This document shows, piece after piece, positions 1 through 64,000 of a stretch of 64,000 nt of DNA. How positions within the stretch are numbered: the first letter of the stretch is position 1; the number at the start of each line of letters is the position of its first letter. A program made the position numbers and the translations under genes. The stretch comes from Anniella stebbinsi. Taxonomy: Eukaryota; Chordata; Lepidosauria; Squamata; Anniellidae. The stretch is taken from contig JARDYH010000001.1 in the NCBI GenBank assembly GCA_029215795.1, forward strand, positions 194,439,654-194,503,653, read 5' to 3'. The notes below the pieces were generated by a model. It made no database searches, had not been told where the DNA came from, and saw nothing but the letters and a program-made list of their open reading frames with translations.

Positions 1-517
1 TTTATCCTGTACAAACAGGCTTTTAAAGTGTTCAGTATTGTTTGAATACTGCTGTCAACAATTGCACTGAGATCTGAAACTGATCGAGGCTCAACAGGTT
101 GTTCTATGTCATTTCTGGCTGGTTATTACATAACGGAATACAAGCATAAGCCTCATTCTCATTTTCTAAACTGCTCCACATCTCCTTCATTACATTAAAC
201 AACAATAGAAATAGAGCAACACACGTCAGTGCTTTACAGTGTCAACGGCCCAAATTCCTCCCTGGCAGGTGTGTTTTCATTGAGACTTATTGATCTTCTT
301 TACCAATCAATTTAAGCCAGTCCAAACCACTTTTAAAAACTTACCATTTATTGTTTCACGTGAATATTCCCTGCACAGTTCTGAAGACTATGGACAACGG
401 GTTGGGCTTGATAGAGAGAGCCAGGACCTTGAGGTGGGGGTGGGGTGGGGGCTGTTAATGGAGGCAACTGCCCCGGGTTTCACATGTGGACAGATCCAAC
501 TCAGCATTAATGAACAG
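1..517. other. Single-copy sequence, no gene seen
   Basis: I see no recognisable gene, RNA or repeat here. Short open frames are under 80 codons and resemble no known family. Confidence 0.5.
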
Positions 518-837
518 TAGGCTGACCATACGAAAAGGAGGACAGGGCTCCTGTAACTTTAACAGTTGTAGAGAAAAGGGAATTTCAGCCAGTGTCATTT
601 GTATGCAATTAGTTCCTGGTGAAATTCCCTCTTCATCACAACAGTTAAAGGTGCAGGGGCCCTGCCTTCTTTTGTATCTGGTCACTCTAGTATAGTGCCT
701 GCACCTTTAACTGTTGTGATGAAGAGGGAATTTCACCAGGGACTAATTGCATAAAAATGACACTGGCTGAAATTCCCTTTTCTCTACAACTGTTAAAGTT
801 ACATGTGCCCTGTCCTCCTTTTCATATGGTCAGCCTA
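518..837 (+). mobile_element. Palindromic hAT-type MITE, copy 1 (320 bp)
   Basis: A near-perfect inverted repeat. The left arm is about 518-657, the right arm about 698-837, and the asymmetric centre is 40 bp. It starts TAGGCTGACC and ends GGTCAGCCTA. Both ends carry the 'A' subterminal type (AAAAGGAGGACAGGG and its complement). The strand given is arbitrary and follows the centre, which reads CTCTAGTATAGTGCC. There is no coding capacity. This is the only full-length copy without an 8-bp flanking repeat, so one flank may have been rearranged. Assignment to hAT rests on the other copies. Confidence 0.9.
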
Positions 838-2389
838 GACAGACCTGTTTTCGATGTGCAGGGGAGTTTGTTCATTCGTTTGTTTGTTGTATGGAGGAGC
901 TGTCAGGTGAGCCTCTACCTGTAACCAGACATAGCACAGTATAGAAATAGGCTTATTACTTCAGTGGGAACTAGGCCTAAGAAACAGGAGTCTGAGCAGT
1001 GCTTTTCAGTGAAGTAGTGGGCTAGGCAGGTAGAAGCAGTCTCAGTTTTCTGTTCCTCTGGTTGAATTCTATGGGACAAATGCATTACAATCTGGAACAT
1101 AGACGACCCTCGTGCTAGATACTGAAGTTCCCACAGCCTGGGAGGAGGTTTAACTATCCCATTGAGGTCTCATCGGCATTGCTTTGCTTTCTCCTATATA
1201 AGTGAACGATTGCCCAAATTATTTCTATTTGGGTAATTTAAAGTACTGTAATTTGGGGCAGAACATATAGTGATACACTGGAAAAGATCCTGAAAGGGTT
1301 GTGTTCCTCTGTGCACACAGGAGCAGGGAGTCTTGCGAGATTCTCACCCTCCCTCCTTTAACGTCCCGCCAAGTCTCTGAGTTTGATTCAGATGGAACAT
1401 CCCCAGAGGAAAAGGCCACCAGGACCCTTGAATTCCAGCAGGGACCTCAAGAGTCTCAGCTGTAGAGCAGGGCCCTGCCACAACCCCAGTACATGCCAAA
1501 ACCAGGAAGAGTCAACATACATGCTGGATACCAGCCAGAGAAGATGTCCTGATCCTGGACCCCTCTGAATGCTGAGATCCAACTGTGTGGCCATTCCCTC
1601 ACGCTTCAGCTCACCCCTCAATACAGGATCGCTCAGGATCATACCCTGGATCCCAGAAACATTAGTCCTATTCAGGTGTTCAAAAGAGTGTTAAAATCCA
1701 TGTGTGAGGAGACAGGGAACTCCAGCCCTGTCCCCCTCCCTCACTGCATTTGCTGCCCTCAGCTCATGGAGGGCAACTGTCCGAAAAGGAGAGCCTCCTG
1801 TATCTGCAGGGGCTATCCAGTTTTCAGCATTCTAACTCGTGTGGAGATCCTCTCCTCGCCAGACAATCACAGGGGCAAGGCTGGAGTGTTCCTTCTCCTG
1901 TTGCTATTAACCTTTTTTTGAGAGCCTGAATTGGGTTAAAGACAATGATGAATATGAGCAGAAGCCAATGTGAGGATGTAGAACACAGCATGGGATCTTC
2001 CTGTTCCTAGCAGTGCTCCCAAGGAAAGGCCCTTGACCTAAGTGTGACCAAGGTCAACCCCCACTACTTCCTCAAGAATGGCAGGGCTGCACAGTCAGAT
2101 CTAAAATCCTTCCATAGTTCCCTGGACGGTACTAGTGGAACATTTATTCTGTTCAGCTCTTTCCTTCATACTCTAGCTGCCTGGCTGGACAGCTCCTCTG
2201 CCGTAAACAGCAATCTCATCTTCAAACCTGCTTTAGCCTTGCCTTGCCTGTAAGATAGGAAAACTGATCCACGTGGCTCCATCGTTGGCGGGAATGGGAC
2301 ATCTAGATCCTCTGTAAACATGGGCACTTTGTTGGTTGATAATAATATGAGGACTATTTGTTAAAGAAAGGGTTTATAGTGCAGTCTAT
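838..2389. other. Single-copy sequence, no gene seen
   Basis: No family recognised on either strand. Open frames of 60-84 codons occur on both strands around 1380-1920 but show no known motif and no convincing splice context. Confidence 0.5.
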
Positions 2390-2480
2390 ACATATCTATT
2401 CAGAAGCAAGTAACACTGAGCTCAATGGGGCTTACTCCCAGGTAAGTGGTATGGCACTGCAGTTTTAGGCAAGTAAGACA
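2390..2480 (+). repeat. Short dispersed squamate repeat (about 90 bp)
   Basis: This contains the phrase TCAATGGGGCTTACTCCCAG, preceded by an inverted partial copy (AAGTAACACTGAGCTCAATG). Similar 70-100-bp blocks occur at 11315-11402, 15834-15938 and 42750-42832. I know the pattern as a frequent short repeat in squamate DNA but cannot name its class. Confidence 0.55.
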
Positions 2481-2715
2481 GCAGTTTATTTAGGTATACT
2501 GAAACCCTTAGGTGCTGCTCCCTTTGCACAGAATTCATCTCCATGCATTTGGATTTTGACAGCTAGGAAGACATGGCACATGCAATCCTGCCACTAGCTA
2601 GCTATACATGAATATGTCCTGCTGGCATCAGTGGGATTTATGCAAGAGTAACTCGATGCAGAATTATCTTGACTCAAAACAACCGCACGTTAACTGCTAA
2701 ATGATTCCCCTTTCA

Positions 2716-2834
2716 GGGGTAGGCAATTGCTGCCCGCCTGAACATTTTGGTTTAATCCCATAATCCTTGACTATTGACCACGCTGGCTGTGCTTATGGAA
2801 GATGTAGTCCAAAACATCTGGAGGACACCAGGTT
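2716..2834. mobile_element. Short palindromic MITE (second hAT-like family)
   Basis: The ends are CAGGGGTAGGCAA and TTGCCTACCCCCTG. The interior carries diverged forms of the family words CATCTGGAGG and TGTAGTCCAAAACATC. The element is roughly palindromic and non-coding. No clear 8-bp flanking repeat is visible at this copy. Family membership is judged from the copies at 24402, 41149 and 47496. Confidence 0.65.
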
Positions 2835-3962
2835 GCCTACCCCCTGCTCTCAAGGTTCTCCCTGCCACATGGCAGCCGCTTACCCATGAGCAGCTCCCCA
2901 TAGTCGTGGGTTGCTGTGTACGTGGGTCTTCAAAGAAAAGGTCCATGCAGTCAACCCTTGCTCACTTAGTTTCATTATTTAAATGTTCTCTCAGGCTCCT
3001 AGGAGCTACGGATAGATAACCAACTCCAATGAAAATGGGGGATCATCTGAAGGACACCTCTGAGTCTGTTAAGAGATAAAACTCCCTGCCACCACTGCCC
3101 CTGCTGTGGATACATGATAAACTAAATACAAGCTTTTCTTGAAACACAAGCCTGAAACTTTCCAGAGCAGACAATGCCTAATCCTTTCTTGTTCTCATTC
3201 ACAGGCTATCTATTATGTCTGACAAGCTAAAGCCAACAAAACGCTCCTATGGGATGTCGTAAACTGGGCTAACACAGCATCTGAGCAAGACTGGGAGAAC
3301 TCAGTGCAATGTTCAGCAGGGCAGAATGACGTGGGGGTGGCCAAGAGACGTCCAAGCTAATGAACAGACAGCTTTGTCAAAAGGTGTTGTTGTTTTTTAA
3401 TTCAAGGGAGATAGCTGCCACATAACGGAACTGGGTGGGGTAATAGGGACATCCACCTAACATGGACATGGGTACAAAATGGCATCAGAAATCATGTAAT
3501 ATACTGGCGTACAGCATGTTGTATTTGTTAAAATAAAATTATATTATGCAATAATTGCTTTTCTCCAGTTTGGAATAGTTAGACATGTTTTCAAGGTGGT
3601 GGAAAATCCAGCTAGATATCTGTATAGTAAAATACATTCAGTCCTTGAATACAGATAGTGCAGGGAGGAGGAAATCAGAGACGTATGTCTCCCAGGTTTT
3701 ATGAATCGCTCCTCCAAAGGTGTTTCCCCAGAAGTAATTCCTCCCAAAAGGGAGGAACCGGGAGCAGGCTACAGACATCGAAATGACAAGCCGCTGCACT
3801 TAAATCATCCTAAAGTTCTCTTCTCTTTTATCAATGCAAACTGCACACTCACACACACACACACACCAAATATAACCTATAGAAGAAGAAATATTTTGCC
3901 ACACACAGAGGGATGAACTCTCATCTACTGCAGCCATCAATGGAATGGTGAATACATTACAG
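2835..3962. other. Single-copy sequence with a short (CA)n at 3850-3867
   Basis: No gene recognised. The only repeat seen is a short dinucleotide run. Confidence 0.5.
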
Positions 3963-4165
3963 TGTTTTGTTTTGGGGTTTGTAGCTTTTTGGGTTGGTGC
4001 AGTGGTTTTAAATGTATGTGTGTATTGTGTGTATGTTGTATGTTTTTGCAGTTTTAATTTTTGTATATTGTTTTTAATTGTTTTTAATCCCATGTAAACC
4101 GCCCAGAGAGCTTCGGCTATGGGGCGGTATACAAATGTAATAAATAAATAAATAAATAAATAAAA
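3963..4165 (+). mobile_element. CR1/L2-clade LINE 3' end, (AATA)n tail
   Basis: This is the 3' untranslated end of a 5'-truncated LINE. It contains CCGCCCAGAGAGCTTCGGC and GGGGCGGTATACAAATG and ends in (AATA)n at about 4138-4165. It matches the end of the longer copy at 31330-31681, where the reverse-transcriptase C-terminus is still attached. No coding part remains here. Confidence 0.8.
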
Positions 4166-4270
4166 TACAGTGTAATAATAAAAGTAGAAAGCATTTAAGA
4201 ATTTTCATGCATACAGAATCCCAAGGTTCTCTTGCTTACAAGAGTAAGTTTCTAGCCCTTAGTGCTGTTC

Positions 4271-4272
4271 AC

Positions 4273-4303
<31 letters not shown>

Positions 4304-4327
4304 TACACACACACACACACACACACA
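4271..4327. repeat. Compound (TA)n(CA)n microsatellite
   Basis: About 12 TA units are followed by interrupted CA repeats. It is probably length-polymorphic. Confidence 0.95.
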
Positions 4328-6240
4328 AACCATGGGAACCTGGGACAAAATTAAATTAGATTCTGTGGGGAGATTCTGGTCAATAGCAGGCAGACAGTAA
4401 CTTTTCATTTAGGACATCTCTTAGCTGTTCCTTCTAGTTCCCAACCTTTCTTCCTTTTTTGCCCTATACACCCATTGCCTATTCATGTCACAAGAGTGAT
4501 ATTCCTTCTTCACTTCAATAGCCCATTTTTTTAAAAAAAACCCTGAGGCAATCTTACATTACAATATAAACTGGGTAGGAATTCAGAGGTTGTAACACTA
4601 GCCTCATATTTGAGGTAAATACTGTGAGTCCCCCTGAAACGTGAATTTGTGAATTTCTGAGACTGGAAAGATATGTTCAGAGAAATCATTCATTTTATGA
4701 CATAAAAAGCTAAATATGTTTTCTTGCATGTTTTTGACTTTTGGGCATGGATGATAATTGACTTTGATTTATTTATAGCTGCTATTTCAAAATTGGTTTT
4801 TTGACAACAAGCTGAAAACAATAGTTCAAGGATGCACAACCTCTGATCCACCAAGCTGAACGCAGTGGATCAGCCAGGTATAATGAACCATCAAGTCCTC
4901 AATAAATCTCCTGTTTTTGCTGCCTGCCTAGGAACATCAAGCACCTTGAAGGTTATAATATATGGCTGGTGGGCTGTGTTTGGCTTGGTGGGCTACAGGT
5001 TGTGCAGACTTTCAAAAGATCATTGTCCAGAACGCAAGGAGAATAAAATATATAGGCTTATATTAGTTGAGGGCCTAGAGCAAATACAGGAAATGGGAGA
5101 GCCTACTTAGAAGAGGCTGGAGTAGCTGCAAACTTCTATACTTCACCAAATAGTTAATAATGTTGTATTGTCTCTTTTAGAAGTTTCTCTCAGGTAAAAG
5201 TAGGAGGGAGCTTTGGGGTGGGATCTACAACACTAAGTTGAACCATGAACTTACAGGGTAGCCTCAGTTTCTTGTCTATAAAGTGTAAATGACTGTACAT
5301 GATAACACTCAGAATTATAAGGCCCAATGAAATGAGGTAATCTATGCTGAACAATACAACTGGAATGAAGGGGCCATGAACACAAAATAAATAAATAAAA
5401 AATAAAGGCTGGCAGTAATAGTATAGTGGCTTCAAATATATTCAGCAGCAACATGATTCCCCTCCCCTCAAAGTAGGCAGGAGATTCGTGACGCAACAGG
5501 AGCAAAGGAGCTCTCTTTCCACTTAGATGGATAACTATTGCATGCTGATAATGGATCACTATTAGATCACACGCATACCTTTACTCCTGATTAGATATCT
5601 GGCATGGATGCTGACAAATAGATTACCTTTCATTTGTTCATGAGACCAGCAGGTTCTGCTCAAATCTCTCATCTGGCCAGAAAAAAACATTCTGTTTCTG
5701 GACTTGTGGGAACAGAGCCAGCTGTTTCCACAACACACATAAAAGCACATTGTTAATTGTGTTTTACTCATCATTTCAGTAGTTGTCTGAAAAATCAGTG
5801 AGTTCTGTAGGATCCGCTGCATCTGACATGACATCACCACTTCTCTAAGATTTTTTTTTTTTAAGCCTAGTGGAAAGTTTTCTGCCTCCCTTGCCAGGGC
5901 TGCAGCAAAAAACTGAATGATGTCATCAACATCAACTACTAAACACGATCAGTCCTTGACACACAAGTTTGGAACTCTTTCAATGAACCTTCAGAGAAAC
6001 CGCTGTTTCAGCTTGTTGCTTACAGATGATGCAAGTAAAAAAAAATTCAGAGAGGAAGATAAAACACCGCCATCCAGCCTTAGACAAATTGATGAGAACT
6101 TCATGTATGCTCCTAGTTCACGCCTTTCGGCCTTGATGCTTCCTAGTGTCAAAATATATCACAAAAGAAAATGTTTGCAGGGCCCACCTCCCAAGAAATA
6201 ATGGGAAACCCTTCTGAAGAATTTTAACTGCATGGGATAT
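4328..6240. other. AT-rich single-copy sequence, no gene seen
   Basis: Open frames up to 102 codons (for example minus strand 5251-5559) show no family motif. Nothing repetitive was recognised. Confidence 0.5.
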
Positions 6241-6972
6241 TGTAACAGTTGTGGTGTAATGCCTTCCTCTCAGGACTGTGCAGAGCTGGTCATATGCCCA
6301 GGCCAGATGGGAACTGTGTGTCCCCCCCATTTCAAAAAAGGAGGACAACATGGCCGCCCCAAGGGGGCGTGCCCACCAACATGTCCGTTCTACATAACAT
6401 CTTCATATTAAACTTGTTCTACAACACCTCAAGACACAAATATCCCTGCCCCGCATGCAGCATGGCCCTCTGGAGCTTGTAGTTGGATCATGGTATTAAC
6501 AACGGACGGCTCCTACGCTGTTTCCGCAAGGCGGGCTCCTCGCTTCTCGACAGGCTGCTTGCGCTACGGAAGCAGTGGCATAAGCTGGGGGAGGACCTCC
6601 TTGTCAGAATGCCCCCTCAAAATCGTGGGCCCCGGGCCAACTGGCCCCACTGGGGCCCCCTCTGCACAGTTCTACTTCCTCTCAGGGCCTTGGAATGTGG
6701 TTTATATGAAGTGGGAGGGGGGATGGAACGGAAGGAGGAGAGAGAAAATACCAGGTGGAAAAGGGGAAGGTGGTTGGTGGAGAGAAGAGGTGAAGGGCAG
6801 CAGGAGAGAGAAGGAGGAGGGCGGAGAAAGAAATTCAGGGAAACCCACAGTGTGATGAAGAAGAGGAAGAATCAGATAAAGCAGCCTTCAAACAGAAGAC
6901 GAGTAAACCTCCACAACACAGACTGACCACAAAAGGCTAAAGGGACTGTTGTCTGGTCGATCAAGAGTAGCA
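6241..6972. other. GC-rich block with CpGs; no gene recognised
   Basis: From about 6340 to 6700 the sequence is much richer in G+C and CpG than its surroundings. It is followed by a purine-rich (AGG/GAA) stretch at about 6710-6880. A 147-codon plus-strand frame (6483-6926) and an overlapping 121-codon frame (6490-6855) are open. Their C-terminal halves are low-complexity Arg/Glu/Gly translated from the purine tract, with no recognisable domain. It could be an old repeat, a promoter-like island or an LTR remnant. I cannot decide. Confidence 0.3.
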
Positions 6973-7178
6973 CTGTTTATATGGGGGAACCTTTAGATGT
7001 TAGATCTTCTGCCTGCAGTCTGAAGTGAAACACTCCCTAGAGCAGGAGTAGGGGACCTGTGGCCTTCCAAATATTGGTAGAATCCAACTCCCATCACCTC
7101 CAGCTAGCATAGTCAGCAATTATGGGAGTTGTAGTCCAGGGATGGCATCCAAGGAAGACATGGTTAGACACCTGCCTA
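6973..7178 (+). repeat. Left arm of a long inverted repeat
   Basis: 6973-7152 is complementary to 7676-7855, with about six mismatches in 180 positions by eye. Weaker complementarity continues to about 7178 against 7650-7675 (shared word ACACCTGC). The arm has two parts: an unclassified segment (about 6973-7050, word CTGCAGTCTGAAG) and a short palindromic MITE (about 7055-7150, words CCAACTCCCATCA and GGGAGTTGTAGTCC). Confidence 0.85.
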
Positions 7179-7649
7179 AAGTACAAGGTCTTGGTTTATC
7201 ATTTTCTTATTGTCTTTATTTACCAAACATAGGTAAATTCTGTTAAATGTCTATTTTGTTTGTCTCTGGAGTGATTGCAATCTGCCCCCCCTCATCCCAG
7301 TTATAGAAACCTGAAGCATCACGGTGGTCCTTGTTCGCCATGGCCCTTGAAGGCCAAATAGATAGAGAAGGAGGACGTGGATGTGAGAGACCTTAGGTGC
7401 AAGTGCCACATGGCCAGGGCTGATGCCAAGCTTTTGAGGGCCCTTGGGCAAGACACACCATGTCACAGCTGCTGTTGCTCCTCCTCCCCTTTTCCATCAT
7501 TGCTACCTCTTGCATCCACTGCACCTCCTTCTCATCACCACCATTGTCTGGGCCACAGGGAGGGGCTGGGGAACAAGCAGGTTGCAGTGGTGAAGAAGAG
7601 GAGCAATTCTGGAAGACTCTTCAGGTGGTCCCTGCTGGGATGTGGAGCC
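7179..7649. other. Core between the inverted arms; no gene recognised
   Basis: A unique-looking spacer. Frames on the plus strand at 7377-7715 (112 codons) and 7460-7708 (82 codons) overlap each other and show no known domain. There is no sign of a transposase. Confidence 0.45.
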
Positions 7650-7855
7650 TCAGCAGGTGTCCAACCATGCCTACTTTGGATGCCATCCCTGGACTACAAC
7701 TCCAATAATTCCTGACTATGCTAGCTGGAGGTGATGGGAGTTGGATTCTACCAATATTTGGAAGGCCACAGGTCCCCTACTCCTGCTCTAGGGAGTGTTT
7801 CACTTCAGACTGCAGGCGGAAGATCTAACGTCTAAAGGTTCCCCCATATAAACTG
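7650..7855 (-). repeat. Right arm of a long inverted repeat
   Basis: The inverted partner of 6973-7178; 7676-7855 is the high-identity part. It carries the same composite of short MITE and unclassified segment in reverse order. Two related single segments occur elsewhere, at about 37525-37640 and 60605-60670. Confidence 0.85.
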
Positions 7856-8224
7856 CATTGCCCCGAAAGTCTGTGAGCCATGGTGGCTCTCAAAGGCTTA
7901 TGGGTAGTAGCTTTGTCTGTTTCTCACAGTACAGCCTGCTAGTTTTGCTTTATTTTCAGAATGATGGGTCCAAAGATGTCTCATACAAGAGACACCTGCA
8001 CCTTATCTGTCCGGGCTTACAAGACGGACTGAATATAATGAGCTTACATTCCAAAGCTGTTGTGTCAAGAGGCAAGGCCGAAGCTTCCCCATCAATCAGC
8101 CAGCTCACCATAGTATTCCATGGTGGGAATGCACATTTTGTTATTGAAACATTTGCACCTCTGCCAAGTTCAGAACAGTATAACCGTTGCTTCCACCCCC
8201 AGACTGGTTGATTGGCTTTGTGCA
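7856..8224. other. Single-copy sequence, no gene recognised
   Basis: A 117-codon frame at 7858-8211 (+) and an antisense 91-codon frame at 7956-8231 (-) lie here. Neither shows a known motif. The region may belong to the LTR-like block that follows. Confidence 0.35.
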
Positions 8225-8420
8225 GAAGCAATCATAGCTCTGGCTCCGCTGCTTATTGCGTAATGCTTGTGTGCTGATGTTTACTCAATAAATATTCTCC
8301 TTATAAGTAAACCGTTTGGTTCTCTGAGCATGCCTGTTTCCATGGTGCTTTAAAAGAACCGCAACCAGGGGCCTACAGTGCCGAACCCCGGTATGCAACA
8401 TAAACAAACAAAAAACTTCC
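8225..8420 (+). other. Possible old LTR 3' end / primer-binding-site-like sequence
   Basis: A poly(A) signal context (CAATAAATATT near 8286) is followed 100 bp later by CAGTGCCGAACCCCGG, which is loosely like a retroelement tRNA primer-binding site. I see no matching 5' LTR, gag or pol sequence. The call is weak and could be chance. Confidence 0.2.
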
Positions 8421-9411
8421 CTGCACATAGAAACCTATCACGCCAGGGAGAGAAAGGTACAGCCTACCCTCTTTTTTTTGCTTGGCTAAGTCTGCAACTT
8501 CAATAACCTACCATGACCTCTAACAGTACCAGTTCATTGAGAAAGGTTGACCCCATTGTGCATCCCATTCCTTCCCAGAACCCTTTGCTGCTCATCCTCC
8601 ACCTCATATTAGGGACAGAATTAAAGTCTTTCTTGTCTCAGCAGATGTAGGAAGAGAGTGAGCAATGAGGTCCAGGGTGGAATATGCCGGGAGATGCAGC
8701 TCCTATGAGCCTAGCAGCAGCAGCAGCAACCTCTTAGTAAAATTGATGGTAAAGGCAGGTTCTCCAAACTAAAATAGGACAACCCTACTTGTGGCGCACT
8801 CTGTTTCAAAATGCAAGGTTTTTATGTGAGAGAACACATTTTTTAAAAAAATCCCTAAATTGTACAGCACTTTGCAAATGTAAAATACTTTGCAAACAGA
8901 GAGTGCTGTGCAATTTTGAAATAGTAGGCGAAATTGCATAGTCAAAATCTAGCTTCATGCAATGTGGTTAGAAAGAGCTCCACAATCCCAGTTTGCCTTG
9001 GAATACAACGTCCTAATAGCCCCAGTAAAAAGAGGCCAGAAGAAACTTCTAGGATCAACAGCTCCTAATGAGAGCTCCATGGCTGTGCCTAGAGCCTTTT
9101 TGGATTGCTCTGCCTGGATTCCCTCTGAATCTGCCTGACCTTTTGCCTCTTTGCCCTTAGCTTTCCACCTGATTGAGCCATCCCACCTGTGTCCCAGCAT
9201 GTCCCCTGACAGATGCCTCTGCCAACTATCCATGGGGAAGCATTCATTTGGAGAACGTAAAATGTGTTGGAGGACGTTCAGCCATAGCTTCCCAGCAACC
9301 ATTTTTTTCCATGATCATGGCAGCACATTTTCAGCTGTCCCCATCGCAACAGCTGCCACTTGATCAACCGAGGGTCATATGTTGTATTCATGATGTGAAA
9401 GCATCTGTGGG
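8421..9411. other. Single-copy sequence, no gene seen
   Basis: Contains a short (AGC)n at about 8709-8724. The overlapping opposite-strand frames at 8955-9427 show no family resemblance. Confidence 0.45.
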
Positions 9412-9419
9412 GTCATTTG

Positions 9420-9739
9420 TAGGGTGACCAGATAAAATCCAGGTCAGGACTCATGTAACTTTAACAGTTGTAGAGAAAAGGGAATTTCAGCCAGTGTCAT
9501 TGGTATGCAATTAGTTCCTGGTGAAATTCCCTCTTCATCACCACTGTTAAAGTTGCAGGGGCCCTGCCTTCTTCTGTATATGGTCACTCCAGTATAGTGG
9601 ATGCACCTTTAACTGTTGTGATGAAGAGGGAATTTCACCAGGAACTAATTGCATACAAATGACACTGGCTGAAATTCCCTTTTCTCTACAACTGTTAAAG
9701 TTACATGAGCCCTGACCTGGATTTTATCTGGTCAGCCTA
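9420..9739 (+). mobile_element. Palindromic hAT-type MITE, copy 2 (320 bp)
   Basis: It starts TAGGGTGACC and ends GGTCAGCCTA, with arms of about 140 bp and a 40-bp centre in the plus orientation. Both ends have the 'B' subterminal type (AGATAAAATCCAGGTCAGG and its complement). Flanks are GTCATTTG (9412-9419) and GTTATTTG (9740-9747), a 7/8 match and a probable 8-bp target-site duplication. Non-coding. Confidence 0.93.
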
Positions 9740-9747
9740 GTTATTTG

Positions 9748-11314
9748 GGATGCACTGCACAGAGGCATATTCTGACTGTGTGAACCATCTCTTAAGTAGA
9801 TGCAAGTAAATATGTTTAGGATCAAGCTGCTAGTTCTCCAAGCAATCATTTGACAAGAGCTCAAAGCTATCAGCACTTTTCCTCTGCATAGATTTTCAAG
9901 AAAGGAAAGAGCTTTTAGGTCAAGAGTTTTCATGTTTTGCCACATCAGATCTAACTTCGAATGAAGAAAGATGCCGGTTTGAATCCCTAAAGGCCCCCAC
10001 ATACAAGTCACATGCAAATGTATGGAAATCGTAGCCAGGCAGCCCTTTACTGAAGATGAAAAAGTGGCTTCTGGAGGGGGTGATCACCAGCAGGAAGGTG
10101 GTAGGTGAAGAGGCGCTCAGCCTTTTCCCTGTCCACAGATTCCCCCTCCAAATCACTCTCTGAAGTGGCTGACCCCCACTGTAGGGTTCCAAATGCACAC
10201 TCATCAAAAAGGCTGCTGGACACATGCTTGCATGCCATGCATAGTTGGGCCCTCAAATGCTAATGCAGGGGGCAGTGAGTCATATCACTTCTCCATATAT
10301 GATGGCACAGCAAAGGCACCATTTCAGAGCGCTTAATCTGAGCCAAGCAGCCAGGGGGAAAGAGCAGATTATTAGCAAGTTTTTAAATCCTACCAATCTG
10401 AAGAATAAGAGCAATATGCCAACAGCATTTCTGGTGAAAGAGGTGGTGACTTAACTTTTTATATCTAAGAGTGTGTCAACAGCACAGGTCAAAGAGTTAT
10501 CTCATTTTGTTTAGCCAAGGCATTTGTGCCTTTGACTTCCATACCCAACACATTAGCCAATTTAATTGTGTATAACCACTGGTATAGAACCAGTGAATTG
10601 GCCAGAGATATAGGTGATCCTGGAGAATAATCCACATATGGTCTGAAATATGGGGTGATGTCAATGCTACCTCTCCCTAAACAGCAGAAAGTTTCCCAGC
10701 ATCTCAAAAGAGACAGCGGAGGCTACCAAGCAGCTACCAACTGCTCCAAAGCATGAACCGAAATGGGTTGCTACCTAAAGATGTGAAGCCTCAGAAAACA
10801 ACTAGAAGAATTAAAAGAAAAAGCAGGTGTCCCCAGCTCTACGCATACCCCCTTTCCCCAGTTTTTCCTACTGAAAAATTGGGATCATGAGGAAAAAAGT
10901 CTTTTATGAAATGTTTTCCCTTTTGGAATGACCAAAATGAAATTTACTCAAAAAGTATGTAATATGAAGATTTTCAAGTAAGACAATCTACAGCATTAGA
11001 CAATGGTAAGTCCTGTGTGTACCACAGATATATACAACAACTCATATGTTTTGTTGTTATAAGCTTTAACTCGATATCAAAATATGGTGGTAGTTGTTAT
11101 TATTGTAACTGGAGGAGACTATTTCTGTCCAAACAACAACAACAACAACACCTTTGTTTTTTCTGTAAAATTTGTGGTTTCTATTTTCAGCATTTCGTTT
11201 TTCCTACTTCTCGGATGACAAAAGCTACAGTACATGTGCTTAGGAAGCATAGAGTGTAGCAGTTTCTCTAGCATATTGAGTATGTTCACCATGGTGATTG
11301 TACAAACACACACC
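9748..11314. other. Single-copy sequence, no gene seen
   Basis: No recognisable family. An (AAC)n run lies at 11132-11150. Open frames reach about 100 codons (minus 9920-10225) without known motifs. Confidence 0.45.
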
Positions 11315-11402
11315 ACAATCCTACACATGCCTATTCAGAAGTAAGTTCTCTTAAATTCAATGGAGCATACTCTCAGGTAAGAAGGTATAGGATTATGGCC
11401 TA
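11315..11402 (+). repeat. Short dispersed squamate repeat
   Basis: Contains ATCCTACACATGCC, CAGAAGTAAGTTC and TCAATGGAGCATACTC, and ends in AGGTATAGGATTATGGCCT. Same family as 2390-2480 and 42750-42832. Confidence 0.6.
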
Positions 11403-11990
11403 AGACATTTATATTTTGAGACTGCAATATTATGTGCACTGATCTGGGAGTGAGATCCACTAAATAGAGTGAGTTTTCTGAGTAAACATGTATACAATTG
11501 CTCTATAAATTTGGGCCATAAGCCCAATAGTACAGTTTTATATTTTATGCTGTACCTGATATATTTTATGTTGTTAAAGCAGTAAAATAAATTGAGGTTC
11601 GATGAGAAAGTAAATATTGCATATATTTCAATTTCCCACAAAATAAATCAAGTGTGGGCTGTTGTTTTCTGGGATGGGAAGTTACATTTCTATTACTTCC
11701 TGTAGATGAGGAGGAAGAGAAAAATCTTCTGCTTTTCCCAGGAATACTTTTGCCTCTTCTCTGACACCCGCGTGCCATAGATTATTATTGGTTCTTGGAA
11801 GTATGAGTCAAGGTGTGTGTCAGGGTTGTGTTCACACTTCCCCTCATAACAACAACTCACATTTAGGGAAAGCCAAAGCTCTGGCGTATACAATGTGCAC
11901 AAGGGGCCCAGACAATAGGACCTGGCAACGGCCGGTGCTAAAGGTTCTAGAGAGCAGCTGGCAAACAATATTGGAAAGACTGACCAATGA
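11403..11990. other. Single-copy sequence, no gene seen
   Basis: No recognised repeat or gene. The antisense frames around 11566-11968 share no known motif. Confidence 0.4.
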
Positions 11991-12064
11991 TCTGATTCAG
12001 TGGAGGCTGGGGGTTCCGATGTCCATTGGTCTGTGAATCTACTTTAGATTTCAGTCAGAACCAG

Positions 12065-12149
12065 TCAGAACTCTAAAGGAGCTATCCAGGGTGCTGAACC
12101 TATCCCCAAACTGGGTTCAGCACCTTGGATAACTCCTTTAGAGTTCTGA
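12065..12149. repeat. Long hairpin (36-bp arms, 12-nt loop)
   Basis: 12065-12100 is complementary to about 12113-12149 with two mismatches; the arms begin TCAGAACTCTAAAGGAG. Looser symmetry continues outside (CTGATTCAG near 11991 and 12177), so this is probably the centre of a diverged palindromic MITE of about 200 bp. Confidence 0.7.
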
Positions 12150-12549
12150 ATGAAACCCAGACCAGCCCCCACTGGTCTGATTCAGTTCAAGCCAGTTTAA
12201 TAAGTCCATATACCTTCAGAACCAGTTGCGCATAAACAGAATGACAGGGCACAAGACGCAAATGATAAAGGAAGCTAAACACAAAGAGAATGTGATTTTG
12301 AAGCCTAGTTGCTTTTTTCTCTCCTAAAGTTATGCCTGATGGTGAATACACGCAGTTAAAAAAAATTACATGACGTGCATTCACATGTGCCTAGCCCCCC
12401 TTGAGGACCATTAACAAATTGTGTGTGTGCTTGGCTTGCTACTTAATCTTGAAGCCCTGTCAATTTCACCTGTGTGACATGTGTTTGCAAATACATTTTT
12501 TAACACACATGCTTTATGTGAATTCAATATGGTGAATTCACACATGCAC

Positions 12550-12564
12550 AATAATAATAATAAT

Positions 12565-12599
<35 letters not shown>

Positions 12600-13500
12600 T
12601 TTCTTACCCGCCCCTCCCTATGGATCGAGGCGGGGAACAACATTAAATACAAAACAGCATAAAATACATAAAACTGATTAAAATGTATAAAACTAATGAA
12701 TTATTAAAAACATAAAACCAATACATTATTAAAAGGCATCTTAAAATTCAACTGGGTAGGCCGGCCGGAAGACTGTTAAGTTAGCGGATCTCTCCCGGCA
12801 GGCCATTCCACAGTCTGGGAGCGGCAGAAGAGAAGGTCCTCTGGGTAACAGTTGCCAGCCTAGTTTTTGCTGACTGGAGTAAGTTCTTCCCAGAGGACCT
12901 GAGTGTGCCGGGCGGACTGTACAGGAGAAGGCGATTCCGCAGCTAACCTGGACCCAAATCATGTAGGGCCTTAGAGGTAATAAAAACAACACTTTATACT
13001 TCGCCCGGAAACTGACTGGCAGCCAGTGAAGTGATTTTAAAATTGGTGTGATATGGTCACCTATAGGTGTATTGGTGACCAACCTGGCCACCATATTTTG
13101 AACTAATTGAAGTTTCCGGACTAGGCACAAAGGTAGCCCTACAGCGCACTGCAGAAGACGAGCCTCAAAGTTACCAGCGCATGCACTACTACCTTTAGGT
13201 CTTCCGACTCTAGGAAGTGGCGCAGCTGGCGTATCAGCCGCAGCTGATAGTAGGCACTCCTGGCCGTCGCATCTATCTGGGCTGTCATTTGGAGCCACGA
13301 ATCCAGAAGCACCCCCAAGCTGCGAACACAGTCTTTCAGAGGGAGTGTAACCCCATGCAGAACTGGTTGACACACCTCCAAACCCAGGTTGGGGCTTTTG
13401 ACATTAAGCACCTCCATCTTGTCTGGATACAGGTTCGGTTTGTTTTTCCTCATCCAGCCCATTACCACCTCCAAGCATTCATTTAAAGATCTTAGGTGTA
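12550..13500 (-). mobile_element. CR1/L2-clade LINE, 5'-truncated, with RT C-terminal fragment
   Basis: A minus-strand element with its (TTA)n tail at about 12550-12592. The 3' UTR signature CCCGCCTCGATCCATAGGG is visible as its complement near 12605. Conceptual translation gives the reverse-transcriptase C-terminal half: a LNECLEVVMGWMR-like segment, then SLGVLLDSWLQM, QLVQNMVARLVT, and HITPILKSLHWLPV. The catalytic YADD-containing palm lies upstream and is missing. Compared with the copy at the right edge of the window, a 4-bp loss near 13140 and a second frame change near 12985 break the frame. It is a dead, 5'-truncated copy, which is usual for this clade. Confidence 0.88.
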
Positions 13501-13569
13501 GAAATAAAATATGAAGTGGCCCCAAATTGGTGTTCTTCAAATTGTCTTGAGAGTAAAATTCAAGCACTA

Positions 13570-15833
13570 GTCACATTCACAGGTGTTTAGGGTCCCCAGA
13601 ACAGGTAAGGCCCCATTCAGAGCCCAAACCAAAAAGAACAGCACCCAGGTTTTTTTGCTGTAGAGTATTATATGATGAAAAAAAAATCCTTCTATGCTTT
13701 CCCCAGTATCTCCTGCAGATGATTGCAAAGTGTTATTTCAGCAATGAAAAGAACGACTGGAGGGCCGGATAATATATGTGTATTCATATGTGTCTTGGCA
13801 ACAAAATGTTCTGCAGTTTTTGTGGCAACATGTAGGCGTGGGCCCTTATAAGCTGAATGGTTTAATGGGGAAAAATTAACAAAAGAGAGGCATATGCTGC
13901 TTTCTCCTGTATCTGTCCACATGAACAATCACAGCCCTCTGTCTGCGACAGATCCTATTTAATAAGACAAATCAAGGTAATTTAGTCCCTTAATTGCAAC
14001 CTAAAATTGCAAACATCAATAAATTTCAGAAAGATCCCTCACCCTTCCTAATCCCTTTCATCTTTAATGATTCAGAGCAGAGGTAAGGGCTCAGGATTTT
14101 TTGGGTGTTCATTCTCCTTGTGCAGCTCTGACATTTGAAGCAGGAAAGCCAAGATTTTAACTTTGTGGCAACTCCAGCGCCTCAAACGACTGAGCTCATG
14201 TGAAACACTCTGCACGCATCAAGTCATTTCTAAGAATGCAGTCATCACAATGGACTTCCACAATGGCACTCTGTCGCCAAGATGCAACCCCAGAAAAAAA
14301 AGCTATAATATTGTACAGCAAGATGGAATGAAAAGCCATATGCAAAAGATCACCTGTAAATGAAACACCCACTCCCCTACATGAGGACAGACAGGTGAAA
14401 AACGCAACATGCCTTACCTTTTGTCTGCAACCAAGCCAAACCCCAGGAGTGTGTCACGTTAGAAAGAAAAGGCTGGAGAATCTGCAAAATAAGCCACACA
14501 CACACACACACACACACACAAATTAAAACTATTACATTGGAAAGGTCTTTTCTTCCAATTCTGTATGTATACACACACACACACACACACACACGTACAC
14601 ACCCCTTTAATTAGTTTTAAAAAGCACCAAAAATGCATGCAAAAAGCTATCAAATCCCCCCCCCAACATAAAAAAGATTCCATGCAACACGAACAAGTAT
14701 ATACTCTATGCTTTACATGCAGAGTCTGAATCAATCCCAGGTTTGCAATATTTGCACCTCATTTACAGCAGTAAGGGCTTCTGTAGATCAGCATATTGCA
14801 GGTATTTAAAAAGGCATTCACATAAAGCTGATGGTAAAACAAAGAGGGGGGTGGGGGTATCATTACCAGCTCTCGTGCTGCAATACCACAAAGGCATATC
14901 CTTAAATAACTGCAGCATAATCATTCTCCCAAAGCATTAATATCCGTGAGCTCGCTGTCTATCTCCAGACAGACACAGTCTGCCAGCCACCAGCTTGTAG
15001 CTTCCGTATGTGTGTCGGGAAAGAGGAAAACTGCAAATTAGATAAAGTCCCCGCAGTGGTGAAAAGGAAAAGAGGCCGAGTGGAAGACACAGAGGGAGCT
15101 CGCTGGCCACAGAATTTTCCAGAATGACGGCAAAGCAGCCAGCTCCGCCATCATTCACTTACAATAGGATGCTGCACTTGCCTCAGCTTAAGCAGTCTGT
15201 CAAAAGGGTTCCTGGTATCGAATGCCTGACAAGCATTTTAATTGCAACCAACCAAAATGTGTCCTCAGAAATCAGGCCTCTAATCCTAGGAAGACTATCA
15301 ACTGGTTTCCTGTTGTCTCACTGCTAAATGCTCACACAAAGACAACAAAACACTGTAAATTTAATGTAAGTTTCTGAATCTATTTTTTAAGATGTTTCAT
15401 TTACAGTATTATGTACTGATGACTCCTCGCTCTTTTTAGGTTTTGTTTTTGTCCCCCTTTGTATCTTCCAACCACATTTTTTCTCCACAAAGAAAGAGGA
15501 CTGCTTATAAAAGAAAAAAAAATACTGTACGGGATTGTTTTTCAGCATTGTTATGATTTGAAAGGGAAAAAAATCTGATGTAAATGTTGCAACTAGCTTC
15601 CTGTCATGAGCTAGAGTTCACTGCTACAAGACACAGATAGATTAGATCAACCATGTGGATTGGAAACATTAGCAGAAACATGCTACACAAGCGGATAATC
15701 ATCACACAGTTGAATGATAATTTCAAGTATTAGGGTTGACCAAATATTGTTTTATTGTTTTAAGTAGAGGGTAACTCAGAGGGCAAAAGACGGTGCTCAA
15801 CAAGATGGATTTGTTACCACCCCTTTTCTTTCA
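13570..15833. other. Single-copy sequence with (CA)n tracts
   Basis: (CA)n tracts lie at 14495-14520 and 14570-14594. The antisense frames over them (about 14377-14734) are repeat translations and not genes. The block 14940-15320 has slightly higher CpG and no repeats; nothing was identified. Confidence 0.45.
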
Positions 15834-15938
15834 GAATTGCAGTCCACCCTTATGCATGTTGTTTACTCATAAGTAAATCTCACTGACTTCAACAGGACTA
15901 GCTCCCAGGAAAGTGTCCTTAAGATTGAGCCATTCAGC
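15834..15938 (+). repeat. Short dispersed squamate repeat, diverged
   Basis: Contains CATAAGTAAATCTCACTGAC and CAACAGGACTAGCTCCCAG in the order seen in the related blocks at 2390 and 11315. A second, weaker inverted piece may lie at 16045-16115. Confidence 0.45.
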
Positions 15939-16436
15939 TTACTGGGAGATGTTTCAGAAATAGTTTTTTTCTCATAAGCATCTGTTAGGGTTTGTTCCAC
16001 TTTAAGAAGTTGAGAGGAAATAATGGACCATCTTCCATTTTAAGATTGCAATCCAATAAGTCCCACTGAACTTAAAGGGTCTTATTTTTGAGTAAAACTA
16101 CATATGATTGAGCTGCAAGAGTATTCCCACAAGTGACACCAGGGTTGAAACTAGTAGTTCCAATATGCACACAGTTGTTGCTGGAGACAGTAGTCATATG
16201 TCTAGTTGCCTCCTTCCCCTCCATAATCATCTTCTGAATCATGACCTTGGGCATAAATGTCTTCATTCCTCGCTCCACAATACTGCCTTACCACAGGGAA
16301 ATGCACAATATTGTAACAAGCAAGCATGAGTAAGTTGCAGTAGATGCTATTGAGTGGGAGACGGAAGTGGGCAGGTACTGCTGCTTTTAGCAGCTACCAC
16401 TTGTATACTGTAATGCCTGAATCCAGCCTAAAAATT
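15939..16436. other. Single-copy sequence, no gene seen
   Basis: Nothing recognised apart from the possible repeat fragment at 16045-16115. Confidence 0.4.
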
Positions 16437-16734
16437 GCTTTTAGGATCAAACAACACTAAATGGACATGGAATAACGGGCTCAAGTTGCAGGAAGCCAGA
16501 TTCTGGCTGGACATCGGGAAAAATTTCCTCACCGTTAGAGCAGTAAGGCAATTGAACCAATGACCTAGGGAGGTCCTGGGCTCTCCCACATTAGAGGCAT
16601 TCAAGATGCAGCTGGACAGCCATCTGTCAGGGATGCTTTAAGGTGGATTCCTGCATTGAGCAGGGGAATGGACTCAATGGCCTTATAGGCCCCTTCCAAC
16701 TCTACTATTCTGTGATTCTATGAAATGCATCACT
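16437..16734 (+). mobile_element. CR1 retroposon 3' end
   Basis: A 5'-truncated CR1 copy. It carries the characteristic end AATGGCCTTATAGGCC, CTTCCAACTCTACTATTC, then the octamer-like terminus ATTCTGTGATTCTATGA with no poly(A). Further 5' are remnants of the last coding codons and 3' UTR (CTGGCTGGACATCGGG, AAATTTCCTCACCGTTAGAG). It has no open frame. Confidence 0.9.
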
Positions 16735-16809
16735 GGCAACTATATCAAAGTATTACACACACACACACACATTTTCCACTGGGACTACAGCATATGGGAA
16801 AGTGGGAAT

Positions 16810-16917
16810 TTAACCCTTTCCTCCCCCACTGCAATCCCAATGAAAATTTCTGCCCATGTCTGCAATTAGTCTTAGGCACATTTAATCAGGATTGCAGCTG
16901 AGGAAAGGAGGGTTAAA
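16810..16917. repeat. Inverted-repeat element (about 108 bp), MITE-like
   Basis: 16810-16837 (TTAACCCTTTCCTC ... CTGCAATCC) pairs with 16889-16917 (GGATTGCAG ... GGAAAGGAGGGTTAA). Similar TTTAAACCCTCCTCTCC words occur near 28558 and 29170. Class not known. Confidence 0.5.
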
Positions 16918-16929
16918 CTTTTCCTAGCA

Positions 16930-19369
16930 CTAAATTTCTAATTAAAAATCCACACACACACATACCTAGTATTAATTTTTTTTACAACCCATATGTAATT
17001 GGTAGTGACACATTCAGTCTAACTTATAATTTAACACCATTCCATTCCAGATGGATGGTCAATATAAGATAGAAAGTGAAGAAGAGAACTTTAATATAAT
17101 TGTATATTGCAGTTTTAACATTCAAATTGCATATTAAATTAAATGAGTTTTCCCAGTTTTATATTCTAAAAACAGACATGGCAGATGAAAACAGGTGAAA
17201 AAACTATTTAAATGTTAATTGGGAGAACAGCTTTAAAATGTCAGGTTGGATCTCAGAGACTGAAGCCTATACCTTATAATTTCCCAATGAGCTGGGAGAT
17301 CCAGTAACAATAGAGTCTCCTGCCAGTTTTTCCCATGCGGTCTTTTATCAAATTCTGTCCCTTATCTGCTTTGCAGCATGCTAAGAATCCTGCTTGCTGG
17401 AGTGGGGGAGGGGGCAAGAGGATCAAGAGTAAAATGAACAGGGGAATCTACTGCTCCTGGATTTCTGACTTCATCCAGCAATCTCTCCGGGTTGCAATAT
17501 GGGGGGTGTCTTCATGGCCTCTCCTTCCACTTTATACCCCTTGTTATCGCTGTGGGGTGGGGGGTGGGAAATCCTCAGGGCAGGAGAGAGCACTCCTTGC
17601 GCTTTCTGCTTCCCACCCCGACGATTTTCTTTGGAGATCTTTCTTTCTTAAGCAAAGCTGTCAGCCTACATCGCCAAACCTTCCTTCCCCCTCTATTTTA
17701 ATTCTCCCCTTTCCTCTGTGCTCTCAAAGCTGGTAGAAGATTTCCCCGATGGACATTCAGCTCATTGGGCCCGCTCCTATCAGCAGTTACCATATGCCGA
17801 AGTGAAGGTACACAGTGGAAAGACTATGGTGACCTTGCTTCAAAGGAAAAAGTCGGGGTAAGTCCCCGACTTTTTAAATGCACAGCTGTAATGGCTGCGA
17901 GTTGGCAGCTACATCGTATAACCGACGCACCACCACTGCGCAGCCACCACTAGGCAAATAAGACATATAGACAGCCCCTTGGCAAGCTTAAACAACTTAA
18001 CTCCATTCCTTGAAAGCCTGACTTAGGTATCGCAGAGAAATGGACCCCTCATCAGTTTGACAAGATCATCATCCCTTCTGCTTTATCTTCATCCAACCTG
18101 CAAATTCCTATCTTTCAAATTAGGATTAGATACTGACATTGCTGAGTAGGATTTTATGGATTATGGCTACAAAGCGAACCGGGATCAGCATGGGCGATCC
18201 AAAAGCTGGCAAGCAATAATGTCAAATCACTTAGCAGGATCTCCAAGAACTGTGTTAGTTTCTTTACAGGATCTCAGCTAAATGCCCCACTTTTCCTTGG
18301 TTATTTCAGTTCTGAAAGACTTTAAAGAGTTTGGATTTAGGAGGAACTTCATCTTTCAGCAGAATTTAAATATAAGCTTATGTAACATATCTGGGGCATG
18401 GCTACTCAGAAGGAATGTGCTTACCATGGTTGAAATTATTTAATTCAGTTCTGAAAGGGGATCCTGTCTAGTCAATGCTAACAATCGTTGTCATGTAAAA
18501 GATTCCAGGTAAAGCCGTATTCCTTCCATCTTTTTATTTCATCTGCCCTGACTACATCTTAGAGTACAGCGATTGGGGTATAAGTGAGGAGGTAATGGTT
18601 ACTGTTATTCCATTAGAATTAAGTGGAGAGAAAACTGAGACTAACACTTAATTTAAAAATTTATATTTATTTAGATTAGTACTTATAGGGTGCTTTGGCA
18701 TAAGCAGGATGTCAAAGCGACTTACACAATCAAAACGAATAAAAAATAAATTAAACAAGCATTAGTAATCACAATTAAAACTAGAACGCCGAGAGCAACA
18801 GAACAACTACGAACTGCAATTAAAGAATAGCAAAAGAACCAGATTAACAACAACAAGTTGGGCTGCAAAGACTATGAAATAATACAGTCTTTGCAGCAAT
18901 GATACTGACAGGTTTGAGAGTTCCCTGAGCAAGATGTGCCCTCCTGCTCCATCTCCCCCCTCCTGACCACTACACCACACTAGTTGCTCCCCCTTCCCAG
19001 GCATCAGGAAAGGAAATCAATGGGCTTCTTTTCTCTCTTTTCCCCAAACCTTTTACAGAGGTAACTACTTCTATTGCCCAGTGCACCCAACTATAACCTC
19101 TGTTAAAAGTTTGGGGGGGAACAAAATAATCCCTTTCGTTGTCTTCCCAGAACTTGCTCAGTTTCCACCACCACCTATTTACCAGATTTATTGATTGATT
19201 CATTACATTTGCATACATGCCTATAAATGGTTTTATTGGTGAATAACTGTGATATACAGGGGTGTAAGCAGGAATATGGAATTGATTGCCCCATTCAATC
19301 TAATTAGTGGATAGTGCCTTTGGCCTCTATACCTAGCGTGTCTATGGATCTTAGCCAAAACCTTTGTTT
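16930..19369. other. Single-copy sequence, no gene seen
   Basis: Plus-strand frames at 17335-17736 (133 codons) and 17492-17701 overlap in different frames and show no known motif. The block 17310-17960 is more GC-rich. A 12-bp perfect hairpin lies at 17847-17875. The part at 18000-18260 is repeat-free. Confidence 0.4.
17847..17875. repeat. Perfect 12-bp stem hairpin
   Basis: AAAAAGTCGGGG at 17847-17858 pairs exactly with CCCCGACTTTTT at 17864-17875 across a 5-nt loop. No function can be assigned. Confidence 0.6.
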
Positions 19370-19550
19370 CGTGTCTTTTGGACACTACAAGGCCTTTATA
19401 ATAAGGGATTGTCTCATTTGGCTAATTGCTGGAAGTGCAATGCAGCTAATGCTGCTTTTAAACATGTTTTGGCAATGTCCAGTAGTTGCTTCTTTTTGGG
19501 AGGAGGCTATTATACAGATACATTTTGAACTGGAACAATCTTCAGCTGTG
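19370..19550 (+). mobile_element. L1-type LINE ORF2 C-terminal remnant
   Basis: Translation across one frameshift gives CWKCNAANAAFKH, then MFWQCPVVASFWEE. This is the Cys/His-containing C-terminal segment typical of L1 ORF2 proteins (Cys-x2-Cys, His, Phe-Trp-x-Cys-Pro, Phe-Trp). The upstream endonuclease and RT domains are absent. An old, truncated, frameshifted copy. Confidence 0.6.
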
Positions 19551-19704
19551 AGGTTCAGGCTCAGGAGCTTGGATAAATCGTGCACTTGTCTTTCCTTTGC
19601 ACAAGGGAAGGCAGGGAAGGTTAGGCTTTAGGCTTGCAGGTCTACTCTTCCCCCCCCCCCCCGAGGTCCACCCAAAAGAGCCAGGGACAAAATGGTGGCT
19701 CACG

Positions 19705-20024
19705 TAGGCTGACCATATGAAAAGGAGGACAGGGCTCATGTGACTTTAACAGTTGTAGAGAAAAGGGAATTTCAGCCAGTATCATTTGTATGCAATTAGT
19801 TCCTGGTGAAATTCCCTCTTCATCACAACAGTTAAAGTTGCAGGCACTATACTAGAGTGACCATATACAACAGAAGGCAGGGCCCCTGCACCTTTAACTG
19901 CTATGATGAAGAGGGAATTTCACCAGGAACTAAATGCATACAAATAACCCTGGCTGAAATTCCCTTTTCTCTACAACTGTTAAAGTTACATGAGCCCTGT
20001 CCTCCTTTTCATACGGTCAGCCTA
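19705..20024 (-). mobile_element. Palindromic hAT-type MITE, copy 3 (320 bp)
   Basis: It starts TAGGCTGACC and ends GGTCAGCCTA. The flanking 8-bp repeats are perfect: GGCTCACG at 19697-19704 and 20025-20032. The asymmetric centre reads GGCACTATACTAGAGTGACC, so the element lies in the reverse orientation relative to copy 1. Both ends are the 'A' type. Non-coding. Confidence 0.95.
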
Positions 20025-20059
20025 GGCTCACGGGGCAATTTTCTACTGTACCCCATGTA

Positions 20060-20492
20060 CCCTAAAAACATAAGAGCCATGGTGGATCAGACAAAAGGCT
20101 TATGTAGTTCAGCATTCTGTTCACACAGTAGCTAGCCAGATACCTGTGGGAAGCCCATAAGTAGGACATGAGTGCAAAGAACACCCTCACACTCATGTTC
20201 CCTAGCAACTGGTATACAAAGGAATATCCTCAGATTTTGGAGGTGATATACAGCCATCATGATTAGTAGACATTGATAGCTTTATTCTCCATGAATTTGT
20301 CTAATCCCCTTTTAAACCAGTTCAAGTTAGTGGCCATCACTACATTTTGTGGTAGCGAATTTCACTGTGTGAAGAAGTACTCTCTCTTTTTTCTGTCCTG
20401 AATCTCCCGCCATTCAGTTGCCTGTCCTTGATCTGTTCTAGTATTATGGGAGAAAAAACTTCTCCCCAAAGACTCTCTCAGTACCCTACACT
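20060..20492 (-). mobile_element. CR1/L3-type LINE 3' region, minus strand
   Basis: Read on the minus strand, this is the end of a CR1-clade LINE. A decayed coding tail includes KREYFFTQ near 20362-20385 (the 'FFT/SQR' motif before the stop region). A 3' UTR follows, whose plus-strand complement reads CATAAGAGCCATGGTGGATC and CCAGCAACTGGTAT-like words. A comparable plus-strand relative lies at 61925-62700. It begins about 30 bp beyond the palindromic MITE. Dead copy. Confidence 0.75.
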
Positions 20493-21060
20493 GGGATGAT
20501 CTGCATACCCAAATGCAAAACTGTCCTCCTCCCCGCCCTCCAACAGTGCAGCACATGTCACTCCAAATAGTCTTGTGGCTCACAGGAGTGGTTTGGGGGC
20601 AGGTGTAAGGGACCACAGCAGGAAAGTGGTGGGAACCCCCCCCCCCCATGCAAGCAGAATTCCATATGCAACTCTTTGGAGCCAAGCCAATGAATACAAA
20701 CCTGAGTATTCATTTTATATTTTCCAAACTGAGGAAAAACTGTTTTTTTAATGGATTTTCACAACTATTTATCAGGAAGCTTTCAGGCTACTGAATACAA
20801 ATGTGCAACGTCTTTTTGATTATCCTAAAATTGGTAGTTTTCCCTTTTAATAACCTCCGCATACTGATAGAAACCATCCTTTAGAGGAGGGTCACTTAAC
20901 CACCGCGGAAGTTTTAAATAAATAAAAGTATGGCATGCATTTCAGAAATTTTGTTATTCCAGAAATGCTACTTAAGAAGCAATCAGAAATCTCAACTTTT
21001 AAAAGCTACGGTTCCAATGTGAACTAGACTACCGTTACTCCGCCCGCATAAAATTTAATC
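20493..21060. other. Single-copy sequence, no gene seen
   Basis: Nothing identified. A poly(C) run lies at about 20637-20647. Confidence 0.45.
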
Positions 21061-21068
21061 CTCTACTA

Positions 21069-21388
21069 TAGGGTGACCAGATAAAATCCAGATCAGGGCT
21101 CATGTAACTTTAACAGTTGTAGAGAAAAGGGAATTTCAGCCAGTGTCATTGGTATGCAATTAGTTCCTGGTGAAATTCCCTCTTCATCACAACAGTTAAA
21201 GGTGCAGGGGCCCTGCCTTCTTTTGTCTATGGTCACTCTAGTATAGTGCCTGCACCTTTAACTGTTGTGATGAAGAGGGAATTTCACCAGGAACTAATTA
21301 CATACAAATGACACTGGCTGAAATTCCCTTTTCTCTACAACTGTTAAAGTTACATGAGTCCTGACCTGGATTTTATCTGGTCACCCTA
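21069..21388 (+). mobile_element. Palindromic hAT-type MITE, copy 4 (320 bp)
   Basis: It starts TAGGGTGACC and ends GGTCACCCTA. Perfect 8-bp flanking repeats CTCTACTA lie at 21061-21068 and 21389-21396. Plus-orientation centre, 'B'-type ends on both arms. Confidence 0.95.
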
Positions 21389-21480
21389 CTCTACTAGCCA
21401 CATATTGTGGCCACCAGGTATTTAACAAGCTATCAGTTTTCGCAGATGATGGCAACACAAACAAGTGGATATTTATTACT

Positions 21481-21485
21481 CTCTC

Positions 21486-21531
<46 letters not shown>
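21481..21531. repeat. (CT)n(CA)n microsatellite
   Basis: A short CT run is followed by about 20 CA units. It sits between MITE copies 4 and 5. Confidence 0.95.
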
Positions 21532-21533
<2 letters not shown>

Positions 21534-21592
21534 CTCATGGTTGATAAGCTGCATTCACCAGTTTTTCAGGTCTGTGCAAAGATAACCTACTC

Positions 21593-21911
21593 TAGGCTGA
21601 CCATATGAAAAGGAGGACAAGGCTCATGTAACTTTACCAGTTGTAGAGAAAAGGGAATTTCAGCCAGTGTCATTTGTATGTAATTAGTTCCTGGTGAAGT
21701 TCCCTCTTCATCACAACAGTTAAAGGTGTAGGCACTATACTAGAGTAACCAGTTACAAAATAAGGCAGGGCCCCTGCAACTTTAACTGTTGTGATGAAGA
21801 GGGAATTTCACCAGGAACTAATTGCATACAAATGACATGGCTGAAATTCCCTTTTCTCTACAACTGTTAAAGTTACATGAGCCCTGTCCTCGTTCTCATA
21901 TGGTCAGCCTA
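21593..21911 (-). mobile_element. Palindromic hAT-type MITE, copy 5 (319 bp)
   Basis: It starts TAGGCTGACC and ends GGTCAGCCTA. Perfect 8-bp flanking repeats ACCTACTC lie at 21585-21592 and 21912-21919. The centre is in reverse orientation and both ends are the 'A' type. A 2-bp deletion in the right arm (GACATGG for GACACTGG) slightly unbalances the palindrome. Confidence 0.95.
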
Positions 21912-21919
21912 ACCTACTC

Positions 21920-22332
21920 CTTTCAAGAAAATCCACAAATCCTAATGATATTAAGGAGATTCATGTTTTTCGTGTTGCAGAATGAAACTGGTTCTGTCAC
22001 CTGACCACTTATTTTACAATACTAGATGTATATTCTGACAGGCTACGGTAATACAACGCAAGCTTCTTCTTTTTTTTCTCTGGATGGAAACTACAACTGA
22101 AAACAATGAAACACACAAAAGCTCTGCTGTACTGCATCTGTGAAAAAAATATTCTAAAGGGACTCTGCTGTGAGGAAGGTTAAGGCAGAACCCATCGCTG
22201 TTAACCATCTCTATGGTTACTGGTTTAGAAAAAGATCAGACATTCAACAGAAAAGAGCAATGGGGGAAGGAGAGCAAAAAAATAATCTCAACTAATGTAG
22301 TCAGCCTCAGCATGTATGAAAAAATATGAATT
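21920..22332. other. Single-copy sequence, no gene seen
   Basis: Nothing recognised. Confidence 0.45.
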
Positions 22333-22402
22333 TGTTTTATTTATTACATTTCTATACTGCCCAATAGCCAAAGCTCTCTGGGCGGTTCATAAATAAAACA
22401 AA
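22333..22402 (-). mobile_element. CR1/L2-clade LINE 3' end fragment
   Basis: TTTATTACATTTCTATACTG followed by CCAAAGCTCTCTGGGCGG is the complement of the conserved 3' end seen at 3963-4165 and 31330-31681. Only about 70 bp remain. Confidence 0.7.
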
Positions 22403-23099
22403 CCCAGAGCCTTCAAAACTCATTCTGGAAATGTTCAGTGGAATAAAGGCCTGCTTATCTTCTCTTCACCTTATGTTCCTTTATAGAGAGCCAACATGCA
22501 AGTATCTTACCTGCTCATCTCATTTTGACAATATGTCCGTTCAAAATCTTCAAAATTTAATTGCCCATTTCCATTGTACTTTACTGTCTATTCCAAATTG
22601 TGTTGTATTGTTGGCACATTTCATCAACTTGCTAATAATAATTATGCACTCCCTCTCCCTAGGTATCATCACAGCAAATGGCATTTGTCTTTCAGCTTAT
22701 CTGAGAGCTCAGTTTATCTGAGAGCTCTTCAATACTAACACCATCCACAGTTTCCACAATAATGTCTCAACTGTATAAGATTTTGTTTCCATTTCCACAC
22801 AATTTCAGGTAATGACGGGTCTCTTTCTTACTTGCTTGCGTTATAATAATGTGGAAAGGCAGAGAGGTCAGATTAATTGACCAGTGCTATCAGAAATAGT
22901 ACTGATGATAACTAACAAGAGAAAGCAGAATGAATGAAGAATAGTCAATTAAACCCACTGTGTAATTCAACCATTTCTATGGTGCAGAAGATCCCCCATT
23001 GGCCAATATATGCTTGGAAGTGCTGGACATTTTGTGGATGTACACGAATTTACTTGAAATGACTAAGCATATTTGCATTAATAACTAACCTTGCCATTA
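22403..23099. other. Single-copy sequence, no gene seen
   Basis: A 96-codon frame at 22431-22721 (+) has no recognisable domain. Nothing else identified. Confidence 0.4.
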
Positions 23100-23107
23100 G
23101 CTGTTCA

Positions 23108-23426
23108 TAGGCTGACCAGATAAAATCCAGGTCAGAGCTCATGCAACTTTAACAGTTGTGGAGAAAAGGGAATTTCAGCCAGTGTCATTTGTATGCAATT
23201 AGTTCCTAGTGACATTCCCTCTTTATCACAACAGTTAAAGGTGCAGGCACTATACTAGAGTGACCATATACAAAAGAAGGCAGGGCCCCTGCAACTTTAA
23301 CAGTTGTGATGAAGAGGGAATTTCACCAGGAACTAATTGCATACAAATGACACTGGCTGAAATTCCCTTTTCTCTACAACTGTTAAGTTACATGAGTCCT
23401 GACCTGGATTTTATCTGGTCACCCTA
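23108..23426 (-). mobile_element. Palindromic hAT-type MITE, copy 6 (319 bp)
   Basis: It starts TAGGCTGACC and ends GGTCACCCTA. Flanks are GCTGTTCA (23100-23107) and GCTGATCA (23427-23434), a 7/8 match. The centre is in reverse orientation with 'B'-type ends on both arms. Confidence 0.93.
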
Positions 23427-23434
23427 GCTGATCA

Positions 23435-24393
23435 CAAAGTTGGTCTTCCTGAATAAAGAATTTTCCATACACTTTTGGTTGATATATCAAGAGTAGCCAT
23501 TGCATTTCTTTTGGGATAGCCAGATACCTACATTAAGGTGATGGCTGGATCACTCCTTTTCTATCTCCCATTGCACTTTCTCATTTCAACCAAGAATGTC
23601 CTTTAGATGACTCCATCCATGCATCCAGTTCATAGAGGAAAAGCCACAGAAAAAGGCATCCGCAATGGCTGCCTCACAAATATAGGCCAACCTCTCCCTC
23701 GAGCTGGAGTATGAGTTTTGCAAGATTTTTTTTCCTTTGGGCAAGGCAGTTAACCTTTTAATGATTCTAGCAATTCAGTTTTGTCTTCTTGTTGTTGTGT
23801 TCTGCATTATACAATTGTAACCCATCTCAAACTTACAGGCAGATTTGATTAGAAATTGTAATGAAATATAAATAAAAATAAAAATTCACTAGTTACCAGA
23901 AAGCACCAGATTGGCTCCATGTTGTTTCCACCTGTCCTTCATACAGTTATTTGTGTCAAAGATCATCTTTTGTTTAGGAAAAGGCTGCAGCAGGAAAGAC
24001 TGCATGCCAGTTCCCCTTCCATTTAGACTAGCTTCCTTTCCCATCAGCTCCTTCCAAGCTGCTCCAAATTCCTCACCCCATCAAAGCAGAATTCTCAGTG
24101 AAGGTTGAAGCATCTCCAATTTGTATAATGTTTCACAAATGACTTGCTCAGCTAATTTCCCCCGAATCAATTTGTGCATGTGAATCCATGTAAACCTCAA
24201 TAAATGTTCTGAAGCAGAGTTATCCTTTCCAATCTTGTCTCTGTGTGGATCTTGTTAGATGGGACCTGCTTTCTTAGCCATACAGGTCCCTTGAGGGAAT
24301 GAGAGTCTTGTGAGAATGTACATCTATCTCAACGGGAGCACATCCTGTAAGGGACTTTCTCCTTTCCAGGGACCTTACGAGGACACTCTTGCC
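23435..24393. other. Single-copy sequence, no gene seen
   Basis: No family recognised. Short frames only. Confidence 0.45.
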
Positions 24394-24401
24394 ATCTAGA
24401 C

Positions 24402-24535
24402 CTCGTGTGGGCAATGTGGCCCTCCAAATTCTTTGGCCTACAACTCCCATCATTTCTCACCATTGGCTATGCTGGCTAGGGCTGATGGGAGTAATAGGCC
24501 ATAACATCTAGATGGCCATAAGTTGCCCAGCCCTG
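24402..24535. mobile_element. Short palindromic MITE (second hAT-like family, 134 bp)
   Basis: The left end TGTGGGCAATGTGGCCCTCC mirrors the right end GGCCATAAGTTGCCCAGC. The centre includes CTACAACTCCCATCA and GCTGATGGGAG. The flanking octamers ATCTAGAC (24394-24401) and ATTTAGAC (24536-24543) match at 7/8, supporting hAT-type insertion of this family. Non-coding. Confidence 0.8.
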
Positions 24536-24543
24536 ATTTAGAC

Positions 24544-25575
24544 CAAAGTTTCTAATATTACCCAAGCTGCGCACCTGTTGATTTGGTAAAACATGTTGGG
24601 TTCTGTGTCAGCACTACTGGAGGGAAGCGTACCATAGCAAAATTGGGATTAAGAACTTTTACATACATTTTCTCTCATTAAACCCTGAATTGAGACAAAG
24701 CTCAGTAAAATGTTCTGCATTTTACATCAAAGGATATAGTGAAATAGTCCTGATGCATGTCAGTTCAGTTTGTACTATATTTTCCTGAAAGACGCCATTA
24801 TGTTTTATTAATTCCCTTGTCATGTTTCACTACGAGAGCTCTAGCTACAGCTTACAAAGTATTAGATTTGTAAATAAAATATTGATTTACAGGACTAAAA
24901 GGAATGATTTTGTTGATTTGAGTTAATTCCAGCTCATTCCGTTATATCATGGAAAATAAGCATCGAACTCTGATGGCCCTAAACGTCTGTTAGGCTGGCA
25001 GTCACCAGAATGCCGCTCAAACTATGCTAGGTTGTGCATGTCACTCAGAGGGGATCCTGGGTAATAAAAATGGCAGCCAGGAGCAGTAAACACTGGGACA
25101 AGCGTTGCTGCCGCTGTTATAGCCTAGTGGTGCCAGTAAAAGGAAGGTGAGTTCCACTTCCCAAGTCAAGTCAAACGTTCTCACTTGGGGACATTTAGCT
25201 CAGCCCTAAAAAGAACTGTATTCGAATCACACCCCAGTCACATTCAAAACTGTTGGTCAATAAATGGTCTTTCTGCACTCTGAAGTTCCTGTGTTTGGTG
25301 CCTTCCCTTTTTTCCCCCCACCACATACATAAGCAAATGAAGTGCATGAAGAAGTGGTGTAGGAGAAAGTACTTATAATCTTTCCCTGTCCACCATTTTC
25401 CCATTGCAACTTCCCTGCCACACCTTTTCCCAGCCCTGTGTTCGCAACAGTAAACACAGAACTGGAACCCTGCACACTTCCTCCTTTGCTGCTTCTACAC
25501 ACAAAGATGCCCCCCACATGAAGCTGGCTGCCTACTTACTTACATGCACATATTACTTGCATTTGTTTGGAAGGC
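24544..25575. other. Single-copy sequence, no gene seen
   Basis: Nothing recognised. Minus-strand frames at 25195-25517 show no motif. Confidence 0.45.
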
Positions 25576-25657
25576 AGAAGTAGGATACCAATCCAATCCG
25601 GCCCTTCTGGGGTCCCAATCCAGCCCTCTGGGGTTCTCCAGAGGTCATATTCCCTTC
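25576..25657. repeat. Fragment of an unclassified dispersed repeat
   Basis: Words such as CCAATCCGGCCC and GGGGTCCCAATCCAGCCC recall the left part of the CAGGGGTG element at 56149-56887. The fragment is cut by the palindromic MITE at 25666. A further piece (TTTGCCTTTGCCCCTCACC, GGAATGTCGCCCC) follows at about 26515-26600. Confidence 0.4.
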
Positions 25658-25665
25658 CCTTGGCT

Positions 25666-25985
25666 TGGGGTGACCAGATGAAATCCAGGTCAGGGCTCAT
25701 GTAACTTTAACAGTTGTAGAGAAAAGGGAATTTCAGCCAGTGTCATTGGTATGCAATTAGTTCCTGGTGAAATTCCCTCTTCATCACAACAGTTAAAGGT
25801 GCAGGGGCCCTGCCTTCTTTTGTCTATGGTCACTCTAGTATAGTGCCTGCACCTTTAACTGTTGTGATGAAGAGGGAATTTCACCAGGAACTAATTGCAT
25901 ACAAAAGACACTGGCTGAAATTTCCTTTTCTCTACAACTGTTAAAGTTACATGAGCCTTGACCTGAATTTTATCTGGTCACCCTA
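25666..25985 (+). mobile_element. Palindromic hAT-type MITE, copy 7 (320 bp)
   Basis: It starts TGGGGTGACC (one change from TAGGGTGACC) and ends GGTCACCCTA. Flanks are CCTTGGCT (25658-25665) and CCCTGGCT (25986-25993), a 7/8 match. Plus-orientation centre, 'B'-type ends. Confidence 0.93.
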
Positions 25986-25993
25986 CCCTGGCT

Positions 25994-26371
25994 CCCTAGG
26001 GTTGTTGTCAGCATCCGACTGGATCAGGGAGGCCAATGGAACCCCAAACACGCACACCCACGTTCAGCCTCCTGGCCCCAGTCAGATACGTTCAGTGCAA
26101 GAGCAGACGCAGTCCCGAGCGCTTGCGAGCCACACCTCCCCACCCCACCGCAAGTGCTTCGCAGCCGCCCATCCTGGTTGCCAACATCACACACTTCCCT
26201 CCCCCCCCCTGCATTAATGGCGGCCACCATTAACGCACCAGCGTGAAGTGTGAAGCTTTCACAGCCTCTGGAAACTGCATGCTTCCCCCTGATGCATTAA
26301 TGGCGACCGCCGTTAACGCCGTGGGGGGAAATGCACAATTTTGGCAGCCAGGACAAGTGGCTGTCGGGTCT
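25994..26371. other. CpG-rich block with duplicated palindromic motif
   Basis: This GC- and CpG-rich block holds two related palindromes. GCATTAATGGCGGCCACC ATTAACGC lies at about 26211-26237 and GCATTAATGGCGACCGCC GTTAACGC at about 26294-26319. Open frames of about 65-88 codons are on both strands, with none recognisable. Confidence 0.45.
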
Positions 26372-26507
26372 TGCAGGGCTCCTGCAGCTTTAACTGTAGT
26401 GATGAAGAGGGAATTTGACCAGGTGCTGCATGCATACAAATGACACCTTTTCAATACAACTATTAAAGATACAGGAGCCCTGTCCTCTTTTCCATAGGGT
26501 CACCCTA
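26372..26507 (+). mobile_element. Monomeric relative of the palindromic MITE
   Basis: A single-arm version of the 320-bp element. GCAGGGCTCCTGCAGCTTTA leads into TGATGAAGAGGGAATTT, GCATACAAATGACACC, ACAGGAGCCCTGTCCTC and a right terminus GGGTCACCCTA. There is no inverted second arm. The left terminus is unclear (possibly near 26358) and no 8-bp flanking repeat was found. It is more diverged than the dimers, which suggests an older monomeric ancestor or sister family. Confidence 0.75.
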
Positions 26508-26599
26508 TTGTTGCCCCCACTCCTTTTGTCTTCAGACTCACCCTCTTTTGCCTTTGCCCCTCACCACCACTGGAATGTCGCCCCTGAGAGAAACTGAGG

Positions 26600-26849
26600 C
26601 AGGCTCAAGTTATTCTTTTTACAGACTCTTGTGCCTATTTTTGCTCCCCAACCCTTTTTTATTCTGACTCTTGACTTGTGACCATTCCTTTGCCTCGTTA
26701 TTTCAAATAGTTGTGAGCATACAAATGTCTGAGCTTTCCCTGCTGTGTTCAGTTCAATAATTCTGATGGTAGCGTTTTGAGGAACCCCAGGTTTGAGACT
26801 GACATTATATTAAGACCCTCTTAACATATATATCATTGTAGAAAGAGAT
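26600..26849. other. Single-copy sequence, no gene seen
   Basis: Nothing recognised. Confidence 0.4.
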
Positions 26850-27610
26850 CTTACTGAATATAGACCTTTTCCCGCCTTGCTTGCATGGACGGAGGGAGGA
26901 GGTTGCGGGCGAGGATGGGGTGATGAGGCATGGAGGCCTGCCATTGGCTGGCCCAGTGTGGTGCCACCAGAGATGGGAGGGGTCGAGGGCTATTTAGAGC
27001 CGGGACCCCTCCACTGCTCCACTTCTTGCTGCGCGGCTCCCTCCCGCCCTCCCTGTGGTCAGTGTGGGTTCGCTGGTCGTCTTTTTGGAGGCCGAGTAGG
27101 AATTTTTTGCTCACAATCTAACTTGGTTGTGAGTTTTTTTCGCCTACTCCACACTGCAAAAGCAGGCCGGGTGTTAATTAGGTTAATTTGGCTATTGGTC
27201 ACTTTAATGGCGGTCGGTGTGGGCATTTTTATGCTTTATTAATGGTGAGCATTCACTGTCACTGTTCGGGTGATTGGTAACGCCTGAGGCCAACCACTGA
27301 GAGCCCTGCGGCATCAGTTGGGGGGATAAGGCTTACCTTTGGGGCCAACCCTTCTCGTCTACTCGGAGCCCTGCGGCACGAGGGGAGACGACACCGGAAT
27401 GCCTCCCACCTCAGATTGAGGAAGCTCGGGGGGCGGCGAAAGCGCAGGCGCCACTTCCCGGGACGTGAATGCCTCGCCCGATCCCCACAATGGCCTGGCT
27501 GGCCATGACAAAATGCCCGCATAGGTTCACCTCCCCCTTTTGCTTCTCTGCTTAATAAATAAAGTGGCCCATGTTTAATCCCAATTTTGTGTCGGCTCTT
27601 CATTTCTCAT
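26850..27610 (+). other. GC-rich promoter/poly(A)-like block, candidate solo LTR
   Basis: A block of about 750 bp is strikingly richer in G+C and CpG than its AT-rich flanks. It has a TATA-like CTATTTAGAGC near 26991 after a CCATTGGCT (CCAAT-box-like) at 26940. It ends with a poly(A) signal (AATAAATAAAG near 27552) and a GT-rich tail (TTTTGTGTCGGC). The direct repeat GAGCCCTGCGGCA occurs near 27301 and 27365. The order promoter, transcribed region, poly(A) signal is LTR-like, but I could not fix the TG...CA ends or a target-site duplication, and no gag/pol follows. It could instead be a CpG-island promoter with a short noncoding transcript. Confidence 0.35.
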
Positions 27611-28380
27611 CCTTCACTCCGCAATGCAAAAACAATATAATTATTTTGCAGTTGTAAAAAAAAAAATGTCAGGAGTGCTTATGTTTCACAAGGGAGGCTA
27701 TCTGATTTCCAAGGGAAAGCTTCAGCCATTGCTTGTATTTTAAAGAAATAGATTTTTGTTGTTAAAGGAAAGCCCATGTTGCCAAGATTAAGCATTTCTA
27801 AGATGTTATTTAGCTCCCGGTGTTATCATATGCCATGCTGGCTCTCCATTAATAGTTTAAAATGAAGGACCTTGTTATAAGGAAAGGTAAAATGTTGTTT
27901 GCCCTTTTCAAATAGTTTACAAATGATTAAGCTATTAACGTTTTTAATAGGGTGAGGTACAGTATAGCTTTTTAAAAGCACATCAGGGCAGCTTGCATTA
28001 TTCCATCACATTTGGTCGTCTGCGAGATTCTGGTGAATATTAATAACAAGAGCCTTAAGTAGATGGACGCAATCTCCGGTCTATCAACAGAGTTTCATCA
28101 AACATGGTAATTATCACGAGGAGGGAGGGATGACATTTGTTCCTCCCCTATCAATAAATGCAAAAAAAACCCCAAAACCCTTTAGTAGAGATGCACTAAA
28201 TTCATCTGTATTACAGCAGTGAAGCCTTTGATTGAGATTGGCTGAGCTGCTGTGTTGGTATCTAATATTCAGTGGCTGAATTTATTTTCCCTACTCTCCT
28301 GCAAGTCTGCCCGGCCCATATTAGAAGCAGGACCATAGCACTTCGGGAGAGGAAGGTTTAAGTGTCCTTCCTCACCTATT
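27611..28380. other. Repeat-free AT-rich stretch, candidate conserved noncoding DNA
   Basis: About 700 bp without recognisable repeats or microsatellites and with several ATTA/TAAT core words (for example CCATTAATAGTTTAAAATG and GGTAATTATCAC). No open frame of note. Conservation is only suspected from its texture. Confidence 0.3.
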
Positions 28381-28407
28381 TGTTTCCTGAAATACTACCA
28401 TCACCAT

Positions 28408-28522
28408 GGGGGGGGGGGGTTAAAAAGGGGGGGAATGTTTCAATTAGAATCAATGTGGGCTTCTTTTATTTATTTAAAAAAAAAAACCCACACACACACG
28501 CGGGGGGGGGGGGGGGGGGGGA
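28408..28522. repeat. Poly(G), poly(A), (CA)n low-complexity cluster
   Basis: A G-run at 28408-28419, then A-run, (CA)n and about 20 G at 28476-28522. The plus-strand frame across it is a repeat translation. Confidence 0.95.
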
Positions 28523-28662
28523 GGCTGCAATTTCAGAATGAAAATGAGTCGGGGGTAAGCTTAAACCCTCCTCTCCCAAAGGCCATGATCCTGATACGAT
28601 GCAGGAGAGTAGGAAAACCATCATATGTGATTAGGATAACATTTAGATTGGCCCACAGCCTC

Positions 28663-28767
28663 CCCCAACCTGGTGCCCTCTGGTGCTCGGGTCAATGGCC
28701 ATGGTGGCTGGGGATGATGGGAGTTGCAGTTAAATACATCTGGAGGACACCGGGTTGAGGGAGGATG
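28663..28767. mobile_element. Short palindromic MITE (second family)
   Basis: The left end CCTCCCCCAACCTGGTGCCC mirrors the right end GGACACCGGGTTGAGGGAGG. The centre is GGGATGATGGGAGTTGCAG. Same family as 30088 and 24402. Confidence 0.7.
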
Positions 28768-28785
28768 GTCTAACTACACATTACT

Positions 28786-28925
28786 GAGCCTATCTACACT
28801 ACTGCTTTAAAACGGTTTAAAACGGTTTATAACAGTTTCGAGAACTGTTGGGGCCCAGGACACACTCCATATACAGTTTTCAAAACATTTTCAAAGGGTT
28901 TTATCCTGCGTGTGTAGATAGGCTC
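28786..28925. mobile_element. Small TIR element (140 bp), class unknown
   Basis: GAGCCTATCTACAC at 28786-28799 is the exact inverse of GTGTAGATAGGCTC at 28912-28925. The interior has a tandem AAAACGGTTT repeat and no coding potential. Flanks show no certain duplication. MITE-like by structure. Confidence 0.55.
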
Positions 28926-28989
28926 TCTGTTAATACATAATGTGCAACTACATCTCAAAAGTATGTGTGCCCCTTCCAATCCAATAAGC

Positions 28990-29003
28990 GGGGGGGGGGG
29001 GAA

Positions 29004-29046
<43 letters not shown>
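28990..29046. repeat. Poly(G)-(CT)n-(CA)n compound microsatellite
   Basis: A G-run is followed by CT and CA dinucleotides. The open frames on both strands over it (about 28827-29249) are repeat translations. Confidence 0.95.
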
Positions 29047-29061
29047 GCAGATAGGGATAGT

Positions 29062-29105
29062 AAAAATAAAACCTCCCACTGCCAGAAATGGGAGGTTTTT
29101 ACTGT
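29062..29105. repeat. Hairpin with 11-bp perfect stem
   Basis: AAAACCTCCCA (29068-29078) pairs with TGGGAGGTTTT (29089-29099), and flanking AGTAAAAA/TTTACT adds partial pairing. It may be the centre of a MITE related to 16810-16917. Confidence 0.5.
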
Positions 29106-29249
29106 CTCTAATAGCAGTTGGGAGGGAGGAGAACACTGGCGGAGATCACAGTCAAGGAATGAAAGGATTAAACCTCCCCTCCCTGGACGTTGCATACCCA
29201 ATTCAGATTGAAGAGGATTTACATTTGAGTAACAAAAGAGCACAGTCAT

Positions 29250-30087
29250 AGCTGCATGCTACATATTACAAATAACTTATAGCTATACACTTAGGCTGTA
29301 TGTTGTTGGCAGCAAGGCACACAAGGGAGAGCTAGGGATGTTCAGACTGTCTGGGGGCTCACAGGTGGAGAGATCTGAAGGTCCAAGGACCATTTCTCCC
29401 CCAAGGACCATTTCTGGGGGTATTACCCCAAAAAGCTGGAAAAACGTAACCACTTTGGATTGTGAAATGTTTTCTTTTAGAATTTAAGACAAGGTATTTC
29501 TATATTGCTATTGACTTTACTCCCCACTAAATGATTTGCAAAACTATGTAATAAGAAGAGTTTTGTAGAAAGACCAGAGATGTGAAATGTCTGAAAATAA
29601 TGAAGCCATGGGGAGAAATGTTTTTAATCCTCTCTATAAGAGTCTCAACATAGTTATTTCTTCCACTTCTTATTAAAATTATTGATCCAATGTATCTTCT
29701 ACTGATAGACACTGAGGGATACTCCAGGCCATGCTTAGTTTCCCAACATGTGAATTGAATCACCATGTCATAATATGGAAGAAAATATACATTGCTAACA
29801 GCTTGGGTTTTGTTCTACAGTGTCCTGTGTTTCTGGACTTGGTCTTCCTCTGCCTCCAGTTCTTCCTGCTTCTTCCTGCTTCTGATATAAACAGGAACCT
29901 AAACTATATGGTATGTATAACTTTGCTCATAAAATTAATCTTCTTTGGCATAGTAAACTTTTAAGTATAGTTTATTCAGATGAAAATTACAAATTTACTA
30001 AGTTCACTTTTCAAATATAATTTTAATTTTATGAGCAACCAAGTTATAATTTTAGGAACATAAAGGCTGCTTTATGTTCCTAAGCCA
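29250..30087. other. AT-rich single-copy sequence, no gene seen
   Basis: Nothing recognised. Confidence 0.45.
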
Positions 30088-30212
30088 GGCTTCCTCAACT
30101 TGGTGCCCTACACATGTTTTGGACTACAATGCCCAGCATTCCTTACCATTGGCTATCCTACCTGAGGCTAATAGGAGCGGAAGTCCAAAATATGTGTCCA
30201 GGTTGGGGATGC
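30088..30212. mobile_element. Short palindromic MITE (second family), diverged
   Basis: The left end CAGGCTTCCTCAACTTGGTG mirrors GTCCAGGTTGGGGATGCT. Central ACTACAATGCCCAGCATTCC and GGCTAATAGGAGC match the family plan. Flanking octamers TTCCTAAG and ATCTAAAG agree at only 5/8. Confidence 0.6.
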
Positions 30213-31329
30213 TATCTAAAGTGTCGCTTATTTTTCTTTCCCCCTCCCCCCCAAAAAATATTTTCTTTCCTAGGTAAAAAAAAAAAAAAAACAGGGAAAA
30301 ATGTTTTTTCATGGCTTCAAAATATCCAGACATTTTACATCTCTACTCACAGGTCTAGATATTAGACCCTGACATGGGAAATTGCTGCAGCCTGAGAAGG
30401 CAAAGCAGTGGGTGACTTTCACATATTGATTTGAACTAAATAACCAACCAACTATTTAGCTACAAGCTTCTAGTTTATCTGCTATGGATTCAACCCAAAG
30501 TTCTGAGTTTTTGGAACAGGTAGTTTCTGAGCAGAGTTGCTAAAAGACAATCGGACCATTGAACATTCCTGGCTTGGCGCATTAGTCTTTTGTAAAGATA
30601 TTCTGAGATATTTCCAGCACACTGAAAAGAAGGGTTCCTCTCTTGGTAGTGGAACTTTTCAAAGACTCCTATGAAAGCTGATAGGGGATTCAAAGGTATC
30701 GTTGGCCATCAATATTGAATTGCCCCAAGCCTGTAAATGCTGGATGTGAAACTATCAAGATGTGTACATTTTTGAACAAAATAATCACAATGCTGCCATG
30801 AAAAAGACAAGTAGAGGTTTGTTGATTGACAGCCTAAATACTATATATAATACTGCATACAGCTGTTATAGGTTACACTATTTCAAATAACCTGATCTGC
30901 CTTTGCAGGGTGTGGCTCTGTGCTGTTTAGAACATTAATAAGATTAGAGGAACTGGGTGATGTGATGGTGATGATAAGAAGATACTTAGAAGAAGTATTC
31001 AAAAAAAAAAAAAAAAGGTCACCAACCAGTAACATGGACAATCTCGTTAAAGGTTGAGTGTTGGCTTTTATGGTCAAAATAATTATCTTAGACACTGACA
31101 AGAGATCACAAAACTTTCCAAATTTCAGTGGGTAAGTATGTTATGGCTAGCAATGTGTTTGTTTATTTTAAGCATTTATAGCTGATGAACAGTGTCCAAC
31201 TTTCATTTCTCTGTTTCTGTCCCTCTGTTTATACACATTTTAGCGCTTTAAACATATGCTTCTGAATGTTACCAGCTCTCAGCCTTTGGATATAGGGAGA
31301 GGTAAAAATCACATAAATAAAATCTGCAG
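30213..31329. other. AT-rich single-copy sequence, no gene seen
   Basis: Poly(A) runs lie at about 30276-30290 and 31000-31016. Nothing else recognised. Confidence 0.45.
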
Positions 31330-31681
31330 TCGGCAACAAGAGAGAGGGCCTTCTCTGTGCTGGCTCCCCAATTGTGGAACGATCTCCCCGACGAGGCCCG
31401 CCTGGCGCCAACATTGTTATCTTTTTGGCGCCAGGTCAAGACTTTCCTCTTCTCTCAGGCATTTGGCAATATCTGAGGAGCCTGGGTTTGTTTTGTTTTG
31501 TTTTTGTAGTTTTTTGAAGTGTTGAAGTGGCTTTTAAATGTACAGATTGTGTGTATGTTGTATGTTTTTTCTGTTTTAATTTTTGTATATTGTTTTTAAT
31601 TGTTTTTAATCCTATGTAAACTGCCCAGAGAGCTTCGGCTATGGGGCGGTATACAAATGTAATAAATAAATAAATAAATAA
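31330..31681 (+). mobile_element. CR1/L2-clade LINE, 5'-truncated, (AATA)n tail
   Basis: The plus strand encodes the very C-terminus of the reverse transcriptase: ERAFSVLAPQLWNDLPDEAR, then TLLSFWRQVKTFLFSQAF and a stop. A 3' UTR follows with TGTATGTTGTATGTTTTTTC and GAGAGCTTCGGCTATGGGG, then (AATA)n. The motif 'AP-x-LWN-x-LP' and the 'KT-x-LF' end are typical of this clade. The upstream part is missing. The fragment at 3963-4165 has the same 3' end. Confidence 0.88.
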
Positions 31682-31768
31682 TCATTTGAGCTTTCTGCTG
31701 CACACCTTTACTTCGTTTAACAACTTTTTCAACAGCTGTACTTTATATGCGACACATTTTTGCTCATT

Positions 31769-31771
<3 letters not shown>

Positions 31772-31799
<28 letters not shown>
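31772..31799. repeat. (TA)n microsatellite
   Basis: About 14 TA units. Confidence 0.95.
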
Positions 31800-31802
<3 letters not shown>

Positions 31803-32303
31803 TGCTAGATAAGTGCTGGAAGAATCCATAAAAATGAAACAGGTCCTAAGGGTACTGTTTTATATCAGATGCCTCTTATCTAAAGAATTCACGTGCATCT
31901 GAAATAAAATAAGCTATCACCCATAATTCTGGCTTCTTAGCCAAGCCACTGTTTGCGGTTGCCGCTTGGATAAGAAGCCATTATTTGCCGTTGCCACCAA
32001 CCCCTCTCACCTTCCCCAAGACCTGTGTCATGTACAGAGCACTAAGGGAAGTGTAGGGGTGACGATCGCCCTTGCAATGGACTTTTGCATATGGCACAAA
32101 CAGCACTTTCCTGGTGCCACCATGCAAATGCCCAACAGGAAGGGAGAGAAATCAGCTGCCTTTTCTTTTCTCCACGTTCCCTATAGTTGAATGCAGGAGG
32201 TGGAGGAAAAGCATCAAGGCAAGTCCCACCTGCAACACCCAGTCTTTGGAAGAGAAAACACTTCTTCTTCTTCCACTGAGAACGTGGGGGAGAAAAGGAG
32301 TAA
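31800..32303. other. Single-copy sequence, no gene seen
   Basis: The 98- and 89-codon frames on opposite strands (32042-32368) show no known motif and partly enter the following TIR element. Confidence 0.4.
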
Positions 32304-32895
32304 GGGTACATCTTGATGAGGGGTTTGGCCCGGGGTGGATCAGCAGTGGCAGCGGGTCATCTACATGACACAGCCGCCATCATGAACCCATCCAGGGGGG
32401 AAAAAAACAAAAGCTCCGCTTTAAAAATGTTGGGCACTTAGCTCAACTTTTTTTTTATTTTGGAGCGAGGCAACGACAGCATCTGCCATCTGTCGCCCTT
32501 GTTCTGGAGCTGCGTTGGAGGCATGCCCCAGCCGTTGGTAACCCGATTGGTTGCCCGGCCAAGACAGGGGGGAGGGGAAGGGGCAGTGAGCCAAATGGTC
32601 ATTGGCCCACCTCTGCGCTTCTCCAGCATGGGGAGAAGCCAAAAAATTGTTTTTTAAAAAAATAAATATTTTTTAAAAAAAACACCTGGAACACAAGGAA
32701 CAAAGCAAACCTCCAAAACAAAGGTTTTAAAAACAACAACAACTGGGACCCAAGGAAGCGCAGGCCACCAGGTGCGCCTCCCCCTCTCAAGCAAAGGCCC
32801 CGCGCTCGCTCCTTTGCATGGGGATAATGAGAAGGAGCGCAGATGGTGGGCTTTGGGGGCTTGCAGCGCCAAAGCGCCATTGTCAAGATGAGCCC
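32304..32895. mobile_element. Non-autonomous TIR element, copy 1 (about 590 bp)
   Basis: The left end GGGTACATCTTGATGAGG mirrors the right end TTGTCAAGATGAGCCC. It shares long blocks with 39405-39942, including GACAGCATCTGCCATCTGTC, CAGTGAGCCAAATGG, GCTTCTCCAGCATGGGGAG and a purine/CpG-rich right part. Open frames of 60-112 codons on both strands are not conserved between the two copies, so I regard it as non-coding. It carries an internal A/T-rich expansion at 32650-32690. Confidence 0.75.
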
Positions 32896-33814
32896 TAGGT
32901 TTCTTGTCTCTTCCTGCTGTACTTTTGCAGGAAGCATAAGGGCATCCCAGAGAAGGAGCAGTACTCACCACTGAAGAGCAGACGAATTTATAAAAACTAA
33001 AAGACTTCCTTCATAGACACAGCCATTCTTACAATATTACTCATGGATGCAAATATGGAATGAATATTCACTGGGGGGGGATGCAATATTTGTATTGCTA
33101 TATTCCGTCACTGAAAGCTAAAATTAAAAAAAATAAATCTTCTAAACTTCAGCCTGCAACAATTGGATATTTATGGAATGATCCCCTGAACACAGGTCCA
33201 GCAGTTCAAAAGATCTTGATTCAAGGTCCCTTACAAACAGGGATGCTTGAGAATTTTGTTTGATCAGCATTTTAAGCCACATTTCCTAGATTAATACAGA
33301 GATTGAAACACAGTTACCCTTCGGTATTCACACTTTCTAAATTTTCCAATACAGTTTTCTCAGCTCAAGGAATGTACTCGAGAGGAGAGAAAACTGCATA
33401 GTTTAGGTTAAAGTGCTTTTGTGGAAATGCAGAAAAATGTGTATTTTAGAGTAAAATGTATAGGGGGGGAAGATGGATTTGGGGGTAAAATGCATACAAC
33501 ACTACATACGTTGAGGGAAAATACATTCAAAAATGCTGTTGCTTTTCATGAGATATAAAAATGGCAGATTAATAAATAGAACAGGATGGAATACGCTCAA
33601 GAACGAACACATGCAAAACTAACATGGAACAGAAACAGATTGATCCATCCATACTTGCAATTATAATCTAAGTAATATTATTTAATATATGTATTGTCTA
33701 ATTCACAGGTCATAACCAGTCAATTTAGATCTTGCTCCAACTCAAATGCTGCTGCAAAGTAGGGAAATCTGGGGGGGGCACTGTGGTTCACAGGCTTTAT
33801 GCTACCTGCCCTTG
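32896..33814. other. AT-rich single-copy sequence, no gene seen
   Basis: Nothing recognised. Confidence 0.45.
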
Positions 33815-34125
33815 GCCTAATCCGAGCTAGTGCAGTGTGGTAATTATTTATTTTATTTTATTTATTTTATTTTATTTATTGCATTTTTATACCGCCCTAT
33901 AGCCGAAGCTCTCTGGGTGGTTCACAAAATATACTTTTGATTGGGGATTTGGGCAACCCAGTGTCAAATCCCCCATACAACCATGAAGCTCACTAGGTGG
34001 TCTTGGGCAAATCACTCTCAGCCTGGCTAACTCACAAGCTTGGTGCACTGTTAAAGCACCACTCTCAGCTCCTTGGGGGAAAAGGCAGGATAGAAATGCA
34101 ATACAATTTTTAAAAAAGAAGAAGA
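33815..34125 (+). mobile_element. Sauria-type tRNA-derived SINE, split by an L2 tail
   Basis: The 5' segment GCTAGTGCAGTGTGG matches the A-box-side start of the Sauria SINE. After an insertion come a B-box-like GTGTCAAATCCCC, then CCATGAAGCTCACTAGGTGG, AATCACTCTCAGCCTGGC and the tail words CAGCTCCTTGGGGG and AGGCAGGATAGAAATGCAAT. This order is that of the squamate SINE as I know it. The 33840-33938 block is foreign (see the next entry). Confidence 0.65.
33840..33938 (-). mobile_element. CR1/L2-clade LINE 3' end inserted in the SINE
   Basis: A (TTTAT)n tract is followed by ATACCGCCCTATAGCCGAAG and CTCTCTGGGTGG, the complement of the 3' end of the L2-type element at 31330-31681. It interrupts the SINE between its A-box-side and B-box-side parts, so the LINE piece is younger. 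Confidence 0.75.
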
Positions 34126-35007
34126 AGAAGATCGGAGCTTCCATCTAAGTTTGGTTCAGATGTTCTTGGGAGTTTCTTCCTTGCTTATACTTCTAAATAC
34201 AATAGGTACATTTAGACTAAATGAAAATCACAGATAGGCAGAGCTGATTCAGGGGGCTTTGGACCATGGAAATCAGCGATCCTTGCTTTTGGCATAATGT
34301 ATGAAGGAACTTAAGCATCTCCCCTGGGATGAGATGATTGAGCTGCAGGCACATTTGTTGCCCAAGCATCTCACTGAGAGGAAAATGGCTCACTTGTCAC
34401 CGGCTCACTGGCATCTTCACATGATATACTGGAAATGCAAGCAATTCATATGTCTGCCATTGCCATTTGATTGTAATGTTCAAAGTCAGCCTCAATTTAA
34501 AGAAGTTAATGAGCGGTTGAGAAGATGAAACAATGAGCTGAAACTTAAAATAATGAGATTGAAAATGAGAGAGAGAGAGAGAGAGAGAGAGCATGTGTGT
34601 GTTAGAGAGAGAGAAAGTCCTGGCTGCATATCGAAGTAATATTCCATCTGGACTGTGTTGGCTTGCAAAATTATCTCTCCGGGGCAGTATGATAAAAGAC
34701 ACCCCCCGGGATCTTTATGAGAGTAAGGGTCAATATTAAAAACAAGAGTGAAGAGAGCTGAGCACCTGAACTAATAGCCTCTTTTGTCTCCGGTTTTAAT
34801 GGGTTTGCACCTGACTTCACCACAACAGAGATTTTAACACTGAACCATCTCTGAAGGTGTTAGGACGCTTCATTAACTCATGCTGGGTTTAAAAAAAGAG
34901 AATAGGGACACAGACAAGATCTTTAGAGGAAAAGTGCAGTATGTGAATGCTGAATGTTAGAATTTCAACTAACTGCCATTCTAAATGTCAGAGAATGCAG
35001 AGGTGAG
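34126..35007. other. Single-copy sequence with (GA)n
   Basis: (GA)n lies at 34567-34591. The part 34640-34970 is repeat-free and may be conserved noncoding DNA, but no gene is visible. Confidence 0.4.
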
Positions 35008-35015
35008 GGGGTACA

Positions 35016-35334
35016 TAGGCTGACCACATGAAAAGGAGGACAGGGCTCATGTAACTTTAACAGTTGTAGAGAAAAGGGAATTTCAGCCGGCATCATTTGT
35101 ATACAATTCGTACCTGGTGAAATTCCCTCTTCATTACAACAGTTAAAGCTGCAGGGGCCCTGCCCTCTCTTGTATCTGGTCACTCTAGTATAGTGCCTGC
35201 AACTTTAATTGCTGTGATGAAGAAGGATTTCACCAGGTACTAACTGCATACAAATGATGCCAGCTGAAATTCCCTTTCCTCTGCAACTGTTAAAGTTACA
35301 TGAGCCCTGTCCTCCTCTTCAGATGGTCAACCTA
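35016..35334 (+). mobile_element. Palindromic hAT-type MITE, copy 8 (319 bp)
   Basis: It starts TAGGCTGACC and ends GGTCAACCTA. Perfect 8-bp flanking repeats GGGGTACA lie at 35008-35015 and 35335-35342. Plus-orientation centre, 'A'-type ends. It shows more substitutions than most copies (CCGGCATCATT, ATTCGTACC), so it is probably among the older insertions. Confidence 0.95.
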
Positions 35335-35342
35335 GGGGTACA

Positions 35343-36764
35343 GTAAAGACACATTTTGTTTTTTAAAAAACACGACTAGCTGATGAGATTGCTGAATACT
35401 TCTTTGTCCTTTCTTTCCTCCTGTTTTCAAGTCACGCTCTAAACATTTATTTAAAAAGCTGGAACAACAGCGGTAGAAGGTGGCAAGCATTCCAGTGACT
35501 TTCTATCATCCAGTTAGCCTCAATGACCTGACTCATATCACTCCCTCAGAAACCAATGGCGATGTTTGCAAAGATGCAGTGATATTGACAGAAGGTATGC
35601 ACCACCTGGGGACAAAATCTCTTGACAGCATGTAATCAGTTTCCAGCACTAAACAGGTGTTTGCCAACTGAGCATGCATTGAGCTTTTTTATTTCTTTTT
35701 TCGAGGCAGCCTTTGCAAATTTTAGTTGTATTCACCAGTTCTCCATATGTTGATACTTAAATTCATAGCTCAAGGTTGGGGGTGTTTAAAAAAATATGTG
35801 TGTTTTTAAAATCCTGAATTATTTTTGCTGTTAGCCAACATGATACTACCAATAAAATCCCAACAATGGCAGCCATGAGTTGCACTGCCCACTCCAAGAT
35901 GGCTATGTATCTCCAGTTACAATTTAAAGATACTGTCTTAAAGCAATATTTAGGAAACTTCCCAATACCTATGGATCAAACAAGGAAAACCCTGCAGACA
36001 ACTGTATACATTTTCTCTAATTAACCTCACAAAAATATTCACAATTTGACAAAAATCTAGTGTTTTCTACCACCTAAAACCTAACTTCCCAACTGCATGA
36101 GTCTCTGGTTAGCACTTATTTTTATTCAGGGACCACATTGTGAGAGAGGGAGGATCTCTCCCCCAAAGTGGATTGCCAGAAAGTCCAATAATCATGAACA
36201 CTGCTCACACCTTGATTGCCTCTGGGTGGGCAACTTGATCAGCTGATTCTCCTCAAGGGATTAGATTCAGGCCCAGGCTTACAGCTGCTGAGCCTTGTAA
36301 CGTTGTTATATGCAATTCTCAACACTGACTCATTTGGATCTCAAGGGTTTTTAGTGGCTTTGCCATGGAAACACCAATTCCACGAGGCAAAATCTAAAAT
36401 CTAAAACTGCTTCACATTCACAGCTGTGGGTGTAAATATAAGAACAATTCTTTTCTTAGTTCCCAGTGGTTACTATGCCTGTCAGTGAAGCTTTAAGAAT
36501 TGAACAACTGAAAAGCTATAACTGATGTGCCACAAAACAACATGAATGATTAAAGAACAGATATTCATTTTAAAGTACAATATATCTAACTTCATCTCTA
36601 TGGAGTGTCTATATTTCATAGAACAGTAATATTTACCATTTATGTTGTGCTTTAGAATACAGGACATAATTCACAGCTTTATCTCAGCTACCCTGCAACA
36701 ACACTGCTAAAATCATGTTTTTCGAGTCTCAGCTTATAAACTGGTATAAGGAAATAAGAAGTTT
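35343..36764. other. Single-copy sequence, no gene seen
   Basis: Nothing recognised on either strand. Confidence 0.45.
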
Positions 36765-36832
36765 GGTGTTGTTCCCTGCCTCGATCTGGATGGAGAGGCG
36801 GGTTAGAAATGAAATAAATAAATAAATAAATA
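36765..36832 (+). mobile_element. CR1/L2-clade LINE 3' end fragment
   Basis: GTTGTTCCCTGCCTCGATCT, then GGAGAGGCGGGTTAGAAATG and an (AATA)n tail. Same 3' end as the elements at 61075 and 63145. Confidence 0.8.
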
Positions 36833-37524
36833 AGGCTGCAATCTGATAGCAGGCCAAAGGCCCAACCATAGCAACTGGCAGAAGTGCTATTCGGCAGGTA
36901 GAGAGAAGGCCCACCAGTGGGGCAGCACTTACACCCCTGGAGGACACCCCACTCCCCTGGGGTACATCACTGGAAAGTTCTACAAGCATCAATGTACCAT
37001 CAGTGATGTTTCACCAGTAGGATAGTCTGAAATGGTGTGTGTCAAGGGCAACCTTGGATCTGTAGGACCCGAAGCCCCCTTGTTCCCCAGGGCCCTCAAC
37101 TATACCAGCCTCAGAGCAGGTGCACTTAATTCCCTGCTATTGGAGTCAATGGAAGGGGAAGAGGGCAGGCAGGGAACTGAAAGGCAAAACGGAAAAATAA
37201 GGCTTTCCCCACCACCACCTCCTGCCCTGGCTGTAGCAAACCAGCAGTGACTTGGATCTGCCAGTTGCTCCACCAATGAATCTCCCCCTGCCCTCCGCCG
37301 CACCTACAATAGGATTGCTCTGGCCACGCCGGCTTTTCAGCCAAGACTTTCCTGGAGCATCACAGTCAGCATTTTGTCAGCTTCACAATGCTTGCAGGAG
37401 TAAATGCTCCGAATTTGGTCATTTGGCTCTGAATGACTCACAGCTTTATTCATTGCGTAATTTCTGCATATGGAAAAGCCGGTTTTAGCCGAGCCTTTTC
37501 CTTAACATACTAGCTTTATATGGG
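36833..37524. other. Single-copy sequence, no gene seen
   Basis: Opposite-strand frames around 37032-37344 overlap one another and show no known motif. Confidence 0.4.
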
Positions 37525-37640
37525 TGAGGAGTAGTTTATACGGGAGAGCATTCAAACATCTAACCCCAAGCCTGCAGTCTGAAGCAGTACAACCCAGTAA
37601 CCTGCTGTATGTGTAAGCCAGGAATGGAGAACCATTGGCA
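37525..37640 (+). repeat. Unclassified dispersed repeat fragment
   Basis: TTTATACGGGAGAGCATTC, ATCTAACCCC and GCCTGCAGTCTGAAGCAG match the outer segment of the inverted arms at 6973 and 7855. It is followed by a short stretch like the MITE start. A further relative is at 60605-60670. Confidence 0.5.
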
Positions 37641-37929
37641 CACCACTTGGAATGTTTTATATATATAGTATATGAATGCATAGACCTGTTATTGGGAAAA
37701 GGTACTGCAGTCTTCTGGGGGCCATATGTCAGCTTGGTCTGAATAGGTGCACTGTGTTGATCCTTTCACACAGCAAAGGAAACTAAGAAAATATTGAATG
37801 AATTCAGAAGCTCTTTTGTTTTGGCAAGCTTAAGAACATGTCACTGGTATCAAAATAAAGACAGACGTTATACAGACCTAGCTTATGTGATACATTGAAG
37901 TCATGCATAGATTTGAATGGCTTTTCGTT

Positions 37930-37992
37930 GTTATTATTATTATTATTATTGTTGTTGTTGTTGTAGTGCTGGTGGTGGTGGTGGTGGTGGTG
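37930..37992. repeat. (TTA)n(TTG)n(GGT)n compound microsatellite
   Basis: Three different trinucleotide runs stand in series. Open frames on both strands across it are repeat translations. Confidence 0.95.
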
Positions 37993-39189
37993 ATTTTTTG
38001 AAAATATTCAGGAAATTCCTCACTGGTGATGTATGTATGCTTCCTCCAGTTTACCAAGCCTGGCTGATTTATATGAAAAGAGGGAATTGCAATAGTGTTT
38101 TTACTAGTGCTCAAGTTAGCTAAGAAACTGTAATACATCTTGTTCTCTTCTGGGGCCTTTCACTAGTTTGAAATTAATTTACAGATGAAATAAATAAAAT
38201 AGACATATTTCTTAGACTTAGAACCACTAATGAAAGCTCTTTCACACCTGCATATAGGCTATTCTCTGAAAATGTTAATCTTATGAGAGATTGCCAGCAC
38301 CGAAACTTTTGTGAGAGAAAGCAAGAAACATATAGATCCTTTCTTCACAACCAATCATATTTACTTTCTGTTAACAGAGGTAGTTCTATCATCTTGGGGG
38401 GGGGGAGAGCTTGATTTAATAGTGACCAAAAAAATGGAGATCATATCGTCCTAGCTAACACTCTTCATGAATGTAAAGGAAGTTCAAATATATTCCAAAT
38501 ATCTCCATTTACTAGCCCTATCCCTTGGGCATTTGGGCATTTTGAATGAGAATCAGCTCAGTACCCCACCATTTGTAGAACAATCCAGCTTGCTCAATCT
38601 TCTGTCAGCCATTTTATTACTGCTTTGTGGGATGGGACTGCCCCCCCCACTCCACTCCACCTGCCTTCAAAATTGAAGTACACACAGATTGCCAGTTTAA
38701 GTTCACAGTGTGTGGTAATCACACCAAGATTCCATTCTAATTATTTAATCATATTTATATACTATTTCCACAGAGTTTCAAACCAGTGAACATAAGTAGT
38801 GTACCATCCAATCCACAATAAAATATAACAGTAAAACTACACAGTGGGCTTTTCTACCCAACTTTTATCTATTTTCAGTGTCGTTGAAGGATTGAAATCT
38901 GAGCACTATACGAACAGTTTTTCCTTTCCTGCTCTTCTGCTAAAAAACATCTCAGTAGCACTGTGGTATATAGTGGAATAGCACAAATACACAAGTGGAA
39001 AAATGTTTCCTTCCGCTTTCAAAAATAATACAGCATATTCTCTACTCTAAAATAAACTTGCCAAAAGTACTCTAAAAACCGAAGCGAAACTGGAGGATCA
39101 CGCCATCATTTAAAGAACCAATAAACTCACATGAGTAGGGAATACCTCATGTAGAAAAGCTCAGTTAGAAAAATACTAATTAGATGTGA
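37993..39189. other. AT-rich single-copy sequence, no gene seen
   Basis: Nothing recognised, except that 38730-38840 faintly resembles a very old LINE tail. Confidence 0.4.
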
Positions 39190-39404
39190 CGTGCTGTCAA
39201 AGAGAACCCCCAGGTAGCAGCCTTGCCGCTGCATTCTGCACCAACTTCAGCTTCTGGACCAAGCCCAAAAGAAGCCCCACATAGTACACATTCCCATAAT
39301 CCAGACTTTACGTTACCAATACCTTAACTACTGTGGTTGAGCTATTACAGTCCTGGAACAGCTGTAGTTGGCGCACCAGCCAAAGCTGGTAAAATGCATT
39401 CCTA
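39190..39404 (-). mobile_element. L2-type LINE RT fragment (part 1 of a split copy)
   Basis: The minus-strand translation gives NAFYQLWLVRQLQ, then YVGLLLGLVQKLKLVQNAAA. This is the reverse-transcriptase C-terminal region of an L2-clade LINE and is more diverged than the (TTA)-tailed copies. The copy continues on the far side of the inserted TIR element at 39943-39985. Confidence 0.75.
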
Positions 39405-39942
39405 GGGCCTGTCTTGATGAGGAGGTTGCCCCGGGGTGGACCTGCAGTGGCGTCAGGTCATTTATATGACGCAGCCGCCATTGCAGAGCCGTTCCAAGGC
39501 ATTCCCCCAAAGCTCTGGTTTAAAAAATCAGGGACTTAAAGGGACTTTTTTCTCTTGGAGCGAAGTGACGATGGCATCTGCCGTCTGTCGCCTTGCTCTG
39601 GAGCTGCTTCGGAGGCGGGTCTGGGCAGATGGCAAACCCTGACTGGTTGCCATCTGCCCAGACAGGGGGGAGGGGGAGCAGTGAGCCAAATGCCCGCTGG
39701 CCCACCTCTGTGCTTCTCCAGCATGGGGAGAAGCCCCAAGAAGGTTTTTAAAAAACGGGGTCACGAGGAGGCACAAGCGCCCTGTGGAAAACAGACAAAA
39801 ACAAAATGGGGATGAAAGGAGGTGCTGCTCCTCGCATGCAACCCCCCGTGATTGCTCCTTTGCATGGGGATAACGTGAAGGAGCACAAACGCAGGGGTTT
39901 GGGGGATCACGGCACAAATGGGCCTTCATCAAGACGCAGCCC
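39405..39942. mobile_element. Non-autonomous TIR element, copy 2 (about 538 bp), nested in an L2
   Basis: The ends are GGGCCTGTCTTGATGA and TCATCAAGACGCAGCCC. It interrupts a LINE codon run between 39404 and 39943, which lets the empty site be read as ATTCCTAGCCAC. The duplicated target is therefore TA, or up to CTAG if the outermost G belongs to the host. The interior has the same blocks as 32304-32895. A 134-codon minus-strand frame (39528-39932) is not preserved in the other copy. Confidence 0.8.
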
Positions 39943-39985
39943 TAGCCACAGAAGCCACTTGAGCCCCCAGTGACAGAGATATATT
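39943..39985 (-). mobile_element. L2-type LINE RT fragment (part 2 of a split copy)
   Basis: The minus strand reads LSLGAQVASVAR and joins directly to NAFYQLWL of part 1 once the TIR element is left out. This is the 'VA-x-VAR-x-AF-x-QL' stretch of L2-clade reverse transcriptases. Confidence 0.7.
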
Positions 39986-41148
39986 TTTAAAAATATATTT
40001 AGATATTTAGATATAACAGGGGGGAAAGAACAGTCCCCTAACAACTGGGACAGAATAGACTGTTACAAAAGACTTGGTTAGTACAATTTTAGAGAAAAAT
40101 GGGGGGGAGTGGGGTGGAAGTCTGCTGTGTAATCTTCCTTTAGCTGTTATAATGTCCAGATGCTCAAAGCAGAATCAGCGGGCATATATTGTTGAAAATC
40201 TGGTTGTGATGTATATTGAACAAATCTCCACCATATGGCATAGAATGCTAACTGTTCTGTCTTTCCTCGAATCGAGAGCAAATCATGGCTTGTATTTTCT
40301 AATATTGCCTCAGAACATATATTCCGATACCATGCAGGTAAATTCAAATTATCCAGTTTTTTCCCACTGTTGTGTGATTGTCTGGTGAGTGGCAATTAAC
40401 AAAAATGATAGCAAATCTTTACATTTAATATGTCCATTAGATCCTTTATATATTGATAATATAGATAGGTAATACAGTAGTTGTTAATAGTGGCAAGTCA
40501 ATACCACACATATTTTACCAAAAGCTCGAAGCAACCAAGGGTGGACACATATACAAATTTAGCTTTTCTAAATTTGTGCAACTTAGTGGTGTAAGTCCTA
40601 GAATTTAATTGCCTGCATCTGCCTAAAAACTCTTAAACTGTACATTTGGTGAGGTGATCAAGTCACTCTCCGTTATACATTTCCCCCTTTAAAAACTAGA
40701 TATAATGGACGTACAATATTATTTTCAAAAATTCTGGCTAAACCTTAACTGCTTGTTTATTTGATAATTCACAACGCTAAAAATATATTTCCCAGACTTA
40801 ATTAGTGATAGAGAAATGCATAATTGAGAGTCTGTAATTTTTCATCAGATATCCAACACAACCTGATAAAAATGACTCATTCCCTCAAGCTGGAGTGTTA
40901 ATAAGAAAGTGATATCTAACTGGTTTCTGAGAAAACCAGTCTCCCTGGACCTTCGGAAACATGTGTTACCAAAACAAAACTTGTCCTAATTTTGATCTAA
41001 GAATGCTGACAACAAGGATGGCCGGGGGCAAAGCTAAGGAAGACCAGGAATGGGGCCTAACAAAATCTGGTTGGTTAAAAGAGACAAAGAAGAATTTGGC
41101 AATTTTAGGTATATGGTCAATCACAAACATTATTGTCGCCTCTGGATA
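39986..41148. other. AT-rich single-copy sequence, no gene seen
   Basis: Frames up to 104 codons (40074-40388, +) without known motifs. Nothing repetitive recognised. Confidence 0.4.
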
Positions 41149-41279
41149 TAGGCAACTTGTGGTCCTCCAGATGTTTTGGCCCACAACTCCCATCAGTCAT
41201 AGCCAGCATAGCCAATGGTGACAGATCATGGGAGATGTATGCCAAAACATCTGGAGGGCCACACGTTGCCCACCACTGA
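41149..41279. mobile_element. Short palindromic MITE (second family)
   Basis: GGCAACTTGTGGTCCTCCAG and CATCTGGAGGGCCACACG form the two ends, around CCACAACTCCCATCAG. The right terminus is GTTGCCCACCACTG. No clear flanking octamer. Confidence 0.75.
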
Positions 41280-42485
41280 AAAAAGGAAAAGACAGAGATG
41301 AGGAGATTATAGTTGTCAAAGCGGGACCTTGAACCAGAGTTTTAGATGAGATGGTCCATTGCTCATATTTGCCAGATGCAAAAAAAATCCCCAAATGTCA
41401 GTCCACCATCCCCACTATGGTGGCATATATAGAATAATTAACTAAACAACTGACAATTTGCAGCCTTTTAAAGATATTCTAAAGTATGCTGCCTGAGGAA
41501 GGCTACCTTGCCCTGCCTAATGGTAGGGTTGGCCCTGTCCTTTAATGGGGTGGCCCAAGAAAATGACTGGAAGGAAACACTGTGCTTATCTGATGATTAG
41601 AGCTTCTTTAAAATGTCTTGCTTTTCTGGTTTTGATTCAGGACCTTGTTTTCATATATAAACTCATCCTATGTTTCCTTTCCTTAGTGAATGCCCCCTCA
41701 TCACGCACCCTTTATTGACATTTATTTTACATGCTAATCTTATTTATATTTATATTTATAAGGATAGATATAGGTATAGGCAGATTGCTGTAAGACATGT
41801 GCTGTGAAGAGCTGCAATTGGAAACGCTCAAATGGTAGCCAGCTCCGACCTCATAAAATAATATGTAATCGAAGTCGATGATTTGTAAACGACCAAAAGT
41901 AAACCTCTTGAAGCTGCTGCTAAGTCCCCTTGCTGTCCCGCCTCTGGCACTGCGTGGGCATCCAGGTTACACAACCCTTTTGACAATGTGCACAGAGAAA
42001 CCATTTAACATGCTGGTATCCATTTCTCCAAGAAATTAGTTTAATGAGCTCTCGTTTTCCAGCATAGTTAGACGGAGAACAATTGTCTCTTTTTTCTCTG
42101 TGAACCTAGAAAGCAGATGAATATGGTGGGGTGAGGTCGGTTTGCCTGAGTCTTTGGCACATTGAGATAGGCAGAAGAATCAATTAAGTAGTCAAGTTCA
42201 ACGGGAAAAAATGAGACACGCTGAAAACAATCAAGGGGAAACGTATGCATAACAACATGAGTTACACTATTCACCATTGTATTCTTCTTCATAGCTCTTT
42301 TCTCTACATTAGGGACAAGGGAACTTTCAGTTTTAAAAAAGTTGTTTCTGAAAACCCTTGTGTTCTAGACCGTGCAAAAAGCTATGAACAAATATTCTTT
42401 GGGATTTTTTTTGTCACTGCAGATTTAGTTTGCCTAAAAAGGGCAGAGAGTGGGCACCGGACAACAATTTCTTCAGTGTTATTTA
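41280..42485. other. Repeat-poor AT-rich stretch
   Basis: No gene recognised. The part at 41690-42070 is free of repeats and has a texture like conserved noncoding DNA (for example AATGGTAGCCAGCTCCGACC). That is only a suspicion. A 147-codon frame at 42245-42688 (+) runs through a (TTA)n tract and has no domain. Confidence 0.35.
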
Positions 42486-42518
<33 letters not shown>

Positions 42519-42519
42519 G
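42486..42519. repeat. (TTA)n microsatellite
   Basis: About 11 units. No LINE 3' end is visible upstream, so this is probably a free microsatellite. Confidence 0.9.
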
Positions 42520-43694
42520 CAGGCAAAATTCCCTTACTTTCAGCAAGAGTTCTCAGCTCTACTTTACCCCTCCCATTCTAAATACAAAACTTGGAATTGA
42601 CTATTCAGGGTTACACTTGTCAATATCATTGCTTTGTGTGAATGTGTTACTCAGAACTTTAAAAAAAAAAAGTACAAGTTTGTGCTAAGAACCATACCTG
42701 CATAAATGATGGAAACTATACACATTTGTATCATTGCTTAATATTTCATAATCCATAGTGTTTTCCTATGCATGTTTACTAAGTCCTGCTAGGCATACTC
42801 TCAAGTAAGTAAGCACAGGACTGCAACCCTAATCTACTTCCAGTAGTTATGGGCTGAGGCCAAATCTATCAGAACACTAGATCCCTATACACTAATCACT
42901 AGCAATCGTATTTACACACACACACACACACCCCTTTCATTTCTAATTCTTCAGTTCTGGCTTTTGAGATTTCAGCAGTCATTGCCTAGACACACACACT
43001 TTGCAGCCATAAGGGTTAGAACCTTGTTTCCCCACCCACCGCACCCCCAGATTTTTAAAAAATGAGTTGAGGTCACCAGGAGGTTAATTTCTGGCCCAAC
43101 AACCCAATATTGTATGGGGGGGTTATTGCTTTATTCCTTGAAGGTTTGACAGTCATTGGCCTCAGTCCTGAGCAAGTTAGTTGCACTTGGGTCCCTTTGA
43201 AATAAGTGTAACTTAATTTAGTGATGATTAATTTTTTGTATTGATTGCAAATAGGAATAAGCATGACTAACTTTCTTTGGGCTCTGCTTTTATAATTAAC
43301 TCAATTTTTGCCACATAATATATTTTTATAATCCAGTTCATCAACAGGGTTATGTCCTCATCTCTTATTAAAGGAATGTTAGTTATTAGGGATGTGTGAA
43401 ATAACCCCTTTTGGTGGCATTTCCCACTTTTCTACCCCATAGTATTAATGGAAACTCAGCAGAGTATGTTGGATATCATTGGTTTCAAGAACTGTTGATA
43501 ATTGGGTTTGCATTGCACTGCATAGTATATATGAATTTTGCAATGGGATATGCTTTTAGAGGGACATCCACATTCTTAAACTCCCAGTCAGCTTGCCCAA
43601 GAGTTTGTACTTCTTTCTTTCTCTCATTCTTCTATACAGAAAGTAAATCTGATAGAATCAGACAGAAAGTCAGTTCAGGATTATTGTCCACAGA
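42520..43694. other. Single-copy sequence; short repeat at 42750-42832
   Basis: 42750-42832 carries TCCTATGCATGTTTACT, GGCATACTCTCAAGTAAG and GGACTGCAACCCT of the short dispersed squamate repeat. Elsewhere nothing is recognised. (CA)n lies at 42913-42931. Confidence 0.45.
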
Positions 43695-44244
43695 CAATGC
43701 GCTGTACATAGGGCTACCTCTGTGCCTAGTCCGGAAACTTCAACTAGTTCAAAATATGGCAGCCAGGTTGGTCACTGGTACACCTAGGGGTGACCATATT
43801 ACGCCAGCTTTAAAAATCGCTCCACTGGCTGCCAATTAGTTTCCGGGCGAAGAATAAAGTGTTGGTCATTACCTTTAAAGGTTTGGGTCCAGGTTACCTG
43901 CGGGATCGCCTTCTCCCATATAATCTGCCCCGCACGCTCAGGTCCTCTGGGAAGAACTTGCTACAGTCGGCCAAGACTAGGCTGGCAACCGTTACCCAGA
44001 GGACCTTCTCTTCTGCCGCTCCCAGACTGTGGAATGACCTGCCGGAGGAGACTCGTCAACTTAACAGTCTTTTAGAATTTAAGAAAGCTATAAAGACTGT
44101 TCTCTTCCAGCAGGCATATCCAGTGGAATTTTAGAATGTTTTTAGGATGTTTTAATGCAGTTTTAATAATGTGTGTCATGTTTTAATCAGTTTTATATCC
44201 AAACTCGATCCAAACGGAGAGGCAGGTAAGAAATAAATAAAGAA

Positions 44245-44280
<36 letters not shown>
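43695..44280 (+). mobile_element. CR1/L2-clade LINE, 5'-truncated, with RT C-terminus
   Basis: The plus strand starts within the RT at NALYIGLPLCLVRKLQLVQN. It continues through a frame break near 43830-43850, then MLVITFKGLGPGYLRDRLL, SAAPRLWNDLPEET and a stop after the QQAYPVEF end. It closes with a 3' UTR and (TTA)n tail (about 44245-44279). It is closely similar to the element at the right edge of the window. It ends in an ordinary 5' truncation. Confidence 0.9.
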
Positions 44281-44282
<2 letters not shown>

Positions 44283-45554
44283 ATTTTCTGTGGAAATCAA
44301 ACTGGTCAGTTCACTACAGCATCCCATTCTGTACATGCTATACATATCACTCCTTGAAGGGAATACTGTGGGAGAATATCTAGGACTCAAGAGATGTGTT
44401 TGACAGAACTTTGACTGTTTACCTTTAACAGCCTCCCCTGGTACAAAAATTAAACTACGCCAGTTCCACTAAGAAGCGAATCTCTTGAAGACTGACAGTA
44501 CTCCAGAGTACCATCACAGAGGAGTGGGACTAAACAGACTATCCACAGAGAAAAGTCAAGCCTACATTAAAACCGGTCCTAAAATATTTTTTGCTCTATA
44601 GACACGATTTCAACAAGGTCTCACATCTGATGATCTTCAGGGTGTGAGTTCTATATAGTACAGTAATGTTATTAAGAGTTTATATATGACTATGTATTTA
44701 TTCATCTACTTTGTACCTTTTTTCTTAGGGGACTTTTAATGTACCACCTTAACTCCAAAGTCATTATTTTAAAAGATGCAGCAAAATAAGTACACCAGTA
44801 AGCTCAACACGTCTCTTGTTCCTTCTAGAATTAAGCAATGAGGTATTAGTATCCAGCTTATTTGTATACTGATTTTGCTCATCTTACCTTGAACACAGTA
44901 ATGCACTCTTCTTTTTCTGAACACAGTAATGCACATTTATTTTGCTTTATACGGTGTGATCCATTTATACTATACATGGCAACTACTGTCAGGATTTGGG
45001 CTCCACCCTGAGCCTTCATTGCTCTGGACAGAAGCTTTTATTCTTGCCTAACCCTTGCCTCATTTGCTTGCAAATATGAGCACCTGAAAGGCTGAACCTT
45101 TTACCCCTGATAAGGTGGGCCAGACAGCCATTTAACTGGCTCTTAGCCAATAAAAAGACCCCTTTTGAAGGATGCCCCACCATTGGCAGAGCTATATAGC
45201 TGGGCCAGCATCTATTTGCCCCCCCCCCCTTTCCAAGTACAGCACCTTCCTTGGCAGATTCCACTATCCTGCTTTCTCAGAAGTGGCTTGTGCCACTTCG
45301 CAGGCTGGACGAGGGAAAAAGAAACAGAGAGATGTGTTTTAAATTCCTTGAATCCGTGGTTGGCAACCTTTTGGGGAAGTGTGCTGCAAGTCAAGTGAAA
45401 AGCAGGAGGCAAGTGAATAGCAGGGAGCTATTACAGGAGCTCCTATTGTAGGTTCTTATGATATAGTATACTAGAGTGTACACAAATACCTGGGCATATG
45501 CTTCCACGAAGCTGTAAATTGGAGAGGACAGGGAAAATATTCCGAAAGCCAAAC
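44281..45554. other. Single-copy sequence, no gene seen
   Basis: Overlapping frames on both strands at 45016-45451 show no known motif. A poly(C) run lies at 45219-45229. Confidence 0.4.
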
Positions 45555-46440
45555 AAAATGTGGGTGTGATAACCCATTTCTTTTTCACGAAGGGTGGGAA
45601 ACTTCTACCAGCAGGCATCCGGGTTTTTAAAGCTAAAATTGTGTCTCAGATTCTGTCTGGAGCACCGATCTGGTTTCCTTATTCTAAGAGCTTTCCTAAA
45701 AGAACTCAATCCTACTTTCTTAGGTTAATATTCAGTATTCCCATGCCTGGCATGAATTTTGTCCACATTTGGCTCCATTGCTATCTTGTGCTTTCTCCCA
45801 ATTCTCTGGCTTGTAAGGTATTGTCAGACTCTTTTGAATCTCCTTGGATGAAAGCTGGTGGTGCAAAAAGATATGGTCTCTCATCCTCATATTTGTTATC
45901 TATGGACTTGGAAAGAGCCAAATATACTGTTAAATAGAGATTACTGGACATAGACTATCAGGAGCTCCAAGGAGCTGCTGAGGATGGTTAATTATCCCTA
46001 AATATAGAAGGCATTCTCCTTAGCAAAGTTTAATGTTCTCCTGTCCAAACTATTTAAGGGCAGATTTAACAAAGTTCCAGTGAATAACAGATGCTGACCC
46101 AGTAACAACATTGAGCTGGGAGTCCATTTTTCATGTTCTATTCCACTGTAGTTATTATCAAGAGGCCAGAAAAGACCTAATATACCCTATTATGCAGTTT
46201 TTTCCTGGTCGCTCTCTTGAATTCCTATGGGTATTCTTCTCCAGGGCACCAATAAGTCAATTACTGAGCAAGTGGCTAAATTTCTGGACCTGGCTATTCT
46301 CACTCATGATTGTCTGATTATTTCTTTTAAATTTATTAATTATATATCCTTCCGTTTCTACTAATATGTATTTTTTATTAATGTGTGTGTATTTAACATG
46401 ATACACTAATGGTTTGTAAGTAAAGATTTTTGTGTTGTAG
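45555..46440 (+). mobile_element. Decayed LINE-like sequence, class uncertain
   Basis: Two plus-strand fragments separated by stops and frame breaks read like the end of a LINE protein. The first has KIVSQILSGAPIWFPYSKSF and SPNSLACKVL (45560-45937). The second has ESIFHVLFHCSYYQEARKDL (46111-46317). The His/Cys-containing 'HVLFHC-x-YYxxAR' motif is common near the C-terminus of several non-LTR retrotransposon proteins. It does not match the L2 copies in this window. Clade assignment was not possible. Confidence 0.45.
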
Positions 46441-47495
46441 TACAGAGTATCTTTCAGAGTACCTTTTTTATAACCGAAACAGCAACTGGTGTGCTATTCA
46501 AGCAGCATAAACTTACTGAAACAGTGTAATTTAAAGTCTTGAGCGGATTTAATGCAGAAACGTTGGCAGTTGTCCTGGAGCCAATGAATCAGTTAAAGGG
46601 AAATATTCTTCTGCAGTTCTCATTGACTGAAAACATACCACATACTCAGAGATCAAGAATGAACAAAGAACTTGTCAACTGCAAAGGAGCTTGAGTATTA
46701 ACTGAGAATAGCAGGAGGCTACTATGCTATTCCCAGGGCCTACTAATGCACACTGTTGGTGCAAAATAAATATTTGTCTAGATACTGTTAATGCTGTTAA
46801 CAGTATTAGCACTGTTTCAAAACAGCCATTTGCACTGCTGGAACTTATTGTGCATGTAGAAAGGAAGAAGTCTGAATCATTGGTAAGCTCGTTCTTACTT
46901 TTGGGCTTACAATGACAAATGTGTAATGGTATCTCCCTTTTCGCTCTTCCTCAAATGGCTTAGGTTTTATTTCATATTAACAAAATCCCAATAATAATGG
47001 TGGAAGAGGCTGATGCATGGAAGGCCTTTATATCGCAAAACCCTATTGTGGGGTATAATGTATCCCTTGGAGCTCTGAGGGAAAGGGAATGATACAGCTT
47101 CATGTAGCATTACTGGAGTTAGGGATTCCCCCTCAGTTATTTCTAGATAAGAAATATCTAGAAGATAAGCTCCCTTAATTTGAATATGGGACATTTTAAC
47201 CTCTGTTGTTAATTAGACTGTGACATAACACAGCTTGGACTACTTATCCTTCCTCCCAAGCTTTCCTCTCCTCAGCTTCCCTCCATATCTGTCAACAGCA
47301 TCAGCATTCACCCTGTTGACCAGGCACACATTGCTCCCTACATTCTGTCATTCTCAACTCATGTTGCTTCCTGAACAAAACTTAAAAATAACAAAACAAA
47401 AAGTCCCTTCCTCTCCATTTTCTCAGCTAAAACTCTGGTTCAAACTCTGGTGATCTCCTGCCTCAACTACTATAATCTTCACTACCACAATACAA
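46441..47495. other. Single-copy sequence, no gene seen
   Basis: Nothing recognised. Confidence 0.4.
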
Positions 47496-47585
47496 CTCCC
47501 ATGATCCATCACCATTGGTTATGCTGGCCAGGGTTGAAGGCGGTTGTAGGCCAAAACATCTGGAGGGCCACAAGCTGCCCATCTC
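47496..47585. mobile_element. Short palindromic MITE fragment (second family)
   Basis: ATACAACTCCCATGATCC and GGCCAAAACATCTGGAGGGC are present with the right end CCACAAGCTGCCCATC. The left end is incomplete. Further pieces of the family lie at about 47655-47750 and 48136-48185. Confidence 0.65.
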
Positions 47586-48521
47586 TCTCTTACTGCATCT
47601 TAGAATTCTCACCTTGACCCAAAACTCTGCTGCCAAAATCACCCATCACTCCTATTGCCAAGGATAGATCACTTGATGCCCTTCAGATGTTTTGGTCTAC
47701 ACCTTTCTACATGACAGCTAGGACAGCCAACGGTCAAGGATTAATTACTTATTTTATATTCCATCTTTCTGCCAAAAATGGTGCTCAAGTTGGCTAGCAA
47801 TAATAAAATACAGACTAAAAACAGAACCTCATCTAAAACAATAGAAACAAATCAACTAAAAACACAACAATAAAAAAACAGTACCCAACTAATAAAACCT
47901 ACTTCAGCAAAAAGCCAGCTTGCATGCCCATGGCCTGCCTGAATAAAAACATATTTGCCTGCTGTCAAAAGACAATAAAGAGAGCAGCAAACGGGCCTCC
48001 CTCAGCAGACAACTCCAGAGTCACTGAGAAGACACTCTCTCGTATCTCCATCAAATATCCCTCCAATGGCAGTGGGACCAAGAGAAGGGCTTCACCAAAA
48101 ATCTTAAAATCCAGGCAGGCCCGTATGGACTAATTATGTTAGTTGTAATCCAAAACATTTTGAGGGTACCAGTTTGCCTACCTCTCCCTCAGACCATATG
48201 ATCCCTCCCTCTGAAATCCTTTGATTGGCATCCCATTTACTTCCATTTCTATCACAACCCCCCCCCCCCCTGCTCTGAGCTTTAAAATTCTCCCTGGCCC
48301 TACTCTCTGATTTGGCTCTGGTTTCATTAACTTCCTGCCCATGATTTCTGCTCCTTCAGCTCTATCACCCTCAGTCACCCAAGGGTTTCTCATTCTCTGT
48401 GACAACGTCACCCATTCTCCCTTGCTGTTTAGAATGATTGGACCCCCTTCCCTGAACAAGCACGTGGTGCCCACGCCTGTCTTTCCCTCCCACTGCTGTT
48501 TTCCTCATTCTCTATTTCAAA
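47586..48521. other. Mixed single-copy sequence and MITE pieces
   Basis: A left-half MITE piece (CCCTTCAGATGTTTTGGTC) lies near 47680 and a right-half piece (TCCAAAACATTTTGAGGG) near 48150. They may be the two halves of one element split by about 400 bp. No gene recognised. A poly(C) run lies at 48259-48270. Confidence 0.4.
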
Positions 48522-49124
48522 TTGCTCCTGAATTTTAGTGTCACTCCAACTGTCCAGCAGGTCAAGGGTTCCGTGGCACCACCAAGAAACCACATGGCCA
48601 TGTCAAGCAGGTGGAACAGCCACCTCCAAATAACCAGCGATATCTGCATTCTCAGCCATGTTGTATTAATGCAATGCCGCTCTGCCACCTTTACGGACTC
48701 CCATAATGTTGTGCTGTGCCAGTCAACAATATGGAATGACGAGGAGGTGGAAGGGCACTCCCACCCTGTCATTGTCACTGCCATCGTCATCATAACCACA
48801 GCCCCCTCAACCACCCCCACACAGCGCCTCATTTCGCCATGGTACAAGTACATGGGCAGGCACTGGTGCTTTCATGGTGAAACCAGAAAAAAATACTGCA
48901 TTTCCCCTCGTTCTGAAATAGCATGGGATAAGAAGGAGGAAAGTGCAGGAAAGCCATGTCAAGTAAAGCATCCCCCCAAAATTCCATGCTTGAGGAACGA
49001 TGAATGCACAACAAAACACAGGTGTAGTGATACCCTAAGTTTGGATCTATCAAACATTTTTAGAGCTTGTCATGGGAATCATAAAGACATGAATTTTCCC
49101 ATCATAACTATTCTGAAATACTAA
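48522..49124 (+). other. Unidentified 200-codon open frame
   Basis: This is the longest open frame in the window without recognisable transposon homology. The predicted product has a Thr/Ile/Val-rich middle (VIVTAIVIITTAPSTTP, about residues 82-98) and a Cys-rich C-terminal third (WCFHGETRKKYC and later CLRNDECTTKHRC). No known domain is recognised. A 113-codon minus-strand frame overlaps. There is no convincing promoter or splice context. It could be chance, a decayed exon or an unknown repeat. Confidence 0.2.
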
Positions 49125-50432
49125 CTTTCCTCATAAAAGAACTCCATTTACTATCAACCTGGAGCACTTGCTTGTAAAGAGAAGGCACGAACAACAACAA
49201 AAAAACTACTGAGAAACCACCATATAATTCTTGATGTTATGTGGTTAAAAGCTAGGGAAAATACACTGGGTAGGATTCTCATGCGTGGAGGCTTTTAAGT
49301 TCTCGTGGGGAGGGGTGCTGAAAAAAATGTTTAAAAAATCAGTTCAAGTCACATTAACATACTTCAGATGTTTTGGGCAAAATAGCTCTTCCTCGGATGC
49401 AATACTACTTTCTGGGTATGAAATTACTCTGCACTCCCTTCAAATGCTCTCGGCGATATCCAACATTGCTCGAATAGACTTCTGCTCATTGGGACTTCCC
49501 CATCCTCTCCCAACACTCCCCCTCCTGCACACTTCCAAAACTTGCTTTGGAGGATCCCCCAACACTCCAGAGCACATTGGGGGAGCAAGGACTGCGGAGT
49601 GGAGGGGGAATCCACTCCTCTGACAGATGCCATTCTGCCAGCAGACAGACATAATTGTATTTACCCTCTTGAAAGCAGCTCAACAGGGCGAAACCTTCAG
49701 TTGGACATGGGTTGGAGAATCTGAACTGACTCCTGATAGGTTTGCTGTCTTCCACGAGTTGACATTCTTCAAAGAAACTTTATCTTACATCACTTTACAC
49801 ATGATAGTCTATTTGTTCTTTTCAGATGACTGAATGATAGTTAGCTGACTGATTCATCATCATGGAAACAACTTTTTTTATTCAGTCACACTGGCACCCA
49901 CACAAAAGTGCCAGAGAGAGTAGATAATTATGCATCAGCCCCTGCAATATAGCTAAGATACAGTTTTCTATTAATCATTTCTGTGACTCTATTAAGTGTG
50001 CTACCTGACGAATGCATGCTCTATACTGCAGAGTGCTTTCTTCCAGCATTTGGCACTTCAAGGGGGTGGCGAATTGAGAGTATTGACTTATAGTGTTGAG
50101 TGGGAAGTTTGTACAGTCAGAGAAAAAAAGCATAGCGCAGGAATACATTCACTGTGGGATTTTCTGGAGTGTGAGGGACATTTAGAAGGATCAGGAAGCA
50201 CCATCCCTTAACTTCGCAGTTTTTAATTTTAAAAAGATATTATTTCTCATTTATCTGTCAAGCTTGACTAACAGCAAAAAAATACCCCCCCCAAAAAAAA
50301 AGTCCGAAGAAATTTCTAACACCTTTCAGAAGGGGTGGAATTCATTCCTAAATGCCATCAAAATTTTAACAGTTGCTTCCAAGTGTTTAGACAACAAGCA
50401 CATACAAGTGTGACAAACATATGACTGATCAG
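49125..50432. other. Single-copy sequence, no gene seen
   Basis: Several frames overlap on both strands at 49285-49833; none is recognisable. Nothing repetitive identified. Confidence 0.4.
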
Positions 50433-50590
50433 AGCTGGGGGCATCGCTTATAGAGCACATACTTGTCATGAGGAAAGTACAAGGTTCAATCTCTGGTAAT
50501 TCCAGTGAATGAAGTGGCAGGGGAGAGCCACACTGAGCAGAATGGGCAGTGGTGAGATAGATGGATCAATAGTCCTCGTAAATTCAAGAA
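50433..50590 (+). mobile_element. tRNA-derived SINE (second type), diverged
   Basis: GGGGGCATCGCTTATAGAGC (A-box side) is followed by ACAAGGTTCAATCTCTGG (B-box side, cf. GGTTCAATCCC). The body has GGGGAGAGCCAC, GAGCAGAATGGGCAG and GATAGATGGATCAATAGTC. The order fits a common squamate tRNA SINE as I know it. The 3' end is unclear. Confidence 0.65.
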
Positions 50591-51189
50591 ATTTTCTGGA
50601 TTTCTAGATAATGGCATCAAGGTTTTAGGAACCCAAGCAATCCAGTGGTCCGGATTTTTCCAATTCTCGTTTCAGGAATTTAAAAGATAGTTTGACAAAC
50701 ACTTGTAAAATAGTAAAAATAATTTCTAGTACCAACATTGGTAGGCAAAACACCTACCTAAGGAAGAATTTGCAAGAAATGGGGATTGGGAATGGAAGGA
50801 TCATTTATTTTGTTGCTTCATCATTGTGTTGTTCTTGGTTCTGATAACCTCTTATGGGATGGCTTTAGCTCTCCTTTTTAATGGCAGGTGTTACTAGATT
50901 TTATTATTTGTGTTGCTTTGGAATCCATTGTGGCATTTCTATTGTAATATTTGTATTATGTCTTTTAAACTTTGTTTTAAACTTTTTTGTACATCACCCA
51001 AAGAATCATGTTATGGAGTGATTAATAAATATAAACAATAAACTATATAAATAAACTATCTAACAAGAGTTCTAGGTTTCTCTTTTTAAGTGATTCTGTT
51101 CACTGGGGATGAGTCACAGCAATAATCATGGTAATTTTGTTCTATGAAGTGAAGTGTTGTTTTTAAAGAAAAACACAAAAATGCCACTT
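50591..51189. other. AT-rich single-copy sequence, no gene seen
   Basis: Nothing recognised. Confidence 0.4.
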
Positions 51190-51345
51190 TGCATTGACTA
51201 AGCAGCCACAAAGATGAATTAATTCTGTTTCCAAAACTGTTGACCCTGCAGCTGTATTCCTGGAAACAACAATGAAAACATCATCACTACCATCGCCATT
51301 GATGTCACCTTCTTCAAAATTCCAGGTGAATAATTCTCGCGTTAT
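51190..51345 (-). other. Possible exon-like fragment with FG-GAP-type motif
   Basis: The minus-strand frame (open 51163-51495) contains GDINGDGSDDV, which fits the calcium-binding loop of FG-GAP/integrin-alpha-type beta-propeller repeats (GD-x-NGDG-x-DD-hydrophobic). The rest is not recognisable and splice sites are weak. Its upstream part overlaps a transposon end. It could be a lone exon, a pseudo-exon or chance, and no gene is claimed. Confidence 0.2.
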
Positions 51346-51449
51346 AGAGCAAAATGAGTACTTTGAATACAAATTAATTGTAAGCAAGTTAGTTCTTGCC
51401 ATCTTAAACTGCTGAACATGTTTAAGTAATGTGTAGAACGCAAGACAAT

Positions 51450-51677
51450 GGCTGAATTCGGACAACACGATAGTCAATGGTGGGGTAATAATCAACTTTA
51501 CAGTTGTTCATCTAGGGGCACTCCCCACACAACATGGTAATAAATAATCAACTGTGGTGTGGATTAGGATCAGCGCTGAGTTGACTATGGCAGCATTCGG
51601 ACAACACGATAGTCAATACAACTGACGATTGTTTCCCCCCCCCCCCCAGTTGCTTATTGTGTCGTCCGAATTCAGCC
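51450..51677. mobile_element. TIR element with 3-bp flanking repeat (Harbinger-like), short copy
   Basis: The left end GGCTGAATTCGGACAACACG is the inverse of the right end CGTCCGAATTCAGCC. Flanking AAT triplets lie at 51447-51449 and 51678-51680. A second left-end sequence (GGCAGCATTCGGACAACACG) starts inside at 51589, so either a mini copy inserted into an older one or an internal deletion joined two elements. Non-coding. The 3-bp duplication suggests a PIF/Harbinger-like mechanism, though the TWA preference is not seen. Confidence 0.7.
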
Positions 51678-51786
51678 AATGTGGAGGATAAAGCAAGGAG
51701 ATACAAGCTAGAATTACCTTCAATATATTTTAATGGGAGAGGGGTAGGCATATGCTTAAGTGTCTCACTAACATCAGTGAGACTTA

Positions 51787-51787
51787 A

Positions 51788-51823
<36 letters not shown>

Positions 51824-52082
51824 TTATTTATTTCTTACCCGCCTCTTCCTCCAGATCGAGGCGGGGAACAACATCAATACAAACAATATAAAATACATAC
51901 AACTGATTAAAAGCATTTAAAATAAATATATTATTAAAATATCAACCAAGTCTTAAAATTCGACTGGGTAGGCCTGCCGGAAGAGATCAGTCTTAATAGC
52001 TCTCTTAAATTCCGGAAGACTGGTAAATTGGCGGATCTCTCCCGCCAGGTCATTCCACAGTCTGGGAGCGGCAGAAGAGAAG
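51787..52082 (-). mobile_element. CR1/L2-clade LINE 3' end, 5'-truncated
   Basis: The (TTA)n tail lies at 51787-51822, followed by TCTTACCCGCCTCTTCCTCC (complement of the 3' UTR). The RT C-terminus reads LFSSAAPRLWNDL on the minus strand. Truncated at 52082, directly beside another copy in the same orientation. Confidence 0.88.
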
Positions 52083-52110
52083 AGACAATGCTTTTCTTTC
52101 ATCATCATCA

Positions 52111-52572
52111 ATAATAATAATAATAATGTTTATTTATAACCCGCCTCTCCCTACGGATCGAGGTGGGGAACACAATACACATACAAACATGACAGAGTTA
52201 AAAAATTAAAACAAGAGAAACACATCATTAAAACAGTTAAAATTCATCCGGATAGGCCTGTCGGAAAAGAACAGTCTTCACGACTCCCTTGAATTCGTGA
52301 AGACTGTCAGTTTGTCTAACCTCCTCCGGCAGACCATTCCATAGTCTGGGAGCCATAGAAGAGAAGGACCTCTGGGTAACACTCACCAGCCTAGTTCTGG
52401 CTGGCTTGAGTATGTTCTTCCCAGAGGACCTAAGAGTGCGGGGCGGATTGTATGGGAGAAGGCGATCCCGTAGGTAGCCTGGGCCCAAACCATGTAGGGC
52501 TTTAAAGCTAATAACCAACACTTTATACTTCGCCCAGAAACTGACTGGCAGCCAGTGAAGTGATTTTAAAAC
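52111..52572 (-). mobile_element. CR1/L2-clade LINE, 5'-truncated, RT C-terminus in frame
   Basis: The tail lies at 52111-52128. The minus-strand frame 52237-52602 is open from within the RT: LKSLHWLPVSFWAKYKVLVI, then FKALHGLGPGYLRDRLLPYN, MAPRLWNGLPEEV and the QAYPDEF end followed by a stop. There is no internal stop, so this copy is fairly young, but it lacks everything upstream of the C-terminal domain. Confidence 0.9.
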
Positions 52573-52881
52573 TTCCCCAACACACAAAGGGTTAAATAGC
52601 AAAGTTTCCAGAGCAAACGGTACTTCTCTTCTTTGGAGTGGGGTGGGGGGTGGGGAGAAAAGGAATTACTATCTAAATTCAAGCACAGCCCAAATCTGTC
52701 CAATACCTCTGCCACTTCTTTATTAAAATGTGCTAAGAAGAAGACGGCTCCTCTTCATGCCAAGATTTGGCCAGCAAGTGAATGGAGCTTCAGTTCAGCT
52801 GCAGCCACCCTCTTGACACAATTCGTAGACAGCCCTGTTTTGCTCACATCTGCTTTGTCCCCCAATCAAACAAAGGCCTTG
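52573..52881. other. Single-copy sequence, no gene seen
   Basis: Nothing recognised. Confidence 0.4.
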
Positions 52882-52940
52882 TTTTTATTTATTTATTTAT
52901 TACATTATTATACCACCTAATATCCGAAGCTCTCTATTCC
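52882..52940 (-). mobile_element. CR1/L2-clade LINE 3' end fragment
   Basis: TTTATTTATTTATTACATTA, then ACCACCTAATATCCGAAGC and TCTCT. Complement of the (AATA)-tailed 3' end, diverged. Confidence 0.65.
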
Positions 52941-54099
52941 CCTCTGCAACAAGGAAGCCTATCAAGCCCATCCTTTCACTGAGCAGTCCCTCCCCTTGGG
53001 AGACATTCCCTGCCTTCTGCTCTCCCCCAGCTGAGCACAACCAGGGCTGCTAAAGATGTAAGTGGAGAAGGAGTGGCTTCCTCAGTGCTCACCACTGACC
53101 CAAATAAGGCCTGCCAGTACCCTGTCCTCAAAAGGCCTCCTGCGTCATATCAAGATTTTTGTGGCCTACAAAGTGATGTCAGATTGACCAAGGAAGACGG
53201 GACAAACTTTGGGACAATCCAGCTCCGTAAAAGTAGCTTGAGTAACAGAAGTCACATCTTCCTCTCATTGTAAGTACTTCAAGCTGTCCACCTTAAGAGC
53301 CTAAAGCTATTGATTGAGTGACTGACGACAACATGCTGAATTCTGAAATTTATGAAAAATCCCATTCTACCTGGATTGTGCCAAAAAAGGACTGAACCCA
53401 CTCTTGGCCACAGTCCCCTAAATTTCTCTGAACTTCCACAACCAAAAAAACCCTTGATTTTTTTCCCTAACATGGTACATGAACCTATTCTGTAGGTATG
53501 TTGTCATCTCCAATACATCTAGTGCTGTACTTCACATGCACAGCTTCACAGATCTGTACAGACATTAACACCAGAGAGAAATGTAGGGGGCACAGATAAC
53601 CTGTGCTGTTCCTGACTTCCACACGTTGATCAGAACTTATGAATAGGGCAAGTGTACGCCCCAACACTCATAGGCTCTAAAAACACGGTCTGGAGGGTTA
53701 TTGTCACACATAGGTCCCTGTAGCCAAGCTCTAATCAGTGTTTGGGGGTCAGAGGTAGGAGCAGAAGCTGCAACCCATTCACACATTCATTTCTGCACTG
53801 TTTGACCATTTTACAGGGCTTGTGTAAAATGCTTGCAGTTTAGGTCAGATTCCATGTAACTTTTATTCATATGTAGTTAATCCAAACAAAAGAAGTGTGA
53901 AGATACAAGATTCAGTAACAGAAACAGAAGATATCCTTTTAAGAAAAAGAGACTGGCTACAGAATATATAAAAACAGAACTGGCAGAAAAGCAGAAGCCA
54001 CACAAAGAGATGCCATTCAGGAAATAGCACTACCATATCATTATGTTTAAGAATTTTCCTCATATTTTACAGAGAGGTTTTAGTAAAGCAAGAGAGACT
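52941..54099. other. Single-copy sequence, no gene seen
   Basis: Nothing recognised. Confidence 0.45.
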
Positions 54100-54107
54100 T
54101 TCTATGT

Positions 54108-54427
54108 TAGGGTGACCAGATAAAATCCAGGTCAGGGCTCATGTGACTTTAACAGTTGTCGAGAAAAGGGAATTTCAGCCAGAGTCATTTGTATGCAATT
54201 AGTTCCTGGTGAAATTCCCTCTTCATCACAACAGTTAAAGTTGCAGGGGCCCTGCCTTCTTTTGTATATGGTCACTCTAGGATAGTGCCTGCACCTTTAA
54301 CAGTTGTGATGAAGAGGGAATTTCACCAGGAACTAATTGCATACAAATGACACTGGCTGAAATTCCCTTTTCTCTACAACTATTAAAGTTACATGAGCCT
54401 TGACCTGAATTTTATCTGGTCACCCTA
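54108..54427 (+). mobile_element. Palindromic hAT-type MITE, copy 9 (320 bp)
   Basis: It starts TAGGGTGACC and ends GGTCACCCTA. Perfect 8-bp flanking repeats TTCTATGT lie at 54100-54107 and 54428-54435. Plus-orientation centre, 'B'-type ends. Confidence 0.95.
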
Positions 54428-54435
54428 TTCTATGT

Positions 54436-54749
54436 GAAGGAGCTAAAGTAGTAACAAAGCCATTCGTTTTAACAACGATGGGGTGTTTGGACGATCACAA
54501 GAGTAAATGAAGCCATTGTGGCTTCTCCCCTTGCCCCGCACCAACCACGATTTGTATAATTACCCACAATACAGTGCGGATTGCTATGCAATTCGAACCC
54601 AGCATGTGCAAGGTGGAGTGGCTTCTTACCCATCTCACAACCCTTACTACAAGCCATGGGTTGTGAATTGGGTAAGAAGACACCCTTGCCACGCACTGCT
54701 CCAGGTTTGGATGATGAGGCAACTCGTGCTGCAATGTCAGGCCCAGAGG
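54436..54749. other. Unidentified sequence with opposite open frames
   Basis: A minus-strand frame of 136 codons (54469-54879) and a plus-strand frame of 125 codons (54507-54884) cover the same DNA. Neither is recognisable. Inverted words (ACAACCCTTACTACAAGCC ... GGGTTGTGAATTGGGTAAG) suggest an unknown repeat. Confidence 0.3.
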
Positions 54750-55085
54750 CCAACTCTAGCTTTCCATGGGTCCCAGAGTTCCCCAGAAGGCCACACTCCC
54801 TTCTTCTGCCCCCACCCACTATCCACTGACCACCAATCCTTCCGTGGTTTCCTGGCTTTTGTGCAGTTCTTTCCCCCATTCTAAAAGGTCAGACTGCCTC
54901 TCCTAAGGTTTAGTTATGGGCAGTAAGAGATTTAAGCTAACATACGCTGGTATTTTTGGCCTCACTCTTTTGCCCCCTCCCCCTTTGCCCCCAGCTATCA
55001 TTGGAATGCAGCCCCGCAAGAGCTTCTCTGAAATGGATTCGGCCCTTGGGCTGAAAGAGGATTTGCACCCTGCAGTAGCCCAATC
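54750..55085 (+). repeat. Fragment of the CAGGGGTG-ended repeat family
   Basis: Shares GGCAGTAAGAG, TTTTGGCCT, GGAATGCAGCCCC-like and CTTGGGCTGA words in the same order with 56690-56887, and the CCCAGAGTTCCCCAGAAGGC block with 25620-25650. The ends are not preserved. Confidence 0.5.
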
Positions 55086-56148
55086 AAGACATTACCAGTG
55101 CATGTAAAAAGAACATGCCTCCAGAAAAGAAAAGTTGAAATTGGCAAATGAGACAAAGCTGAAAGAACACTATATATAGATATGATCCTTGTTGGTCCTC
55201 TAATCCCAGCTCCACTATTCTAAGAAATGTTTACTTTTCCCCATTATCCTATTTTCGCAAAAGAGCCACCCTAAGTCAGCTTCCAGCTTGCAACTACATG
55301 CCACTAATCCTATCTACTGTTGAGGATTTCTGTATCAGGGAGTGTTGAAAATAATTATATGTTAATCGTCTTTCAGCCTTACTACAGAAACTCAAACACA
55401 CTGACCTGGTTGTAGCGTACAAGCACACTGTCCTCTGGATTAGACGACAATGTAAAACGTCAGTCTCTTAGCCCAGTTGAGGAATAGATACCTAAAAACA
55501 GGAACAAAATGAATTTGCAGGGATACAGGCATTACTCCTTGAAATGTATTTTTAAGAAATGTATAATGCTCAGTCTGAAAATGGTCTCAAAATAATCTAG
55601 GGAAAAGAACATTTTTAGAATGCAATCCTATGCAGGCTAAGACAGGAAAAAAAAAGTCCTTAAAATTCCCAGCATTCTCCAGCCAGCATGATGGTTGGGA
55701 AATGCCGAGAGTTGTGGGGTTTTTTGTTTTTTGGTCAACACATGCATAAGATTGTGCCCTTAAGCTGCTTAACTAACGGCCAAGAAAGCATTAAATAGAA
55801 AATTCTAGAAAGGAAACACAGTTACATTAAAAACAGAATTGTAACTCAAAGGAAACATGGGCTCTTTTGTTATGTATGTGTGTATGCATTATAAATTAAA
55901 TTAACATGCTTAGTTATAATACTAAGAAGGAATACCTTAAATTGTTTAAGGTTAATCACATGAAAAAGAGATGAACATGAGAGCCGTTAATGTAAAATTT
56001 ATGTAGGAAAGTTTCTGATGTTTTGAGATTCCAACCAGAATCTGCTGAAATTTAATCACTGAGTGGAGTGAAATTTCTGACAATGCAGGATACGCTGGAA
56101 CTGGAGTTGTTTAATGCTTTCAATAACTGCTGACTAGAGAATCTGGAT
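55086..56148. other. Single-copy sequence, no gene seen
   Basis: A piece like the short MITE centre (AGCCAGCATGATGGTTGGG) lies near 55680. Otherwise nothing recognised. Confidence 0.4.
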
Positions 56149-56887
56149 CAGGGGTGCTGAACCTGAGGGCCGTAGCTCAAATCCAGCCCACCTGAGGTCC
56201 CAATCCGGTACTTGCCACACAACATGTTGCCCCTCCCTCGTCGCGTGGCTGAAAGTCCCGGCGTCCTTCTGGCCTCCTCCCCCCTCCTCCCCCTCTTCCC
56301 TCAGTCCTCCGGCCATATCCCATGATGCACTGCAAGTTCTACCATCTGTATAGGAGTGGCTGGGTGGGGGGGTTCCGCTGCTCTTGCCGGGGAACTCTAT
56401 GACTGACTGGAATAGTACACAGAGAGTGGGGGGTTCCCAACACGACACTTTAAACAATGGATTTCGGGATAAACAACTGAGCAGCCCGTTGTTTTCCCCC
56501 GTTGTTTAAATCACCAAAATAACTTACTGTCAGTTGTTTGTGCATTATGTGATGCCCGCCACAATAAGCAACACAACTGACGGTTGCCTCTTCTCCCTTC
56601 CGTTGATTATCGTGTCGTCCAAACTTAGCCACCGTTTCCCTCAACTACCGATTCTTTCCCAGCTGTTGCACATTTTTTCCCTCCCATTTTAAAAGACTGA
56701 AAGACCTTTTCTAAGGCTTACTTACTGGCAGTAAGAGCTTTAAACTGAAACATGCTGGGCATTTTGGCCTGCTCAATTGGCTCCACCCTCTTTCCCTTTG
56801 ACCCAGCCAACCACTGGACTGCAGCCCTTTGAGACTTTCTCCAAAACTCAGTTCGACACTTGGGCTGAGAGAGGTTCCACACCCCTG
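56149..56887. mobile_element. TIR element with CAGGGGTG ends (hAT-like), interrupted
   Basis: The left end CAGGGGTGCTGAACCT mirrors the right end AGGTTCCACACCCCTG. CAGGGGTG-type ends are known for several hAT families. The flanking octamers do not match (ATCTGGAT and CTTTAGAC). A second TIR element, lacking its left end, occupies about 56213-56630. The remaining host sequence has no transposase-like frame. Confidence 0.5.
56213..56630. mobile_element. TIR element (Harbinger-like family), left-truncated, nested
   Basis: Matches 58999-59477 over CCCTCAGTCCTCC, CTGCAAGTT, GCTCTTGCCG and AATAAGCAACACAACTGA, and ends TATCGTGTCGTCCAAACTTAGCC, the diverged right terminus. The left part begins only at CACACAACATG. 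It interrupts the CAGGGGTG element. Confidence 0.65.
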
Positions 56888-58998
56888 CTTTAGACAAATG
56901 CGACTCCTCCACTCCTAGTGCTACACCTGCCAATTTTTCCCCTGCATAAAATCATCAATGTCCCAGGATGTTTTCCCTGCATAAAATCTGACAATTCCTG
57001 GCAACTCCAAGGTGGGACTTGAGAACCTGATAAGAGCAACTGATTAATGATTCTCCCATGATCTGCAGGTGAGATGAAAACCTAGTTCTACCATAATACT
57101 TTGTAGTTTCTTCCATGTAGAAAATAGTGATTAACGCCCCCATCACACCTAATTTCCCCCGTTTGCCTCTATGTGTTTTTTTACCTCTTAAGCAGATGTG
57201 TTAAGCTTAAGATTCCTTTCACTTGAATAGCTGCTCTTTCGCTCCTTCGCTCGTTTGCTCTTCCACTCCACTCCACTCCACCCCTCCCCTTCTCTTTCTC
57301 CCTCCAGTCAGGTCCTGCCAGATGAGCACTTCAACCAGACAGCCTTTCTGTCGGGCAAAAACGGAACGACCCTTTCGCCTGGCTCTTTGGGGGCATCGGG
57401 GGAGTACAATCCTGTCTCTGCAGAGATTCAGATGTTGTATGTTTTTTTTAAAAAAAAAAGCGCTTTGGAGCCTGGGATGCAAGGTTTGGGTTTTATATTG
57501 AGGTTTGGAGCCGTGCTGCAAATCCGCACACCAGGCATGGCGAGCGTGCATTAAATCGCTGGTGTGATGGAGCTCATGGTTTAAGAAGTCACAGCTTTCT
57601 GCAGAAATGAAAAAGTATGTTATACGTGGCACTAAATTTCAGAATGTAGGAACCTCTATTTTGTGAAATGCTACAATAAAATGTTACGTGGCAGGCAGGC
57701 AGCACTCTCTAGTGCTTCTAGAAAATGCTCCACACCAAAGTTCTACAAGTTTGGTTCACAAATGAACTGCAACTACAATTCTGATTTGGCCATAGTAAAC
57801 ACCTCTTCATGCATAGCACTGGGCATGTGGTAGCAGAGTACACCTGTGTACATCAGATGTGATTATTCATCATTACCATATATAGCTATGTTGAGAAGCC
57901 TCAATCGATGGGGTTCCGTAGGACAAAATACACATGCCCTTTATACCTAACAGTGTGCATAGATATACATTTATATATTGCCCAATATTGATTATATCCC
58001 CCCTTCATCCATATCCTCCCAGGTATCTATAAAATAATGTGTGAAGTGATCCTCAATGGATACATATTTGAATTTATCATAGGTATTTAATACAAGTTTC
58101 CAAAAGGTAGGATCACATTTCTTAGGTATAATAAGAGAAACTGCATTTATGTCTTTGTATCCCCATATTCAGTACATCTTATTTTCTTAATATATGTACA
58201 GCAAAATGTAAAAATAATCTATATAATAAGAATCCCCTCTCCAAAAGGTTTCCTGTCCTTTTATAGCTGATGTATGTTCAAAAATGCATGATTTGGAAAA
58301 GTAGGTTGCACTGGGGTTCTGGAAATCTTTAAAATTATCCTAATCAGCTGATAATTGTTCAGGGTTTAAGAGCAAATGAGTTCTCAGAAAGAGGGCAGTG
58401 GTAATAACTGAGGTCACATGGCTTAGTTGCCTGCCTCAGCTAAAGAAGCAGATGGTTGTATATTAGCATCTGAATAAGACCCTGAAGTTCGGAGTTGAGA
58501 TTGGGGGGGAAGGAAGAATGGTTTAAGTGCACTAAGGCAAATATAATTTTCTCCCCACAAAAGATGCTGACTTAAGAGCTATTTAACAATCCCATGCAAG
58601 CTGGTACTTGAATCTTACCCCGGACGAAAGTGAACTTTCTGTGGGGTGTAGGAAACAAGGCTAGGAAGATAATGGCCAAGGTAATCATAATTGAAAAACA
58701 GTGGGGAAATCATGGTGTTTAGGAGGGGGGGGATATAAATCCTCAAAAGAAGTTAAAGTACACATCTGTGGATAGAGTGTTGGGGTGTTTCCAGATGGGG
58801 TGCTTCAGGTTTTATAGGGGGGCACAGGCAATTCTTCTGTTTTTCTCACCGCAGAAAATCCGTTAAGGAGAAAAAGACAGAATAGCTTCACAATGCTTTC
58901 TAATTGGTAGTGCTACGAGCCCTCTATCTTGCAGCATTCCCCCTCCATCTTCGAATTTGAAATTATCCTAGCCATTGTCTATATATAATGAGGAGAGA
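56888..58998. other. Single-copy sequence, no gene seen
   Basis: A minus-strand frame of 137 codons (57219-57632) overlaps plus-strand frames of 92 and 99 codons. None has a known motif, and the A/T run at 57450-57461 lies inside. The block 57230-57560 is CpG-richer than its flanks. Confidence 0.4.
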
Positions 58999-59477
58999 GG
59001 CTGCATTCGGACAACACATTAGTCAATGGTGGGTTGAGTAGACAACTCACAGTTTGTTATTTTGTGGGTACGTCCCACACAACATATTCCTACACAACTG
59101 TGGATGGTTGGGACTGGCGTTGAGTGGATTAATAGTCAACCCAGCATTTGACACCCCCGCCCCTCTCCCCACCCTCCCTCCTCCCTCAGTCCTCCCAGTT
59201 CTATCCCAGCATCCTCTGCAAGTTGCACCAGTTGTAGCAGAGTGGCAGCCGTCGCTTTGGTCGCTCTTGCCGCCTGCCTCTATGAGCTTGTGTTTTAACC
59301 CACTCACCACACGCCATTAACCCAAGCCAGTTGTTTCTCTCAGCTGCTTATTTGGGCGGAATAGCATACCATCAGTAGTTTGTGTAGCGTGTTACTCTCC
59401 ACACAACACAATAAGCAACACAACTGATTATTGTTTCCCCTCCCCTCAGTTGCTTAATGTGTTGTCCGAATGCAGCT
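58999..59477. mobile_element. TIR element (Harbinger-like family), longest copy (479 bp)
   Basis: The left end GGCTGCATTCGGACAACAC is the inverse of GTTGTCCGAATGCAGCT. AGA triplets flank it at 58996-58998 and 59478-59480. Its subterminal parts share CACACAACA and GTTG-rich words with the copies at 51450 and 56213. It is non-coding, with GC-rich centre frames (59047-59320) on both strands that are not conserved. Confidence 0.75.
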
Positions 59478-60604
59478 AGAGTCTACACCAGCCATTTATT
59501 GCAGGACTGTATCACAATCATCACTAACGGGGCACATGACATTCACCTGCTCCCGCGGTGACCTCGGCTCCACCTCTCAGTTTTCCTGGAATATTCCTGG
59601 CTGCTTTTCTTGTGTTGTTGTTTTTTTCTTTTTTTTTTTTTTTTGTTTTTTTTTTGCTATCTCGCTTCCATTGCGAAGAACATTTGTGGTGTGTCCCCCC
59701 TTTGTGAGGTCATTCCTGTGTGCCGGGAGTTCCAGGCTCAGCAAACAGCCAATCAGCTGTGAGGGGCGTGTGCATGATTATCGGCATTCCTGCCAAGTGT
59801 TTTCCCCCCCCAATACAAACATATCACTGCGTGAGAGCACATATTTGACGGAATTCCTATCCCCCCATGTGTTGCTGCGCTCATGCGCATCCCTAATGAC
59901 TCATTAAAAAAATCCTGTGCCCCATAGCCATTTACCTAGCCCCACCCACTTCTACCGATACACATGCAGAACCACGGCATTGGGGCACACATGCTCCCAT
60001 GATGGCACTCCTGAAATTGCAGGAAATATCAGTCACGTGTGCCCCGTAAGGGGCATTTGCGGAAGCAGGGAATGTGCGGGAGCATGCCTCTTCCATTGAG
60101 AAAGGGCTGCCGGTGTAAGTAGTTAAGAGGAACCACGGAATATAAGAGCTTTATCTTAAACTGAAAGTTACAGGAACGTCATGGGAGAGCATGTGTCCAC
60201 TCTCAGAATCTACTCCATATCCAAAAACTATATTCAACAACATTACTAAAAAAATAAAAAAATAAATCCCGAAATCAAAGGTATAATTCAAACCTGGAAA
60301 TGCTCAAAATGCAATGTAACACTCCATGGAATAAAAGACGGTGGAGGGGGGGAGTCTTCTGAAAAAAGACCCTCTAAAATAAAACAAGAAATAAAGTGCT
60401 CTCTCTCGCTCTCGCTCTCACTCTCTTTCTCTTGTTCTCACTGAACCTGATCCACTTTTGCATGAGCTGAACCAATTCAAACTGCAGAGAGGGGCTCACA
60501 GAAGGGAATGTTCCTCCTTACAAAAAATGTTCTGAAAATAGAAAATGACTTTCTTTGTCCCACCACCTTTTTTTTTTTTTTTTTTAATGTGGAGGACATT
60601 TTTC
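59478..60604. other. Single-copy sequence with poly(T) tracts
   Basis: T-rich tracts lie at about 59611-59656 and 60571-60587. A 145-codon frame (59470-59907) runs through the poly(T) and has no domain. Nothing else recognised. Confidence 0.4.
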
Positions 60605-60670
60605 TGTACGGAAGAACATTTAAACATATAGGCCCCACACCTGCAATCTGGAGTGGTATAGCCCAGACAC
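60605..60670 (+). repeat. Unclassified dispersed repeat fragment
   Basis: GTACGGAAGAACATTTAAAC and CCTGCAATCTGGAGTGGTAT resemble the outer segment of the inverted arms at 6973/7855 and the fragment at 37525. Confidence 0.4.
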
Positions 60671-61074
60671 AGATTTACCACTACAGTGAGAACTGGGCCA
60701 ATGCTGAAAGCTCAGAACTGGGGGAAATACATCAGTTTGTACCACACACAAAAGAAAATCTTTGAATGTGCAAAGGAAGTTTGTCTTTTACTAAGACACC
60801 AGACTATGCAGCAACACAATAGGCTTGTGAAGGCAGGCAGAGAGGGGAGTTCAGCCAGTGGACAGATGGGGTGTGAGGGGGCAGCTTCAGCAGGCGGCCG
60901 TGGGTTTGGCCGTGGGGCTGGTGGTTTGGGAGCCAGTCCTGCTGACAGTGTATATGGGCTTGGTTGGGGGATGTGGGGGGGAGGAGCCATGGTGTTTTTA
61001 ATGTTTTTAATGTTGTATTTTTCTCTTGTTTTTTTTTTTTTTTAATTTAACTGTTGTGATTTTTATGTTTTATA
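60671..61074. other. Single-copy or repeat sequence of unknown class
   Basis: A G-rich block (60830-60990) leads into the LINE 3' end. It may be the upstream part of that element but cannot be matched to the other copies. A 119-codon frame here is Gly/Ala-rich low complexity. Confidence 0.35.
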
Positions 61075-61125
61075 TTGTTGTTGTTCCCCGCCTCGATCCG
61101 GAGGGAGAGGCGGGCTACAAATAAA

Positions 61126-61162
<37 letters not shown>
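61075..61162 (+). mobile_element. CR1/L2-clade LINE 3' end, (TTA)n tail
   Basis: GTTGTTGTTCCCCGCCTCGA, then GGAGGGAGAGGCGGGCTAC and a (TTA)n tail to 61162. Same 3' terminus as the elements at 12550 and 63145. Confidence 0.85.
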
Positions 61163-61924
61163 GTGTCTACTCCACTGGTGGATGTGTACGTTGAATACAA
61201 CCCAATGAAAGTTCCTTGTGAGTAAACTTGCATAGGCTTTAGCTACATGGTTCCAAAACATTTATATAAAAAACCCTCCTCCACTCTATTATTTTTACCA
61301 TGCAATTGGCTCTTGTTGCACACACTGCCCTTACTAATGCTGGAAAAGATTTTACATCTTGTTCCTATGCAGGCGAGACAGCTAATAAATCCCAAGGTGG
61401 GAAAGCATCCCAGAGGGACTGCATGCTGTGTAATTACAGGCCATAGTTACTGCCCTTCAACAAATAAGTCAAACAATGGCAAAACCTAGGAAGATGCATT
61501 TAAATGTAAATAATCAGGTATGGCACCATTTTTAAACGTCTGATGTGTTTCTTACTTGATTCATTGCTGTTTCTCATATTCAGAAGAATAAAGTGTCTAG
61601 ACATTGTTTTAAAAATGCACTGAATGAACTCTTTGTTTAACAGGAACAACTACACATTCTTCCAGCAATAAAAGTAAAAGCCGTAACAAGGATAAGATTG
61701 TACCTCTTTTTGCAAAAGGCGCTGAGGCTTTTTATAAAACCTATAACCCAGATCATCAGTCAGTGATTAAAAGCAATTCACAGAAGGCTAGTTCTGATAT
61801 AACATTATCTGCTCTCTTCAGTTCTTTACTTGTACCTTTTTACTTCTGCATTCACAGTATGAAGTGTAAACAAATGTAAAATTATGCACACTGGGGCAAA
61901 ATAAATAAATAAATCCTTATTTCA
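61163..61924. other. AT-rich single-copy sequence, no gene seen
   Basis: Words like the short dispersed squamate repeat (CCTTGTGAGTAAACTTGCAT) lie at 61190-61240. Otherwise nothing recognised. Confidence 0.4.
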
Positions 61925-62700
61925 CAGATTTACTAATGATGTCTGGACTGGCAGTAACTAACCAGGAAAGAGATCTTGGGGTCATGGTAGATAGGCTCAA
62001 TGAAAATATAGATCATTATGTAGCAGCAGTGAAAATGGCAAATTCTGTGGTAGGGATTATTAGGAAAGAGACTGAAAGTAAGCCAGGCCTTTACATACAT
62101 TTATGGTGCCTGTGCATTTGAAATACAGTGTACAGTAAAAGGATATTGTAAACCTGGAAAATGTTCAGAAAAGGGCAACTAAATTAATCAAGGGGCTGGA
62201 GTAATTCCCTGCATAGAAAGGCTGCAGAATTTTGGGTTTTGGTGTTTTATGTTTTAGTTGGGTTGAAGAGAAAAGTCTAAAGTCAGACATATGGAGGTAT
62301 GAAGAATATAAACATTTCTCCCCCCCCCCTCTCTCTCACACACACATGCACACGAACTCAGGGTCACCCAATAAAATGTATTGACAGTAAATTCAGGAAC
62401 AGATTTAAAAATTGTGTTCATGCCAACACAAAATTAAATTATGGAATTTGTTGCTACAAAATGTAGCGATGACCATTCACGTAGTTGGCTTTGAAAAGGG
62501 ATCGGATACATCATAGAGGATAGGTCTAATATTGATAATAAACACAATGGCAAAATGGAGCCATTTGATAGGGGGCACCCAACAAAGGAGAGCTATTGCC
62601 TTCCTGTGCTGCTTGCAGATGACTCAGTAGCGTCTGGCTGTCCACTGCTGGAAACAGGGTGTGGGGCTAGATAGATCAATGAGTTTGGACATGCATGGGC
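61925..62700 (+). mobile_element. CR1/L3-type LINE remnant
   Basis: The plus-strand frame 61936-62121 contains NQERDLGVMVDRLNEN and a VVGIIRKE stretch, matching the 'DLGV-x-VD' region of CR1-clade reverse transcriptases. After frame breaks the DNA continues with AAAAGGGCAACTAAATTAAT, a (CT/CA) microsatellite at 62317-62345, GAATTTGTTGCTACAAAATG (the 'WN-LP/ATK' stretch) and the 3' UTR with CTAGATAGATCAATGAG. It is the plus-strand relative of 20060-20492. Many stops; dead. Confidence 0.75.
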
Positions 62701-63144
62701 ATGCTCATACATAAATATTCTTCCATGTGATGTTGCTCTTTTGGCATAATGGAGTGCTGCTGTTGGTATCATTCTGAAGGTCACAGATATGAGAAAGAAC
62801 ATCGGAATCTCACACCGGAATAGACACAGCCATGGAGAACAGTTACGTCATGCTTATTTCCACAGGGATGTGACCAGAAAACATTATATTGATTGAATGT
62901 AGCACAGTGTCTTTGTTAACTTTTTCAAAAGATTAGTTCCTTTAGTTCTTACAGTGATTAGTTCCATTTAGGGGAGACCAGTTTGAGGGTTTACTTATAT
63001 AGTTGACCTTGATAGCTACCAATCTAATGGTTATCTGTTTAATTTTTTATCCTTCTTGTTCCATGTTCAATGTGTTTTCCCCTTTTATTGAATTTTTCAA
63101 AGTAACATCACAAATCTAAGAACACCACAAGTGAGTCACTTTCT
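62701..63144. other. AT-rich single-copy sequence, no gene seen
   Basis: Nothing recognised. Confidence 0.4.
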
Positions 63145-64000
63145 TTATAATAATAATAATAATAATAACGATTTATTTCTTACCCGCCTCTCCATCTAGA
63201 TCGAGGCGGGGAACAACAGCATGATAAAATACATAAAACTAATTAAAACATGACAAATATTATTAAAACTGCATTAAAACATCCTAAAACATCATTAAAA
63301 CATCCTAAAACATCCTAAAAACATTCTAAAAATTACACTGGATATGCCTGCCGGAAGAGAACAGTCTTTATAGCTTTCTTAAATTCTAAAAGACTGTTAA
63401 GTTGACGAGTCTCCTCCGGCAGGTCATTCCACAGTCTGGGAGCGGCAGAAGAGAAGGTCCTCTGGGTAACAGTTGTCAGCCTAGTCTTGGCCGACCGCAG
63501 TAAGTTCTTCCCAGAGGACCTGAGCGTGCGGGGCGGATTGTACGGGAGAAGGCGATCCCGCAGGTAACCTGGACCCAAACCATGTAGGGCTTTAAAGGTA
63601 ATGACCAACACTTTATACTTCGCCCGGAAACTAATTGGCAGCCAGTGGAGCGATTTTAAAGCTGGAGTAATATGGTCACTCCTAGATGTACCGGTGACCA
63701 ACCTGGCTGCCATATTTTGAACTAGTTGAAGTTTCCGGACTAGGCACAAAGGTAGCCCTATGTACAGCGCATTGCAGAAGTCAAGCCTCGAAGTTACCAG
63801 CGCGTGCACCACCATCTTTAGGTCTTCCAACTCTAGGAAGGGGCGCAGCTGGCGTATCAGCCGAAGCTGATAGTAGGCACTCCTGGCCGTCGCATCTATC
63901 TGGGCTGTCATTTGGAGCGACGGATCCAGGAGCACCCCCAAGCTGCGAACACAGTCTTTCAGGGGGAGTGTAACCCCATCCAGAACCGGTTGACACACCT
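63145..64000 (-). mobile_element. CR1/L2-clade LINE, youngest-looking copy, continues past window edge
   Basis: A minus-strand element with its (TTA)n tail at 63147-63168 and a 3' UTR with CTCGATCTAGATGGAGAGG (complement). The reverse-transcriptase C-terminal half is in one uninterrupted frame to the window edge. It is the template against which the frame breaks in the copies at 12550 and 43695 were judged. The catalytic part would lie beyond position 64000. Confidence 0.93.
63333..64000 (-). pseudogene. LINE reverse-transcriptase C-terminal fragment, 221+ codons open
   Basis: Partial coding part of the element above. From the window edge inwards it shows CVRSLGVLLDPSLQM (the 'LGV-x-LD' motif after the palm), ATARSAYYQLRLIRQL, YIGLPLCLVRKLQLVQN, HITPALKSLHWLPI, FKALHGLGPGYLRDRL, TFSSAAPRLWNDLP and KKAIKTVLFRQAYPV before the end. 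These are the conserved blocks of the CR1/L2-clade RT thumb and C-terminal region. The YADD active site lies upstream and cannot be seen, so activity cannot be judged. Listed as a pseudogene because nearly all such copies are 5'-truncated. Confidence 0.8.

Follow-up and report, generated by a model that had tools for sequence, protein, structure and literature searches.

The window, i.e. the whole 64,000-nt stretch of DNA analysed, contains nine near-palindromic elements, each 319–320 bp long, and all nine were present where the initial annotation had placed them. According to their termini, the elements are of two types. A ends at both sides (A/A) were identified in the elements at 518..837 and 35016..35334 on the plus strand, and at 19705..20024 and 21593..21911 on the minus strand. 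B ends at both sides (B/B) were identified at 9420..9739, 21069..21388, 25666..25985 and 54108..54427 on the plus strand, and at 23108..23426 on the minus strand. Pairwise identity among the nine copies was 84.7–97.2%, the most diverged being the copy at 35016..35334 (8.1% from the consensus of its own group), and the predicted single-strand fold energies ranged from -210 to -256 kcal/mol.

Matching octamers flank eight of the nine elements, as had been annotated. Five duplications are exact, i.e. GGCTCACG (element starting at 19705), CTCTACTA (21069), ACCTACTC (21593), GGGGTACA (35016) and TTCTATGT (54108), and three match at 7/8, i.e. GTCATTTG/GTTATTTG (9420), GCTGTTCA/GCTGATCA (23108) and CCTTGGCT/CCCTGGCT (25666). 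The octamers around the element at 518..837 are unmatched (1/8), and this copy is a candidate recombinant.

The 320-bp element is an inverted dimer of a 172-bp MITE unit, here called M. It consists of M (172 bp), the centre GTATAGTG, and a reverse copy of M; since this reverse copy lacks about the last 30 bp of M, the same end of the unit lies at both outer ends. M is in turn an imperfect palindrome, running from TAGGSTGACC to GGTCACTCTA, and its alignment with its own reverse complement scored 144, when the best of 300 shuffles scored 58. The unit was also found free-standing (172 bp, L015:3614-3785), and different centres were identified in older copies (L010, L025 and L022). The family shows a short element growing through repeated inverted doubling. 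The monomer previously annotated in the window exists at 26373..26507 on the minus strand, as a truncated piece of 135 bp which aligns to positions 1–148 of M with a 13-bp gap, the final 24 bp of the unit being absent. Including this piece, the family covers 4.7% of the window, close to the earlier figure of nearly 5%. Scanning the window for Rfam families and tRNAs, and querying Pfam with five window ORFs, returned no matches.

Abundance and target-site duplications

The window belongs to a genome of 1.89 Gb in 91 contigs, plausibly that of a squamate. In a hand-placed spread sample of this genome, the family accounted for 6,359 of 200,000 bp (3.2%), and a strict B/B end pattern matched 23,391 places genome-wide (control 0). 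Uniform full-length palindromes, initially regarded as unusual, are thus no oddity of the window, as at least 23,391 strict B/B places exist in the genome. The element is short (320 bp) and non-coding, with terminal inverted repeats and high copy number, as is characteristic of MITEs; the family is ordinary in kind, when its scale and recombination footprint are unusual. The literature search returned no recognised description of the palindromic family, TAGGGTGACC led to papers with titles unrelated to transposons (judged by titles), and a 22-mer of the arm had 0 matches in prokaryote and viral sequence collections.

Matching of the flanks in the window copies stood out at length 8 only, being approximately at chance level at lengths 4–7 and 9–12. 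The probability of at least 8/9 window copies having a duplication at 7/8 or better was ~1.6e-26. When 1-nt slack was allowed, duplications were found in 18/20 B/B copies elsewhere in the genome and in 11/16 copies of the spread sample; strictly, the figures were 15/20 and 9/16. Control flanks taken from different copies matched in 3/342 cases.

Two end types and possible copying between arms

Among 25 full-length, free-standing copies sampled irrespective of end (a few labels assigned by eye), 12 were A/A, 13 were B/B and none was A/B, the chance of such an absence being 1/C(25,12) = 1.9e-7. Apart from one 10-bp gap, the B end agreed in 23 and 24 of 25 bases with the left end of a GC-rich family, which has an exact 8-bp duplication in one copy (L016:2864-3682). 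For each of two copies of this family, 0/1000 shuffles were as good; in the same comparison of the A end, 282 and 471 of 1000 shuffles were as good. With the right end of that GC-rich family the B end shares a weak likeness, which was reached in 15 and 12 of 1000 shuffles. That the B end resembles a terminus of a second family from this genome suggests end capture, for which either end could be the source. The lineage with A ends may have gained its B ends when it captured ~25 bp of a different TAGGGTGACC family; the captured end may then have been transferred to the opposite arm by copying within the palindrome. In Hermes, the complex whose structure was solved with a pair of left ends is described as unable to support transposition, which disfavours a simple use of two like ends. 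With its B ends, a non-autonomous element appears to have swapped its own ends for those of another family.

Formation of the A- and B-type palindromes twice, independently, from A- and B-type monomers would need no arm-to-arm copying, and the older copies with other centres (L010 and L025; L022) imply that inverted dimers or centres arose more than once. We nevertheless regard such a double origin as rather unlikely, given that the centre GTATAGTG and the truncation point are common to A and B copies. Moreover, the main centre was readable in 16/20 B/B copies, and of these 16 copies, 10 have G at base 5 on one side and C on the other in the same orientation and 1 has them reversed, which argues against a fresh dimer, as this would not show such an orientation.

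Over the nine window copies, the two arms of one copy were closer than chance, with 1,040/362,880 pairings as close. The closeness stemmed from columns 1–27 (2,880/362,880 pairings), columns 28–139 giving 49,908/362,880, and the signal was absent in the window copies within A (6/24) and within B (120/120). Changes within a subfamily were mostly one-sided: 75 versus 4 mirrored in the window, and 371 versus 36 in 49 copies. Because one-sided changes dominate and the arms of one copy are no closer within the subfamily, arm-to-arm copying is infrequent in resident copies. Mirrored changes in the 49 copies numbered 21 versus 13.9 expected in B, and 15 versus 5.6 in A; with this signal only moderate, in-place gene conversion between the arms was rejected as the main process.

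Mixed-ended copies and probable recombination

Mixed-ended A/B copies were found at 2,006 places genome-wide by the strict pattern (control 0). The 8-bp duplication was kept in 5/40 of the mixed-ended copies read, versus 18/20 B/B copies (Fisher p 5.4e-9) and versus 37/45 homo-ended copies when B/B, window and sample copies were pooled (Fisher p 5.3e-11). On the basis of the contrast with B/B copies, most A/B copies appear to result from recombination among copies at dispersed sites. Most of them would have arisen later, when an A/A copy recombined ectopically with a B/B copy; such an exchange would leave a copy whose left flank comes from one insertion and whose right flank comes from the other, and these A/B copies would therefore mark rearrangement points. 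Owing to the palindromic form, any two copies can be aligned either way, and deletions and inversions are therefore open to every pair.

Unmatched flanks define the mixed-ended copies without duplications, and a misjoin would give the same picture; these copies could in part be misjoins. That they are mostly assembly errors at repeats is improbable, however, since with 1.89 Gb in 91 contigs the reads presumably spanned 320-bp repeats. In addition, two complex cases have kept an exact duplication outside a multi-copy unit, as real events would (GTCCAGTG at L093 and CTATATAC at L015), and in a third (L040) the outer duplication matches at 7/8 only, with a 1-nt shift, by eye.

We consider it an evenly balanced proposition that the palindromic MITE, at ~3% of a vertebrate-like genome, is an orientation-free recombination substrate, that its A/B copies catalogue past rearrangements, and that the B ends represent an end change spread to at least 23,391 places. 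If so, ~1,750 mixed copies without duplications (35/40 applied to 2,006, referring to the strict pattern only and to a non-random sample of 40 copies) would record deletions, inversions and translocations. Estimates of how far dispersed DNA transposons contribute to the rearrangement of vertebrate chromosomes usually rely on a few breakpoints. Here, since both ends of nearly all sampled copies are of one type, recombinants carry an internal label, and a single genome could reveal how often, over what distance and in which orientation exchanges took place.

Superfamily and known systems

The 8-bp duplications and an excess of TA support the hAT-type transposition proposed in the initial annotation, when its argument from the ends holds in part. 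Ends of hAT elements follow the pattern YARNG, which is fitted by TAGGG ends and broken by TAGGC (A-type) ends; in many B copies one terminus is TAGGG and the other TAGGC. In the window, 8/9 starts fit TAGGNTGACC as annotated, the exception being the TGGGG start of the copy at 25666..25985. In the Ac group of hAT elements the target consensus is nTnnnnAn, which was seen in 0/8 window duplications and 4/37 overall. TA occupied duplication positions 4–5 in 10/37 cases (expected 2.3, P 7.5e-5), the Buster target nnnTAnnn thus being a preference and no rule in this family. A hAT transposase, perhaps Buster-like judging by the target, would have cut and pasted the element. Altogether, the explanation that the elements form a palindromic, hAT-like MITE family, non-autonomous and mobilised in trans, which end capture and recombination have shaped, is very probably correct as a whole.

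A hAT partner in the genome would be expected to have TAGGGTGACCAGAT ends matching B, and an older partner ends matching A. No autonomous partner with TAGGSTGACC ends at a plausible edge was present in the surroundings of four PF05699 matches, out of 150 scored. Two of the four matches belong to copies of a single young hAT family; around each of the other two, the fetched stretch may end before the element does. The young family, which has long open frames, was not adopted as partner, having no TAGGSTGACC-like end at the edges of the block that its two copies share; one copy alone has two such ends beyond that block, and the block edges are not necessarily the family's own ends. At L102, a 693-aa frame, which we take to be host ZBED-type gene-like, includes one TAGGGTGTCC-like match.

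An origin in another superfamily that makes 8-bp duplications, such as a P-like one, is decidedly improbable, as the TAGGG ends fit the hAT pattern and hAT domains are common in the genome (150/150 scored candidates over, or listed at, the family cut-off). The TA at positions 4–5 further agrees with nnnTAnnn, the consensus of the 8-bp duplications of Mar, a hAT (Buster) MITE of Drosophila willistoni (PMC3517528). In favour of such an origin, 8-bp duplications are not exclusive to hAT, those of Galileo in the P superfamily being 7–8 bp (PMC4168063), and the partner transposase was not found among the surroundings of the four PF05699 matches. That the copies are parts of a larger segmental repeat and not mobile units can be dismissed as next to impossible: the starts of 5/9 window copies fall within 6 kb (P 0.028, post hoc), but in the copies read the flanks and the duplications differ and the ends are consistent, the flanks refuting this reading, and none of the outcomes initially named as contrary to transposition (inconsistent ends, missing 8-bp duplications, a larger segmental repeat) occurred.

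The hAT-like palindromic family shares features with four systems, as these are described in the cited papers. Like Mar (PMC3517528), it is short and non-coding, with imperfect terminal repeats and 8-bp duplications; unlike the family, Mar has CAG(G/A)GGTAGGC ends and another host, and "palindrom" is absent from the main text of that paper. The MITE-like elements of Anopheles gambiae (PMC3212995), with 6/32 clusters palindromic, are similarly palindromic repeats that do not resemble known transposon genes; these clusters differ in their length of 430–1678 nt, and no superfamily is given for them. Galileo of Drosophila (PMC4168063) resembles the family in its long inverted repeats, ectopic recombination, two subfamilies and 7–8 bp duplications, and differs in belonging to the P superfamily and in hosts and structure. 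The gadMor-hAT-1784 element of Atlantic cod (PMC12368964) is likewise a hAT-derived MITE with internal inverted repeats and a link to rearrangement, its repeat units of 167–169 bp being similar to the unit described here. Whereas gadMor-hAT-1784 forms long tandem blocks at the breakpoints of two inversions, the palindromic family is mostly scattered through the genome as single copies, and has two end types.

Palindromic elements and other repeats in the window

All nine palindromic copies reported in the initial annotation were confirmed, as were flanking octamers at eight of them (five exact, three at 7/8; none at copy 518), and flank matching rose above background only at length 8. The common start sequence claimed for the copies did not extend to copy 25666, which starts TGGGG, and the proposed YARNG pattern fits the TAGGG ends and not the TAGGC ends, which are the other main form. 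When oriented to the centre, the window copies consist of the 172-bp unit M (1-172, TAGGSTGACC...GGTCACTCTA), followed by GTATAGTG and by M in reverse, starting near position 140 and ending at position 1. Since M is in turn an imperfect palindrome (aligned to itself it scores 144, vs 58 for the best of 300 shuffles), the element looks like the outcome of two successive inverted doublings. The sequence previously called a monomer is not whole, being a 135-bp piece of M, and a lone M of 172 bp was identified elsewhere in the genome (L015:3614-3785). Other centres were present in older copies: loci L010 and L025 have GTATCTGGTCA followed directly by AGARGGCAGGG, and L022 has a shorter centre. These may stem from independent dimer formations or from independent trimming of a single perfect dimer. 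Five of the nine window copies start within 6 kb (window 19705-25985; P 0.028 under uniform placement, post hoc).

Another repeat family of the window, partly self-complementary and with a CAACTCCCATCA-like core, was located at 2711-2839, 24407-24536, 41145-41281 and 47490-47585, and a stretch near 7020-7180 is related to it. An inverted pair of 201 bp (6975-7175 and 7653-7853) is 96% complementary with the repeats 477 bp apart. Reverse transcriptase fragments, which we take to be L2-like, were found at 12741-13403, 43814-44134 and 52237-52665, the last with homologues in metagenome records, fishes and Anolis sagrei, which makes a squamate host plausible.

End types, their origin and abundance

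The two end types have the majority sequences ATATGAAAAGGAGGACAGG (A) and AGATAAAATCCAGGTCAGG (B). Seven columns separate them (5, 12, 15, 19, 20, 21 and 25), and the two arms show these differences at identical positions with identical bases. Fully fixed differences were seen at five columns of the left arm and at six of the right, four being common to both (P 5e-6). Compared with a consensus pooled over the arms of the group to which each belongs, the window copies had 75 one-sided cells vs 4 mirrored, all four in copy 35016. Among 25 free-standing full-length copies (nine from the window and 16 from a spread sample of 20 hand-placed 10-kb loci), in the choice of which end type played no part, 12 were A/A, 13 B/B and none A/B, a few labels being assigned by eye; the probability of this under random pairing is 1.9e-7. 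A 302-bp piece within the L015 composite has one B end and one A end. Of 20 B/B copies read (L054-L073), 16 had a main centre that could be made out, and in 10 of these 16 base 5 is G at one end and C at the opposite end, always in the same order relative to the centre.

Of the seven diagnostic columns, the truncated M agrees with A at five, with B at one and with neither type at the remaining one, and the inner end of M shows a mixed pattern, so the A end looks ancestral and the B end derived. Median divergence from own consensus was 2.5% for B copies (range 1.2-3.4, n 39) and 3.8% for A copies (range 2.5-10.3, n 10).

A GC-rich second family of the genome has TAGGSTGACCAGAT ends and contains palindromic stretches. 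Two copies of it were read: an 819-bp copy (L016:2864-3682), for which a scan showed exact GGCAATAT 8-bp duplications, and a 618-bp relative (L029), for which it gave none. Alignment of the first 25 bases of B to the left end of each copy needs a single 10-bp gap and leaves two mismatches in one copy and one in the other, and none of 1000 shuffles of bases 11-25 was as good for either copy. For A, 282 and 471 of 1000 shuffles were as good, and the match of B to the right ends was weaker (15 and 12 of 1000). These alignments, from two copies, suggest that the B end was gained by capture, with the GC-rich family as a possible source.

In the genome of 1,890,728,001 bases (91 contigs), TAGGGTGACCAGA occurs 51,703 times vs 53 for the reversed control, and the same 13-mer also ends L029; the strict B/B pattern was found in 23,391 places (control 0). 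Family matches were present in 11 of the 20 spread-sample loci, covering 6,359 of 200,000 bases (3.2%, bootstrap 1.7-4.9%), which by extrapolation would be about 60 Mb.

Target-site duplications and mixed-ended copies

With a 1-nt shift allowed, 8-bp duplications flanked 18 of 20 B/B copies and 11 of 16 copies of the spread sample (15/20 and 9/16 by strict count), in addition to eight of nine in the window; the control gave 3/342. The mixed A/B pattern was found in 2,006 places (control 0), corresponding to 7.9% of the copies that carry a strict B end. From 42 mixed-ended copies taken, 40 were readable and only five had a duplication (3/19, 2/19, 0/2), which differs from the B/B copies (Fisher p 5.4e-9) and from all homo-ended copies (B/B, window and sample, 37/45; Fisher p 5.3e-11). 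A chimeric element whose flanks do not match is the expected trace of an exchange between two dispersed copies; the main alternative explanation for the mixed-ended copies without duplication is misassembly.

Related events are seen in three composites. L093 comprises a B/A copy, 28 bp and an A/B copy, with GTCCAGTG next to the outer B end on each side, and L015:3309-3785 is a 477-bp composite with CTATATAC flanking both sides; both may have moved as units. In L040 (C1:9960535-9961275 and onward), three tandem B/A copies are separated by an identical 19-bp spacer, perhaps as the start of a satellite.

Comparison with hAT transposons

TA occupied duplication positions 4-5 in 10 of 37 cases (2.3 expected from the window TA frequency), as in the hAT Buster target consensus nnnTAnnn given in PMC3517528. 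No transposase with the ends of the family was found around the four PF05699 matches read, out of 150 scored in the genome. A very young hAT family is present in the same genome, e.g. L096:1026-3554 and L097 (C1:122946800 and C1:96277460). Among the matches listed, 97 PF05699 matches of this family, all on contig C1, had an identical score of 61.8 bits, and 92 of these were in stop-free frames of 841-871 aa; the frame read contained BED and dimerisation domains.

Two like ends might aid capture, since in the Hermes octamer, according to PMC10368747, several BED domains hold the left end and none holds the right; the complex solved with two left ends is, however, reported there to be incapable of supporting transposition. 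There are precedents for palindromic MITEs, for Buster-type hAT MITEs and for MITE-linked rearrangements. The unusual part is the combination of two-step doubling, matched end types with apparent end capture, a share of several percent in a vertebrate-like genome, and the fact that the end types reveal exchange.
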